A stretch of 64,000 nucleotides of DNA from the NCBI RefSeq assembly GCF_963678975.1, contig NC_089272.1:44521391-44585390 (forward strand), written 5' to 3'. Numbering within the stretch: position 1 is the first letter of the stretch; every line of letters begins with the position of its first letter. The notes beneath the pieces were generated by a model that searched no databases, had not been told where the DNA came from, and worked only from the letters and a program-made list of their open reading frames with translations. The position numbers and the translations under genes were made by a program. This document shows, piece after piece, positions 1-64,000 of this stretch. The stretch comes from Dysidea avara (Eukaryota; Porifera; Demospongiae; Dictyoceratida; Dysideidae).

Positions 1-279
1 TTAGCACTAGTGTTGGTTATATTCCCACTAATTGTGATATGCATTGCTGCCATTATCAAGAAATCACTCCATTACAAGAGGTATCAGTATTTTGCTATTA
101 ATGATGGCAGTGATGATGATGACGATGATGATACATTGAGGTAAACTTGTTGGTCTCTAAAACTAAGGCATTTGAATACTTCTCTCTTTACCTTACATAG
201 GAACCATCAATTTGAGCCAAGTGATTCTTCTCAATATCAAGACTCGTTCCTTGATCCAGCAGTGAAAAGCAACAATTGA
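1..279 (+). CDS. C-terminal two exons of a single-pass membrane protein (partial)
   Basis: The window opens inside an exon (1-140) that reads through a hydrophobic transmembrane segment (LALVLVIFPLIVICIAAII), a basic stop-transfer patch (KKSLHYKRY) and an acidic run of seven aspartates. It ends at AG|GTAAAC. A 60-base intron closes at TTACATAG, and the last exon (201-279) continues in phase and ends in VKSNN and TGA. A polyadenylation signal AATAAA overlaps the region just after the stop (280-285). The visible tail is about 55 cytoplasmic residues with tyrosines in YQYF and SSQYQDS contexts. The extracellular part lies upstream of the window, so the receptor class cannot be named. The layout (TM, basic patch, short tail, small last intron) resembles the Ig receptor exons at 58013-58352, but I see no residue-level similarity strong enough to call them paralogues. 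Confidence 0.7.
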
Positions 280-299
280 AATAAACTGCACGCCCCAGA

Positions 300-3200
300 A
301 TAATTTGATATTATTTCAGTGCACAGTGTGATAATGCATATACTTTAGATGAGCACCATAAACTCATGCATACATCCACTGTACAGTGTATATGTAACTC
401 ATAGTACAGTGTGTAATCTATGTGAAATGTGTGTGATTGACTATACTGGATTATAATTATGTACTGTAAGTATAAACAATGCTACAGTAGGTGTATTACA
501 ACCATCATCACAGTCTGGTATGTTATTACAGCATGTTTCACTGTTTGTAATGTATATCTAGACTGGAATGCTTATAGAAGTTGAATTTATTGCTCCACCC
601 AGGAGCTGGCATCTTTCTAATGGCACAGCTAATGCAGGAATGGCACCAATTGTGAACATCTGAATTAAATTGCAGAATAGTGCCCTGGCCAATAATTGTT
701 TCCTTTAGTCATCCTGAAGTCTTATCTTGGCCACTGCCAATTTCCCTGGTGGAGGCCCTCCAAGACTTGGGAACAAAGTTGTTTAGGTACAGGCAGCTGC
801 AGCCAGTCATAATATTGTAATTAGGTTGAGTGTAAGGATTAACTGGTCCCATTGCTGATAAAAGCAATGCTACTCTAGGCTTTGAGTCTATACAAAACAT
901 GGTTTTTGATCAGTTACTATCCAGTTGAAGTTCCAATAATGTTGGGGGAAGAAATAGCTACTGTAACAATTATTTTCCATTTCAGCTCTGTCACATAGTT
1001 GGTAAGATAACCGAGACAGACTATAATTATAGTGGGGACTAAAATAGTGGCAACTAGCATGGCTAGTGGTTAGTTAGCACAGTGTGCAACTCACACTCAG
1101 CATGCAGAGCATGCCCTATATGGTGTGTCTGGTGGCATACCCCATAGGAAAATGTTGCTAAGTTTAGCCTTCTGAGATTGAATTTGGTAATAATTTTGGC
1201 TAAGCCAGTTTTGCCAGGTGAAATTACTATTTTCTAGCAGTGGTAAAGGACTCAGTACAAATGCTGCAATATGGTTTGAGTTCAAAGTTCAATTTCAAGT
1301 GGTCTAGGAGTGCAACCTCCAGAAGCTGAGATGCTAATAGCCACAACCAGCGATGTTACTGAATCTATGCTGCAACTACTTTCAAAGAGTTTTCAATATT
1401 TTCATTAAGGAAAGGCAATTAATTATCGTAGGGAATACCTCATTCACTGTGGCTATTGTAAAGCACCTCCTTTGGAAAGTTTAAGGTAATGGTGTACTTA
1501 GGTCATTTACGGTATGATGATAAAGAATTATATACAACTAGAAGGGATGTATACAGTGGTCACATTTTGCTTGTACTAAAGCTATTTAAAATGCGATTGA
1601 ATTTTGGAAAATCACTCTAATGGTCATGCCCAAAATAATTACAGAATTTTTGAAACTAGCATGGTGCTGTTTAATAGCAGAAAACACTTTTCAAAAGTTT
1701 TGTTGTTATTCCTACCCATAAATGGGTATATAGGTATAATACTGTTTTTCAGAACTAAATTTTTATTGTGTCGTGTGTGCCCATAAGGATGATTTTCCAA
1801 AACTCGGTCACAAATAGGAAGAAAAAAACACGTGGAGCTTGATCAAGTCAGGGCAAAGTCCCCAGATGCTGTTAATGTTATAGATGCTTGAAATGTTACT
1901 AGAATTAATGTTTTAGTTGAAGCATTTCAACCCAAGCATCAAATTTGTAGTTACAACTAAAATTACCCACTACAATTAAACCAAAATAAGTTTTTACCTT
2001 TCAAAAAGAATTGATGTCTTATGAATCAAAGCTCTAATTTTTAAATGATGTATGTCAGGATGTTTGGCATAATGGTGAGATAGGAGTGCACATACACAGG
2101 TGAACAAGTTTCAGTTATAGCTTAAAAGAGTTTCAATGATGGATGTTCTATTAGAGTAGTTGACTGTTCTTTTAGTCTAAGAGTATTTAGACTTTTAGCA
2201 GTTTTACCACTGAAACAATAATTTTGACTCCTCTCAATACTTCATAGAATCTTCCACTCTTGCTCTTTCCAGCTCACGTTTGCTTTAGATGCTGTACTGT
2301 AGCTTCTAGCTTACAAATTTCTAGCTATATAGCACGTAGTAAAATTTTTGAGAGGTGCTTCAGTATCCCATGCACCCTCTCCTAAATCTTCCCTTGCTGT
2401 GTCTTCCAGACCCCTTTATACATACCTATGTACTATATACTCTAGATCTGGTGCACCCTCTTGGATCCACCCCTGGTGAATTTAATTTTGAACCAGCTCA
2501 ATAATTACCCATTACCCATGCTTTTTACATAAATCATATTAAAAGTACACTAAAAAGCATCTTAGAAAGTATCCTTTAACTCAAAATAACCCTGGCCTCT
2601 GTGGTGCTTTAATTTGAGGTCCACTAGTGAATATCCAGGAGAGAGAAAACAGTAAGTGTATTTCAACACAACTGAAGTTAATTTTACATTACAGGAGTTC
2701 AAGGAAAAACTGCTCCCATAAATAATCATATGCTGCATTCAAGAAAACATCACAACAAACAGCTAGTATGCATATATAAAGTCAGCACTTTTTTGAGAAG
2801 TAGAAGCCATTTCATCTGTCAGTTAAGTTATTCTTCATTGCATAGTTGTGCTGTTTCCTTTCTTTGATACATGTTACCTGGTATCATCGATGGTGCTCAG
2901 TTGCTCATGGGTCCATCATTGATTGTACTCCACTACTAACCAGTGGAAAGGGTGGAGTCTTGCTTACTTGACTAAGGTTGTTATAGTTGGGTTGGATTTA
3001 CTTTTTGTCAGATTCAGTTTTATGCAACGTACACTGTATATAGTTGCAATACCAGTACATACTGTATTATGAAGTATTGATGTCTATGGAGGACATTTTA
3101 ATGATGTAGTTGGGTTCCATGCATGTGGTATCACCATTGTCTTTAAAAGAAAAAGTACATATATACAATATACATACAGTATTTAGTTACCTGGGCAAAT

Positions 3201-3640
3201 ATATAACATTAAAATCTTATTGCAAAATAGAGAAATTTATTCTACATACCTCCACTGCTTCATTATTTAATGAATTACATAATACACTTAAAGATGTAAA
3301 CATGCATGGTGCATGGGTTCACAACAAAAACAAAGTATCAAATTTCACTACAAATATTATATGCCACAATAAATATTATACTCATTATTATAAAGTAGTG
3401 ATTGTTACTATAATTATACATTTGTTTATGAACTTTTGTGATCTTTAAGACTACAAAAAGTAGTCTGAAAAATAGTGAATTTTGTCCCCAGAAATTAGTA
3501 GTGAGTCCAGTGATTTGTTCTTATTGTGTTAGTTTTACAAGTAAATTCATGATGTATTTTGATACAAGCTGCTAGACTATATTTACATATGTACCACTTT
3601 CACACCTCAGATCAAAGGAAAGCCAGTGCATATATATCCA
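300..3640. other. Intergenic AT-rich DNA without recognisable genes
   Basis: No convincing coding exon was found on either strand. Open frames here are short, low-complexity and lack family resemblance. A weak copy of the CTCTAATAGAGCAGTCA motif (in reverse orientation) occurs near 2148-2175, and a lone transposon-type end (GGATCCACCCCTG) lies near 2463-2476. It matches the right end of the hAT-like element at 5429-5767. Confidence 0.6.
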
Positions 3641-3657
3641 TCACACTGACTAAAAAT

Positions 3658-3778
3658 GTTAATGAGATATGTGCACTACTACTAGTGCATATATCTCGTT
3701 AAGGTAGTGCGTATATCTCGTTACACACTGCCTTAATGAGATATACGCACTACCACCAGTGCGTATATCTCGTTAACT
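3658..3778. repeat. Compound hairpin of four GAGATAT(A/G)(T/C)GCACTA arms
   Basis: The sequence AATGAGATATGTGCACTA is followed by its inverted form, then by another inverted copy and another direct copy, and by a final inverted copy ending CGTTAAC. The block is self-complementary both within each half and across the whole. This is read directly from the sequence. It is probably a small foldback element or a transposon end; no target duplication was identified. Confidence 0.6.
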
Positions 3779-3846
3779 TGATACATTGTACACCTAATAG
3801 GAGTGCACACTACTGTATATCCAGAAATCATCAGATTTCTTTGATG

Positions 3847-4137
3847 TTATACTGTTATCCTCTTGTCTTATATAGGGAATCAAGCAAGCTGTTTGAATTC
3901 TGCCAAACAATCTGTGATTGTGGGATTCAATTTTAATACATCAACAGTAGTTTGTTTTTTACTTTTGTAAATGTAGCAATTAAAGTAACATAATTAACAC
4001 TTAAAATTGCTATATTAGCAATAATCAAACTACTGTTTGATGTATTAAAATTGAATCCCACAATCACAGTTTGTTTAGCAAAATTCAATCCCACAATCAC
4101 ACCTTACTTGGCTCCCTATATAAGAGAAGGGTATAAC
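3847..4137. mobile_element. Foldback (long inverted-repeat) element
   Basis: The left arm runs from TTATACTGTTATCC through CTTATATAGGGA and GTGATTGTGGGATTCAA to TTTTAATACATCAA. It recurs as its reverse complement on the right, ending CCCTATATAAGAGAAGGGTATAA. The right arm contains the inner GATTGTGGGATT piece twice. The spacer of about 80 bases is AT-rich. No coding capacity. It is consistent with a non-autonomous inverted-repeat transposon whose family I cannot name. Confidence 0.6.
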
Positions 4138-4187
4138 AACTAATGATTTTGCCAATTAGGTGAGTCTACATGCTAAAGTAGATCATA

Positions 4188-4316
4188 TTAGTTATATCAC
4201 AGGCACTCATGCTTTGCCTGTATATGCACACCCGCACTCGGTCCTGCGGCCCTCGTGCTTGTGCGTATATATCAGGCAAAGCACTCATACCTGTGGCATA
4301 ACTATTACAAATACAT
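4188..4316. repeat. Long palindrome with G+C-rich core
   Basis: TAGTTATATCACAGGCA on the left mirrors TGCC..TGTGGCATAACTA on the right. Inside are GCTTTGCCTG / CAGGCAAAGC, and then a CG-rich core around GGTCCTGCGGCCC. The whole 129 bases can fold into one imperfect hairpin. A related fragment (GGCCCTCATGCTTC followed by ATATCAGGCACAACTGTGG) is seen near 55610-55655. Confidence 0.6.
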
Positions 4317-4480
4317 CATCAACCAACACATAAATACAGGTATACCACACTGTGATGTGGGAATGTAAAATATATATGAAAAAAAAGTAATATAGCTACA
4401 TAATGTGTTATGTATAATTATGCATAAAAGTGTGATGTTGTCCATGTACTTATACAGCATGTGTATATTATGCAACAATT

Positions 4481-5319
4481 TTATTTATCCAGTCCAATCA
4501 AAGGCTCCTGGAATTCTTTATAGTTGTACGTCACCTCTGCTACCTCACTGCTCAAACGATTCAATTCCATACCATCATTTTGTTTAACTATTATTATCTT
4601 GCAGGCCGTAGTGTAAAGCCTTTTAGTATAGTGGTGTACAATGTTTTTATTCCTGAACAATAAACAGTAGTATGTAATTGCCAAAATTAGGTACACCACA
4701 CCAACTGTTAACAGTACTTGGGAAATTCTTAAGCCTATTGAATGTGGCTTGTACAAAGGTGCTACATGAATTATCATTAGGTTGAACAACAGCAAAGATT
4801 CTTGAACATTCTTTATCTTCTTTTTGAAAGGACACATATGTCCTTGTATGCATAATAACCCTACTAGTAGAATTCCAGTTGCAAAGAGGGTGCCATATTT
4901 ATCTAATGTTGACAATCCAAGCACAATTACTCTTATAAAAAGCAGAAACCCTGTCCAGTAAGAAATTTTGTCTTTAAAAGGACCAATATAAATATCAAGT
5001 AATGGTTTGAATCTACTCACAAATTTAAAGCGTGACAATAGTCTTGGAAATAACAGTACCACATTGAATGGTAACAAAGTAAGGAAGAGAATAAAACTTA
5101 CAAGAAGCATGATCAAGAATTTGATCCCAAATATATGAACAGTGGTGTCCACAGACCAAAATAGTTCAGTTTTATTACTGGGAAGGAGGATAACTTTATA
5201 GTACCTAAAAATCACAATGCACACTGTCCTCAATATCTTAGTATATGACAACAGAAATATTGTTGCAAGTACTGGTAGTGCCCTTCGCGCTGTCACCCTT
5301 TGAATTATGGTAGAATATC
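4481..5319 (-). pseudogene. C-terminal multi-TM half of a large ectodomain/multi-pass membrane protein
   Basis: About 280 residues are open on the minus strand. Roughly six hydrophobic segments can be counted: around LPVLATIFLLSYTKILRTV, FLIMLLVSFILFLTLLPF, YWTGFLLFIRVIVLGLS, LFATGILLVGLLCI, LLLFNLMIIHVAPLY and ISQVLLTVGVVYLILAITYY. The stretch PLLDIYIGPFKDKISYWTG is the hallmark that I recall from large sponge and cnidarian membrane proteins with repeat-rich ectodomains; their biochemical role is not known to me. The cytosolic tail ends in FQEPLIGLDK and a stop. The open frame has no genuine start: its upstream edge runs into the transposon at 5320-6523. Excising that insert does not restore a continuous frame with the N-terminal half (6524-7641), because a stop and a one-base offset remain. 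This supports a decayed gene, unless unseen introns rescue it. Confidence 0.65.
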
Positions 5320-5428
5320 CAGTGTTGGGCAAGTTACTTTGTAAAAGTAACTAGTTACATATTACTTGCAACAGAACTATTTAGTTACAGTTACATATTA
5401 CCCATAAAATAAAGTAACTGTAATAATA

Positions 5429-5767
5429 CAGTGGCGGATCCAGGATGGGGCATTTGGGGCAAATGCCCCCCCCCCCTTCAAGAAATTGCATACAAGATCG
5501 ATATACTCTAATAGAGCAGTCAATTACTCTAATAAAGCAGTCACAATGTTCATGAGGCAGTGTAGCTTACCTATGAAGCTACAAATAGGATTTTATTTTA
5601 CATAACAGACGTGATATAGTAGGTAAGGATAACTAGCTATTATTGTTGTGACCTTTTTTTTTTTTTTTTTTTTTTGGTCTTCAACTGGTTTTCAGCAAGT
5701 TTTTTTGGTCTTCAACTGTTTTTCAGAAAGGTGCCCCCCCTCTTTCGAAACTCTGGATCCGCCCCTG
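5429..5767. mobile_element. hAT-like MITE, CAGTGGCGGATCC ends
   Basis: Termini CAGTGGCGGATCCAGG and CTCTGGATCCGCCCCTG form an inverted repeat of about 13 bases. The flanks TAATAATA and TAATATTA match 7 of 8, as expected for the 8-base duplication of hAT transposons. The interior carries a C-run next to the left end, two CTCTAATA(G/A)AGCAGTCA motifs (from 5496) and a long T-run followed by GGTCTTCAACT. The same order is seen in the element at 20932-21246, so the two belong to one family or close sister families. No coding capacity. Confidence 0.8.
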
Positions 5768-5963
5768 TAATATTACATATTATATTACTTTGTGTCCACA
5801 GCCTTAAGCTGTCACGTGTGAAACTACCACCTTATCACGTGACATGATTGCGTTGTTGGACAATGTGCAAATCTTGGTTATAAGTAAGAAGCTAGTGAAT
5901 AAGCTTCATTCAATAGGCCTCGTTACTCCATTGTGGTTAGGCGTTACTCAGAGGATTAGGCCA

Positions 5964-6324
5964 CTCCAAATAAGACTGTAGTTTCCCGTCCTGAGGTTTT
6001 CGTTTTTCGGTGCGGGCGGGAGGCTTATTATCATTATTCATTATTAAAGATTCGACTGCTCTATTAGAGTATCTCGATCTTGAGAGGATTTCAAGGTCAT
6101 GAAAATGGCTTTTTTGCAAGCTAGCAACCATTAGAACCGTTCATTTTAGGCTTCATCGTGCTTTTTAGCAACGCAAAATAAAAGGCTCCATGAGAAGTTT
6201 CCAGAAAGCAGCACAGGAAGTGGTTTTGGAAAAATAATGACAATAATGACCATTTAGTGCGGGTGCTCAGACGTGATGCGGGCGGAGGACGGGAAACTAC
6301 ACTCTCATTTGGAGTGGCCTTACT
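5964..6324. mobile_element. Nested inverted-repeat element, TAGGCCACTCC ends
   Basis: TAGGCCACTCCAAAT with TAGTTTCCCGTCC on the left is mirrored by GACGGGAAACTA with CATTTGGAGTGGCCTTA on the right. Both arms also contain a related GCGGGCGG block. The interior holds one reverse copy of the CTCTAATAGAGCAGTCA motif (6054-6080). I could not identify a target duplication, so the exact ends may be off by a few bases. Confidence 0.65.
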
Positions 6325-6523
6325 AACGAGATTAGTAAATATTACGTCATATTAGACTCGTTACAGTAATTATATTACTTAGGTAACGCGTTACGTTTGT
6401 AAGTAAAGTATCTTGCGTTATATTACCTGTTTTCATAGCGTATTTCGTTATATTACTTTGTTACCACAAAAGTAATAATATTACGTAACGCGTTACTTAT
6501 GTAACGCGTTACTCCCAACACTG

Positions 6524-7641
6524 GTAGTATATCAATGCTCCCTGTTATAACTCGTGAACTGGAGGGTTCGATGTAAATCATCGACTTCATGTTGCTGTTG
6601 TTAATAAATGTGCAATCAAGAAAGCTGAAATATACTTGATTGTGCAGATACTGATAACCAGCAGCGAACTTATAACTAAACATGTCAACACATTTTCGGT
6701 TGTACAGTACAATATGAAACATTTTTAGTTTAGCATTTCCAACATTTCTGATTGCTGTACTGTTTGAGATGTTCACTATACTTGTTAAATTACTGTCACA
6801 AGTATTCATATAGTAGTATAAGGCACTGGAATTATTCAGGTCACTGAATATTGCATTTTTAATATGTATTACGGAAGCATTGTAAGATTTTTGTGAAAAT
6901 ATCAAGTTTATTGCATATTGGAAAGGATTTGGACAAGATCCATGCATTTTGTATGAAAAATTTCCAACTGTTAAGGTATTGTCTGATTCTTTGAAAATAT
7001 ACGACTTCTGACCAACCCATTCTTTGTAATGAACAACAATGCCATAAATTCGCTTTAGATATCTGGGGCATATTGTGCAATTAATTCTTATAGTTACCTG
7101 ACTAATTATTGAATTTCCTATTATGTTCACAGCTGCTATTCCTGCATGCAATACCAGCATTGGTCCTTATTTCTGTCTTGTTTATTACCACTGACGTACA
7201 CTGGTAGAGAATTATTGATGCATTGTTTGTGACATTATTTTGTAACGAATCTGTAAATCTAAAGCTTTGGTACATTTTGATCTTGGAGTTGTTTGGGTTA
7301 TTCTTAAATTGAAAATTAACATTTTCAAGTCTAAAATTGGTTACATTGGACATCATCATCCATACAGATTCAGCACAAGTTATGTTGCAAGTGTTCTTAC
7401 CAATCATTGTAAAATTTTGAACATCTCTTACAAACATTGCTGTATAAAGATAATGTTGACCTGGTTTGAGTAGCAGTTCAGTGTTAGAGGTGAAATTGTA
7501 GTTGTTGATATAATACTGCAGAGTGTGAGTGTTACTGCTGGTATCATTACCATCATTGTCAGGTACTATGTGATATACATTAGAATTTGCTATGCTGATG
7601 AAAAGGGCCACAAAAAACATTACGTTGTATTCCTTCATCAT
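6524..7641 (-). pseudogene. N-terminal secreted ectodomain half of the same membrane protein
   Basis: On the minus strand a start at 7641 or 7638 (MMKEYN) is followed by a signal peptide (VMFFVALFISIANS). Next comes an Asn-rich, beta-strand-like ectodomain with many N-x-S/T sites: VYHIVPDN, LLLKPGQHYLY, FTMIGKNT and FRLENVNFQF. These rungs resemble right-handed beta-helix repeats. The frame shifts near 7150-7165, where an imperfect 13-base repeat (GGTATTGCA / GGAATAGCA) breaks NAGIA from AVNIIGNS, and it continues in a second frame to SIDILP. There the transposon at 5320-6523 interrupts it. Family members, as I remember them, have a much longer ectodomain before the TM block, so a middle part is missing as well. 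Frameshift, insertion and frame offset together argue for a pseudogene. Confidence 0.6.
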
Positions 7642-7800
7642 GTTGCAATGTGTTAGTACCCTACAATACATATTAAGCAAGTAAGAATGTTCCATAGCAT
7701 GTTGTCAAATACCAAATAGAAAGCATCATACGTTGTACAACGAAAGTTGGTAACGTTGTACATGAAACGAATGCTGCGAATGTCAAATGAAAAATGAAAA

Positions 7801-7855
7801 CGAATGCTATGAATGAATGAATGAATGAATGAATGAATGAATGAATGAATGTCAA
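7801..7855 (+). repeat. (GAAT)n microsatellite
   Basis: About eleven GAAT repeats, flanked on both sides by GTCAAATGAAAACGAATGCT-like direct repeats and by GTACGTTGTACAT palindromes. It lies just upstream of the minus-strand pseudogene's start. Confidence 0.85.
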
Positions 7856-7899
7856 ATGAAAACGAATGCTGGTACGTTGTACATCATACGAAAGCATCA

Positions 7900-10440
7900 T
7901 ATGTTGTCAAATACCAAATAGAAAGCACATACGTATGTACATACATAATTTTAGACAATGAAAAATAAATGCAGATATGTCGATCACTGTATATAATAAT
8001 AATGCAGTACAAAGCTATATTTACTGTACCTAATTTCTGTTGCTGTTTGCTATTCTAAGAAAGCTCTATATGTTTAAGTGTCACAGTATAGTGATGCTAT
8101 GAAATTACGGTATATTTATTGTGACTAAACAACATCTATAGCATTCATCTGTGTCATGTTTTCAATATAATTCACTTATTGTTATCCTGCTGAGGATAAC
8201 AACCAGTTGTTTATTATGTACTAGCATTGTTACCTGCCCTATGCAACAGGACTGTCTCCACATTAAACATTTCAATGCAAAGGGAATTAATCATTAAACA
8301 TCACCACCCTTCATGTAGCATGCACGGTGATGTCACTTTTAAAGAACATATTAAGGTTGCCTTATGTAGGTAAGTTATACAACAGAGTTGCATGTTTCTA
8401 AGACAACTGTAGTATTGTGTATATAATGTTTACCACACAGATGCATATGTGCATGGTGCTAGTAGTCGTAAAACATCAAAGTTGTTGTCTGTGGTTTAAC
8501 TTTTCAGTGAATCTTCCCTGCATCAGTACTAGGCTTCAATGTGCTGTAAAGAACGAACAAAAGCATTGGTATATATGTACCTGCTTTACATGCAGTACAT
8601 TCAACTTTAGATTCAAAATTTTTTTACAATGTGACATAATAATTAATGCGTTGATAACTTATTAGTGTCTGTGTAGGTGTGCATGGCAAAAGTGCTTAAA
8701 GTACATGATCCTTATGCCATCCTTTAAGTATGTATAGTTAGTAAAATAATGTGAGCATGTCAGGGTTAGTTATAAACTACATAATTATAAGCTAAGGCAA
8801 TTGATAATGGTCAGGTGGTACAGTACTTTATCGCATGTAAACTTCAGTTTCTAACATGATCTTTACCTTCCTGATAGCGAAAAGAAACCTTGTAGTAATA
8901 GACTGTATATCATTTAACCAAATCATTCACAAAGTTACAACTTCAGCAAAAATATTCCATCAACAACAACAGCAATCCTCATACAAAAACTGGAACTCGC
9001 TTAAAGTGTATTACATCAAAAAGGTGCACATGACTATGTATCATTACAATCAATAACAGTGTGCATACTATTACAAGTCATTACACTAGTGCATAATGTA
9101 ATTTGCAACAGTTATATGGCAAGCACAGGTTTGAAAGTTTCCCTATAGAATGAGAACAAAGCCTCATTATTTGCACTGAAATTTTACAGTTTTGCATCAG
9201 TGCGCACCTACAGATATGCTTTTAGCCCTGGCTGGTAAATGATTTTGAATTGACTTTTCCAATCACTTGAATCGGCAAGTGTTCCTCTAAAATTCTGCAG
9301 CCAAGTCAGAGCACCATGGTCTATGCAGGCCATGAATGGCTTACTCAGTAAATACAGTAAATGAACGGAAGTCACAACAGCAAGGAGTTCCTTGCATGTG
9401 ATTTAATTTCTCTCAGCAGTCAGTTGGCATATGCTATCACATGTTCACGTCTGTCAGAATGGCATTGACACTAATTCTAGTGTCAATGGTATCTGTCCAG
9501 GCCTGTTCCAGTCAGACATTTCCAATAATTTATTGGTGCTGATGTCAAATCATATTGAGGGTACTGACAGGACGTATGTTTGTATGCTGATTTGCTGTGT
9601 TGCGTGTGCAGTATATGTGCTGTTCTGTGCTTCGCTTTGCTTTGCTGTGCTGTACTGTGATGTTATGCACTGTGTGTGCGCGCATGCATATGTGATTGCA
9701 TTAGTGTAGACCAATCAGTGGCGGATCTCAGAGGGGGTTTCAGGTGTAGACATCTATGTGGGCATTAGAGAAAATCACTCAACAAGTGTGCATATTCCAA
9801 CTAGGGACATGGTCCCACAGGAAACTTAGCCTTCTGAGATTGAATTTGGTAACACCTTTGATTAAATAAACACTATATGAATTACTGCATGGTGTTATTT
9901 TATTATCCAACTCTGGCAGAGGCAATTCTAAAAGCTGACATTCAGAGGGCAAAGCAACTGAACTAACTGAATGCCAGGAAAATTTTGATATTTTAGCCTT
10001 ACTTGGTGCTAAACTTGTTGAATAAACATTGATGGTGAACATGTATGTTGAAAGAAAGCTTATTATTAAATACCAGTCACTGAAGTGGCAGTTTGAATCT
10101 GCATGAGATGTGCAATGTGTGAGTCACAACATAATCTAGTAGAATGATTTCATGCATCCAGAATGCTCTGAAATGACTGCAGAGGCTATCCTAGGCCTAT
10201 ACCAATAAAAATAAGTGTTGGAGAATGTTTCTGAATAGTTAGCTACCAGGGACAGATCCAGATCTTCAAAAACAGGAATTTAGCTTCAGTCTATCTAGCT
10301 CAGTAGTAGCTAGATACAAAATAAGCACTCTCCAGCAATGTTTCATTGTTAAGTACTACTAGAAAATGCATTTAGAATTAGCAACAATCAGTTTTAAACC
10401 ATTAAAATGATAATTATTTTCAGAGGTGCTTATTAGAGGT
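7900..10440. other. Intergenic DNA, no gene recognised
   Basis: No exon with credible coding content was seen. A lone hAT-like end CAGTGGCGGATC occurs at 9717-9728. A short segment CTTAGCCTTCTGAGATTGAATTTGG (given here in whole only as a landmark near 9828) is also present near 1155, so a low-copy dispersed repeat passes through both places. Confidence 0.5.
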
Positions 10441-10451
10441 GCTTTAGTCTT

Positions 10452-10752
10452 GCCATAGATTACATCTGAATTTGACAAAACAAGGCTTCCACATACATAC
10501 AATTCTCTGACTTTGGCCAATTGTAACTTGGCTACTCAGTAAGCTAGCATTGAGCGACGTAAAATTTTCACACAATTCTTCCATAGTATTGTGAAATAGC
10601 TAACAGTTGAAAAGTTGAAGCTGATAGGTATGCATACTCCTACATTAAGTTATGGTGCTTCAAAGTCATAAAGTGGATGTGTGTGCAGTGGAAGCCTTGT
10701 TTTGTCAAATTCAGTCACATATACGCCCCCTAGGGGTGTATATAATCTATGG
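10452..10752. mobile_element. Inverted-repeat element with TTTGACAAAACAAGGC arms
   Basis: CCATAGATTACATCTG and TTTGACAAAACAAGGCTTCC on the left recur inverted on the right as GGAAGCCTTGTTTTGTCAAA and TATAATCTATGG. The inner 190 bases are unrelated between the arms. It is MITE-like in size; no target duplication is evident. Confidence 0.6.
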
Positions 10753-11108
10753 TCTTGAAGAGACTCCGTGAAACCTGAACAGTGTCTGTGTTGCTGAAGT
10801 ATTAACAGGCTATGACTGGGCCTGCAAAATAGGGCATGTGGGCACATGATTTTTGTCTACTTTTTCAAACTTTCATCACTCATAACTTTTTGTACCATTA
10901 TACTATGGCAATGCAATTTTAATCTCTTAGTAAGCATTTAATTGGCTTTGTGATGAAAGTTACAGAATGGAAATATTCTTTTCCAGTACTAGCTGAGATA
11001 TGACCTGTAGCGTGATGGGGTGTGGTTTGTGCCCACATGCCCCAGTGTGGGCATGGCAAGGAGTGAAATACAAAAAATATATTGAATATACCAATTAATA
11101 CAGTTAAA

Positions 11109-11492
11109 TCAGTTCAGGTCTGGGGAGAACCATTCACTGCATTTCCGAGCCATAAATATCTTCTGAGAAACTGATATGCATTTCTTTGCTGCAGTGTCTA
11201 GCATTTGCTGCACAGTGGACCTTGGGAATGATAGATCAGAATGGATAAAACACAGCAAGTTCAGTATATTTTTAACAGAAAAATGCTTATAGTGCCCAAG
11301 CACACTTATTTCCAGCATTTCATAAAAGTGTGGGAAGTTTAAACAATCTAGCTCTGCCAAAAGTTGTTGGTATTCCAATTTACTCTGCTTACGGGTTCTA
11401 GCTGCCTCTAGATGGTGATCAGAATCCAAAGGGCATATCAACTCTAACAGTGCCACAGTGGAGGTATCAGTGTTGTGGATAAGAATGTCAGG
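11109..11492 (-). pseudogene. LINE 3' fragment: restriction-like endonuclease domain
   Basis: On the minus strand, PDILIHNTDTSTVALLELIC gives the PD...(E)xL core of the PD-(D/E)XK-type endonuclease found at the C-terminus of R2/NeSL-type LINEs. It is followed by the helical part (RTRKQSKLEYQQLLAEL, then FPHFYEMLEISVLGH) and ends at SPDLN and a stop. Nothing upstream of PD is open, so only the C-terminal domain survives. The same domain closes the plus-strand LINE at 12198-14372, which points to two opposed insertions of related elements. Confidence 0.6.
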
Positions 11493-11584
11493 TCAATATG
11501 CAGTCACCATGATAGCAGTTGGGATCGTTGCTGGAGGAGACTCACAGGATCTAAAGTTCTGCACATTTATATACAGAGCTCTGT

Positions 11585-11703
11585 TGAAATACTCTAATAG
11601 AACATACACCTGTTGACAAAATACCCCAATAGAACAGTCACTGCTACTGTTCTGATAATCGAGTGTCCGGATAATCGAAGTTCGGATAATCGAGGTCCTA
11701 CTG
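11585..11703 (-). mobile_element. Solo end of a pogo-like (Tc1/mariner superfamily) element
   Basis: Read on the minus strand, TA is followed by CAGTAGGACCTCGATTATCC, then two more ATTATC(C/A)G-type repeats (GAACTTCGATTATCCGG, ACACTCGATTATCAG). Three tandem CGATTATCCG units behind a CAGTAGGAC terminus are typical of invertebrate pogo-like ends. Only one end is found. Next to it lie two copies of the (G/C)ACTGTTCTATT-type motif (11585-11642). Confidence 0.5.
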
Positions 11704-12197
11704 TATTTGTTGTTTGGCTCTTCTCATAGCCCACGCCCCATAAATGTCCATTTCGTAAGTGTCTTGCGTGTAAGTGTCGGTTCAATATAGCCACGGCGTT
11801 ATTGCACCGACCGCTTTTGGTTCAGTATCTAAGTATGGTGCATTCAGCAAAAACCAGAAACATACAGGTGTTAGCAAAGTTCTTGCAAATCCCATAATTC
11901 AAACACTTGCACATGTGCGTTATTGTTCTTGCCTTTTAATATCCTGAAACGAATGTCATCTGCTACAACTGCACCTAATGATAATGTTTGAATGTGATAC
12001 GGTAGCTACTGTAGTTCGTGTAAACATGACCATTGCTCACTTTTGCACCTTAGAATTTGAACTGCGTTTTATGCGCATGCGCAAAGTTTGAATTACCTGA
12101 CCTCATTTTTTGGTAAGCTTTTTCATCGTATACTGTCTATTCGTTTAGAGAAGTTGGCTTTGAACAACAAATTAACAAATTGTCAAATTCTTCATTT

Positions 12198-14372
12198 CAG
12201 AAGGGTTTTTTTGGAGTGAATGGCACAATGGAACATATTTTCAGCATCGATTCACTATTAGACAATGCCAGAACTACTAAGAACCCCATTGTCATGTCAT
12301 TTCTTGACCTGGAAATGCTTTTGGGTCAGTATGTCATCAATACCGTACCTCTTTGATATTTTGCAATACATAAAGTTACCTTCTCTTGTTGTTTCTTATA
12401 TACATTACCAGTAAGCTGTTGTTATTCAAAACTGACAGCGTATGTCTCTACCAAGACATGGAAAACAACCGTATTTTCTATTTACTGTGTAGTTTTCCAA
12501 GGTGATACTCTATCAATATAATCACCACTTTTATTCAACTTAGCCATTAATCCATTATTAGCTTATCTCTCCACCCCAGAGGATTGTGGTTACTCTGCTC
12601 AACTACAGGCTGCTAACTCCATTGGGCTACCCCCTGCGGAGGTTCCAATAATTATATGTGTTATGGTCAGACTCCTCTGATGATTCACCATCCAGATGGT
12701 ATAGAGCAAAAGCGACCTCCTATCATTGTGATGGCTCCTGTGATCTTGCTTATGATAATGGTGATAGTGAACAGTGAAACAGTCCGTGGATCTTCACGCT
12801 GTGGAATGGTGCTACACAGGCAGGTATCGCAAAGTATACCGCCCTGATAAACCTTCCACCTAACCATCAACCTGCTGCTGCCCTTCCAAAGATTTGCTAT
12901 CCATCATGAGTCACTGCATAAAGCAAAGGGATTTGCTGATGACTTAACTGTCATCTCCAATGATGTCAAGTCACATCAGCGGGTTTTATCATCATTAGTC
13001 TTTAAGGAAATTGACATATGTCTAGAGTTCCAACCTCCGAAATGTATCATTCTTAACTTTAATGGCCACCGCATGGTTTCCTCTGCAGTGTTTTCAATGG
13101 AAGATGGGAATACTGTTAATATATATACATACATATATATATATCTGTAATGTAAGTTTCTGGGCCGCACTATTGGTATATCCACAGCTATTATTTGAAA
13201 GACGGCTTCTGCCAACATGAAACAACTAATCATACAATTCTTACAGCTAATTGGTAAGTGTTATCCATGGGGAATACAAGATATGGATCTTAAAAAAATT
13301 TGTGACTTCTGTTCTGCATTTTCATTTGGCTGTTGAGAGGCTTACTGTGACATCTATTAATTCTGCACAGTCGTCAGTGTTGAAGTTTGTGAAGAATTGG
13401 TTGAACCTCCCTCATAATTGTACTCCTGGAACTGTTTTTCACCCAGATGTGTTGAATCTTCCCTTTTTACCCCATCTGAACTTTTGAAGGAGTCAGCTAG
13501 ATTGTCATACATTTTAGCTGTGGAATGGTCAGTTGATCCACTGATTGGAGAGCCATGCCATTCTGTTGTAGCCAACAGTCTGGACATCTCTCCCACTGTC
13601 TTTCACTCTCTGCTGCTAAGGCTTCAGTTGCCAACATTTGCTCTGCAACCTTTAAGAACCATGCACGTGACCATTTACATTGTACTCACAATTAGCATTG
13701 GGATTCAAGGTTTGAACCATTAACTGTTCAAAATAAATTTTTATGTCATCCTGGAGCAAGCTTGTCCTTTATGGAAGAGATTGATGTTTGGCCGCCCTGA
13801 GAAAAACTGTTGTTCTTGCTACGTGCTGGTTGTGATACTCTTCCAACTCCTATGAACCTGTCCAGGTGGAATATAATTACTAATTCAAAGTGTGCTCTTT
13901 GTCAAACTCCTCAACCTACCATGAATCATATCCTGATGGGATGTTCTGTTGCTCTCGTTCATGGTAGATATACCTGGAGGCATGATTCAGTTTTGCAAGT
14001 TTTCGTCCACGTGCTTCAAAAGCACTTACCAGAATTTTCAAACTTTATGCTGACCTTTCAGATTATCTTGCCAGTGTCAGCCCTCCTAGTAATATCCCCA
14101 CCAACCTTTCTACCTCCCTTAGCAGACCTGACTTGGTCTTGGTTTCTAAGGATTCCATCTATACCTGTTTGAGCTGACCATTCCCACTAATACCCAGCAA
14201 CATTTTTTGGCTGCAAGAGCTCGGAAGGAAGATAGATATGGCTCTTTATTGTATGGTCTTCAGTGTACTGGATTAGCTGTTGATCTCATTTCTATTGAGA
14301 TTGGATGTCTGGGTCACTTTATGCCAGAAATACTTGCTCAAGTGGTCATTACCAAGTTTGGATGGACATAAG
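12198..14372 (+). pseudogene. Degenerate LINE retrotransposon: reverse transcriptase plus restriction-like endonuclease
   Basis: Several frames carry consecutive reverse transcriptase motifs: GVNGTMEHIFSIDSLLDNAR then IVMSFLDLEM (12215-12330), VVFQGDTLS with LLFNLAINPLLAYLS (12490-12575), and KGFADDLTVISN, the catalytic (F/Y)ADD box (12925-12960). Then follows CIILNFNGHRM. Downstream, CALCQTPQPTMNHILMGC (about 13890-13945) is the C-C-H-C zinc-binding knuckle, followed by RYTWRHDSVL. SRPDLVLVSKDSIY then LFELTIP (14120-14190) is the PD-(D/E)XK endonuclease core, and the frame ends FGWT and stop. The order RT, CCHC, endonuclease fits R2/NeSL-type LINEs. Many frameshifts and stops, plus a missing N-terminus, make it inactive. 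Confidence 0.8.
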
Positions 14373-14823
14373 GTTATGATAAAAAAAGTAAAAAGAATGT
14401 ATTGCAGACATATGAGAATGCAAATTTAAAGCAACATAGTGCAGCAGTGAAAAGACTGCTGCTGTTAGGTAACGTCAAAAGCTATCAACCATCTATTACT
14501 ACATGATTTAGCATCAGAAAATTAGGAAAATATTGGTGTTATCATCTGGCAATTTCAGCATTTTATAATATTGCATTTTTAGTACAATTGTACGAGAAAG
14601 TGCAATATTATAAAATACTGAAATTGCCAGGTAATAGCTAACACCAATATTTTCCTGATTTTCTGATGCTAAATCATGTAGTAATAGATGGTTGATAATT
14701 TTGATGTTGCCTAACAGCAGCAGTCTTTTCACTGCTGCACTATGTTGCCTTAAATTTGCATTCCCATATGTCAGTAATACATTCCTTTTTCCTTTTTTAA
14801 ATCATAACTTTGTGTCCATCCAA
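14356..14823. repeat. Long foldback made from the 3' end of the LINE
   Basis: The arm from TTTGGATGGACATAAGG through GCAGCAGTGAAAAGACTGCT to TTTTATAATATTGCA is repeated as its reverse complement, ending TTGTGTCCATCCAAA. Each arm is about 233 bases, highly similar, with almost no loop (GTACAATTGTAC at the centre). The left arm starts inside the last codons of the LINE endonuclease (KFGWT), so the 3' untranslated region has been copied in inverted orientation. Confidence 0.8.
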
Positions 14824-14829
14824 AGTACA

Positions 14830-15115
14830 GACAGACAAAGTTGGTAATGCTACTGCTTGTTGTGTATCAAAGAAAACTAGTGTATGGTCACTGGTTGCTC
14901 GTATTACGATCTCCTGCTCCTACAGAACTTTCAATTCTATAGAGCTTCCCTGGAGTGGGATCTATTGGACCTCTTGACCTGAACTTTGCTACTGTGTAGT
15001 TAGTTTTGTACTGTAAGTTAAGCAATGTAAGTCTTGCCAGGGCTCTCAGTTGCACTGATCACTCTTTGGCTATCAGTGTATGGTAAACCTGAGTCTAGGC
15101 CCCTGTTTGTATACT
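14830..15115. other. Spacer between the LINE foldback and element A copy 1
   Basis: The bases up to the element A boundary show no exon or recognisable repeat. A remnant of coding-like text near 14870-15000 could be a further LINE fragment, but it is not open. Confidence 0.3.
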
Positions 15116-15539
15116 ATCAAGACACACGGTCGTGCGGCCCAGGAATCCGGCGCGCCACACCGTGAGTATATTAACAGGAAGAAACTGAGAAAACGCAATT
15201 TTCACACCTATGTAGCTCTGTGATCCCTTATCCGATTGGAACCACATTTGCTAGAGAAGTGCCGGCCAGTTAGGGGAGTCTACATACCAAATTTGAAGAA
15301 AATCGCTCAAGCCATTTCCGGGATACGAGCGAACAAAATGTCGTTTTAATTTCTTCGTTTTTCTCTTCTTCATTTTCTTCATTTCGCACACTTCGCAAAA
15401 TCCGCCATAAAACACGAATGCGTACTCAGGTTGGGCTGAAATTTGGCACACTTAAAGGGCTCATTAAGGCGGATCTCAGTAACAACTCTTTGGTAGGAAT
15501 CCGATGAACATACACGGAGTTATGACCAATTATGTGCGT

Positions 15540-15870
15540 AAAATAAGGTCGAAGGTTTGTCACGCCTACAGGGTAAACCCCTTGGAAGAATGAGTTGAAA
15601 ATTGATATGTAGATGGAGTAACCATCGTAGGAGTGCCTTTTTGTGGTTTGAAAGGAATCGAGATAAAGACCATGGAGATATGACACAAAGCCCAACCTGT
15701 GTCAAAATTACGCGATCGATTTTTATGAATAAAACAACTATTAGTTTTCACGTATACCAGGCAAACCACTTAGAGCAATGAGCTGAAAATCGGTGTGTAG
15801 CTGGAATAATCATCATAGAAAGTCCTTGCAGTAGTACAGAAGAATCGGATTACAAACCACTGAGTTATGA
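15540..15870 (+). repeat. ~165-bp internal subrepeats of element A
   Basis: Two consecutive blocks share the order CACGxxTACxxGGxAAACC, AATGAG(T/C)TGAAAAT, TGTAG(A/C)TGGA(G/A)TAA, CATC(G/A)TAG, AATCG and GAG(T/A)TATGA. They start near 15560 and near 15735 and are diverged by roughly a quarter. A further copy of the GAGTTATGA landmark precedes them at about 15518. The same subrepeats are seen in copies 2, 3 and 4. Confidence 0.65.
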
Positions 15871-15949
15871 TTGGAAAAGGCAACTACGTGTAGCAAATGC
15901 GAGATCGAGATACTCTAATAGAACAGTCACCCTAATAGAGCATTCAGCT

Positions 15950-17640
15950 ACGTTTATAACTTACAATACTCCATTATAGAATTATATTACATTGCAAGTT
16001 ATTCTGTAGGGAATTCAGCTACAAACAGTTAATCTGATAGACAATTCAGCTACGAACAGTTAATCTGATAGACAATTCAGCTACAGGCAAGTCACCCTGT
16101 AGAGAGTTCACCTATAAACAAGTCACTCTGTAGAGAGATCAGCTAGAAGAAGTCACCTTGTAGAGAGTTCAGCTACAAAGAAACTACCCATGTAGAGAGT
16201 TCAGCTAGAAGAAGTCACCTTGTAGAGAGTTCAATTACAAAGAAACCACTGTGTAGAGAGTTCAGCTGCAAACAAATTACCCTGTACAGAGTTCAGTTAC
16301 AAACAGATCACCCTGTAGAGAGTTCAACTACAAACAAATCACCCTGTAGAGAGTTCAGCTACGAAAAGATCGCCCTGTAGAGAGTTCAGCTAGAAGAAGT
16401 CACATTGTAGGGAGTTCAGCAGCAAATAAATCGAGTCACCCTGTAGAGAGTTCAGCTACGAACAAATCACCCTGTAGAGAGTTTATCTACAAACAATTAA
16501 CCCTGTAGAAAGATCAGCTAGAAGAAGGTACCTTGTAGATAGTTCAGCTACAAAGAAACCATCATGTAGAGAGTTCAGCTGCAAACAAATTACTCTGTAG
16601 AGAATTCAGCTACAAACAAGTCACCCTGTATAGAAGAAATCACATTGTAGAGACAAAGAAACTATCATGTAGAGAGTTCAGCTGCAAACAAATCACCCTG
16701 TAGAGAATTCAGCTACAAGCACATTGCCCTGTAGAAAGATCAGCTAGAAGAAGTTACCTTGTAGAGAGTTCAGCTACAAACAAATTACCCTGTAGAGAGT
16801 TCAGCTAGAAACAAGTCATCCTGTAGAGAGATCAGCTAGAAGGATCACCTTGTAGAGAGTTCAGCTACAAACAAATCACCTGTAGAGGGTTCAGCTAGAA
16901 GAAGTCACCTTGTAGAGAGTTCAGCTACAAAGAAACCACCATGTAGAGAGTTCAGCTGCTAACAAATCAGCTGTAGAGAGTTCAACTAGAAACAAGTTAC
17001 CCTGTAGAGAGATCAGCTAGAAACAAGTCACCCTGTAGAGAGTTCAGCTAGAAGAAGTCACATTGTAGAGAGTTCAGCTACAAAGAAACTACCATGTAGA
17101 GAGTTCAGCTGCAACAAATCACCCTGTAGAGAATTCAGCTACAAACAAATCACCCTGTAGAAAGATCAGCTAGAAGAAGTTACCTTGTAGAGAGTTCAGC
17201 TACAAACAAATCACCCTGTAGAGAGTTCAGCTACAAACAAGTCATCCTATAGAGAGATCAACTAGAAGGATTACCCTGTAGAGAGTTCAGCTACAAACAA
17301 GTCATTCTGTAGAGAGATCAGCTAGAAGGATCGCCCTTTAGTGAGTTCAGCTACAAAAACAAATCACCCTTTAGAGACAAAGTAACCCAGTAGAGAGATC
17401 AGTAAGAAACAGATCACCTTGTAGAGAGTTCAGCTACAAACAAAATCACCCTGTAGAGAGTTCAGTTACAAACAAATCAACCTGTAGAGAGTTCAACTAC
17501 AAACAGATAACCCTGCAGCTAGAAACAAGTCACCCTGTAGAGGGAATCCTGTAGAGAGTTCAACTACAAGCAAATCACCCTGTAGAGTTCAGCTACATTT
17601 CAAGTCACCCAGTAGAGAGATCAGCTGCACACCAGTTATC
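15950..17640 (+). repeat. Minisatellite array 1 of element A (~31-bp unit)
   Basis: The unit is close to GTAGAGAGTTCAGCTACAAA plus CAAATCACCCT. Variants alternate: GATCAGCTAGAAGAAGT(C/T)ACCTT, GTTCAGCTACAAAGAAACCA and GTTCAGCTGCAAACAAATCA. The fixed core GTAGAGAG(T/A)TCAGCT recurs about every 30-33 bases; I estimate about 50 units. The array sits in the middle of element A copy 1. Confidence 0.9.
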
Positions 17641-17838
17641 TGTATAGGGAATAATTGGCATGTAATAAATGTATAGATTATATATATAATTTGTACATTT
17701 ACTGATAAAATCTGAATTAGTTAAAGTATTTAAAATCTACTTCATCTTTTTCTTCTTCCTGTCAGTTAAAGAAAAAAAGATAGGTTTAAAAGGCCCTAAA
17801 TGGCCGGCTTTGGGGTATACAAATACAAAAAGAAGTGA

Positions 17839-18162
17839 AATCTAATCCAAAACAGCCAAGCTGTAAAAAAAAGAGTGCGGCCTTCAGAAAGGCTATGGTG
17901 AAAAAAGATGTGAAATCCAAGGAGGCGGCCAAGAAATGGCTGTGATGGTAGGTTAATGGTAAAAATTTTAATAACGACAATTCAGGTGAATTTTGGTGCC
18001 GCTTGGTCTTGGCACAAAATTCACCTGAATTGTCGTTATTAAAATGTTTACTACCATCACAGCCATTTCTTGGCCGCCACCTTGGATTTCACATCTTTTT
18101 TCACCATAGCCTTTCTGAGGGCTGCACTCTTTTTTTTACAGCTTGGCTGTTTTGGATTAGAT
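17839..18162. repeat. Terminal foldback of element A (copy 1)
   Basis: ATCTAATCCAAAACAGCCAA on the left and TTGGCTGTTTTGGATTAGAT on the right open a nearly continuous palindrome. It includes GATGTGAAATCCAAGG, GGCGGCCAAGAAATGGCTGT and AACGACAATTCAGGTGAATT. The loop is about 20 bases (GGTGCCGCTTGGTCTTGGC). The same foldback is found at 18289-18540, 30030-30359 and 60090-60401, and half of it at 42253-42317. Flanking TA may be part of a target site. Confidence 0.85.
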
Positions 18163-18288
18163 AATATTGTCTTAATAATCAATAAGACGTTTATCATCAC
18201 TAGCTACGTACTCTATCACCTATTATCTGTTACTACTAAAATTAGCTAGCTACTAGCTAGACTATAATTATTTAGCTAGCTATACTGT

Positions 18289-18540
18289 ATCTAATCAAAA
18301 ACAGCCAAGCTGTAAAAAAAGGAGTGTGGCCCTTGAAAAAGCTATGGTGAAAAAAGATGTGAAATCCAAGGTGGCGGCCAAGAAATGGCTGTGATGGTAA
18401 TAACGACAATTCAGGTGAATTTGGTGCTGCTTGGTCAATTGGCACAAAATTCACCTGAATTGTCGTTATTAAATTTTTACCATTAACCTACCATCACAGC
18501 CATTTCTTGGCCGCCACCTTGGATTTCACCTCTTTTTTCA
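18289..18540. repeat. Second, truncated foldback joined to element B
   Basis: This copy has the variant start CTAATCAAAAACAGCC and a complete left arm, but the right arm stops at CTCTTTTTTCA and is directly followed by TATGAAGGGTGATCAGTGCC. The variant start and the nearby junction are also present, inverted, at 42230-42320, showing that foldback and element B moved or were duplicated as one unit. Confidence 0.75.
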
Positions 18541-19370
18541 TATGAAGGGTGATCAGTGCCATAATTATGCCATATAATTATGTTATTGAGGTAGACTATT
18601 ATCTCTCTTATTATTAACTCTTGCTATTATGGTGTGGTGGGCTGCAGGGTAATGGTGATGTTGCTTATAATTACTGCCTTGTTATCATTAATTGTGTGAT
18701 GTTTCCATTGCATGCATGTGATATACATAGTATAGTTGTCATCATGATAAGTATGTATGCTTTGATATAGACTATATGATACCATTATCATGCAACATTG
18801 CCATTATGACATGCCATTACCATTATGACATAGACCATTGCCATTATGATAAAGACTTTACCATTATGACATAGACCTTTGCCATTGTGACATAGACTTT
18901 GCCATTTTGATGTAGACTTTTACCATTATGACATGGGCCTTTGCCATTGTGATATACATTATGACAACATAGACTTACCATTGTGATATAGACTTTTACC
19001 ATTATGACATAGACTTTTGTCGTTATAGCATTGACCTTTGCCATTATGATATAGACCTTTACATTCTGACATAGACCTTTGCCAGCCTGATATAAACTTT
19101 TACCATCATGAATTATTCTACCATAATGACATAGGCCTTTGCCATTATGATATAGACTTGTAATAATGTGATTAGGTACAGTGGTAGATCTTGTGGGAGG
19201 TACTCCAGCAACCAATTATTTACATACTTGATAATACTATCTAATAGAGCAGTCAGGTGTATATTCTTCCATTATTTTAACCAATTAAATTATCTATGCC
19301 ATAGCAAGAGCAGATCAGATCTAGGATTTTATAAATGGGTGCTCACAATGGCAATTAAAATAGAGAGGAG
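18541..19370 (-). mobile_element. Element B, copy 1 (reverse)
   Basis: From the junction TATGAAGGGTGATCAGTGCC it runs through CTATTATGGTGTGGTGGGCTG and GATGTTTCCATTGCATG, then a decayed 21-bp minisatellite (18780-19170; CATTATGACATAGAC units), and then CAGTGGTAGATCTTGTGGG, CAACCAATTATTTACATACTTG and AGATCAGATCTAGGATTTTA. The same order is found inverted at 32385-33720 and, in part, at 41990-42250. One CTAATAGAGCAGTCA motif lies inside (19230-19255). Confidence 0.7.
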
Positions 19371-19484
19371 GGAGTGATAGCAGGTTAATGCACCTGGGTA
19401 GCACAGTAAGCATGCAAAGCAAAAACTCCTGATGCTTGTAACCATGACAACCATAAGCTCTATGTATACATTCTTTTCAATTAG

Positions 19485-19627
19485 GTATGTGTGCCTACAT
19501 TATACTCAATGGTCTTGGCCCTAGCTTCCTTGCTCCTCCTCAAGCTGCTTGCTTTTACTATCATCAGAAAGTTGTTAATACAATATTATGTACTTTACGC
19601 TTGTACTGTTCTGGACACCATAGATAA
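19485..19627 (+). CDS. Candidate exon of an unknown protein
   Basis: After a pyrimidine-rich acceptor TTTTCAATTAG a frame reads MCAYIILNGLGPSFLAPPQA and continues ACFYYHQKVV before a stop at 19625. The composition looks protein-like (aromatic and Pro/Gly punctuation) more than the overlapping Leu-rich frame. No donor was found, and I do not recognise a family. It may be a remnant of the gene whose last exon could be at 20797-20878. Confidence 0.2.
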
Positions 19628-19699
19628 TAGGCATCTATTTTGTATGTATGTTATACCCAGCCATACTTCCTTCCCATCATATGGGACACTAAAGGCAAA

Positions 19700-20780
19700 C
19701 TCCCCAGTACTAGAGTAAAGATAAAGAAGTTTATCTAATCTCCACTATGTTTCTGCCTCTTAAGAAGTATTTCTATAACTATTTTGAACTGTACATGTCA
19801 TTGTTCCAGGGGTGCTGTAGTCTTGCCTAAGGCCACAAGGATCTGATGACATGTAAAATACAAGATCTTAGTGACTACTATGACGAGACATTTATTGGTT
19901 ACCAATTAGACTCATGAACACCTCTCATGTCAATTAATCCTATAAACTAGATTCACTTTATTCCTTATGCTATCACTCTGTTCCTTATTGCCATCTCTTT
20001 TACTAGTGACAGTCTACCAAAACATCTTATTGTGTCCTAAGTAGTGCTCCATATCAATTAAGATTGCTTCACAAAATATTTGTAAGACTTTGCTTTACAA
20101 ACAAACATTTCTAGACCAAATTAAGTAGGTGGTCCTATATATTTAATAAATGGTGAAAAGAGCAGTACTCAACTATACTGATGTGAATGGGTGACCCAAA
20201 GTCATGGCAGTGCAGTAGAGCTTTTATTGATGTCCGTCCAACTATATACCAACCACCTTAGAGTAAGTCACCAACCTACATGATGCAGCTACTGTACAAC
20301 GCCTTTGTTGAAGGAAAATCTGATGAGTCCACACTACATCAGGCTTCAGCAATCATGTTTTCATAGATCTGACATTCATTTATAAAAGTGCATGATCTAG
20401 CAGATATATGCAAGACATAACCCTACTACTTGACTGACAATGTCTAGCCATATGCATTATAACAAATTTGTGCATGGCACCATAGCACCATCCATGCAAT
20501 TATTGCATATATATGACAACTGAAAGGTATGTATGTGAATCATTTCCATTTTGGAAATTCAGATTCATTAATATTGCTATAGGTGTTTTCCCTTAGCACT
20601 AAAGTAATAGTGCATGCATACCTTACAAGGATGTTTTTGTTGTTTAGCTATAGCATGTTAATGATGGAGCCAAATATAATTTTCCTTATGTAGTAGTTAA
20701 AAAAGAACTCTTGGCTTCATAGCTGCAAGCTAATTTAAGTCATACAAAATTTCTGCGTGTGGTATAGTGTGTATATGTAA
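19700..20780. other. AT-rich stretch without recognised genes
   Basis: I see nothing supportable on either strand. If 20797-20878 is a terminal exon, this would be its intron. Confidence 0.4.
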
Positions 20781-20796
20781 TCCTTTCTCCTGACAG

Positions 20797-20878
20797 TAAC
20801 CTGACTGGAAGATCCAAGAGCAGTAATGGTGGTAATGCCACTAGCAGTAGCGACAGCATCGGCAGTCCAACTTTCTAA
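20797..20878 (+). CDS. Candidate terminal exon with Ser/Gly/Asn-rich tail
   Basis: A strong acceptor (CCTTTCTCCTGACAG) is followed by a frame reading NLTGRSKSSNGGNATSSSDS then IGSPTF and TAA. Codon composition and CG use differ from the surrounding AT-rich DNA. It looks like a hydrophilic C-terminal tail; the upstream exons are not identified. Confidence is limited because a single short exon cannot be verified by family resemblance. Confidence 0.4.
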
Positions 20879-20931
20879 GTAAGATGTGTACAAGTAGTGT
20901 GTGTATGTGTGTAGCTATAAGTATCGTATGT

Positions 20932-21246
20932 CATAGGCGGTGGAGACGGGGCGGCCAGGGGGGCCATGCCCCCCCCCCCCCCCCCACTTTTTTGGGACAC
21001 TGTTTGCAAGAAAAGATCGAGATACTCTAATAGAACAGTCAGGATCTGGATACTCTAATAGAGCAGTCACAGTATTCAGAGTAGTGTAGCAAGTTACTTA
21101 GCTACGTATGTGTAGTTATAAATAAGGACATATAATTTGTGGAGAGCAGCTACTGTCAGCAGGCTATGACCTTTTTTTTTTTTTTTTGGTCTTCAACTTA
21201 TAGCTAGCCTGGCCCCCTCACTCTTTGGCCTACTCCACCGCCCCTG
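20932..21246. mobile_element. hAT-like MITE with exact 8-bp target duplication
   Basis: Ends CATAGGCGGTGGAG and CTCCACCGCCCCTG are inverted repeats, and TCGTATGT is present directly on both sides (20924-20931 and 21247-21254). The inside has a long C-run, two motif copies (21015-21041 and 21043-21069), and a T-run followed by GGTCTTCAACT. The order matches the element at 5429-5767. There is no coding capacity. Confidence 0.88.
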
Positions 21247-21336
21247 TCGTATGTGCATACTTAAGTGTGTCCCAGTGCTGGTTCACTGGGTATAGGTGTG
21301 ACCACTAGTGTGGCAGTCAAAGACTTTGCTTTGATA

Positions 21337-21525
<189 letters not shown>

Positions 21526-21529
21526 AGCA

Positions 21530-21665
21530 GCATGGTCCGAATGGTAAAATTTGTAATCATAAGGTTTTAAGTTTGATGTTTGGTGATTGCTTGTTGTTTC
21601 CTTGAACAAGACACTTTATACTCACATATCACATTGCTCTTTCTACCCAGTTGGGAGTTGATGTT
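21530..21665 (+). mobile_element. SINE-like fragment
   Basis: GGTTTTAAGTTTGATG resembles a decayed pol III B box. It is followed by TTCCTTGAACAAGACACTTTA, CTCACATATCACATTGCTC and ACCCAGTTGGGAGTTGATG. The CCTTG(A/G)(A/G)CAAG(G/A)CACTT...ATTGCTC core is a central domain that I recall from many invertebrate and fish SINEs. Related text is at 39160-39285 and 40035-40110. Confidence 0.5.
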
Positions 21666-21939
21666 AACTAGGAAGGAACACAGGAAAACCTTACCGAATA
21701 TTCAGAGAGATTCTATCCCGAAGATTTAACTGGATTCGGACGCACAATCGTCAACAATTCGGTGTATCATTGAATCGGTTTAACTCAGCACCGAAACATC
21801 GCGATTTTTGTGAACCATACCCATACAAATATTCAGTACCCCGAATACACCTGTACACGTCGACTTATGCAATAATCGATTGTGGTACGCATGTGGTGGT
21901 AATCATACTTTCGATTATGGTTTTTGTTTTTTACAAAAT

Positions 21940-22169
21940 GGCCAGCATTGACGGTGGAACGTTACTTATGTTAGAGAATGACGACGAAGGTCGGTACTGT
22001 CCTCATTGCGATGAAACAGTATCAAAATCAACCTTTTACCGACACAAGACGAAATTTTTCAACCTCCTCACCAAAACCTGGCAGCTTCCAGCAGGCATTC
22101 CCATAGGTCTTACTGATCATGAAGAGACAGAAAGCTATGCACAGGATGTGCAGACTCATTTGAGAGCTC
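21940..22169 (+). CDS. Candidate first exon with C2H2-like zinc finger
   Basis: From ATG at 21940 the frame reads MASIDGGTLLMLENDDEGRY, then CPHCDETVSKSTFYRHKTKF and on to ETESYAQDVQTHLRA. It ends at a good donor, GAGCTC|GTAAGTG (22170). CxxC followed by an H about 12 residues later suggests a single zinc-binding finger at the N-terminus, as I recall at the start of some large sponge and cnidarian transposase-like or hypothetical proteins. CG content is higher than in the neighbourhood. The frame is open 170 bases further upstream, but without protein-like text. The next exon would fall in or beyond the tandem units at 22240-23080. Confidence 0.45.
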
Positions 22170-22239
22170 GTAAGTGATAGCATAAGGCCAGTTTAACTAG
22201 AGATCCGTCTCTAAATTCACCTAGAGATGTGAAGCTAAA

Positions 22240-23080
22240 GTACGAGATAATAAAGTGCCGCACATCACTGCACGGATTACTAAACACACTGCACGGATTA
22301 CTAAACAATGATGTAAGTGTTTTGTTATTCAAATAAACAATATTTTATAGTGTTGTTTGTTTCCTCAGATGTATGGTAAAGGCTATCTCAAGACGGACAA
22401 CTCGTTGGAGTTACATCATGAATGTAGACACTGCACGGATTACTAAACAATGATGTAAGTGTTTTGTTATTCGAATAAACAATATTTTATAGTGTGTTTG
22501 TTTCCTCAGATGTATGGTGAAGGCTAACTCAAGACGGACAACTCGTTGGAGTTACATCATGAGTGTGGACACTGCACAGATTACTAAACAATTATGTAAG
22601 TGTTTTGTTATTCGAATAAACAATATTTTATAGTGTGTTTGTTTCCTCAGATGTATGGTGAAGGCTAACTCAAGACGGACAACTCGTTGGAGTTACATCA
22701 TGAGTGTGGACACTGCACAGATTACTAAACAATGATGTAAGTGTTTTGTTATTCAAATAAACAATATTTTATAGTGTTGATTATTTCCTCAGATGTATGG
22801 TGAAGGCTAACTCAAGACGGACAACTCGTTGGAGTTACATCATGAATGTGGACACTGCACGGATTACTAAACAATGATGTAAGTGTTTTATTATTCAAAT
22901 AAACAATATTTTTATAGTGTTGATTATTTCCTCAGATGTATGGTGAAGGCTAACTCAAGACGGACAACTCGTTGGAGTTGCATCATGAGTGTGGACACTT
23001 CATAAACTAGTACTCAACAATGTGAGTGTTTTTGTACGCAGATAATTTGTTACTGGTATTTGTTTATTTCCTCAGAGATG
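22240..23080 (+). repeat. Tandem array of ~141-bp units, each resembling an exon with its intron
   Basis: Five to six units are arranged head to tail, with TTTCCTCAG boundaries at 22368, 22509, 22650, 22792 and 22935, and a diverged one at 23075. Each has a GTAAGTG donor-like start, about 55-66 AT-rich bases, a TTTCCTCAG acceptor-like end, and then an 86-base block (ATGTATGGTGAAGGC ... GGACAACTCGTTGGAGTTAC ... CACTGCACGG). One frame of the block reads VKANSRRTTRWSYIMSVDTA before a stop. The block is far better conserved than chance and is bounded exactly by splice-like signals. Confidence 0.75.
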
Positions 23081-23214
23081 TGTCACCATAAGCGCTGAGC
23101 GGATGGGAATAGCTATTCAAAAGCCAAGCTGCACTAGGAGGATGATCTGATAAACAAGATCAACTGAACCATAATTTTTATTATAATCAATATCGCATTT
23201 AAAATCATTTGTAA

Positions 23215-23276
23215 ATGTTAAATAACGCGAAAGTTAAAATTGAGTACCTTGGATGCGGAGAAACACGATCCATTTG
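23215..23276 (+). CDS. Candidate small exon (MLNNAKVKIEYLGCGETRSI)
   Basis: ATG at 23215 begins a frame of 20 codons ending at T|GTAAGTATCG, a good donor. The surrounding 400 bases are richer in CG than the rest of the window and contain an overlapping open frame of 95 residues (23289-23576, starting MRAIGRCQSQ). I recognise neither. This may be the downstream part of the gene starting at 21940. Confidence 0.25.
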
Positions 23277-23579
23277 TAAGTATCGTTTATGCGTGCAATC
23301 GGAAGATGTCAGTCGCAATTTCAGGAAGAACTAGGAGATATTCGGATGATATCAGTCAAGGAATCAGGTGAGCCCGAAGATGTTGTGTTCCTAATCGAAG
23401 TTATTCAAGCGAACTCGTACCCCGTGTTCCAAGCGGATTCAGGATACGAGTTTGTTCGAATGCGCCTGACTGCGCGTCGATTTCTGAGGTTTTCAGTCGA
23501 GTATTCACCCCGTATTTGCGAGGTCGTTTTCCTGTGGAAAGCAGCCGTGCTGTCAAAGGCTAGCTATGGCTGGTAATAA

Positions 23580-26350
23580 TTGGTGTCCGTGTCTCAATGC
23601 CCTCACACATAACAGGTGAAGTTGAAGTGGGACTTTGGAAGCTATTGCTGTGAAAAAGAAATTAAACTTCAGAAATTAGGTATAAAACTGACAATTATTT
23701 ATGAGATTAAGTATGGAAGTGACTTTTAGCCAAATGGTGGATTGCGGAGAAAATAAAAATAAATCTATAATTCATGACATTAGTTAGTCAAATGGCTTGC
23801 AAGTGCTTTCAATTAAAGTCTGGTCACCCAAACTCATCCCCAGGGTTGGAGCATACACAAAAATATAAGTACAGTATAACTATTAGGGATCAAGGAGGTT
23901 TGCAAAAGACACTTGACCATGGCCAAAAACCAGCAATACATCCATCTCGACTATTAGTTAGGTATACATACCTGTATTAATAAACCTAAACATTCCTTCA
24001 ACACAACCTAACACTTCCTATAAATTGCTACAATTTTTGGTACATTTTAAGAGAAATTTTCTACTGATTAACTATCAGATGCCTTCAGACAACTGAAATT
24101 ACAGCTAAGGCTTTGGTCTTGACTTTTTTCTTTGTTGTGAGTATAGGCATCACTTCAGCTTGACATGTGCCTCAGTTGACATACTGCACTGCATACACAG
24201 TGCAAGCATGGTGGGCTTACCTTTGTCTTCCTTTGTGTCCCATTTAATTTTTGCTGACTACACAAGGTGTCAATTTGTGATAGCTTGTGATGGTTTTCTA
24301 CATTTGTAATGGGAATCATCTGTATTTTTATAGTAGCTGCAGAGCTTCTTACACCGTTCTTCATTTGTAATGCAGTTTAACAGGCTGACACACAGCTGAA
24401 ATTGAAGCATAATGACAACTTTACTCTTCAGTAGTAATTGATAGTTGGGGTGTGTGTTCAGTTGAAAGCATACAGTCTGCATATGGTGCTATTGTTTATT
24501 TTGATATGGTATAAGTAGATGTACCAGTTATAATCACATTATTCAAAAGTAAGCAAACAAGTATATTCAAGGAAAATGAGGTCAATCAGGGATCATAGAA
24601 ATACAAAGAATTGAAACAAGGAGATCACCTAAGCACATGGAGATATACCTGTGGACATTTAATTCCAATTTCAGTTATGGATTACTTGTCCACTAGTATA
24701 TCCGTACTTTTACTTTTAAGATCAAAACTAACGAACATTAAACTAATAGTGTGTTGTTATCTTTGCATAGGCTTACAAGGGGTATTCATCATCATAAGGC
24801 ATGCAACTGGAATCAAGACATTTGATTGTTAATATTCTCTTTGATCACTTGATTTCAACTAAAAGTTATGCTTAATATTTTAAGCAGGATGTCTTATAAT
24901 GATCTTGAAATTATAAAGTTACTTGATCACCTGTTTTTGGCAGTACTTGGCTGCTTTATGTAGCTTTAACTAGACCCTTGATTTCATGATCACATAATTG
25001 CATTTTTATCCTAGGTTAAAGGGTAGTCACTTCTATAGGTTTTTGAACTCTGATCCAAGAGACATGCAACATCGCTGTTAAGGAAGAGATTGTATAATTA
25101 ATTCTTGTGGTTTAATAGTTGCATTGCAGTTGTTTATTGTATAAGCCACTGATGAGTACATAATGCATGGTGTATTACCTTTTGTCACTGGCCATCTTCG
25201 CACAAGTACATCTCAGATGGTTGCTTGTAAGTTGCTTCATATTTGTGACCATCTCAGCAAAGATGATCCACCTACGTAGTTCACACTTTTTTGGGTCTCA
25301 GCATTATATACAGCGTCCAAAATAGGTTATCAAAGTTTCAGCCAATTGCTTGGGCAGAGGGAAGGGACTGTAGCCCTTGTCAAACAGATTATGGAGGGCC
25401 CTCTTTAGCTGCCATCAAACATTGGCAATAGTTGTGCTAATTTATTACAGCTAATGGCTAAGTGTACAAATCCTTAGCTATGCCTACAATTCCACCAAAT
25501 TCTACTTGCAATTATTGCTATTCAAAGAGGAATTCCAAGTTATCAGCTTGCACTGATTACGTCCCTGCCCTTTGTTCACACCACCTGTCTATAAATGTAT
25601 AAAGATCAATATACCCCAATAGAGGAGTCACCCTAATACGACAGTCACACTTATGTTAGTGATCTCTGCTGATCAAATATTTCTTAGAGGGAGGGGTCCT
25701 TCTATGTACATCTCCATCTACTTGACACTAACAGGAGTCCATAATAAAGAAGGGTCCTCTCTATTACAGATTCTTGATACTGAAGATAAATATACCCTAT
25801 CAATGTAGTTCCCTAAAACACCTAATACCACTAAAAAGGTGCCTTCTCCACAAGACCTATTGAGGTAGGTAGATTTGGAATTATAGTGCTAGACACAATA
25901 GACATAAAAAAGAAATAAATTTATTTGTATAGCAGCTGCCCTGAAAACTGAATTTGTAGCCATAACTTTCATTTGTATATATAGGCTTAATGCTCGCCAT
26001 GAATTGACAAGTCAACCAAGTTGTATATATACAGTTTTAGACCTGCATTTACTTGTGTACACAAAGTGTTAAGGCATTTTAAATGAAGAAATGGTGATTT
26101 TGATTACACCTACTGCATTGTACGTACATGATCCTTTAAGTTGTTTATCTGCATATGCTTTAATTGCAAACTATAGACTGCAATTTGCTGAGATGGTCAC
26201 ATACGTATGTTGACAATTCTTATGTTTCTCAACAGTTTATAACCAACTGTCTAACTTTAAAGATGAAGAACCGATTGTGGACTAACAACTAACATTATTG
26301 ATAGTCATAAGAGATACCTACATGTAATTTAACTACTTAAAATGTATACA
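23580..26350. other. Long AT-rich stretch without recognised genes
   Basis: No exon or named repeat was recognised, other than two degenerate copies of the dispersed motif (ATACCCCAATAGAGGAGTCA, and CCTAATACGACAGTCAC) at 25608-25648. Confidence 0.5.
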
Positions 26351-27189
26351 GTGAATCAAGACACACGGTAGTGTGTCGTGCGGCCCAAGAAGCCGGCGCA
26401 TAACACCCGTGAGTATATTGACAGGAAGAAAGAAAACGCAATTTTCGCACCTCCGTAGCTCTGTGCTGCCTTGATGAAACAAGACGATTTTTGCTGTGGA
26501 CACTCCCTCCACCTTCAGCACTCCACATTCCAAATTTGAGCGAAATCGCTTCAAGCGTTCCCGAGATATGCGACTTCAAAAATTGGCTTAGTTTCTTCGT
26601 TTTTTTTCTTCTTATTTTTCTTCCTCTTTTCGCACATTTACAAAAACTGCTATAAAACGCGGACGCCATATCCGATTACCTTGAAATTTGGCACACTGAA
26701 GCGGGGTATAAAGGCGCATCTCTGTACCAACTTTGGCTAGGATACGATAAACAGGAAAAGAGTTATGATCGATTATTCACGAAAAATAACACTAATATGT
26801 TGTCACGCCTACAGGGTAAACCGCGTATGGGAAGAAGCTGACAATCGGTGGGTGAATAGGTTAACTATTGAACCTCAAACCTTTTGTGGTTTGAAAGAAA
26901 TCGAGCTAAAAACCAGGAAGATACAACGAAACAACCAACAGTGTGTAACAATTACGCAATCGAGATTAGCTAATAAAAAAAACGATTACTTGCCACGCCT
27001 ATCAGATAAACCGCTTGAGGTAATGCTTTGAAAATCGCTGTATAGATGGAGTAATCATCTTAGAAAGGCTCTTCAATGGTGCAGAAGAATCAGACTTAAA
27101 GCCACGGAGTTATAACACGAAATCCAACTTGGTGCAGCAAGTGCGAGATCGAGATACTCTAATAGAGCAGTCATCCTAATAGAGCAGTC

Positions 27190-29840
27190 ATCCTGAAGAG
27201 AATTCAAGAGATCAGCTAGAAACAGGTAACCTGTATAGAGATCAGCTACAAACAATTCAACCTGTAGAGAGATCAGCTAGAAGAAGTTACCTTGTAGGGA
27301 GTTCATGCAACTATGGAAAGAGATAGTTCAGCTAGAAGAAATCACCTTGTAGAATTCAGCTACAAAGAAACTACCATGTAGAGAGTTCAGCTACAAACAA
27401 ATCGCCCTGTAGAGAGATCAATAGAAGAAGTTACCTTGTAGATAGTTCAGCTACAAAGAAACCATCATGTAGAGAAATCAGCTGCAAAAAAAATCACCTG
27501 TAGAGAATTCAATTACAAACAAATCTCCCTGTAGAGAGATCAGCTAGAAGAAATTATCTTGTAGAGAGTTCATCTACAAACAAATCACCCTGTAGAAAGA
27601 TCAGCTAGAAGGAGTCACCTTGTAGAGAGTTCAGTTACAAAGAAACCATCATGTAGAGAGTTCAGCTGCAAACGAATCTCCCTGTAGAGAGATCAGCTAG
27701 AAGAAGTTTCCTTGTAGAGAGTTCAGCTACAAACAAATCATCCTGTAGAAAGATTAGCTAGAAGAAGTTACCTTGTAGAGAGTTCAGCTACAAAGAAACC
27801 ATCATGTAGAGAGTTCAGCTGCAAACAAATCACCTGTAGAAAGATCAGCTAGAAGAAGTCACCTTGTAGAGAGTTCAGTTACAAAGAAACCACCACGTAG
27901 AGAGTTCAGCTACAAACTAGTGACCTTGTAGAGACATCAGTTACCTTGTAGAGAGTTCAGCTACAAAGAAACCATCATGTAGAGAGTTCAGCTGCAAACA
28001 AATCACCTGTAGAGAGTTCAGCTACAAACAAATCACCTTGTAGAAAGATCAGCTAGAAGAAGTCACCTTGTAGAGAGTTCAGCTACAAAGAACCATCATG
28101 TAGAGAGTTCAGCTGCAAAGAAATCACCTGTAGAGAGTTCAGCTACAAACAAATCTCCCTGTAGAGAGATCAGCTAGAAAAAGTTTCCTTGTAGAGAGTT
28201 CAGCTACAAACAAATCATCCTGTAGAAAGATCAGCTAGAAGAAGTTACCTTGTGGAGAGTTCAGCTACAAAGAAACGTTCAGCTGCAAACAAATCACCTG
28301 TAGAGAGTTAAGCTACAAACAAATCTCCCTGTAGAGAGATCAGCTAGAAGAAGTTTCCTTGTAGAGAGTTCAGCTACAAACAAATCACCCTCTAGAAAGA
28401 TCAGCTAGAAGAAGTCACCTTGTAGAGAGTTCAGTTACAAAGAAACCACCACGTAGAGAGTTCAGCTACAAACTAGTGACCTTGTAGAGACATCAGTTAC
28501 CTTGTAGAGAGTTAAGCTACAAAGAAACCATCATGTAGAGAGTTCAGCTGCAAACAAATCACTTGTAGAGAGTTCAGCTACAAACAAATCACCCTGTAGA
28601 AAGATCAGCTAGAAGAAGTCACCTTGTAGAGAGTTCAGCTACAAAGAAACCATCATGTAGAGAGTTCAGCTGTACACAAATCACCTTTAGAGAGTTCAGC
28701 TGCAAACAAATCACCCTGTAGAAAGATCAGCTAGAAGAAGTCACCTTGTAGAGAGTTCAGCTACAAAGAACCATCATGTAGAGAGTTCAGCTGCAAAGAA
28801 ATCACCTGTAGAGAGTTCAGCTACAAACAAATCATCCTGTAGAAAGATCAGCTAGAAGAAGTTACCTTGTGGAGAATTCAGCTACAAAGAAACATTCAGC
28901 TGCAAACAAATCACCTGTAGAGAGTTAAGCTACAAACAAATCTCCCTGTAGGGAGATCAGCTAGAAGAAGTTTCCTTGTAGAGAGTTCAGCTACAAACAA
29001 ATCACCCTCTAGGAAGATCAGCTAGAAGAAGTCATCTTGTAGAGAGTTCAGTTACAAAGAAACAATCATGTAGAGAGTTCAGCTACAAACAAATCTCCCT
29101 GTAGAAAGATCAGCTAGAAGAAGTCACCTTGTAGAGAGTTCAGCTACAAAGAAACCATCATGTAGAGAGTTCAGCTGCAAACAAATCACCTGTAGAGAGT
29201 TCAGCTACAAACAAATCACCCTGTAGAAAGATCAGCTAGAAGAAGTCACCTTGTAGAGAGTTCAGCTACAAAGAACCATCATGTAGAGAGATCATGATCA
29301 GCTGCAAAGAAATCACCTGTAGAGAGTTCAGCTACAAACAAATCTCCCTGTAGAGAGATCAGCTAGAAGAAGTTTCCTTGTAGAGAGTTCAGCTACAAAC
29401 AAATCACCCTGTAGAAAGATCAGCTAGAAGAAGTTACCTTGTAGAGAGTTCAGCTACAAAGAAAACATCATGTAGAGAGTTCAGCTGCAAACAAATCACC
29501 TGTAGAGAGTTTAGCTACAAACAAATCTCCCTGTAGAGAGATCAGCTAGAAGAAATTACCTTGTAGAGAGTTCAGTTGCAAAGAAGCCATCATGTAGAGA
29601 GTTCAGCTGCAAACAAATCACCTGTAGAGAGTTCAGCTACAAACAAATCTCCCTGTAGAGAGATCAGCTAGAATAAGTTTCCTTGTAGATAGTTCAGCTA
29701 CAAACAAATCACCCTGTAGATAGATCAGCTAGAAGAAGTTACCTTGTAGATTATTCAGCTACAAACATTCACCTTGTAGAGAGAGCAGCAAGAAGAAGTC
29801 ACCTTGTAGAGTGTTCAGTTACAAAGAAACCGGCCACCAT
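27190..29840 (+). repeat. Minisatellite array 2 with higher-order periodicity
   Basis: Units of about 31 bases as in array 1, roughly 80 in number. Three or four unit types (GATCAGCTAGAAGAAGT, GTTCAGCTACAAAGAAACCA, GTTCAGCTGCAAACAAATCA, GTTCAGCTACAAACAAATC) follow one another in fixed order, so blocks of about 120-125 bases and longer stretches (for example around 27840-28020 and 28400-28580) repeat almost exactly. Recent expansion is therefore by multi-unit blocks. Confidence 0.88.
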
Positions 29841-30029
29841 GGAGAGTTCTATGATAAATATATGTATTATATATATAATTTGTACATTTACTGATAAAAT
29901 CAGAAATATTTAAAGTACATCTGCTTCACCTTTTCTTCTTCCTGTAGTAAAGAAAAAAAAGACAGGTTAAAAAGTCCCAAAGTTGGCCATAGGCCGGCTT
30001 TGGGGTATACAAATACAAAAAGAAATGAA

Positions 30030-30359
30030 ATCTAATCCAAAACAGCCAAGCTGTAAAAAAAGTGTGCGGCCCTCAGAAAGGCTATGGTGAAAAAAGATGT
30101 GAAATCCAAGGTGGCGGCCAAGAAGTGGCTGTGATGGTAGGTTAATGGTAAAAATTTTAATAACTGCAATTTAGGTGAATTTTTTTGCCAAGACCAATTG
30201 GCACAAAAATTCACTTGAATTGTCGTTATTAAAATTTTTACTATTAACCTACCATCACAGCCATTTCTTGGACGCCACCTTGGATTTCACATCTTTTTTC
30301 ACCATAGCCTTTTTGAGGGCCGCACACTTTTTTTACAGCTTGGCTGTTTTGGATTAGAT
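30030..30359. repeat. Terminal foldback of element A (copy 2)
   Basis: Left TCTAATCCAAAACAGCCAAG and right CTTGGCTGTTTTGGATTAGA. The loop is at about 30185-30205 (CCAAGACCAATTGGCAC). The arms differ by few bases (CAATTTAGG against CACTTGAATTG). The open frames that run through it in both directions are mirror images caused by the palindrome. Confidence 0.85.
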
Positions 30360-32384
30360 ATTATTTATGGTTAAAGTAATAGTATAGAATGAGTTACATG
30401 AATATGGCAAATCACACATTACAGTGCATGTAAATTCCTGAGTGATCATTCCACACTTATAGGGTAGTGCTCTGGGGTAGTGCTAAATTGTGTTGTTATC
30501 AGCACATCCTTTAATTATATGTGACCATTGTGGCCTGTAAGAATGGCAAAAACTACACCCCTATCACATAACAGGTCTTATCAATAGAACTGATATCTTG
30601 ATTGTGAATCAAGCCAATTAAATGTAGAAAATGGCCTGAAAAAGGTTAACATACGTACCACTATGTGGCTGCTTGGAGCTCCAACTTAATCTCAATATAG
30701 TTATTCTCCTTCATTCTTTCACTGTGTAACGATAGTAATGATACATGGCACTAGAATGCTATAGTCAGGCATGAGATCAAGGAAAAAATGGCCTCAACAA
30801 TGAGGTGGTTTTATTATTGTGTACACCTTAGCTATGTTAGGGTATTAGGGACTTCCGCGGTACACGACAATAAAGTCATGCATGTATAAGGATGTGCAAA
30901 ATAAATGTATGTCTACAAGGGTAGCTAATTTTCTATTTAGTGCTATGAGTAAAGCGTTTTGGCTGCCATATCTAAGTCCTTTTCAAAAATGAGTACATAA
31001 ATGCAATACTGCCTGTAACTATTGCATATAGTAGCATTTGTACACTCATAATCCAAACCTAAAAATCAATGTAATGTAAATACAGTTATAAAAGTACCTA
31101 CATGAACTTTTAATGATAGAAGTTAAGATATGTTATAATATTATATAATGCAAGATCACAGTAAATCAAAGTTCAGAAGTATGAATATGATATATACTTA
31201 GGATAACAAATTCACAGTGATCCATAGTAAATTTCTTTATTTATAGTTATTTAGTGAACTCTTCCTGCTAGAATGCGACATCATCAATACAAGTAACATC
31301 GGGAGTTCATATATTCATAGGGGAGAGTGACTACAAGTTGGTATATACGGTCTGTATGAAAGCACTGCTGCAAGTTCTGATCATATCGAGAGTAAAAATT
31401 TTATTGTTTATACTCTTGATCATATGTACACCACTACCCTGCTTCCAAAGAACTGTTGATAAGGTCAGCCTTCCTTCTAAGAGAAGCCTGGGGTGTTATT
31501 TGCAATTGCAGTGGAGCCTTTACTCAGTAATATTACATACACTGAACCCTAAAATCAATAATAACTGAATAAGAGAAAATAATAAAAGCTATAGACACTC
31601 TCTTTATTGTTTGCTGTTGATATAAATCATCAAGAGTTAATAATAGTGAAGGGAGAAGGCCTAATACTGTGTAGGCCTTATAAAATGATCCTGAGAGAGT
31701 GACTCACTCCCATACTGAAGTTAGACAATGGTGGGAGAGTGTGTAACACTGCATGCATCCTGAGAAATTCAAAGGAATTCTTTCTGCTAATTTGTAGTAT
31801 TCTCCTATAGGTGAAGATTGTTTTAAATTAATTACCTAACATTTGCATATACTTGTATAAAATGATCTTCAGAGGTGTAAAATTAATGTCCACAAGGAAA
31901 TGTGATGATTGTACACTGAGAGAATAGTACTCTCCCTCTACTATTATTAGCTAACTCTTGATATCATGAATCATGTATATATTACTTCAAATTCACGCAT
32001 GTGAAAATTAAAATAAAAAGTCAATCTCAATCTCCATGCACATTACACTGAAAATTTGAAACTAACTTATCACACTGTATGAATATAGCTAGCCACACCA
32101 ATACACTGTAAATTTTACACCACAGCTAGCCGTGATTAGGCAGCCTTTTACAAAGTATTTCCCATGTATCAGGCAGGATCAGACAACATGAAAATGCTCA
32201 ATATGCTTATGCTAATTCAGTCATATTGCTACTAAATTGTATCTTAAAAGTCTAATTTTGTACAAAAATGTTGTTGGGGTGAGGGTTCAAGCCCCCTTGA
32301 GATAGAGCATATATACATGCATGCTCAGGACCGTGTGCTTTGCACACTGCATATACTAGCAGATGTATCAACCAGTTACCACCT
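30360..32384. other. AT-rich stretch without recognised genes
   Basis: An open frame of 76 residues at 31338-31568 has a hydrophobic N-terminus, but no flanking splice signals or family resemblance; I do not call it. Nothing else was recognised. Confidence 0.5.
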
Positions 32385-33720
32385 CTTCTGCCTAATTTAA
32401 ATGCACTTGTTAGCACCCCTCTGTAAAATCCTAGATCTGCTATTAGATAATTAAAATATATTTGGTTAAAATAGTCTTAATTGTGATAGAAGAATATATG
32501 CCTGACTGCTCTATTAGATAGTATTATCAAGTATGTAAATAATTGGTTGCTGGGTACCCCCCCCAAGATCTACCACTGTAACTATTATCACATTATTACA
32601 TCTATATCATAATGGCAAAGGTCTATGTCATAATGGTAAAAGTCTATATCACAATGGCAAAGGTCTATGTCATAATGGTAAAAGTCTATATCACAATGGC
32701 AAAGGTCTTTGCCATAATGGTAAAAGTCTATATCACAATGACAAAGGTCTATGTTATAATGGTAAAAGTCTATATCACAATGGCAAAGGTCTTTGCCATA
32801 ATGGTAAAAGTCTATATCACAATGGCAAAGGTCTTTGCCATAATGGTAAAAGTCTATATCACAATGGCAAAGGTCTATGTCATAATGGTAAAAGTCTATA
32901 TCACAATGGCAAAGGTCTTTGCCATAATGGTAAAAGTCTATATCACAATGGCAAAGGTCTATGTCATAATGGTAAAAGTCTATATCACAATGGCAAAGGT
33001 CTTTGCCATAATGGTAAAAGTCTATATCATAGTGGTATAGTAAAAGTATATGTCATAATTGCAGAGGTCTATGTCATAATGGTAAAAGTCTATATCACAA
33101 TGGCAAAGGTCTATGTTATAATGGTAAAAGTCTATATCACAATGGCAAAGGTCTTTGCCATAATGGTAAAAGTCTATATCACAATGGCAAAGGTCTATGT
33201 TATAATGGTAAAAGTCTATATCACAATGGCAAAGGTCTTTGCCATAATGGTAAAAGTCTATATCACAATGGCAAAGGTCTTTGCCATAATGGTAAAAGTC
33301 TATATCATAATGGTATAGTAAAAGTGTATGTCATAATTGCAAAGGTCTATATCATAATGGTAAAAGTCTATGTCATAATGGCAAAAGTCTATGTCATAAT
33401 TGCAAAGGTCTATATCATAATGGTAAAAGTCTATATCATAATGGTAAAAGTCTATATGTCATAATTGCAAAAGTCTATGTCATAATTTCAAAGGTCTATA
33501 TTATAATGGTAAAAGTCTATATCATAATGGTAAAAGTCTATATCGTAATAGCAAAAGTCAATGTCATAATTGCAAAAGTCTATGTCATAATTGCAAAAGA
33601 GTATGTCATAATTGCAAAGGTCTATGTCAAAAGTCTATCTCATATTGGCAAAGGCCTATATCATAATGGTAAAAGTCTATATCATAATGGCAAAAGTCAA
33701 TGTCATAATGGTAAACACTG
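32385..33720 (+). mobile_element. Element B, copy 2 (forward)
   Basis: The 5' module TAAAATCCTAGATCTGC ... CTGACTGCTCTATTAGATAG ... CAAGTATGTAAATAATTGG ... CAAGATCTACCACTGTA matches the reverse complement of 19180-19350. It is followed by the 21-bp minisatellite (32611-33720). Unlike copies 1 and 3 it is not joined to a foldback, and its orientation relative to the nearest element A is opposite. Confidence 0.7.
32611..33720 (+). repeat. Minisatellite of element B, 21-bp half-units in 42-bp dimers
   Basis: Half-units ATAATGGCAAAGGTCTATGTC and ATAATGGTAAAAGTCTATAT alternate (also CACAATGGC... and TTTGCC variants). Dimers, and blocks of dimers, repeat nearly perfectly from 32611 to 33320, with decay towards 33720. 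As 21 is a multiple of three and the unit has no stop in one frame, long open frames appear (heptad AKVYVIM / VKVYITM), but there is no start context, splice signal or non-repeat domain to suggest a protein. Confidence 0.9.
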
Positions 33721-34017
33721 CACGAAAAGTAAGATGTCCTGCTTGTGTCAGCATGTAGGAATTTTTTTTAATGATTTCCTTTAGAATTTCCTATTTGAGT
33801 TATCATGCAGGAAATATTTTTGAACATTTTCTGTACAATTTCCTGTTAGTGTCACATTGCAGTAAATTGTTTTAACATTTACAAGAAATGTAGATAAAAT
33901 CAGTATTAAGATTTTCACCACATTCATGACTAGTGAAAATGCAGCTGTAAACTGATCAAATGGATACTGCAGGTTTCTTGTGTTTAGCTCAGTGTAATAC
34001 TGAGCCAAAACTTGGTT
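33721..34017. other. Intergenic spacer
   Basis: Nothing recognised. A short imperfect repeat of the text GTGTCAGCATGTAGGAA / TTATCATGCAGGAAAT and TTTCCTGTTAGTG lies at 33740-33860. Confidence 0.4.
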
Positions 34018-34025
34018 CTCAACAC

Positions 34026-34454
34026 TATATAGGGCTGGGCGGTATTGGAGTTTCGCTTCACGATATATCGTGCAGAAATATATCACGATATTACTATTTA
34101 TCGCGGTTATTAAAGATGACTGCTATATTAGAGTAGCTGACTGCTTTATTAGGGTATCTCGATCCTAGCTGACTGTTCTATTAGAGTATCTCGATCTATG
34201 TAAAAAAAAAATTGACCAGCTAGTACTAGCTAGGTCCTTGTTTGCAGTAATATCACGTGATTATTTGAGGTGCATTATAACAACCTTAAGGACTTAATAA
34301 GCTGTCACAAACACTAAAAATCGTAATAATATCGATATCGTGATATTATCGTTTCACCGAAATCTACGCGATACAGATATCGTTTCATTGCAATACCGCG
34401 GTATTACTATAATACCGCGGTATTACTATAATACCGAGAAACCGCCCAGCCCTA
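34026..34454. mobile_element. hAT-like MITE, TAGGGCTGGGCGGT ends
   Basis: TAGGGCTGGGCGGTATT on the left (preceded by an extra TATA) pairs with ACCGCCCAGCCCTA on the right. The 8-base flank CTCAACAC is repeated exactly at 34018-34025 and 34455-34462. Inside are ATATCG-rich subterminal repeats and three reverse copies of the dispersed motif (34117-34196). There is no coding capacity. Confidence 0.88.
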
Positions 34455-34837
34455 CTCAACACAACATAGGCTTTCAACATCATATAACAGAGTGTCTCTA
34501 CAACAATGTGTAACACTGTAACCCATATTATGCTGCTGCAATAACTGTTTAGTGGTATATGAATTGTTATACTAAGGAAGCTCTATTGTACTTTTAAAAT
34601 TAACTTTACGTGATGCCAGAATTGTATCTAAATCAACTACACCATATTTCTCAGTGACTTACCGTGCTACAGAAAAAAGAAGCTATGGCATACAGTGATG
34701 ATACTCAACCCTTTAGGGCTTTCAACATGACAATGTAAACAGTCAACACACGGAGCTGGATAGTTATGTACTGTATGCCAAGGTAAATATTACATGAATT
34801 TATGGCCTTAATTGTGTGTTACACTTTGTGTCTTTGT

Positions 34838-36315
34838 TAGGGTCCGCAATCCGAAAAATCAACTTTTACAAATCGATCCCCCTACCATTGTGGGATGTTC
34901 ATTGTGGTATCCCATTGCTAGATCCACCATGAAACCGGAGGCACGATTGTTGTCTTCACAGAAATATCGATTTTAGTATTTCGTGAGATGCAAAAATTAT
35001 TTTTAAAATTTCGTGCTCCACACAAAGAACAGGATAGAACTTGCTGCTTAGCTAGATATTATCTAGAGTTAATGTAGTTAAAAAGTACGCACAGTAATAA
35101 GCAAATGATTGGCTGGGTTCCCGGCACAGGGTTGCTTTCTTTCAAAAAGCAGAAAGCCAAACAATAATTTTCGAATTCAAACTGCCCTACCAGCCAAGAC
35201 AAGAAAAGCCAACTCTTCCTCATGGTGACGTGATAAGGTTGGATGCATAGTCTGTCTATGCTGTTAGTCTAGAAAGGATCTGAGACTTCTCACCATCTGG
35301 GTGAAGAACGTCAAAATTTTCGTGCGTCATTTCAAGGGATTCTCTCAATGGTACCAAAGTGCTTTCCAGTACTTCTGATGCCACACTGGTCACTTAATTT
35401 TGTTTAGAATGATGATAAATGATGGATCAAAACGTTTGGTGGTAGTAGCAGTTGGTGTTTCTGTGATTTCATATGATGCAGTATACCAGCAGCTCACCAG
35501 GAGCTCCACCCAGCTCGAACCAAAAATGAAAGGTTTTGTGCTTTTTTCGGTTTGTTTTTGGGTGTTTTGCAGCATAATGGTGATGTAGGGTGATCTAGTG
35601 GAGATTTGAAGCTGCTGTGGAGCGTGAGAGGTGAAGTCAAATTTGGACGATTTTGTTGCCTCCCTTGATGCATAGCTTAGAGCGAGGCGTGGAAGCCGTG
35701 GATGAAATAATAATTGACAACCGCTGTTACCAAACGTTCAGGGACATATTTTGCCATAGTTTTAGTTTATAATTGATGATTGTTGTGGCTGCTGAAGTGC
35801 TGGAAATGGCTAGAAATTCTTTAATGCTGCAGAAAATTTTGACGCTCGTCACCCAGATGGTGAGAAGTCTCAGATCCTTTCCAAACTAACAGCATAGACA
35901 GACTATGCACCCAACCGTATCGAAACACTATGAGGAAGAGTTGGCTTCTCTTGCCCTGGGTGGTAGGGCAGTTTGAATTCGAAACTTCGCATCTCTTTGT
36001 CTGTTTTTTCAAAGAAAGCAACCCTGTGCCGGGCACCCAGCAAATCATTTACTTATTTATGTGCGTACTTTTCAACTACAACAACTCTGGATACGATTTG
36101 GCTAAGTAGCAAGTTTCATCCGGTCCTTTGTGTGGAGCACGAAATTTAAAAAATAAATTTTGCATCTTGCGAGATACTGAAAACAATATTTCTGTGAAGA
36201 CAACAATCGTGCCTCCGGTTTCATGGTGGATCAAGCATTGGGATACTACAATGAACATCCCACAATGGTAGGGGGATTGATTTGTAGAAGTTGATTTTTC
36301 GGATTGCGGACCCTA
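34838..36315. mobile_element. 1.48-kb foldback transposon, TAGGGTCCGCAATCCGAAAA ends
   Basis: The ends TAGGGTCCGCAATCCGA and TCGGATTGCGGACCCTA open arms of about 490 bases that can be followed through CGTGCCTCCGGTTTCATGG, TTTGTGTGGAGCACGAAAT, GGGTTGCTTTCTTT and CACCCAGATGGTGAGAAG. The 490-base centre is itself weakly palindromic. The flank TCTTTGT is repeated directly (34831-34837 and 36316-36322). No transposase; the open frame at 35400-35588 crosses the centre and has no resemblance to one. The same left terminus (TAGGGTCCGCAAT) begins at 61875. Confidence 0.82.
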
Positions 36316-36432
36316 TCTTTGTACAATATGGATGTTAGAATTTGTCATGAATAGTGACAGACAGCTGGGGAGTATGGCGTTGTGACAAAGTGTTTATTTT
36401 AGTAAATACCTAGCGATGGCTTTACTTACTGT

Positions 36433-36873
36433 TAGGGACCCGCCGATTATGCTGGCATAATTATGAGCATAATAGGTGCCTGAAAGCATTGAGCATAATG
36501 CTAGCATAATAGGTAGAATATTTTGTAAGGCAGTATGAATTCTTGCTTATAAAAATAGCTATCACAGAAAGATCGATATGCTCTAATAGAACAGTCAGTA
36601 ACTCTAATATAGCTGACTGTTCTATTAGAGTATATCGATCTTTTCTGTAATATGCATTTTGACAAGTAAGTTTGTGCTTCAGCCACTTATTATTAAATTT
36701 TATCAATAAACTGGAAATTATTAGCAGAGCATGAGAACTGAGGCATAAATAACTGGGCATAATTTGAGCATATTAGGTAAGTATTGAGCATAAATTTAAG
36801 CATAATAGGTAAATTTTTGAGCAATGCAGCATAGCATAATAGGAAAATTATGAGCATAATCGGCGGGTCCCTA
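36433..36873. mobile_element. hAT-like MITE, TAGGGACCCGCCGATTATGC ends
   Basis: Both ends carry TAGGGACCCGCCGATTATGC in inverted orientation. CTTACTGT is repeated exactly outside (36425-36432 and 36874-36881). Subterminal regions contain many GCATAATAGGT repeats in both arms. The centre is a hairpin built of two inverted motif copies (36571-36641). Confidence 0.9.
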
Positions 36874-37415
36874 CTTACTGTTTCAGCGGTTCACCGTCTT
36901 CATGCTATGTACTTTAATGTATACTACAATGGTGAATGATATACCTTGATTTGTGGAAAGGTACTGATTACTACGATAAAATAGCCTGCACTTGGTTGCC
37001 AGGAGATAAAAAAAGAAATAGTACATTTCATGAATATAATAAAGGAAATGTAAGTGGCTATGAATATTATACATGTACACCATAAAAATTTCCCCTAGTG
37101 TATATATAAGGATGGGAATATATGCCTTTACAGTTATGTGGGTGATTATGTGTAACATAGCTACAGTACAGTGACTAAGTTGATGCCATCCTAGCATTCC
37201 CGGTTATCGCTCAGGTGACATATTATTGTAATGTTGCTTTATATTAATTTAATAACTGAAGCAAGCTATCAACTTAGCTATGATGATATCACATCATTTT
37301 ACATATAGCTAGTTTCTGTGTGCATTAGCTGCATCATACTGTCTACATTACCTGATACATGATGCACGCAAGTCTACATTGACAATATACAATATGGCTA
37401 ATCTCAACTCTTTGG

Positions 37416-37863
37416 TAGGGATGCGGCGATTATGCCGGAATAATTTCGGGCATAATAGGTATGTGTGAGAATCAGGAATTATGCTAGCATTTTGAGGTGA
37501 TTATAAAGCTTTAACAGAAGGAAAATCTGCAGATTGCACAATTCCGTTTAAAAAGATCGAGATACTCTAATAGAGCAGTCAGAAACTCTAATAGAACAGT
37601 CACTAAAGATTATTTACTCTAATAAAGCAGTCACATTGAAATGAAATACTCTAATACAGCAACCAGCTAAAGAATTCAAGACTATTTGAAGCTTAAACAT
37701 CAATGAAAATGGTCTGATACAGCAATAAACTGGCATTATTAGCCAATTATAGTGGCATAATTTTGGGAATAATGGGCAATTCTCAAAAGCATAATAGGTG
37801 ATTTTTTGAGCACTGCTCAAAAGCATAATGCTCAATTTTTGGAGCATAATAGCCTCATGCCTA
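37416..37863. mobile_element. Sister MITE of the 36433 element
   Basis: Ends TAGGGATGCGGCGATTATGC and GCATAATAGCCTCATGCCTA are diverged inverted repeats of the same type as at 36433-36873. CTCTTTGG is repeated exactly outside (37408-37415 and 37864-37871). It contains GCATAATAGGT subterminal repeats and four direct motif copies (37555-37660) instead of the inverted pair. Confidence 0.88.
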
Positions 37864-37879
37864 CTCTTTGGTCAGTCAT

Positions 37880-38580
37880 GGATGATGTTAACACAGTATA
37901 CTGTAATGTTGTGACCTCCCCTAGTCTCTGTTGAGGCACCACAGCCAACTGTGGTATAGTTTTTCCCACAATCCTATAGTGGATGGTTGTCAAACCAATA
38001 GGCGTTAGTCTTTGTGTCACTGCCACTGGGCACTTTCTGACAAGTGTATGTAATGTGTAACAATAAATTACTGATTTTTGATTGTATATGTGTACTATCA
38101 ATAGTTCATAATAAAGAGGTCTTATAGTATGGACTCTTGGTACAAGAGGTTATTGGTAGAACTTAATTGCAGGAAAAAAACACTAATGACACTTAGATGG
38201 TTTATTAATTGCAATATTGGTTTACAGTTAAATGACTTCTATCCATGCAAGAATTATGATGTAAGAAAACAAAATGTTTGGATTACAGCACTCTCCTATG
38301 GTGGTCTATAGCTAGTATCACATTAAATTTTTTTAGTTCACAGATTTACTATACAGATTTGGAGACCTGTATGCCTTAATAACATTATGATACCAGCTAG
38401 ATGTGATCATCATTCACATGTAACTAGTAGCTAGTAATGTGCAAGGACTTTCATGAGGAATAAAGTTCTCCTAAAATTAGCTATTTGCTAAGAAACTGCA
38501 TGAGTGAGAAAGGTGGTGGCAGCTAATTGGTCATATTCATAGAGTTGATTGAAGAATTACACATAACTATATTCAAATGT
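37880..38580. other. Intergenic DNA, no gene recognised
   Basis: Nothing supportable on either strand. Confidence 0.4.
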
Positions 38581-39159
38581 TAAAGTTTTGGTAGACCTTT
38601 TGGTTAAATACATAAACTATAGCTACCTGCCCATTTCTTTGTTCTGTTGTAAATGAGTTTCTGGTCACCTCTTAGCAGCAATGTGTGAACAAAATTCTAT
38701 CATGTCAGCAAGGTAAGAGTTTAATCTCAGAGGCTCGTAAGATGGAATGCAATCCATCTATGTACATGTGTCCTGCTTAACTATGTTACCTGATCCTGCA
38801 TGGTGGTAGCTGCAGCTTTATGTGTTTAAAGTGTCAAGTGTTCAAATTTTTCACAGCAATATGTGAAACACATTGCTCTTCAAAGCAGGCAATGAAGTGT
38901 AGCTTAGTAATCTACTCTATGAATTTCCATACTGGGCATTTGCGCTTAACGTTATTTCATTAGTGGTTATATCCATTTAGTGGCTTGAAGTAACAGCTGT
39001 TAGTGTCTTTGTGTCGCTAATGCTTGGAAGGGACTTATATACTTTGCTATTCATTCATGTAAGCATGGCCTATAGACATTTTGAATCACAAAAAAACTTC
39101 TATAGCTGATAATGGTCTGTCACTATCAAATGCATGAATTTTAGTAGGCACAATCAAAG

Positions 39160-39285
39160 TTTGGTAATTGTAAGGTTTCAGCCAGGGTTGATGCTCAGTT
39201 GCTGTTGCTGCTTCCTTGAGCAAGAAAAGTTACTCACATTGCTCTGGTTTACCCAGTTGTTAAATAGGGACCTTTCTTAAATGGT
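39160..39285 (+). mobile_element. SINE-like fragment
   Basis: GGTAATTGTAAGGTTTCAGC, then TTCCTTGAGCAAGAAAAG, TTACTCACATTGCTCTGG and TTTACCCAGTTGTTAAATAG. It is the same domain order as at 21530-21665. A shorter relative follows at 40035-40110. Confidence 0.5.
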
Positions 39286-39940
39286 GACTTTTTTGGTAGC
39301 CCTACTTTTAAATGCTTTTGGTTGAATACATATTAAACTATAACATTACTTTGTTCTGTTGTAAATGAATTTCTAGTCACCTGTTAGCAACTATTGTGTG
39401 CACTATAATGCATATCTACATGTCAGGAACATGCATTAAGCATGTAGCAAAGTAAGTTTCAATCACAGAGGCTCTTATTAAGATGGAATGCAATCCATCT
39501 ATGCACATATGTCCTGCTAATGGTGGTAGCTAGCTTTTTAATATTAAAACTAACTTAAAAGTGCCAAGTGTTCACAATAATCTCCACAGTGATGTGTGAA
39601 GCATATTGAGCAAAAGCTCTTTGAAGCAGGCAGTGATGTGTAGTGCAAAAAATTCTATGAATTTGCATACTGGGAATCCACCACAGCACATTATTTCATT
39701 AGTGTTAATGGTTATATTCATTTTAATGGCTTGAAGGAACAGCTGTTAGTCTGTGTACCAATAGTTTGAAAGGACTTATACTTTGCTATTGCTTTTGACT
39801 CATGCATGCATGCAAGCACAGACATTATAAATCACAAAAAAATTCTGTAGCTGCTAACAGTCTGTCACTATCAAATCCATCACCTTTGGTAGGCACAATC
39901 AGTGCTTTGATACATGGAAAAATTTAATGTTGTGTAGTAG

Positions 39941-39942
<2 letters not shown>

Positions 39943-40015
<73 letters not shown>

Positions 40016-40016
40016 G
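39943..40016 (+). repeat. (TG)n-(GA)n microsatellite
   Basis: About 26 TG repeats run directly into about 11 GA repeats, with the same polarity as at 21337-21525. Confidence 0.95.
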
Positions 40017-41029
40017 TAATGAGGCAGTTAAGATAAGTGGTCTGAGTTTGGTAATTGAAAGGTTTCAGCCATTTTTGATGCCCAGTAACAGGTGTTAAGT
40101 GGCAACCTAGTGACAACTGGGGAGGCAGACCATCCATAGCTCTGATATAACATATGTAGTGGGTGAAGGTACAGGTATACTTAATTGGGCTGCCATGTCC
40201 ACATATTCACATGAGATACTGTATGGTACACCTTTCTGTGAGTTACGTATAATACTAGTCCTGCCCTCGAAGGATTATGCTTACGATGACTCTTAGCACC
40301 AGCCTACATGAGTAGCTAGCACACAGATGCAGTCAGGTAGGCAAGTGCAAGTGGTAGCTGAAGGTATTGTCTTTTGTGTGTGTGTTTGTATGTGTATGTG
40401 TGTGTGTGTTTGTGTGTTGAGCTTTGCTCTGTTAGTGTAGGCTAAGGCTGACTAAGAAGTTGACAGGAATGCATTCAAGTACATGAATATGTTTACTAAT
40501 CAACGTGGACAATCTAATTAGCCACAGTGCATCCACCGCACTAGCTATATGGCTGCGCATGGATGAGGTCACTGCTCTATCATGCTCGTATACCAACAGC
40601 ATTCATGCATGCACAGATTGCACACAATCACCTTCGCTGCATGCCTGTTTCTTACGATTGTTCTAGTCGCAGTTAATAACGAGGCTCTAGCAATGATGCA
40701 GCTTGTTGTCATCCAGAACTAGAACAGTGCTTGTGCTCCATGGTAGACTTACCTGCAGGTATAGCTATAAAGACTGTCACAGCTTTTATGATCGTTCATA
40801 GATATCGCCTCTTCCATCCTTTTCCGCCAGTTCTAGCGACGCCACAATTGTATAGTAGCTAGCTACAGTGCTACACGCATTTGGCACCTACAAAATCGCG
40901 TGTTGCTTGCTGGCAAAAGGAGTAGAGGATAACACCCCCTGGGTCGAGTGACAACTGGGTGCATTCCACAAGCACTCATCATCTCTAGTACAACTACCTC
41001 ACAGTGAATTGGTTAAGTCTACTTTATAG

Positions 41030-41115
41030 ATGACTGCAAGTGCAAGCTACCCTGACATAGGGAACTTTGCAGAAAGACATAATATAGGAAGAGCTGCATT
41101 TGTAGCAATCGTGAG
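41030..41115 (+). CDS. Candidate first coding exon
   Basis: ATG at 41030 starts MTASASYPDIGNFAERHNIG and continues RAAFVAIV to a good donor, AG|GTAAGAAG. The preceding 400 bases (40620-41020) are less AT-rich, as at a promoter or 5' UTR. Downstream, coding-like pieces in shifting frames (VVTDAFKTWTADDVLW near 41222-41272; DLVKAMNDTVQGIVYI near 41372) cannot be joined by clear splice sites. It may be a decayed gene. I do not recognise the family. Confidence 0.3.
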
Positions 41116-41989
41116 GTAAGAAGATGTGGCTAATTCATTATTAATTTGTTATCAATCATTGCATGGCAGTGGGATCCACCATCAACATCACCTAGCTACG
41201 TAAAACTGTCAAAGGAAGTTACAAAGTAGTTACTGATGCTTTCAAAACTTGGACTGCTGATGATGTCTTGTGGTAGTACTGTAGATGAAATCACATAGTA
41301 AGTTCTGCTATAGTTCTTGGAAATGAGTATTTTGTGGTCTATTGAAGTTAGGCAGTGGAGAAACCTGTGATCATGGCTGGATCTTGTGAAAGCTATGAAT
41401 GACACTGTACAAGGAATAGTATACATTATAATTCAAGGTTTGTCACAGAAAAAAATTGCCATAGCAATATTTTTATTGTAACAACATTTTTACAGATGCT
41501 ACCTATAAGAACTATATATAATTAGTGATGAAACAGATTATGAGAAGAAAGCTGCACTTGACGGACAGAAGTAAAAGAGCAAATCTACATTAATTTTAGT
41601 GATGTAACATCCCTCAGAAAAAAAGAATCCTGAAGGTGTCAAGAACTTCAATTTGTGAACTGAAAATTATAGTTGCTGTACAAATGATGTGCTTTTTAAC
41701 TTATTAATGAAATACGTATTGTGAGTAGTAAATACAACACAGGAGTGAGACATTGCTAGCTATATTACTAGCGCAGTATCAAGCAGATGCACAATATAGA
41801 AAATGTTGATTTCAACTACAGGATTTTTTACATCCTGTATGCATTTCACAGTGTTAAAATGTACATTTCTTCACTGCCTCATTTCCAGCACCATTCTAGA
41901 TGCAGTAAATCTTTCTCTATCCTCTGTATGAAACTTTACTGAAATCTACTAATGTTCTAAGTATGAAATGTGGCTGAAATGACAAATTT

Positions 41990-42250
41990 CATGGCCATTT
42001 TATACTCATTACCTACAAGCGGACATGGAAGTTTTCGCCCAGTGAAAGTCTATGTCATAATGGTAAAAGTCTATGTCATAATGGTAATGCTGCATGATAA
42101 CTATACTGTGTGTGTCACATGCAATAGAAACATCACACAAACAAGGCAGTAATTATAAGCAACATCACCATTCAATCTGTAGCCCACCACACCATAATAG
42201 TCTACCTATATAATGTAAATATATGGCATAATTATGGCACTAATCACTCT
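41990..42250 (+). mobile_element. Element B, copy 3 (forward, truncated)
   Basis: Only two to three units of the minisatellite remain (AGTCTATGTCATAATGGTAA), followed by the module ending CCACCACACCATAATAGTCTAC, GGCATAATTATGGCACTAAT and CACTCTTCATA. It is the reverse complement of 18541-18800 and is joined to the half foldback at 42253. Confidence 0.7.
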
Positions 42251-42252
42251 TC

Positions 42253-45200
42253 ATATTTTCACCATAGCCTTTTCAAGGGCCGCACTCCTTTTTTTACAGC
42301 TTGGCTGTTTTTGATTACTTCTTTTTGTATTTGTATACCCCAAAGCTGGCCTATGACCAGCGTTGGGGCTTTTTAACCTATATTTTTTTCTTTACCACAG
42401 GAAAAAAAAAAGATGAAGCAGATTATATATATACTTTAACTCATTCTGATTTTATCAGTAAATGTACAAATTATAATATAATGCATATATTTATTACATG
42501 TCAATTAATCCCCACAGGATAATTTGCAGCTGATCTCTCTACTGGGTGACTTGAAATGTAGCTGAACTCTCTACAGGGTGATTTGCTTGTACGTAGATGA
42601 ACTCTTTACAGGATTCTCTCTACAGGGTGACTTGACTCTAGCTGAACTCTCTGCAGGGTTATCTGTTTGTAGTTGAATTCTCTACAGGGTGATTTGTTTG
42701 CAGCTGAACTCTCTACAAGGTAACTTCTTCTAGCTGATCTGTCTACAGGGTGACTTGTTTCTAGCTGGTCTCTCTACAGGGTGATTTGTTTGTAGCTGAA
42801 TTCTCTACAGGGTGATTTGTTTGCAGCTGAACTCTCTACATGGTGGTTGCTTTGTAGCTGAACTCTCTAAATGGTGACTTCTTCTAGCTGAACTCTCTAC
42901 AGGGTGATCTTTTCATAGCTGAACTCTCTACAGGATGATTTGATTACAGCTGAATTCTCTACATGATGATTTGTTTGTAGCTGAACTCTCTACAGGGTGA
43001 TTTGTTTGTAGCTGAACTCCCTACAAGGTAACTTCTTCTAGCTGATCATTCTACAGGGCGATTTGTTTGTAGCTGAGTTCTCTACAGGGTGTTTGTTTGT
43101 AGCTGAACTCTCTACATGGTAGTTTCTTTGTAGCTGAACTGTCTACAATGTGACTTCTTCTAGCTGAACTCTCTACAGGGTGACTTGTTTCTAGCTGAAC
43201 TCTCTACAGGTGATTTGTTTGCAGCTGAACTCTCTACATGATGATTTCTTTGTAGCTGAACTCTCTACAGAGTGATTTGTTTGTAGCTGAACTCCCTACA
43301 AGGTAACTTCTTCTAGCTGATCTTTCTACAGGGCGATTTGTTTGTAACTGAGTTCTCTACAGGGTGTTTGTTTGCAGCTGAACTCTCTACATGGTAGTTT
43401 CTTTGTAGCTGAACTCTCTACAATGTAACTTCTTCTAGCTGAACTCTCTACAGGGTGACTTGTTTCTAGCTGAACTCTCTACAAGTGATTTGTTTGCAGC
43501 TGAACTCTCTACATGGTGGTTTCTTTGTAGATGAACTCTCTACAAGGTAACTTCTTCTAGCTGATCTTTCTACAGGGTGATTTGTTTGTAGTCGAATTCT
43601 CTACAGGGTGATTTATTTGCAGCTGAACTCTCTACAAGGTGACTTCTTCTACCTGAACTCTCTACAGAGTGATTGATTTTTTTGCAGCTGAACTCTCTAC
43701 ATGGTGGTTTCTTTGTAACTGAACTCTCTACAGGGTGATTTGTTTGTAGCTGAACTCACTACAGGGTGATCTGTTCGTAGCTGAACTCCCTACAAGGTAA
43801 CTTATTCTAGCTGATCTTTCTACAGGGCGATTTGTTTGTAGCTGAGTTCTCAACAGGGTGATTTGTTTACAGCTGAACTCTCTACATGGTAGTTTCTTTG
43901 TAGCTGAACTCTCTACAATGTGACTTCTTCTAGCTGAACTCTCTACAGGGTGACTTGTTTCTAGCTGATCTCTCTACAGGGTGACTTGTTTCTAGCTGAA
44001 CTCTCTACAAGTGATTTGTTTGCAGCTGAACTCTCTACATGGTGGTTTCTTTATAGCTGAACTCTCTAAAAGGTGACTCCTTCTAGCTGATCTCTCTACA
44101 GGGTGATTTGTTTGTAGCTGAACTCTCTACAGGTGATTTGTTTGTAGCTGAACTCTCTACAAGGTGATACTTCTAGCTGATCTCTCTACAGGATGACTTG
44201 TTTCTAACAGAACTCTCAACAGGGTGATCTGTTCATAGCTGAACTTTCTACTGGGTGATTTGTTTGCAGCTGAACTCTCTACATGGTGGTTTCTTTGTAG
44301 CTGAACTCTCTACAAGGTAACTTCTTCTAGCTGATCATTTTACAGGGCATGTTTGTTTGTAGCTGAGTTCTCTACACGGTGATTTGTTTGCAGCTGAACT
44401 CTATACATGGTAGTTTCTTTGCAGCTGAACTCTCTACAATGTGACTTCTTCTAACTGATCATGAACTCTCTACAGGGTGACTTGTTTCTAGCTGATCTCT
44501 CTACAGGGTGACTTGTTTCTAGCTGAACTCTCTACAGGTGATTTGTTTGCAGCTGAACTCTCTACATGGTGGTTTCTTTGTAAATGAACTTTCTACAGGG
44601 TGATTTGTTTGCAGCTGAACTCTCTACATGGTGGTTTCTTTGTAGCTGCAAGGTAACTTCTTCTAGCTGATCTTTTTACAGGGCATATTTGTTTGTAGCT
44701 GAGTTCTCTACACAGTGATTTGTTTGCAGCTGAACTCTCTACATGGTAGTTTCTTTGTAGCTGAACTCTCTACAATGTGACTTCTTCTAGCTGAACTCTC
44801 TACAGGGTGACTTGTTTCTAGCTAAACTCTCTACAGGTGATTTGTTTGCAGCTGAACTCTCTACATGGTGGTTTCTTTGTAGCTGAACTCTCTACAGGGT
44901 GATTTGTTTGTAGCTGAACTCTCTACAGGGTGATCTGTTCGTAGCTGAACTCTCTACAGGGTGATTTTTTTTGCAGCTGAACTCTCTACATGATGGTTTC
45001 TTGTAGCTGAACTCTCTACAAGGTGACTTCTTCTAGCTGATACAGGGTGACTTGTTTCTAGATGAACTCTCTACAGGGTGACTTGCATGTAGCTGAATTG
45101 TCTATCAGATTAACTGTTTGTAGCTGAATTCCGTACAGAATATCTTGCAATGTAATATAATTTTACAATGGAGTAAGTTATAAACATGGCTGAATGCTCT

Positions 45201-46010
45201 ATTAGGGTGACTGTTCTATTAGAGTATCTCGATCTCGCATTTGCTACACGTAGTTGCCTTTCGAATCATAACTCAGTGGTTTGTAATCCGATTCTTCTGT
45301 GCTACTGCAAGGACTTTCTATGATGATTATTCCAGCTACAAACTGATTTTCAGCTCATTGCTCTAAGCGGTTTGCCTGGTAGACGTGAAAACTAATAGTT
45401 TTTTATTCATAAAAATCGATCGCGTAATTTTGACACAGGTTGGGTTTTGTGTCATATCTCCATGGTCTTTATCTCAATTCCTTTCAAACCACAAAAGGCA
45501 CTCCTACGATGGTTACTCCATCTACATATCAATTTTAAACTCATTCCTCCAAGGGGTTTACCCTGTAGGCGTGACAGACCTTCGACCTTATTTTACGCAC
45601 ATAATTGGTCATAACTCCGTGAATGTTCATCGGATTCCTACCAAAGTTGGTACTGAGATCCGCCTTAATGAGCCCTTCAAGTGTGCCAAATTTCAGCCCT
45701 ATCCGAGTACGCATTCGTGTTTTATGGCAGATTTTGCGAAGTGTGCGAAATGAAGATGAAGAAGAAGAAGAAAAAAACGAAGAAATTAAAACGAAATTTT
45801 GTTCGCTCGTATCTCGGAAATGACTGGATCGATTTTCTTCGAATTTGGTATGTAGACTCCCATAACTGGCCGGCACGTCTGTATCACATTTGGTTCCAAT
45901 CGGATAAGGGATCACAGAGCTACATAGGTGTGAAAATTGCGTTTTCTTTCTTCCTGTTAATATACTCACGGTGTGGCGCGCCGGATTCTTGGGCCGCACG
46001 ACTGTCTTGA
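42253..46010 (-). mobile_element. Element A, copy 3 (reverse)
   Basis: Read on the minus strand: left end TCAAGACAGTCGTGCGGCCC (from 46010), the 165-bp subrepeat module (to about 45240), a motif doublet (45193-45238), array 3, an AT spacer, and half of the foldback, whose second arm is lost by a deletion between GGTGAAAA and the element B junction. The left end lies only 200 bases upstream of the dioxygenase start codon. An open frame of 152 residues in the module (minus strand, 45999-45541) is not shared by copies 1 and 2, so it is unlikely to be a gene. Confidence 0.75.
42515..45140 (-). repeat. Minisatellite array 3 of element A (~31-bp unit, inverted)
   Basis: Units appear as AGCTGAACTCTCTACAGGGTGATTTGTTTGT on the plus strand (shown here as AGCTGAACTCTCTAC plus spacer text). 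About 80 units with the same variant classes as arrays 1 and 2 (CTTCTTCTAGCTGAT, TGGTGGTTTCTTTGTAGCTG) and block-wise recurrence, for example 42960-43160 against 43240-43430. Confidence 0.9.
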
Positions 46011-46209
46011 TCTAATTCTCAGCACGTACGTTTTTTGAGTGATCGCTGACCCTTGGATCAATTGTATCGGCGACCTTAGCGGTGCGAGACTGCGAGTACG
46101 TTGTAGCATTCAAGCGTTCGGACTTTCCCGGCATAGCCTATATACGTAGCTACCAGAGTTGAGTGCCGCGGGTCAGGTGCGAACGGAGTAGTGATTCAAA
46201 CAGAAGGCG
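46011..46209 (+). promoter_or_regulatory. Probable promoter / 5' UTR of the dioxygenase gene
   Basis: This is a 200-base stretch richer in CG than its surroundings, wedged between the end of element A copy 3 and the start codon. No TATA box was recognised. Its shortness means that the element may contribute upstream regulatory sequence. Assignment is by position only. Confidence 0.3.
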
Positions 46210-47814
46210 ATGTTGTATTCAGGTAAAAGGCAGAAAAAAAAATTGGAGAGTCCAAAACCACTGAAAGACGCAGCTGAGAAGTTTGTTCTATCAAATCTTG
46301 GTCACACAGCTGATAACATCAGCAGTAGATTCAGCTGTGGTGGAAAACTGAAATTACCACCCAAAGGATCAGTGTCAATAGCGTACAAGACCACAGTACC
46401 TCATCATAAAGATGACGCTAAATGTCATACCTCAACTACGGATGCGCAAGTGATCTGGTGTGAATTTCCTGGTGCAGACCAAACAGCCATGAGTAAGCTA
46501 CTTGATGCTTGTACTGTTGCTAGTTTTGGATACAAAGGGGAGAGTGTGGTTGACAAAAACTATCGCGATGCTTTCAAATTAGACCCAAAAGACTTTATGA
46601 CAACGTTTCAACTTTGTGACACTCCAATTCTCGGAGAAATTGGACTAATCAATCCAAATTGTGCTAGTTTACAAGCAGAACTCTACAAGTTGAATATCTA
46701 TGCACCTGGTGGCTTTTTTAAGTCTCATGTTGACACACCTAGGTCAGCACAAATGTTTGGTAGCCTTGTGGTATGTTTACCAACTCAGTTTAGTGGTGGA
46801 GAGCTAGTGGTACGTCACCAGAAGAAAGAAATAAAGTATGATTGGTCTTCTACTGCCTCTGATCCATTGGATAGTTTATGTTGGGCTGCTTTCTTCAGTG
46901 ATATTGAACATGAGGTTCTTCCAGTTACTGAAGGATATCGAGTTACCCTGACATACAATCTCTACTATGGTACTAACCTCGACAGACCCAGAATTAACAT
47001 AAAAAAGAACCCGTTTTACAAAACACTTCAAGCAGTCCTCAGTAATTCCTTTTTTCTGCCTGATGGAGGTGTACTGGGGTTTAACACTCATTATTCTTAC
47101 ACCTTTGATTTGCGGTGGGATGATTTGTTGATTAATACCAAATTCACTGCAGATAAAGCAGAGGTTATCACCAAGTTACAGCAGTGCCCTATTCAAAAAT
47201 TCGTTAACAAATCTCGAGCTGCACAGAAATTAGAGTTAATGAAAGTTGGTATCATTGGTGCAGACATGGAAAAGGTGTTGCACATTGTCTCAGATTCATC
47301 CAGCCATCAAAACTTGAAAGGTGCTGATTATGTTATATTCAACAGTGCTAGGCTCCTAGGTCTCCCTGTTCACATCAAGCCATTACTGAAGTTTGTGCCG
47401 TATGGAAGTAGTTTGAAATTAGCACTAAGGAATTTTGATGACTTTCAGTGTATACCACACATTCCAGGGTTTGGCATAGAAATGTTAGATAATGTATCCA
47501 GGTTGTTTGGCGCAAATGTTTGTGAGTATGAAGAAAAGGATATTAGCTGGTGTCAACAGCCCCAATATAACCAACCAGCTGGAGTTGCTGGATCCTATGG
47601 AAATGAACCATCAATTGATATTTGGTACAAGGCTGCAGTTATATTGGTTGGAATTCCAAGTTGGAGTGAATCTCGCAAACAGTTATCAATGCAGGGTAAA
47701 ATGGAACAGGAAACTGTAGAACCTGGACCATCTGTGAAGATATTTGATAATGTAGAAGCTTGTTTTCACGGATATTCGTATTATTCGTGTGAACCACAAT
47801 ATTATTATTATTAA
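46210..47814 (+). CDS. Fe(II)/2-oxoglutarate-dependent dioxygenase (prolyl-4-hydroxylase-like), 534 aa
   Basis: A single uninterrupted frame with an in-frame stop at 46192-46194 just before it, so ATG 46210 is the first usable start. Residues 153-255 carry the double-stranded beta-helix core. LNIYAPGGFFKSHVDTPRS gives the iron ligands His173 and Asp175, and SDIEHEVLPVTEGYRVTLTY gives His234 and Arg244 for the 2-oxoglutarate carboxylate; SGGELVV lies between them. That is the complete HxD...H...R set of the family (typically hydroxylating prolyl or other side chains). The N-terminus is Lys-rich (GKRQKKKLE), and no signal peptide is seen, so cytosol or nucleus is likely. Residues 255-534 have no domain I recognise; the tail is Tyr-rich (YSYYSCEPQYYYY). 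AATAAA at 47868-47873 suggests the 3' end. Lack of introns may reflect retroposition or lineage habit. Confidence 0.88.
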   Translation: MLYSGKRQKKKLESPKPLKDAAEKFVLSNLGHTADNISSRFSCGGKLKLPPKGSVSIAYKTTVPHHKDDAKCHTSTTDAQVIWCEFPGADQTAMSKLLDACTVASFGYKGESVVDKNYRDAFKLDPKDFMTTFQLCDTPILGEIGLINPNCASLQAELYKLNIYAPGGFFKSHVDTPRSAQMFGSLVVCLPTQFSGGELVVRHQKKEIKYDWSSTASDPLDSLCWAAFFSDIEHEVLPVTEGYRVTLTYNLYYGTNLDRPRINIKKNPFYKTLQAVLSNSFFLPDGGVLGFNTHYSYTFDLRWDDLLINTKFTADKAEVITKLQQCPIQKFVNKSRAAQKLELMKVGIIGADMEKVLHIVSDSSSHQNLKGADYVIFNSARLLGLPVHIKPLLKFVPYGSSLKLALRNFDDFQCIPHIPGFGIEMLDNVSRLFGANVCEYEEKDISWCQQPQYNQPAGVAGSYGNEPSIDIWYKAAVILVGIPSWSESRKQLSMQGKMEQETVEPGPSVKIFDNVEACFHGYSYYSCEPQYYYY

Positions 47815-47867
47815 TATCCCTGCAAGACTAGGTTGCTAAAGTAGATTTAATTATTGTACTTGCTCAT

Positions 47868-47873
47868 AATAAA
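47868..47873 (+). terminator. Polyadenylation signal AATAAA of the dioxygenase gene
   Basis: AATAAA occurs 54 bases after the stop codon, in an AT-rich 3' region. No other hexamer is closer. Confidence 0.5.
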
Positions 47874-47879
47874 AATATA

Positions 47880-50620
47880 GCTAACTTGTGCTAGAGTGTT
47901 TCATCAGCATACTGTATTGTAATGTGCATTAATTTGCAGCTATACCATAATATTATGGGTATATTGTAGGGGTAAATCTGCCTGGTTGCTTGCTTGAAGG
48001 GTAAATATGCTCTGTTTCTTAAACCCCTCCTTTATTGAGTGCAACAACCTGTCTAGTGCTCTATGAATACAGTAGCAAACACTATAGTGTATTTGATGAA
48101 TTTTCCAAAATACTGTACATTAGCAGACTTGGCACTACCATCTTGTGTACATCAGATATAATACAGTATTTTCAGTTGATTCCCAGGAATACAAGGATTC
48201 CACTGTATACATAATGTACATTTATTGTAGCTCAATATGTGCAACTCAAATTTGCATGTATACAATATAAAGAATGCGAAATCTGTAATTGTACTTGGCT
48301 ACTTGCACTGATGTTGGACACCCCACATTCTGTATAGCTATTTGTTTGCACTTTTTTTGCATGTATATCATATATATCACCTTGTCATTATCACTGGCAT
48401 TGTACTGTCTGTGGATAAGTGTGAGCATACTATATGTGACAGGAAAACCAGTCTTAATGTCACACTAGAAATCCACTAGCGATTACGTACAAATAATTCA
48501 CAGAATTATTTGTAATTCAAAGTATTAGTGACTAGTGATTCTAATCACTATAAAGCTGATTGGAAGTTTGGAATGCCTTATTTTAATCTGTAAAATGTGA
48601 CATTAAGGCTGATTTTCCAAAATCCAGTCCCATATGTGACTGGATTTCGAACAACAATCCTTTTGGGCACATGTAATAGCTGTAAGAAAATAAATTTCAG
48701 CAATCCTTTTAAATTATATATTCCACATTTGCTATTAATTAAACTCTCGTGCTGTGAAGTTTCACACCCAAAGCGTCTTTCTGCTAGGAGATATGTATAT
48801 CAGACCATGTGGTAATTTCACAATGCGTGGGATACCAATTAACTTACAAATTGGGTGACATGCTCATAGTTGAAACTAACTATTTAGACAATGATATAAT
48901 TATGTTATTAACTATGAGAAATCTCCTTTATTTAATATATTCTAGATGGTGGGGATAGAATTGTTTATCAACAAAGTGATTTTACACCATTTCCACTTAA
49001 TCACTCACAGAACTCAATATATTACTATAAAAGTTAGTTTGTAATATATTAGACAGTGAACTGGCCATATCTCTGGAATGCATGCTTCAAGATATCAAGC
49101 TACAATATTAACACAAGACCCAATACTTCATTTTAGCTAGAAAAGAGAAAGTATTTACCAAAGATGGTTTCCCAAATAATTGGGAATTTTTACTGTGTAC
49201 GCCAGGCCTTACACCCATCCACCTTGATGAGATGTTTTGGTTGCACAAAGTATTTGTCTGGCTGCATTAATTACAGCAATTACTCTAATAACCACTGGTA
49301 TGCCATTATTGATAATTATGTAAACCACACATCACCTGACACCAGAAATTCATATAATAATCAAGTTTGCTTTTGCTTGATTAGTGTAGTGTGGCTATTA
49401 AAGGAATTCATTTTGCAGCTTAGCTATTTGTCCATCAAGCACAAAGTACATCTTAGTAGAGGAATACTAGGAACTGACAATGAGACTGATGCTATAAGTT
49501 GAATTGATTTGAATAGGTGATTATCATTAATAATATGATTTACCTTGTATGTATAGCCTTCCACCACCAACTGACCACTAGCTATATAATGTCATTATTA
49601 AAAATTTTACTGATTCTCTTACAAAAACAGGAAGTGTCCTTTGACATTGATGTGTCATGGGTCCTCTACTGCCCCTTATGGTATGCTACTCAATGGATAC
49701 TAACTAGTGGTGGATCCAGTGAAGGCCACAAAAGACATGCACATTCCCCCTCCCAAAAGTCTATACGCAAGATCGAATAGAGCATTCAGTCAAATACTCT
49801 AATAGAACAGTCACCACATGTAACATTATTGAGAACTCTCCACTGAGTATGGAAACTTGTATCTGCAGCGCCATTCCAAGGGAAGTCATAGCTATGTAGC
49901 CTGCAAGTAATTTTTTTTTTGCAAATAAAACTTTGTATGTCATTCTTATAAATATGACAATTTATTTTAGGCTCAAGCTGAACTCATGACTGTCACTGAT
50001 CCCTACATGGTCTTGATCAATTAATAGACCACTTAGAAAGTGTGATTTATTACTATGATTTAGATATTGTGCATCAAACTACTCTACATTAAAAATTCCA
50101 GTATGGAAACATGTAAAATACCTAGGCCTACAGTATAGTGTCTGGGAGGCATAGCCCCCCCCAGACCCTCTTTATATAGCTACCTGTAACCCAGGTCATG
50201 ATGCAAAATCTGTCCTTGCATACTGCAACTACAGTTCTGGACCTGATCTTGATCTATTCCCGAGTTACGATCTTTATATACCCACAATAGTACATTATAC
50301 ATAGGTTTATCTGACAATAATCTGATGAGTGTGATCATTAAAAGGGTTGGCATTAACATCATTGTATATACATAGCCATTTTCTTGTATTCACAATGTCA
50401 ACATGGACTTAGTATGGTATTTGAATTATCAAGGTGCATGGAGTGTAAATATTCTCATCACATTCATAGCAGTATAGTGGCAGAAAGCCATAATGTTTAA
50501 GTACACTGATTGAATGCAGAGGAAATCCTGTATCCCAGGCTGCACGTCTTCTCAGGACTACAAGTTGTCTGTGAATCAAGTCACCACCTGGTCTGGGATT
50601 TCTTTCTGCATAGTTTTAGT
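47880..50620. other. Intergenic DNA with one truncated MITE
   Basis: No genes were recognised. At 49708-49815, GGTGGATCCAGTG, a C-rich patch and two motif copies (49771-49813) resemble the left half of the element at 5429-5767. A CCAGTC..ATATGTGACTGGATTT fragment near 48620-48645 matches the ends of the inverted-repeat element at 58549-58803. Confidence 0.5.
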
Positions 50621-50625
50621 TTCAA

Positions 50626-50710
50626 GTCTTTCTGACTCCCTGCTCTATAAGCCCCCTTGTAGGGTGATTCACCCTACAAGGGGGCTTGTAGGGCAGGGAG
50701 TCAGAAACTT
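50626..50710. repeat. Near-perfect hairpin with ~40-base arms
   Basis: AAGTCTTTCTGACTCCCTGC, CTATAAGCCCCCTTGTAGGGTGA and the mirrored TTCACCCTACAAGGGGGCTT, GTAGGGCAGGGAGTCAGAAACTT are separated by almost no loop. It directly precedes the pseudogene piece ESHLNLTVTNG and probably arose by inverted duplication of gene sequence. Confidence 0.8.
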
Positions 50711-50712
50711 GG

Positions 50713-51214
50713 GTGAATCACATCTCAACCTCACAGTTACTAATGGTACTATCAATGGAATAATAACATTGTTAGTATCAATGACTCTGTTTTCTTGGTA
50801 ATTGATAATGTGTTCAAAACCCTGTACTCTTTCATCAACTTATATTTGGGTATTGAGACATGTTATTACAATACAATAATAAGGTTGTGACTATAGGGTT
50901 ATTCTTTTCATTGCATCTGATGTTTATAGGCATCTTTCATTATCATGCCAAGATACTGCTCCTTAGTGCGACTAAATATTTCCTGCACTTGTCATCAACA
51001 GTTCATGTGGTCTACTGATGCCAGTGTTCCATTGTTTGGAGTAAATTTTACCATACTGTTCATCACATGTCTTGTGTTGTTCTTATATCATCATCTTGAT
51101 GTTTACAAGATGGTTATGACAATTCAAAATGATATCGATCAATCACTTCCAACCACTGTTAATGTGCTATTTGGTGCAGTAATACCCTCAGTGATGTGCA
51201 CTTGGCAGGTTTGA
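50713..51214 (+). pseudogene. Degraded paralogue of the 4481-7641 membrane-protein family
   Basis: Three pieces lie in family order but in different frames: SHLNLTVTNGTINGII (near 50720), FINLYLGIETCYYNTII (50831-50881), and QFMWSTDASVPLFGVNFTIL then FITCLVLFL (51000-51090). The last piece aligns with ELFWSVDTTVHIFGIKFLIM of the minus-strand copy. NGT(I/V)NG and GIETC(Y/F)Y are landmarks that I recall immediately before the first TM segment in this family. Stops and frameshifts between the pieces and loss of the downstream TM block (no GPFKDK equivalent) indicate a pseudogene. Confidence 0.6.
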
Positions 51215-51219
51215 ACAGT

Positions 51220-53930
51220 GCACACCCTAGGGTGCAATATGTTACGTGACCACAAACAGAAGTCTGCATGACTATAATTTATAGTTTCCTATTGTTACAG
51301 TAACTATACACACCATCCTTCTACCACATCTAGCTCTTATTGCCCTTCTACATTTACCCTATGTCTAACCACATAACATTTTACACAAAGGTATGAAGTG
51401 TACATACTGTAACAATCATGAACACTGCAACATTAGCATTGGAGGTAAACAAGATAGAGATACTCTAATAGAGCAGTCACCCAACTACTGTAATAGAACA
51501 TTCAATGGAAACATAGAAGTTGGTTTTGCTGCAATCATCCAAATCTGTCTGCATTTAAAGATTTAAAAGGCCTTCATTAACTGATGCATTTTTTGTACAG
51601 TAATTAATTGCATATACAATCTCATATCATTCAAATCTTTCCAGTGGGGGTATGCTACCAGACCATCCTGATATTCTTTGCTAACTAGGGTACAGTTGAT
51701 GTATATAAGAACAAATTTAAATGGTAGCCACCCCATATACTATGCTCTGGCCCTCCACTTTTGGAGTACCGTTCTCTGCCCTTGGTTTTACAGTACATGC
51801 CCCTAGGTCTCTTTGTAAGAACTATGTACTATTTGTACTTTCTACAAGGGTTTTGGTTATTTATATAGCTAACTTTATTGCTATGGCTAAAGAGGTGTGC
51901 AGAACCCATGGACTCTATTTCATTTCTACAAAACTAGTGGCAGGTAATAAGATTAGGTATAGCTCAGCCTCTGCTATATTATTGGTTGATGGAACGGGTT
52001 TGGGTATAGCAACCAAGCACATGATGCACCTTATTAAATTGTCGACTGTTTCACAATAATATAGGTCCATGTCAGCCTGAGAATAACCCTTGGTTTCCCA
52101 AATATTACAAATTCCTTTAACCAAACAATTACACTCCTTGCTTTATAGCCTTATAGCTCTGGTATACTTGTAGGTACCATCATACAATTTTTTGTCAGCA
52201 CTTCTCTACATAATTATGCACTAGTGGTATGGATGTTCATTGAATCTATGATGTAATAAATGCTTAAATCAATGTAAACAGTTTTATTGTAATAGATACA
52301 CTCTGTTTATTTACAAGTTTTAGAATTTGTTGGGTATCTACATCATTCAGGCACAAGCAGAAAAGTTTCAGGGCAAAAGATTACTGTTTGATGGTTTTAC
52401 AATGAAAATTGTGCCATGACATAGATGCAGGGAAATATACGAATAAACATGGAAAGCTTGTTTAATAAGGAAACTTTTATTTCTAATGTGTGCTTAGAAG
52501 TTACTGATCCAATAAAACTATAATTTGTCATTGCGATTGTCTCCATTCATCTAAAAGATAAGTATTATCTCAAAGTCAAAAAATGTATGGCAAAATCTAT
52601 TGGTGGGAAACCAAGGGATAAACTGAATAATATTGTAATTGAAAGGTTGTGAAATGCATGCAGGTAGCATATAAGCATTTTATGTGGAAATGTCACCAAA
52701 TTGCAGTATTTTGGTATCTAATTTTCAAAATTTACCCTCGGAGGACATGCCCCTCCAGACTCCCTAGCTTATGTACATGCTGGGTGTGCACACCACCTCC
52801 ACCCAAGGTAACTCAGAGTGCTTTGAGTTATTCCCCAACTCTTAATCCTAAATCCACCACTTGGTAGTACAACCATGTGCATCTCATGCCACTGTACACA
52901 ATTCTATATAATATAGTGCTGGTATCAAATCTGTTGAATAAACAAATTTTTGTGGGACTATAATAATTATATTGGCAGTAATTGTATTGGTTGTAATGAT
53001 ATGATCTAGAGATTTGGGTGCATGTTTTCCAAGAAAATGTTTACAATTATGATTAATATTAAGGTATTTTTCTTGGTTAAATAATGGTCATTCTCAAACA
53101 AGGAACTTTTCTTCTGAGATTTAGGAATTTATATTGGCTTTGCATACTACACTGTATTTTGAAAGTAAACTAGCCTAGACATTTTAAAAATTGAGATTGA
53201 ATATTGAGAACTGAGTGAGCTACACTATTTTGAAAACAAGGTAAATTTAGGCCCCTCAGATATTGAATAGCCATCAGTGCATCACTAGCTAAAGTAGATA
53301 GGAATTTTTTGTATGCTGTATGTAAATAGGAATTTTAAAAACATTAGACTAAGGCTGAAAGATGTTTTTAGGTTGTGTATGATCTATAGTATGAAGAAAT
53401 ATTTAAATTGATTGTCTGAGAATGAACTGAGAAGAGTTGTGCACCATTTTATAAGCAAACATAACCTAAGTACGTATACGGTGTAGTTGTCAGTCACAAT
53501 TTTAGGGAAGGAGTCTGAGGATTTAGGGTAGTCTCCTCCCTAACAGCCCTAGGATAAACACTGACAAATGGGATAAAAGATAATAGATCTTTAATAAATT
53601 GCGGTTTATGAAACAGTGTGTAATCCGTCTCAGCTGGTCGCTAATTGGCCCAAAATTTCCTGGCTTCAATTGGCAGGTGTTTGCTATCTTTAGACAAATG
53701 CCCTGATTGAGAAAAATATATAATAGTATGTTCAAATTGTTACGTGGCTACAGTACCATGCATTGATGCACACTAGACGTAATTAGTAAACTGTATTAAG
53801 TTTTCTAAAGTAAACTCGTAAGTCAAAAAATGATATCTTAAATGGTACAAACAACCATAATCCGTCTTATGCATAAGATTTTGTGAATGCTATCCCACTA
53901 GTCACACATTTGGCTCACTTGCATGACTGT
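51220..53930. other. Intergenic DNA, no gene recognised
   Basis: Two motif copies lie at 51452-51508 (ACTCTAATAGAGCAGTCAC; TGTAATAGAACATTCAA). Otherwise there are only short low-complexity frames. A 112-residue frame at 51721-52059 looks partly protein-like but has no splice context or family resemblance. Confidence 0.45.
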
Positions 53931-54007
53931 AGTTTAGATTTAGTTCGTCATACTGCCATCATCTTGCATGACTGTACCTGTAGTTTAGATTTATTGTTAT
54001 TAGTGCT

Positions 54008-54252
54008 TTACAGTGACCAGCACTGAAGGTCTGACAACAACATGTGCTGCAGCCTTAGGATTACCTAACTTCAAGGACTTAGACTTAGTGACTTATAGCT
54101 GAAAAGGTGTAATAGAAAAGGGGCCAAAGTAAGGAAAAAATCCCTCCAACCCCAGGATTCGAACTGCTAGTCACCCAATGTCTAGTCGGGGCCACACTCA
54201 GTCTCCTCCAGGAGGGATGGAGTTTCTTCCTTAAACCTATATATATAAAGTA
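54008..54252 (-). mobile_element. tRNA-derived SINE with 18-bp target duplication
   Basis: TTTATTGTTATTAGTGCT occurs directly on both sides (53990-54007 and 54253-54270), a duplication length typical of LINE-driven insertion. On the minus strand the element begins with a tRNA-like head (54217-54141) and continues into a T-run and about 130 bases of body. It interrupts the ~45-bp tandem repeats, whose structure continues on the far side. Confidence 0.78.
54141..54217 (-). tRNA. tRNA-like head of the SINE (not a functional tRNA)
   Basis: 77 bases: TCCCTCC at the 5' side pairs with GGAGGGA at the 3' side (7-bp acceptor-like stem). AGCAGTTCGAATCC holds the B box, GGAGACTGAGTGTGG is a plausible A box, and TTTTTT follows. 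The anticodon and T stems pair poorly, so it is a degenerate tRNA-like promoter rather than a tRNA gene. Confidence 0.45.
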
Positions 54253-54429
54253 TTTATTGTTATTAGTGCTGATGTCTTCTTGCATGGCTGTTGTTTAGAT
54301 TTAGTTTGTCATACTGTCGTCATCTTGCATGACTGTTGTTTAGATTTAGTTTGTCATGCTGATGTCATCTTGCATGACTGTACTTTAGTTGAGTGTATAT
54401 AGTTTAGATTTCATGTCATGTTTCAGTTG

Positions 54430-56015
54430 CTATTATACTTTTGATATATGTACACATGTAGTTACAATACATGTACATATTAAAATTGCTCCTAAAGGAC
54501 TGATATTTAGTATAGCTAAAAAGCTGCAAGAAGGTATGTAATCTGTGTGTGAGATATATTTAGAGAATTCTTTATGTGTGTGATAGTGTGTTACTTTCAG
54601 CTGCATGTACTGTAGTTTTATTAACAAAACAAAATGATGCAAAACCTATATCTGTAACTGTAGAATGATTTTCCTACAAGCACTATTGCATATGCGTATA
54701 CACCAGTTTGGTGTGGACATTGAGATGTGCTGCTTGTGGTTTACCCACATATTTCCCGGACAATATCATGGGAACATCATGTCTTTGATGCCCAAAAATA
54801 CAACGTGCCTTGACTTGCTATATTGAGTGACACAGATAGCTTAAATTGTGAGATTTACTGTAGTTTATTGGTATAGGCTAGGCTCAGTGCAATTGCCAAG
54901 TTTCGACCAGTTGATTGATTCAAAACTATTTTCTACTGTAAGTTGAATAAGAATAATCATTTGAGTGATACATGGATGTGGATTCTATCCACCATGTGTC
55001 AGCCATTGGGAAGACAGAACAACACAACTAAGACTGCTATGTTAAATATATAACCCCGAGTACTGTGCTGTCACAATCGCAAAGTTAGTAGGCTTACGTA
55101 CTGTGGTGCAAAATAGTAGAATTAAAAACCCAATCCCATTTTGTATTTTTCTGGCAATGGGCGTAGAAGTATAATGACGTATTGTAGGAATAACATTCTA
55201 GGAGCTATTAGCCCACACTATTTGCACCATCAGTCATCAGATACTAATGTATAAAACAAATGGGGTAAGTGCTCTGTAGTTCTTCACCTATCAGGTGAGT
55301 GTGCCCTGAGTGATAGATATTTACTTATAACAAGAGTGTGTTGGAATGTGCTGATATATCAGCATTTTTGATAAGTATTTCGACTCTGAGCCAAACTGGC
55401 CCAACCCAGACATCTACTGCTCCACCAGTAGTTACCACTGGGCCAATCAGCTTAAGTTGGTCACAAAGCTGAAAGTGCTGAGAAAAGTGAAGCAAAAGCC
55501 ATGAGTTGTGTGGGTCATTAAATTTTACATTCACACTGGGCCAATGGAGTGTCATATTGCCTTATCAAATACCCTGTAACATATTCACATCCTTAGCCCT
55601 TGAGCCTATGGCCCTCATGCTTCGGAAGTATATTAATATCAGGCACAACTGTGGTATAGCTATTACATATACATACAGTATACGACATATAATTATGTAT
55701 GTTTTTTTTTGTTTGCTAAAGAAAAGCAATGAAGATTCAACTTTTTACAGTGACTGCTTACTTCTGTGAAGTAGTAATAGCAGGTAATAAACATATCTGT
55801 TGAGTATTGTATTTTAGTAGACAACTTTAATATGGTATATATCACAAGTAAGTAATCAACACTTGTAGCAGTTATCATGTACAGAATGATATACCTACAG
55901 TATTCCAAACAAAATAATGATGATTGTAATTATATTTTAAATGTCAAACAGTAATCACAACTTTAGTGAATATGCAAAAATTACCATAACATTATACTCA
56001 TGTCATAAATGTTGT
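54430..56015. other. AT-rich DNA upstream of the Ig exons
   Basis: Further Ig exons of the receptor would be expected here, but none could be recognised. A degenerate part of the 4188-4316 palindrome is at 55610-55655. Confidence 0.4.
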
Positions 56016-56022
56016 TATTCAG

Positions 56023-56290
56023 CTGTGATCATCACTAATGGTCCACAAAAAACTTCGGTGTGTGTAACTCAGTTTGTTAACTTTTCATGTGGATTTACTG
56101 GAGCTGATCCTAACCTAGCAGTACCCAGCTGGCATATCATTAAGAGGAAAAGAAGTGGAGCAATACTTTATGATGAAACTATCAGTGGACTTGGACTAAA
56201 TAGTAGTGAAGATGGACTGGAGTGGATAGCTGATCCACATAATGGAAACAATAGTGCATACCTTATACCTTTTTTGACTAGATGGAAAAT
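56023..56290 (+). CDS. Ig-like domain exon of a transmembrane receptor
   Basis: After the acceptor GTTGTTATTCAG, the frame reads VIITNGPQKTSVCVTQFVNF, SCGFTGADPNLAVPSWHIIK and on to LEWIADPHNGNNSA. F-S-C-G-F at the B strand and P-S-W at the C strand are the Ig fold landmarks. The second cysteine (YxC) is not in this exon, and the 3' end cannot be placed: the frame runs to a stop at 56298 without a convincing donor, so either the domain is split by an intron or it is truncated. The exon starts in phase 1, as is usual for Ig exons, and is in phase with the exon chain 56536, 58013, 58216. Confidence 0.55.
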
Positions 56291-56535
56291 GTTTATTTAA
56301 GGCGAAAGTATGCAATATACAGAAGGTGTGGTGGAAGGGTAGTGTGTATAGCTAGGAAACTGTTATATTAGTCACGCTGTGTTTCTGCATGTGTACTCAT
56401 ATACAGTATAAATTATCATGTGAAATTATAGTATGTGGTGTACCCTGGCAGCGTGCACCTCTTAAAACCATCAAGTGCACACTGCCTGGGGTGTTACCAC
56501 ACCAATCAGTAAGTTATTTTGTTATTTTGCACCAG

Positions 56536-56601
56536 TGACCAAAACAACTTCAACTATGAGTAGTCAATTGGTGGCACCAACCATGACAAGAAATGGACAT
56601 G
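56536..56601 (+). CDS. Thr/Ser-rich stalk exon of the Ig receptor
   Basis: The acceptor TATTTTGCACCAG opens a 66-base exon reading TKTTSTMSSQLVAPTMTRNG and ends CATG|GTATATG. It starts with two codon bases and ends with one, which matches the next exon at 58013 exactly. The composition fits an O-glycosylated juxtamembrane stalk. Confidence 0.5.
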
Positions 56602-56609
56602 GTATATGT

Positions 56610-58005
56610 ATATAGAGTGTGTATGTGACACTGGAATAGATCTATTCTCATTATCTCATAATAAAAATTATCATCATTAAAGATTCTGCATATTTGTGTG
56701 GGATTCACACTTTGACATGTACAGCATGTGCTTTCCTTTTTTTGTTTGTTTGTGCTGCTAGTATTACTGCTGCAGCTCAAATAAATTCATTCAAGCATAT
56801 ACATGTAATTATTATATGAAATTAATTTCAATGCACAAATGAAGTATGGTATGCAATTATGTACCATATACACAATCATGCATTAATACCCATACCAACC
56901 AATGTAACAGACAGTACCTAGTAACAGATACAGTAGTGTGTCTAGTGTAATGCTCACTGAATTATAACTCTCAACTTACAAAACTACAGATTTACAAAGC
57001 TTGTACATGTTACAGGTCAATACATGCTATTCTAAGCCATCTAAAGGCATGTAGTTTATCACATTATTTTTATTTTGTGTTTGTTCCCAAAATACATGTA
57101 CCCAACAACACTGTATGTGCAAGTGTAGTATATTGAACAATAGAAATTACATTTTATACATAATATTATGTGCTGTTGTATAAATGAAGAGTTCCTATGT
57201 GTAACAGTATTAGCATTTCTTCCCAAGTGTTGGACTAGAGATGAACCTATTCTTTAATTTTCCACCTATTTAGCTAATATTCTGATTTTTGGTCAAAATT
57301 TATTAACTTGCTCATTGACTGTGTCTCAAGCTCAAAAGTCATGCATGCATGGTTATCCTGTCGCAATAATTATTTCACAAATGTAGAGACTGCTGTGTTA
57401 GAATGTCTCTACTATAGCAAGAGTGCATAAGTGCATACCTTTTGTGTGATTGTTCTATTAGTGTATATTTCAGGATATTTATGAAACAGGTATTTTTTTT
57501 GTTCTTTAGCGTCCACCTTTCAAATTGTACCTAATACCAGCATTAAAAGCTCATAATGTGGTATGATTATTGTTATTCTCATGGTGCATGTACATGAAAC
57601 TAACTTAAGCTATATCATGATGGTACTGGACTATTGTATTCTTATAGAAATGTATATAACACACCCTAAGAAAATCAGCTCACGTAAAGCAAATATTTTA
57701 TTTATCAGCACTGGAATCCAAAAATAAAATTGATGAAAATAACCACATTAAAAATTTCGATGTAATTTGTGTGTAGGGTAGAACTCAGTCAAGTCAGAAA
57801 TGTACTGTACATTTCATATGGTTCAATAAAGTTTTCAGGAAGAAAACTTTAATGCTGCTGCATGCTGTTTTGGTTCTATCTATTGTGTTACATTTTGTCT
57901 CACCTACATAAATCTGTGTTAGATTACAATGTAGTGAAGGTGTATTTCTAGTAATCATACAGTGTACAGTACATACATGTAGTGCATTATATTTATTGTT
58001 TCTGT
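56610..58005. other. Large intron of the Ig receptor
   Basis: About 1.4 kb between the stalk and TM exons, AT-rich, with no exon recognised. A weak motif copy in reverse (TGATTGTTCTATTAGTGTA) is at 57447-57466. Confidence 0.4.
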
Positions 58006-58012
58006 GTGCTAG

Positions 58013-58150
58013 GTGGTAGGCACTTACATGGTCACAAGAAAGTAGCAATTATCATTCCAACTATTGGTCTGTTGATAATGCTAATCATGGCCACCATCAT
58101 TGTTTTGATCTTCATTAAATATCGATACAAACTTCGTTTTGGAAATTACA
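58013..58150 (+). CDS. Transmembrane exon of the Ig receptor
   Basis: After GTGTGCTAG the frame reads GGRHLHGHKK, then the membrane span VAIIIPTIGLLIMLIMATII and VLIFIKYRYKLRFGNY. The span is about 27 hydrophobic residues followed by a basic stop-transfer (KYRYKLR). The donor is TACA|GTAAGGC. The codon phase is continuous with both neighbours (1/2 split at each junction). Confidence 0.7.
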
Positions 58151-58215
58151 GTAAGGCTTAAAATTACACATTACTGTATACATAATTGATTTTAACCTTT
58201 GTTGTTTTCCTGTAG

Positions 58216-58352
58216 AGCCTCAACACTTTGTGAATCAGGATCATTGTAATCCAGATACTGTAACAGTAATATCTTCAGATTATGTTCCTATGAGTGCCAG
58301 TAAACAACAACAAAACACACACCCTGATCATGGTGGTGTACATGGGGACTAA
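58216..58352 (+). CDS. Cytoplasmic tail exon of the Ig receptor, with YVPM motif
   Basis: TTTCCTGTAG is followed by KPQHFVNQDHCNPDTVTVIS, SDYVPMSASKQQQ and HPDHGGVHGD and TAA. Tyr-Val-Pro-Met (58281-58292) is a textbook Y-x-x-M binding site for the SH2 domains of PI3-kinase p85 once phosphorylated; this is known of the motif and only inferred for this protein. The tail of about 45 residues has no kinase or ITIM-type domain. Upstream exons encode at least one Ig domain. Confidence 0.68.
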
Positions 58353-58548
58353 TCCAGTTTGTGTGATAGTTTAATAAGAACCACTATTGTGCAATTTTTT
58401 GAGTCATTTTTTGCATACATTAATATGACTAGATATAATTATTTAGTTTTGCAGATGAAAATTGTTTATTTTGTGAATTATAGGTAATAGTAGAGTGGCT
58501 CAGCAAAAAAATGTTCACTTTTTGATACAAATACCAAACTTGGTACAA

Positions 58549-58803
58549 TATGTGACCGGATTTGCGAAAAGGTACCTTTTTCACACACAAAATTTGACCT
58601 ATTTTTTGAACTTTAACGCTTTATAACTTTTTGCTCATGACAAATAGTTGCTTGAAATTTTCAATGAATATAGCTACAGTATCTGGCTACAGTGTGAGAC
58701 TAAGAGCAAGTTAATCAGTATAAGGAGTCAAGTATTACATCATTTTGTTTGCTGGTATGTCAAATGTGTGAAAAAGGTACCTTTTCGCAAATCCAGTCAC
58801 ATA
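58549..58803. mobile_element. Inverted-repeat element with TATGTGACYGGATTTGCG ends
   Basis: TATGTGACCGGATTTGCG, AAAAGGTACCTTTTTCACAC on the left mirrors GTGTGAAAAAGGTACCTTTT and CGCAAATCCAGTCACATA on the right: about 40-base arms, with a single-base difference in the first 18. The total of 255 bases fits a MITE. Target duplication not identified beyond a possible AT. Confidence 0.75.
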
Positions 58804-58809
58804 TTTGCT

Positions 58810-60088
58810 TGATTCATACAACTTTGTATTGCCATTAAAAGTACCAATCATATCGTGCGCAATGAACCTGACAAATAAAGCCAATAGAAAATGTATTGGT
58901 AAGCCATAAAATAAAGTGTTGAATATTAATTTAAAATAGAAACATTGCATCTGCATAGACAAGCAAGGGATGGCCATATCCAAAAGCTGATCAAGGGAGG
59001 TGTCTGTCAGGTCATTAGCTCACAATGTTAAGAAGCATGAAGGGTCAAGGCATATAATAATAATGTACACATAATTATTGTTTTTGTTGGATTGTGCCTG
59101 TACTTTTACACTGAAATATTGGTTACATTAGAATTGATTAAAAACGGATTATTTTACCAATATTTTCTGATTGCACCTGTAAATTTGAAATATATCTATG
59201 TTATTTTAGCATAAAAATATTAATAATGATTTTTTGAATACACTTGTATGGTTTCCTGACCAAATAGAAATGGGCTTATGGCCTAGTTTTAAAGTTTCCA
59301 AATTTTCCCTAAGGCAATGATTTTGATTTGGCACCATATTTCAAATGGCTTACTATACACTGTACCTTACTCAACTTCCATAGAAAATTTGGTGCTTTTA
59401 TCACAAAGTGAATGATTTCATCATAAATTGTTGCTTAGCTGCTCTACTACAGTATACTGTAAGTTCTCTGCATTGCAACTCTGAATACAACAAATAATAA
59501 TATATGCCATGTCCTGTAGAATACCACACCTGTTTCACTGCCCATACACACGTCCCTATTACAGCCATGAATTAGTCCCCAATTTTGCTGATATCAGCGA
59601 AAGTTGTAATTACAATTTAGCTATTTTTGTTTAGTAATAGTTATTATAGTGTGGTTGCTATGGGTCAAGATACATGTTCCGATATAAACTTAGAAATGAT
59701 CTAAATGGCAATGGTTGCTAAGGAAACCATGTTGTTAGTTGCCTATCAACCATCTAGAGAAATGTTTTGGATGATTTGATATTTGCACCTTAGCAACTAC
59801 ACCCTAACAACCATTGCTTGACAATCAAAGAAAGAGAATGGAATTAGTGATAGTAATCTTGTTTCATTGAAAATGGGATTTCAATGTAACATTTATGGTA
59901 TTTATTCCATACTTCACTGCTACTGATGCTATTATTACTGTAGTACTATTGATATCATTTTATTATGTGTTATTGCCAATTTAAAATTTGTGTTATATAA
60001 CTTTATTTAAAATTTAGAAACTAAAGCCACATAAGCTATCGAAATTCAAAACAATCATAAGCCACAGAAATCTCCAGGTATATATATA
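58810..60088. other. Intergenic DNA, no gene recognised
   Basis: An imperfect inverted pair (GGTTGCTA(T/A)GG near 59651 and 59715, CCTTAGCAACTA near 59790) suggests an old MITE at about 59640-59820. Nothing else is supportable. Confidence 0.4.
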
Positions 60089-60089
60089 T

Positions 60090-60401
60090 ATCTAATCCAA
60101 AACAGCCAAGCTGTAAAAAAAGTGTGCGGCCCTCAAAAAGATGTGAAATCCAAGGTGGCGGCCAAGAAATGGCTGTGATGGTAGGTTAATGGTAAAAATT
60201 TTAATAACGACAATTCAGGTGAATTTTGTGCCTAGACAAGTGGCACAAAATTCACCTGAATTGTCGTTATTAAAATTTTTACCATTAACCTACCATCACA
60301 GCCATTTCTTGGCCGCCACCTTGGATTTCACATCTTTTTTCACCATAGCCTTTTTGAGGGCCGCACACTTTTTTTTACAGCTTGGCTGTTTTGGATTAGA
60401 T
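60090..60401. repeat. Terminal foldback of element A (copy 4)
   Basis: TCTAATCCAAAACAGCCAAG and CTTGGCTGTTTTGGATTAGA. The loop is near 60229-60242 (GCCTAGACAAGTGGC). The left arm lacks about 17 bases (after CCTCAAAAAG) that the right arm still has, so the palindrome is slightly asymmetric. Confidence 0.85.
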
Positions 60402-60509
60402 TTCACTTCTTTTTGTATTTGTATACCCCAAAGCCGGCTTATGGCCAACTTTTGGAATTTTTAAACCTATCTTTTTTTTCTCTTTACCACAGGAAGCAGA
60501 AAAAGATAC

Positions 60510-61470
60510 AGGGTGATTTGTTTGCAGCTGAACTCTTTAAATGGTGGTTTCTTTGTAGCTGAACTCTCTACAAGGTGACTTTGTCTAGCTGATCTCTCTA
60601 CAGGGTGATTTGTTTGTAGCTGAGCTCTCTACAGGTCATTTGTTTGCAGCTGGACTAATTACATGGTGATTTCTTTGTAGCTGAATTCTCTACAAGGTGA
60701 CCTCTTCTAGCTGATCTCTCTACAGGGTGATATGTTTCTAGCTGAATGCTCTACAGGTGATTTGTTTGCAGCTGAACTCTACATGGTGGTTTCTCTGTAG
60801 CTGAACTCTCCACAAGGTAACCTCTTCTAGTTGAACTCTCTACAGGGTGACTTGTTTGTAGCTGAACTATCTGCAGGGTGGTTTTTTGTAGCTGAACTCT
60901 CTACAAGGTGATCCTTCTAGCTGAACTCTCTAAAGGTGATCTTTTCGTAGCTGAACTCTGTACAGGGTGAATTGTTTGTAGCTGAACTCTCTACAGTGTG
61001 ATCTGTTTGTAGCTGAACTCTCTATAGGATGGTTTCTTTGTAGCCGAACTCGCTGCAAGGTGATTTTTTCTTGTAGCTGAACTCTCTGCGGGTGATTTGT
61101 TTGTAGCTGAACTCTCTACAAGGTAACGTTTTCTAGCTGAGCTCTCTCTTGTTTTTAACTGATCTCTCTACAGAGTAAATTGTTAGTAAAGCTAAACTCT
61201 TTACATGGCGGATTTTGGTTGCTAAACTCTCTGCATGAAGACTTGTTTGTAGCAGAATTCTCTTCAGAGTGAATTGTTTGTAGCTGAACTCTCTACAGGG
61301 TGTATGACTTATTGATAGCTAAACTCTCTTCAATGTGACTTATATATACAGCGATATATTTGTAGCTGAACTCTCTACAGGGTGACTTGCTTGTAGCTGA
61401 ACTGTCTACAATATTAACTGGTTGCTGCTGAACTCCCTACAGCATAACTTGCAATGTAATAGAAATCTAT
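60510..61470 (-). repeat. Minisatellite array 4 of element A
   Basis: About 30 units of AGCTGAACTCTCTACAGGGTG type, decaying towards 61470. The variant classes match array 3. Confidence 0.85.
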
Positions 61471-61874
61471 AATGGAGTAAGTCATAAACTAGCTGAATGC
61501 TCTATTAGGGTGACTGTTCTATTAGAGTATCTCGATCTAGCATTTGCAACACGGAGTTGGATTTGGAATCATAAGTCAGTGGTTTGTATACCGATTGTTC
61601 TGCACTACTGCAAGGACTTTCTACGATGAATATTCCAGCTACTTACCAATTTTCAGCTCACTGTTCTAAGCTGTTTGCCTGGTAGGCGTGAAAATTATTG
61701 GTATTTTTGTTCACGAATCTCGATCGCGCAATTGTTACACACCTTCGGTTTCGTGTCATATCTCCATGATCTTTATTTCGATTGCTTTCAAACCACCAAA
61801 AGGCACTCCTACAATGGTTGATCTATCTACAAAATGATTTTCAACTCATTCCATGAAGCGGTTTACCCTGTAGG

Positions 61875-62650
61875 TAGGGTCCGCAATGAAAAAAAAATCG
61901 ATAATCACGAAATTGTCCCCCTACTATTTCAACCTGCAGGGCATATCAAAGTATTTTTCTACGTACCAGTAAAACTTATTTATCTTTCTCCATACGACGG
62001 GAATCGCGGTTGTTTTATGCTGGAAATCGTGAAAAATTGCGTGCTCTCCGGATGAAGCATGGGTACCTTCCCATACTTGGCATATATAGTCAGCCTATGA
62101 AATTTATAAACCAAGGGCCTGACGGTTTATAAGTTAAGGGCCTGAAGGTTTATAAATTTCAAGGTCTATACCTGATTATAACCCACAGCAGAAATAAATC
62201 GATTTGCTACTGTGGATTTGGTACGGAGCTACTCCTTGCCGAAAATCGGCCGAAAACCACGTATTTTTAGATTCGGAGCAATCCAGCAATCAACGAAAGG
62301 AAAGCCCACAAACCTTCACTATACAGTAATATAGTTTGGTTATCACTTCATGCACAGCGCAAGTTTCATATGGATCTGAGCTTTCCTTCCATCAAACTAA
62401 GCGGCATGAAATTTCTTCCTAGCGTGTCTGAGACTATAAAATGGGAGGCGTGGCTGCAATAACTCCAAGTTTTAGTTTCTCCAGCAAGTGATTTAGGCTT
62501 CAACATTATGTTGTGACCACCTAATGGTATTAGTTTCCAACCAGAAATGGATCACGTGATTATGGATTGATTTTTCGTTTGCATTATAGCTATGCTATAG
62601 AGACACCATTGGTGAAGCATAGAGTTAGGCATAGTAAAACTCGGGTCCTA
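61875..62650. mobile_element. Possible TAGGGTCCGCAAT-family insertion into element A copy 4
   Basis: TAGGGTCCGCAAT starts exactly where element A copy 4 stops being alignable, and GGGTCCTA ends at 62650. The interior has a repeat GGGCCTGA(C/A)GGTTTATAA at 62115-62155 but no arm symmetry. No target duplication was found, so only the left end is well supported. Confidence 0.35.
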
Positions 62651-62659
62651 CCAAAAATG

Positions 62660-64000
62660 GCAGGGTTGTTTGTATGCAAGATCAAGATACTCTAATAGAG
62701 CAGTCATGCAAACAGTCTCCAGTCTCTTTACTATTCTTTTCTCTTTAGTAAGCAAGTGGAATCCATAAACAGGCAGAATTGAAATATCAGGGTAAAAGTG
62801 CAATTGGAAAGAAACCTCAATAGTATCAGATTACTGGTTTGAATCCACATTATGAGTGCATGGCTATACCCAGAGGCAATATATATAGACAAGATTAGGT
62901 AATAAGAATAATTATATATGCTGCTAGAGTTTCAATTCACTACAATAGCTGCAGAGGAATTTCAAAAAGAAAATTAATATTGGTATGAATTGGCCACCTT
63001 GCACTATACTAAAAGGCACAACATACACTTTTGATTAATTAGCTATTAATATCTTCATATTAACTGTAGCTGTAAGTTTTGTATATTGTAATGATGTGTA
63101 TAGGCCCTTCTAACACACTGCTAAGCAAACATTCGTCACACAAACTGGTGTCAAATTATAATGGTAGAAATATCAATCTATTGTGCAAAATTGTAATTTT
63201 CCTGTGCCTTATTTATACTCCCTGCATGGTGGAGGCTCTGCACAGTAATAAATACAATACAATACAATATATATAATTATAGTTTTAATGGTACAAATAC
63301 AAAACTATATAATTATATTTTAATTAATTTTGCAAGCTTTTAAATTTCTGTTTTGCTTGTAGGATGTGCATGCAATTTTATGTTGATCTATAGACTGTGT
63401 ATGGTATATATTTGGTAACATGTCGCATGTGTGAGATGTATACATGTACTATAGATATCCTTTTTATTATATGAGTCATAAGTTTAAGGACTTATGATAC
63501 TTGGTATAACATACATGCAGTTTCAATGGCCTATGCCTTCCCACTATGGATCTATTACCTTAAATGTGACTTAAAATGTGATTTCTAAAGAACATGTAAT
63601 TTTCTTCAATGACTTATAAACCTCACATAAATTAAGGAATGGCTATACACATACATAGACAGCTCTACAAAGTGCATGTTATACATATATTATAGAGCAC
63701 TCAGTACATTGTGGCTGTTGGTATAACAGTTATCTAACAGGCCTTTGGTGTGGTTTCTCATGATAAAGCCAAAAATAAGTAATACCCTTAAGCTATATGG
63801 GTGAAAAACCTTAAATTTCTTGTTTGTTAAAGGCTCACACACACATATATATATATATAATATAGCACAGAGTAACTGCCTGCAGCCTGCTGTGAAAAAA
63901 ATAAGATTGAGGACATACCTCCCTAACTTTTAAGAAGAAATTAAGTACAAACTAGCTAAACTTGTATACCACTGATGTAAATGATTTTTGTTGGCTCTAA
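62660..64000. other. AT-rich end of the window without recognised genes
   Basis: One motif copy (62680-62706: ACTCTAATAGAGCAGTCA) and a few short microsatellites ((TA)n near 63847). Nothing else was recognised. Confidence 0.5.

Follow-up and report, generated by a model that had tools for sequence, protein, structure and literature searches.

The window analyzed here, a stretch of 64,000 nucleotides of the Dysidea avara genome (contig NC_089272.1, positions 44,521,391 to 44,585,390), holds several MITEs, four copies of an element with 31-bp satellite arrays (element A), two copies of an element with 21-bp arrays (element B), and a pogo/Tigger-like terminal repeat. All of these carry or adjoin a sharply bounded 28-bp module, AGATCGAGATA+CTCTAATAGARCAGTCA, with a sharp 3' edge. 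A prefix, GATCGAGATA, frequently precedes the core of this motif, yet is decayed in some copies.

Abundance of the motif

In the window, 34 core sites with at most three mismatches were found, compared with a mean of 0.14 and a maximum of 1 in shuffled sequence. They fall in the 19 places named in a preliminary description of this DNA, each of which holds at least one site at this threshold; its estimate of about 28 copies was a slight undercount. A genome-wide count, which the same description had proposed, placed the core far above background, with 105,852 matches at up to one mismatch in 550.8 Mb and 0 for the backwards control. Sampled DNA alone (20 stretches, 200 kb) gave 36 sites with at most two mismatches per 200 kb, 10 of the 20 stretches being positive; window and sample combined (264 kb) hold 78 sites.

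No match to the core was obtained in viral contigs (27- and 21-base patterns) or in bacterial and archaeal genomes, searches from which records near this genome are possibly excluded. Rfam profiles yielded nothing over their cut-offs in the window, and no mention of the core letters was found in the literature searched. Local hypomethylation at the motif was also considered, using CpG retention as a proxy for methylation, and no sign of it was seen: the CpG observed/expected ratio, 0.37-0.43 farther out, falls to 0.33 at distances up to 100 bp.

Carrier MITEs and their target-site duplications

The MITEs of the window and their motif sites are as follows.

5429..5767, no strand: MITE with TIR CAGTGGCGGATCCAG and 5-bp target-site duplication (TSD) taata (8-mer with 1 mismatch); motif at 5495-5543
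5495..5543, plus strand: motif with prefix and a second site 21 bp on
5959..6319, no strand: PIF/Harbinger-like MITE with TIR GGCCACTCCAAAT and TSD TTA
6053..6081, minus strand: single motif site with full prefix
20936..21247, no strand: MITE with the internal layout of 5429-5767 and other TIR letters; ends approximate, by eye
21014..21069, plus strand: two sites, 28-bp spacing
34030..34454, no strand: hAT-like MITE with TIR TAGGGCTGGGCGG; window copy without TSD
34117..34198, minus strand: three sites, ~32-bp unit
36433..36873, no strand: hAT-like foldback MITE with TIR TAGGGACCCGCCGATT and 8-bp TSD cttactgt
36570..36641, no strand: convergent motif pair
37416..37863, no strand: hAT-like MITE with TIR TAGGGATGCGGCGA and 8-bp TSD ctctttgg
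37554..37665, plus strand: four direct sites

The other motif places of the window, together with the pogo-like terminal repeat, are these.

2140..2177, minus strand: degenerate pair of sites with 3 and 4 mismatches
11592..11640, plus strand: two degenerate sites just inside the pogo-like terminal repeat
11641..11705, plus strand: pogo/Tigger-like terminal repeat, GATAATCGA units by eye; 15-bp tandem found
25604..25647, plus strand: degenerate pair of sites with 3 and 4 mismatches
49768..49813, plus strand: two sites next to a AGTGGTGGATCCAGTG end that by eye resembles the 5429 family; flank group of its own
51452..51504, plus strand: two sites, 25-bp spacing
57447..57463, minus strand: degenerate single site
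62679..62706, plus strand: single site with near-full prefix

In the 5959 family, TIRs and a 3-bp TWA (TTA/TAA) duplication were present in 10 of the 11 two-ended copies, window copy included, a count that leaves out five fetched copies lacking one findable end. An 8-bp duplication was seen in five of six copies examined from the 34030 family. The 5429 MITE, with 1901 first-look candidates in the genome, has a 5-bp duplication in two of four two-ended copies, a fifth copy having one end only. An automatic search for TIRs and TSDs outscored all 40 random controls (highest score 42) at two of 58 places, and one of these two (L001) failed re-examination; a defined transposon, with ends and duplication, was recognized at a minority of the 58 places.

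Some elements resembling the carriers are devoid of the motif. The terminal sequence of L026:1855-2302 is like that of the 5959 MITE without the motif, and in the hAT-like L014:6553-9251, whose ends by eye are like those of the 34030 MITE, the best motif match has at least five mismatches, so that an element can be a hAT without it.

Flanks outside the module are hardly common to different carrier groups, and in 561 pairs near flanks were hardly more alike than far flanks. The earlier claim that elements with unrelated ends share interior sequence is upheld, and the carriers tested do not form one family, given TWA 3-bp versus 8-bp duplications and little flank sharing. Likewise, 'at least seven families' was no overstatement, as the 19 window places form 13 flank groups; of the four MITE types held to be separate, on the other hand, some may be related, since 5429 and 20936 share their layout and 36433 and 37416 are partly alike.

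It had also been suggested that the motif is itself mobile. Joined-flank searches yielded no clear empty site in the 34030 family (40 scored of 325 candidates: 37 with a 78-83 nt block, one with a shorter block, two without the left flank) or in the 5959 family, where 40 of 288 were scored and 15 of them read; 13 of those held the motif, one held part of it, and one had that flank replaced. Moreover, across 57 places and 15 possible 5' edges, no duplication at the module edges rose above the largest of 300 re-pairings. These results lend no support to transposition of the motif by itself.

Tandem arrangement of sites

Neighbouring sites at most 120 bp apart numbered 30 pairs in the window and 20 stretches (264 kb), whereas 4.4 were expected at random (largest 12). 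With 29 pairs direct and one convergent, this bears out the observation that the motif is often doubled or tripled, although the majority of places have no more than two sites. Direct spacings in the 264 kb were 17, 21, 25, 27, 28, 31, 32, 37, 54, and 117 bp. Genome-wide there are 4,496 direct exact core pairs; among the matches listed, the head-to-tail distance was 20-32 bp in 94 of 100 pairs, and the linker was that of an exact 28-bp duplication in one of 100. With spacings of 28, 27, 25, 24, 21, and 20, the direct pairs look like tandem copies of a 28-bp unit whose linkers became shorter. Site number also differs within families, from three to two units in L029 and between one and two sites in the 5429 family.

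Element A, element B and their arrays

Element A is present in four copies and element B in two.

15116..15901, plus strand: element A body, copy 1
15902..15946, plus strand: motif doublet, copy 1
16004..17617, plus strand: 31-bp satellite array, apparently motif-derived
26355..27145, plus strand: element A body, diverged copy 2
27146..27190, plus strand: motif doublet, copy 2
27207..29830, plus strand: 31-bp satellite array
42616..45128, minus strand: 31-bp satellite array, copy 3
45191..45235, minus strand: motif doublet, copy 3
45236..46011, minus strand: element A body, copy 3
60507..61302, minus strand: 31-bp satellite array, copy 4
61494..61538, minus strand: motif doublet, copy 4
61539..61874, minus strand: element A body, copy 4
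18801..19159, minus strand: 21-bp array, element B
19239..19255, plus strand: element B copy 1, motif site with a replaced prefix
32503..32519, minus strand: element B copy 2, motif site
32601..33715, plus strand: 21-bp array, element B

Copies 1 and 2 of element A share 66.6% identity overall and 27 of 28 positions in the motif. Only 9 of 873 windows match this value and all nine overlap the motif, which on this alignment ranks as the most conserved stretch between the two element A subfamilies. When element A was found by its flank, the motif (at most one mismatch of 19) lay within 350 bp in all eight copies reaching there, the two queries included.

The arrays of element A begin next to the motif, and its 31-bp satellite appears to have grown out of it. 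The 31-bp unit aligned better than all 1000 shuffles with one of six motif regions, and against the 28-base core alone 813 of 1000 shuffles aligned as well. Motif-likeness along the arrays changed with the expected sign in all five for which it was computed, significantly in none; two 31-bp arrays with too few units were left out. The 21-bp array of element B surpassed the shuffles for none of the six regions. The notion of the motif as a seed for array growth finds backing in element A and none in the 21-bp arrays of element B.

Tolerated and fixed columns of the core

Columns 9, 11, and 14 of the core vary freely, whereas columns 6, 13, and 16 hardly do. Genome-wide, opening the former gave 82,587 exact matches (control 5) and opening the latter 34,794 (control 2); among the 100 matches listed for each pattern, 31 and 94, respectively, were the exact core. 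Extrapolation from these matches, all from the start of contig C1, gives about 50,000 variants for columns 9, 11, and 14 versus about 2,000 for columns 6, 13, and 16. The variants do not represent just two or three founder types, as 18 combinations of columns 9, 11, and 14 occur among the 100 matches listed.

Over 70 copies, mismatches numbered 19, 26, and 14 in columns 9, 11, and 14 and 0-2 in each of columns 6, 7, 8, 10, 12, 13, 16, and 17. This unevenness is significant (chi-square 146, P = 5e-23), the P value being nominal because 12 of the 58 places were removed as relatives and other related places were kept. A hairpin or RNA palindrome, CTCTA-TAGAG, kept by pairing was rejected, given that column 9 varies in 19 of 70 copies and its partner, column 3, in only three. 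Of 28 diverged pairs, 27 showed the core to be more conserved than the flank upstream of it, a comparison biased by places found mostly by the motif; for this ascertainment, pairwise core-versus-flank identities were left out of the evidence for a binding site.

A candidate binding site and its rivals

Among the options raised in the preliminary description, the evidence favors selection or binding, on the strength of column-specific degeneracy genome-wide and of the motif being the most conserved stretch of element A. Our preferred reading, which we judge about as likely as not, is that the motif serves as a binding site for a putative sequence-specific protein and has been retained across many transposon families. 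Such a cis-acting site would be read by a DNA-binding protein encoded by the host or by a transposon, and it would be carried, as an aid to spreading, by non-autonomous DNA transposons from two or more superfamilies, possibly through chromatin opening, countering of silencing, or recruitment of an accessory transposition factor. New families would gain the motif via recombination or template switching and not by its transposition. Copying must have occurred, because it is implausible that dozens of families converged independently on some 20 fixed letters, and some of the conservation may reflect recent copying.

A more elaborate form of the binding-site reading is tentative, and we lean somewhat against it: the motif would be a selfish cis-module crossing superfamilies, a landing site of ~28 bp for one putative trans-acting protein that many unrelated families acquired and that was selected, multiplied in tandem and, in one lineage, grown to kilobase satellite arrays. 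It might act as a public good or as an arms-race target common to mobile elements that otherwise compete.

The main rival to a binding site is a passively copied repeat, an abundant 28-bp monomer without function spread by recombination, gap-repair template switching, or satellite-type dispersal. The direct pairs, which look like 28-bp tandem duplications with shortened linkers, the 31-bp satellite seemingly descended from the motif, and the traffic between transposons and satellites described, in the excerpts consulted, for bivalve satellites and Helentron-type elements (PMC7492417, PMC5139131) all agree with it. However, passive copying predicts even variation along the core and ragged pieces of neighbouring sequence, while the columns differ strongly, the flanks are hardly shared, and no part of element A is better conserved than the motif. 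We regard it as rather unlikely.

A promoter-like host signal driving transcription of the elements, such as an snRNA-type proximal sequence element (~20 bp), would fit the length, sharp boundaries, and degenerate columns of the motif, and is improbable. U6, sought for a check of this reading, was not found with RF00026, which was silent in control genomes as well, or with 29-base or 21-base patterns. A seed for recombination or replication, inert except that it drives tandem duplication and the growth of arrays, would account for the direct orientation of 29 of the 30 close pairs, the 4,496 direct pairs genome-wide, and the element A arrays starting beside the motif. Yet fixed columns are not required of a seed, the similarity gradient is significant in none of the five arrays for which it was computed, and the 21-bp array does no better than shuffles, so that this explanation is very improbable. 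Least probable is derivation of all carriers from one ancestral element with replaced ends, named earlier as a possible refutation, since the duplications (TTA/TAA 3 bp versus 8 bp) belong to different superfamilies and near flanks are hardly closer than far ones, even though L009:1204-1241 and the 5429 family by eye share ~80 bp of interior without the 5429 ends and the 5959 and 34030 MITEs have 10 common bases after the motif.

Comparison with known systems

The target motifs of VANC proteins in Arabidopsis VANDAL transposons are, in the excerpts consulted of Hosaka et al. (2017; PMC5735166), short (8-9 bp), arranged head to tail in non-coding transposon DNA, changing in number by tandem duplication and concentrated in few TE groups, with VANC6 motifs also in the transposon AT9TSD1, which has no relation to VANDAL. 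As far as those excerpts go, the sponge motif is similar in its direct tandem arrangement within non-coding transposon DNA and in the changing site number between related copies (L029, 5429 family). In contrast, it measures ~20-28 bp, has more than 80,000 copies in at least two superfamilies and, by the CpG proxy, lacks the sign of hypomethylation that VANC-like anti-silencing would suggest.

The CENP-B box has a 17-bp consensus with TTCG and CGGG anchors, which the sponge core with its prefix letters does not fit. According to excerpts of PMC5139131, this box lies in human alpha satellite, a similar form occurs in two divergent nematode satellite monomers, and CENP-B is related to pogo transposases. 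Within that account, the likeness consists in a 17-bp core common to otherwise different repeats, one pogo-like-ended carrier, and a link to satellite rearrangement, whereas the sponge motif sits in dispersed elements.

Oyster Cg_HINE, non-autonomous Helentrons, hold a central satellite-like array beside a conserved flank; arrays that are unrelated may sit within related flanks, and certain families have nothing in common (excerpts of PMC7492417). To that extent element A resembles them as an interspersed element with a satellite-like array next to a conserved flank, but in the sponge a single 28-bp module crosses superfamilies. MITEs also spread host transcription-factor sites, such as those of E2F in plants, usually with one MITE family per factor. 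The sponge motif would likewise be a MITE-borne putative binding site at high copy number, and differs in being carried by many families.

Even if passively copied, the motif is a clear-cut example of a short sequence with precise boundaries that dispersed across unrelated transposons. If one protein reads it, a trans-acting factor would have more than 80,000 potential sites in the genome of an early-branching animal, with the sites of one factor spread over several DNA transposon classes. The sharing of a factor among non-autonomous elements, the crossing of superfamilies, and the passage from binding site to satellite would then become testable. Taken as a whole, the analysis suggests that many transposons of various kinds have in common a docking site for one putative protein.

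Abundance and boundaries of the motif

The motif proves to be a genuine module, present in very high numbers and with precise boundaries. The window (C1:44521391-44585390) belongs to an assembly totalling 550.8 Mb over 108 contigs, of which 15 contigs, summing to ~549.7 Mb (N50 ~40.5 Mb), were sampled. The open reading frames resemble those of demosponge genes. In line with the preliminary description, which had claimed a recurrent core in the window, CTCTAATAGAGCAGTCA was found at 34 window sites at up to three mismatches, against a shuffled mean of 0.14. The genome-wide count proposed there, carried out for CTCTAATAGARCAGTCA at up to one mismatch, lies far over background: 52,712 + 53,140 = 105,852 matches (~1 per 5.2 kb), with 0 for the backwards control. 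Twenty arbitrarily chosen 10-kb stretches contain 36 matches at up to two mismatches, 10 of the 20 being positive.

An information profile was derived from 51 first copies, that is, 58 places (loci with at least one motif site) minus 7 relatives, other relatives being retained. Information is high from ~3 bases 5' of the core through its last A, and the next base carries 0.11 bit; 5' of the core, AGATCGAG fades. Flanks were compared in 34 places, for the most part a single representative of each flank group (places clustered by flanking sequence), using the 60 bp adjoining the motif and 60 bp located 300 bp off. Over 561 pairs, mean scores were 6.14 upstream and 6.32 downstream for near flanks, versus 6.22 and 6.08 for far flanks. 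The downstream near flank has a heavier tail (99th percentile 10.7 versus 9.5 far), its top pair (window_51463 and L011_4248) representing one family split by clustering. Near flanks are hardly more similar than far flanks, and the shared sequence therefore comprises the module and little else, with the exception of one locus (L009:1204) that by eye has ~80 bp in common with the family of the MITE at 5429.

Elements carrying the motif

The motif is shared: transposons from two or more superfamilies carry it, as do other repeats. The 58 places, drawn from the window, 20 stretches and 8 loci themselves chosen via the motif, were sorted by flank into 39 groups, of which 7 are multi-member; the number of groups is an upper bound because at least one family was split. 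The 19 places in the window form 13 groups. Target-site duplications were tested only where element ends were definable. The MITE starting at 5959 is PIF/Harbinger-like, with a TTA/TAA duplication in 10 of 11 copies (in 5 more copies one end could not be found). Those at 34030 (8-bp duplication in 5 of 6 copies), 36433 and 37416 (8-bp duplications each) are hAT-like, and the MITE at 5429 shows a 5-bp duplication in 2 of 4 copies. Element A (31-bp arrays) and element B (21-bp arrays) are repeats of unassigned class. A further end was read by eye:

11641-11705, pogo-like end

When ends and duplications were sought automatically, only 2 of the 58 places scored above the top one among 40 random controls, and L001, one of the two, did not hold up on closer inspection. 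Most places other than the tested carriers thus count only as possible transposons.

Two elements that resemble carriers are motif-free. L014:6553-9251 is hAT-like, with terminal inverted repeats differing at 3 of 14 positions, an 8-bp duplication and a 607-aa open frame whose hAT domain matches fall under Pfam cut-offs; its best motif site has at least 5 mismatches. L026:1855-2302 has inverted 28-bp ends resembling the 5959 MITE, a different interior and no motif.

Constraint on core positions

Among 70 copies with up to three mismatches (12 of the 58 places removed as relatives), mismatches are concentrated in columns 9, 11 and 14 (19, 26 and 14), intermediate in columns 1, 2 and 15 (8, 11 and 8) and limited to 0-2 each in columns 6, 7, 8, 10, 12, 13, 16 and 17. 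The unevenness has a P value of 5e-23, nominal since other related places were kept. Opening columns 9, 11 and 14 yielded 82,587 matches genome-wide (control 5), and opening columns 6, 13 and 16 yielded 34,794 (control 2); among the 100 matches listed for each, all from the start of contig C1, the exact core accounts for 31 and 94, respectively.

Copies 1 and 2 of element A are 66.6% identical overall and agree at 27 of 28 motif positions, a level attained by only 9 of 873 windows along them, every one overlapping the motif. When element A was found via its flank, the motif lay within 350 bp in all 8 copies reaching that point, including the 2 queries; three fragmentary matches in L010, L027 and L013, 38-80 nt long, lack it.

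Tandem copies and arrays

Neighbouring sites up to 120 bp apart in the window and sample are direct in 29 of 30 pairs, with 4.4 pairs expected at random. Genome-wide there are 4,496 exact direct pairs at start-to-start distances up to 47 bp. Among the 100 listed, 94 are spaced 20-32 bp and 6 are spaced 38 bp with a third degenerate site between; none has a spacing of 33-37 or 39-47 bp. Because the linkers resemble truncated versions of the prefix, each pair seems to have arisen by duplication of a 28-bp unit. There are 1,062 convergent pairs per strand, the same loci because the pattern is palindromic; among the matches listed they mostly appear to be a few foldback types.

The 31-bp satellite is likely descended from the motif, judging from sequence resemblance. 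For the second motif site in element A plus its tail (sequence starting TCACCCTAATAGAGCATTCAGCTAC), the alignment to the 31-bp unit (CACCCTGTAGAGAGTTCAGCTAC...) outscores 1000 of 1000 shuffles, and intermediates between motif and canonical units occur, such as TCTGATAGACAATTCA. A distance trend was significant in none of the five arrays computed, and we therefore grade this descent as likely rather than established. None of five other motif regions was significant against the unit (nearest, the 34117 tandem, with 67 of 1000 shuffles as good), and for the 28-base core alone 813 of 1000 shuffles matched the alignment.

The 21-bp arrays of element B (18801-19159 and 32601-33715) look motif-like by eye (ATA-TCATAATGGCAAAAGTC), a likeness not above shuffles. 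The element A arrays share, on their far side, a foldback repeat (17665-18540, 29854-30368, 42256-42536 and 60080-60506), possibly the element A terminus. Between two of these arrays, a long open frame at 46195-47814 (+), whose product matches the 2OG-Fe(II) oxygenase domain PF13640 (E 1.9e-9), is possibly a host gene. The window also holds five near-identical 141-bp tandem units (22286-22999; 96% matches), an inverted repeat (34838-35321 / 35832-36315; 484-nt arms, 88% complementary, 510 nt between) and a 468-bp self-complementary palindrome (14357-14824; ~89%).

Possible reasons for sharing

A rival reading takes the motif as a host transcription signal; in genome searches bearing on it, U6 was not located. 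The option that the motif is itself mobile, raised in the preliminary description, found no support. Empty sites were sought by joining the flanks of the 34030 and 5959 MITEs with the motif block cut out, and no clear one appeared in either family among the candidates most similar to the window copies. For 34030, the best 40 of 325 candidates were scored: 37 have a 78-83-nt junction block, 1 has a shorter one and 2 lack the left flank; all 5 copies read contain the motif, one minus a 32-bp unit. For 5959, the best 40 of 288 were scored and 15 read, including the shortest; 13 contain the motif, while in L034 it is partly deleted and in L048 the motif-side flank is replaced. Moreover, over 57 places, no duplication at the module edges exceeded the level from re-pairing. 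Without clear empty sites or edge duplication, the block acts as an element part in these two families.

The nearest known parallel in behaviour is provided by VANC targets, short motifs in Arabidopsis VANDAL transposons; such a motif also occurs in a transposon unrelated to its usual carriers (PMC5735166). Unlike VANC targets, the sponge motif shows no hypomethylation signal by the CpG proxy, CpG depletion near it being as strong as elsewhere; this finding and the motif-free elements L014 and L026 weigh against the binding-site reading given below. We therefore liken it to VANC targets by behaviour and do not claim membership in that system. The most likely reason for the sharing, held with about even confidence, is that the motif is a putative protein-binding site aiding transposon spread: many elements would keep it as a common site that helps them spread.
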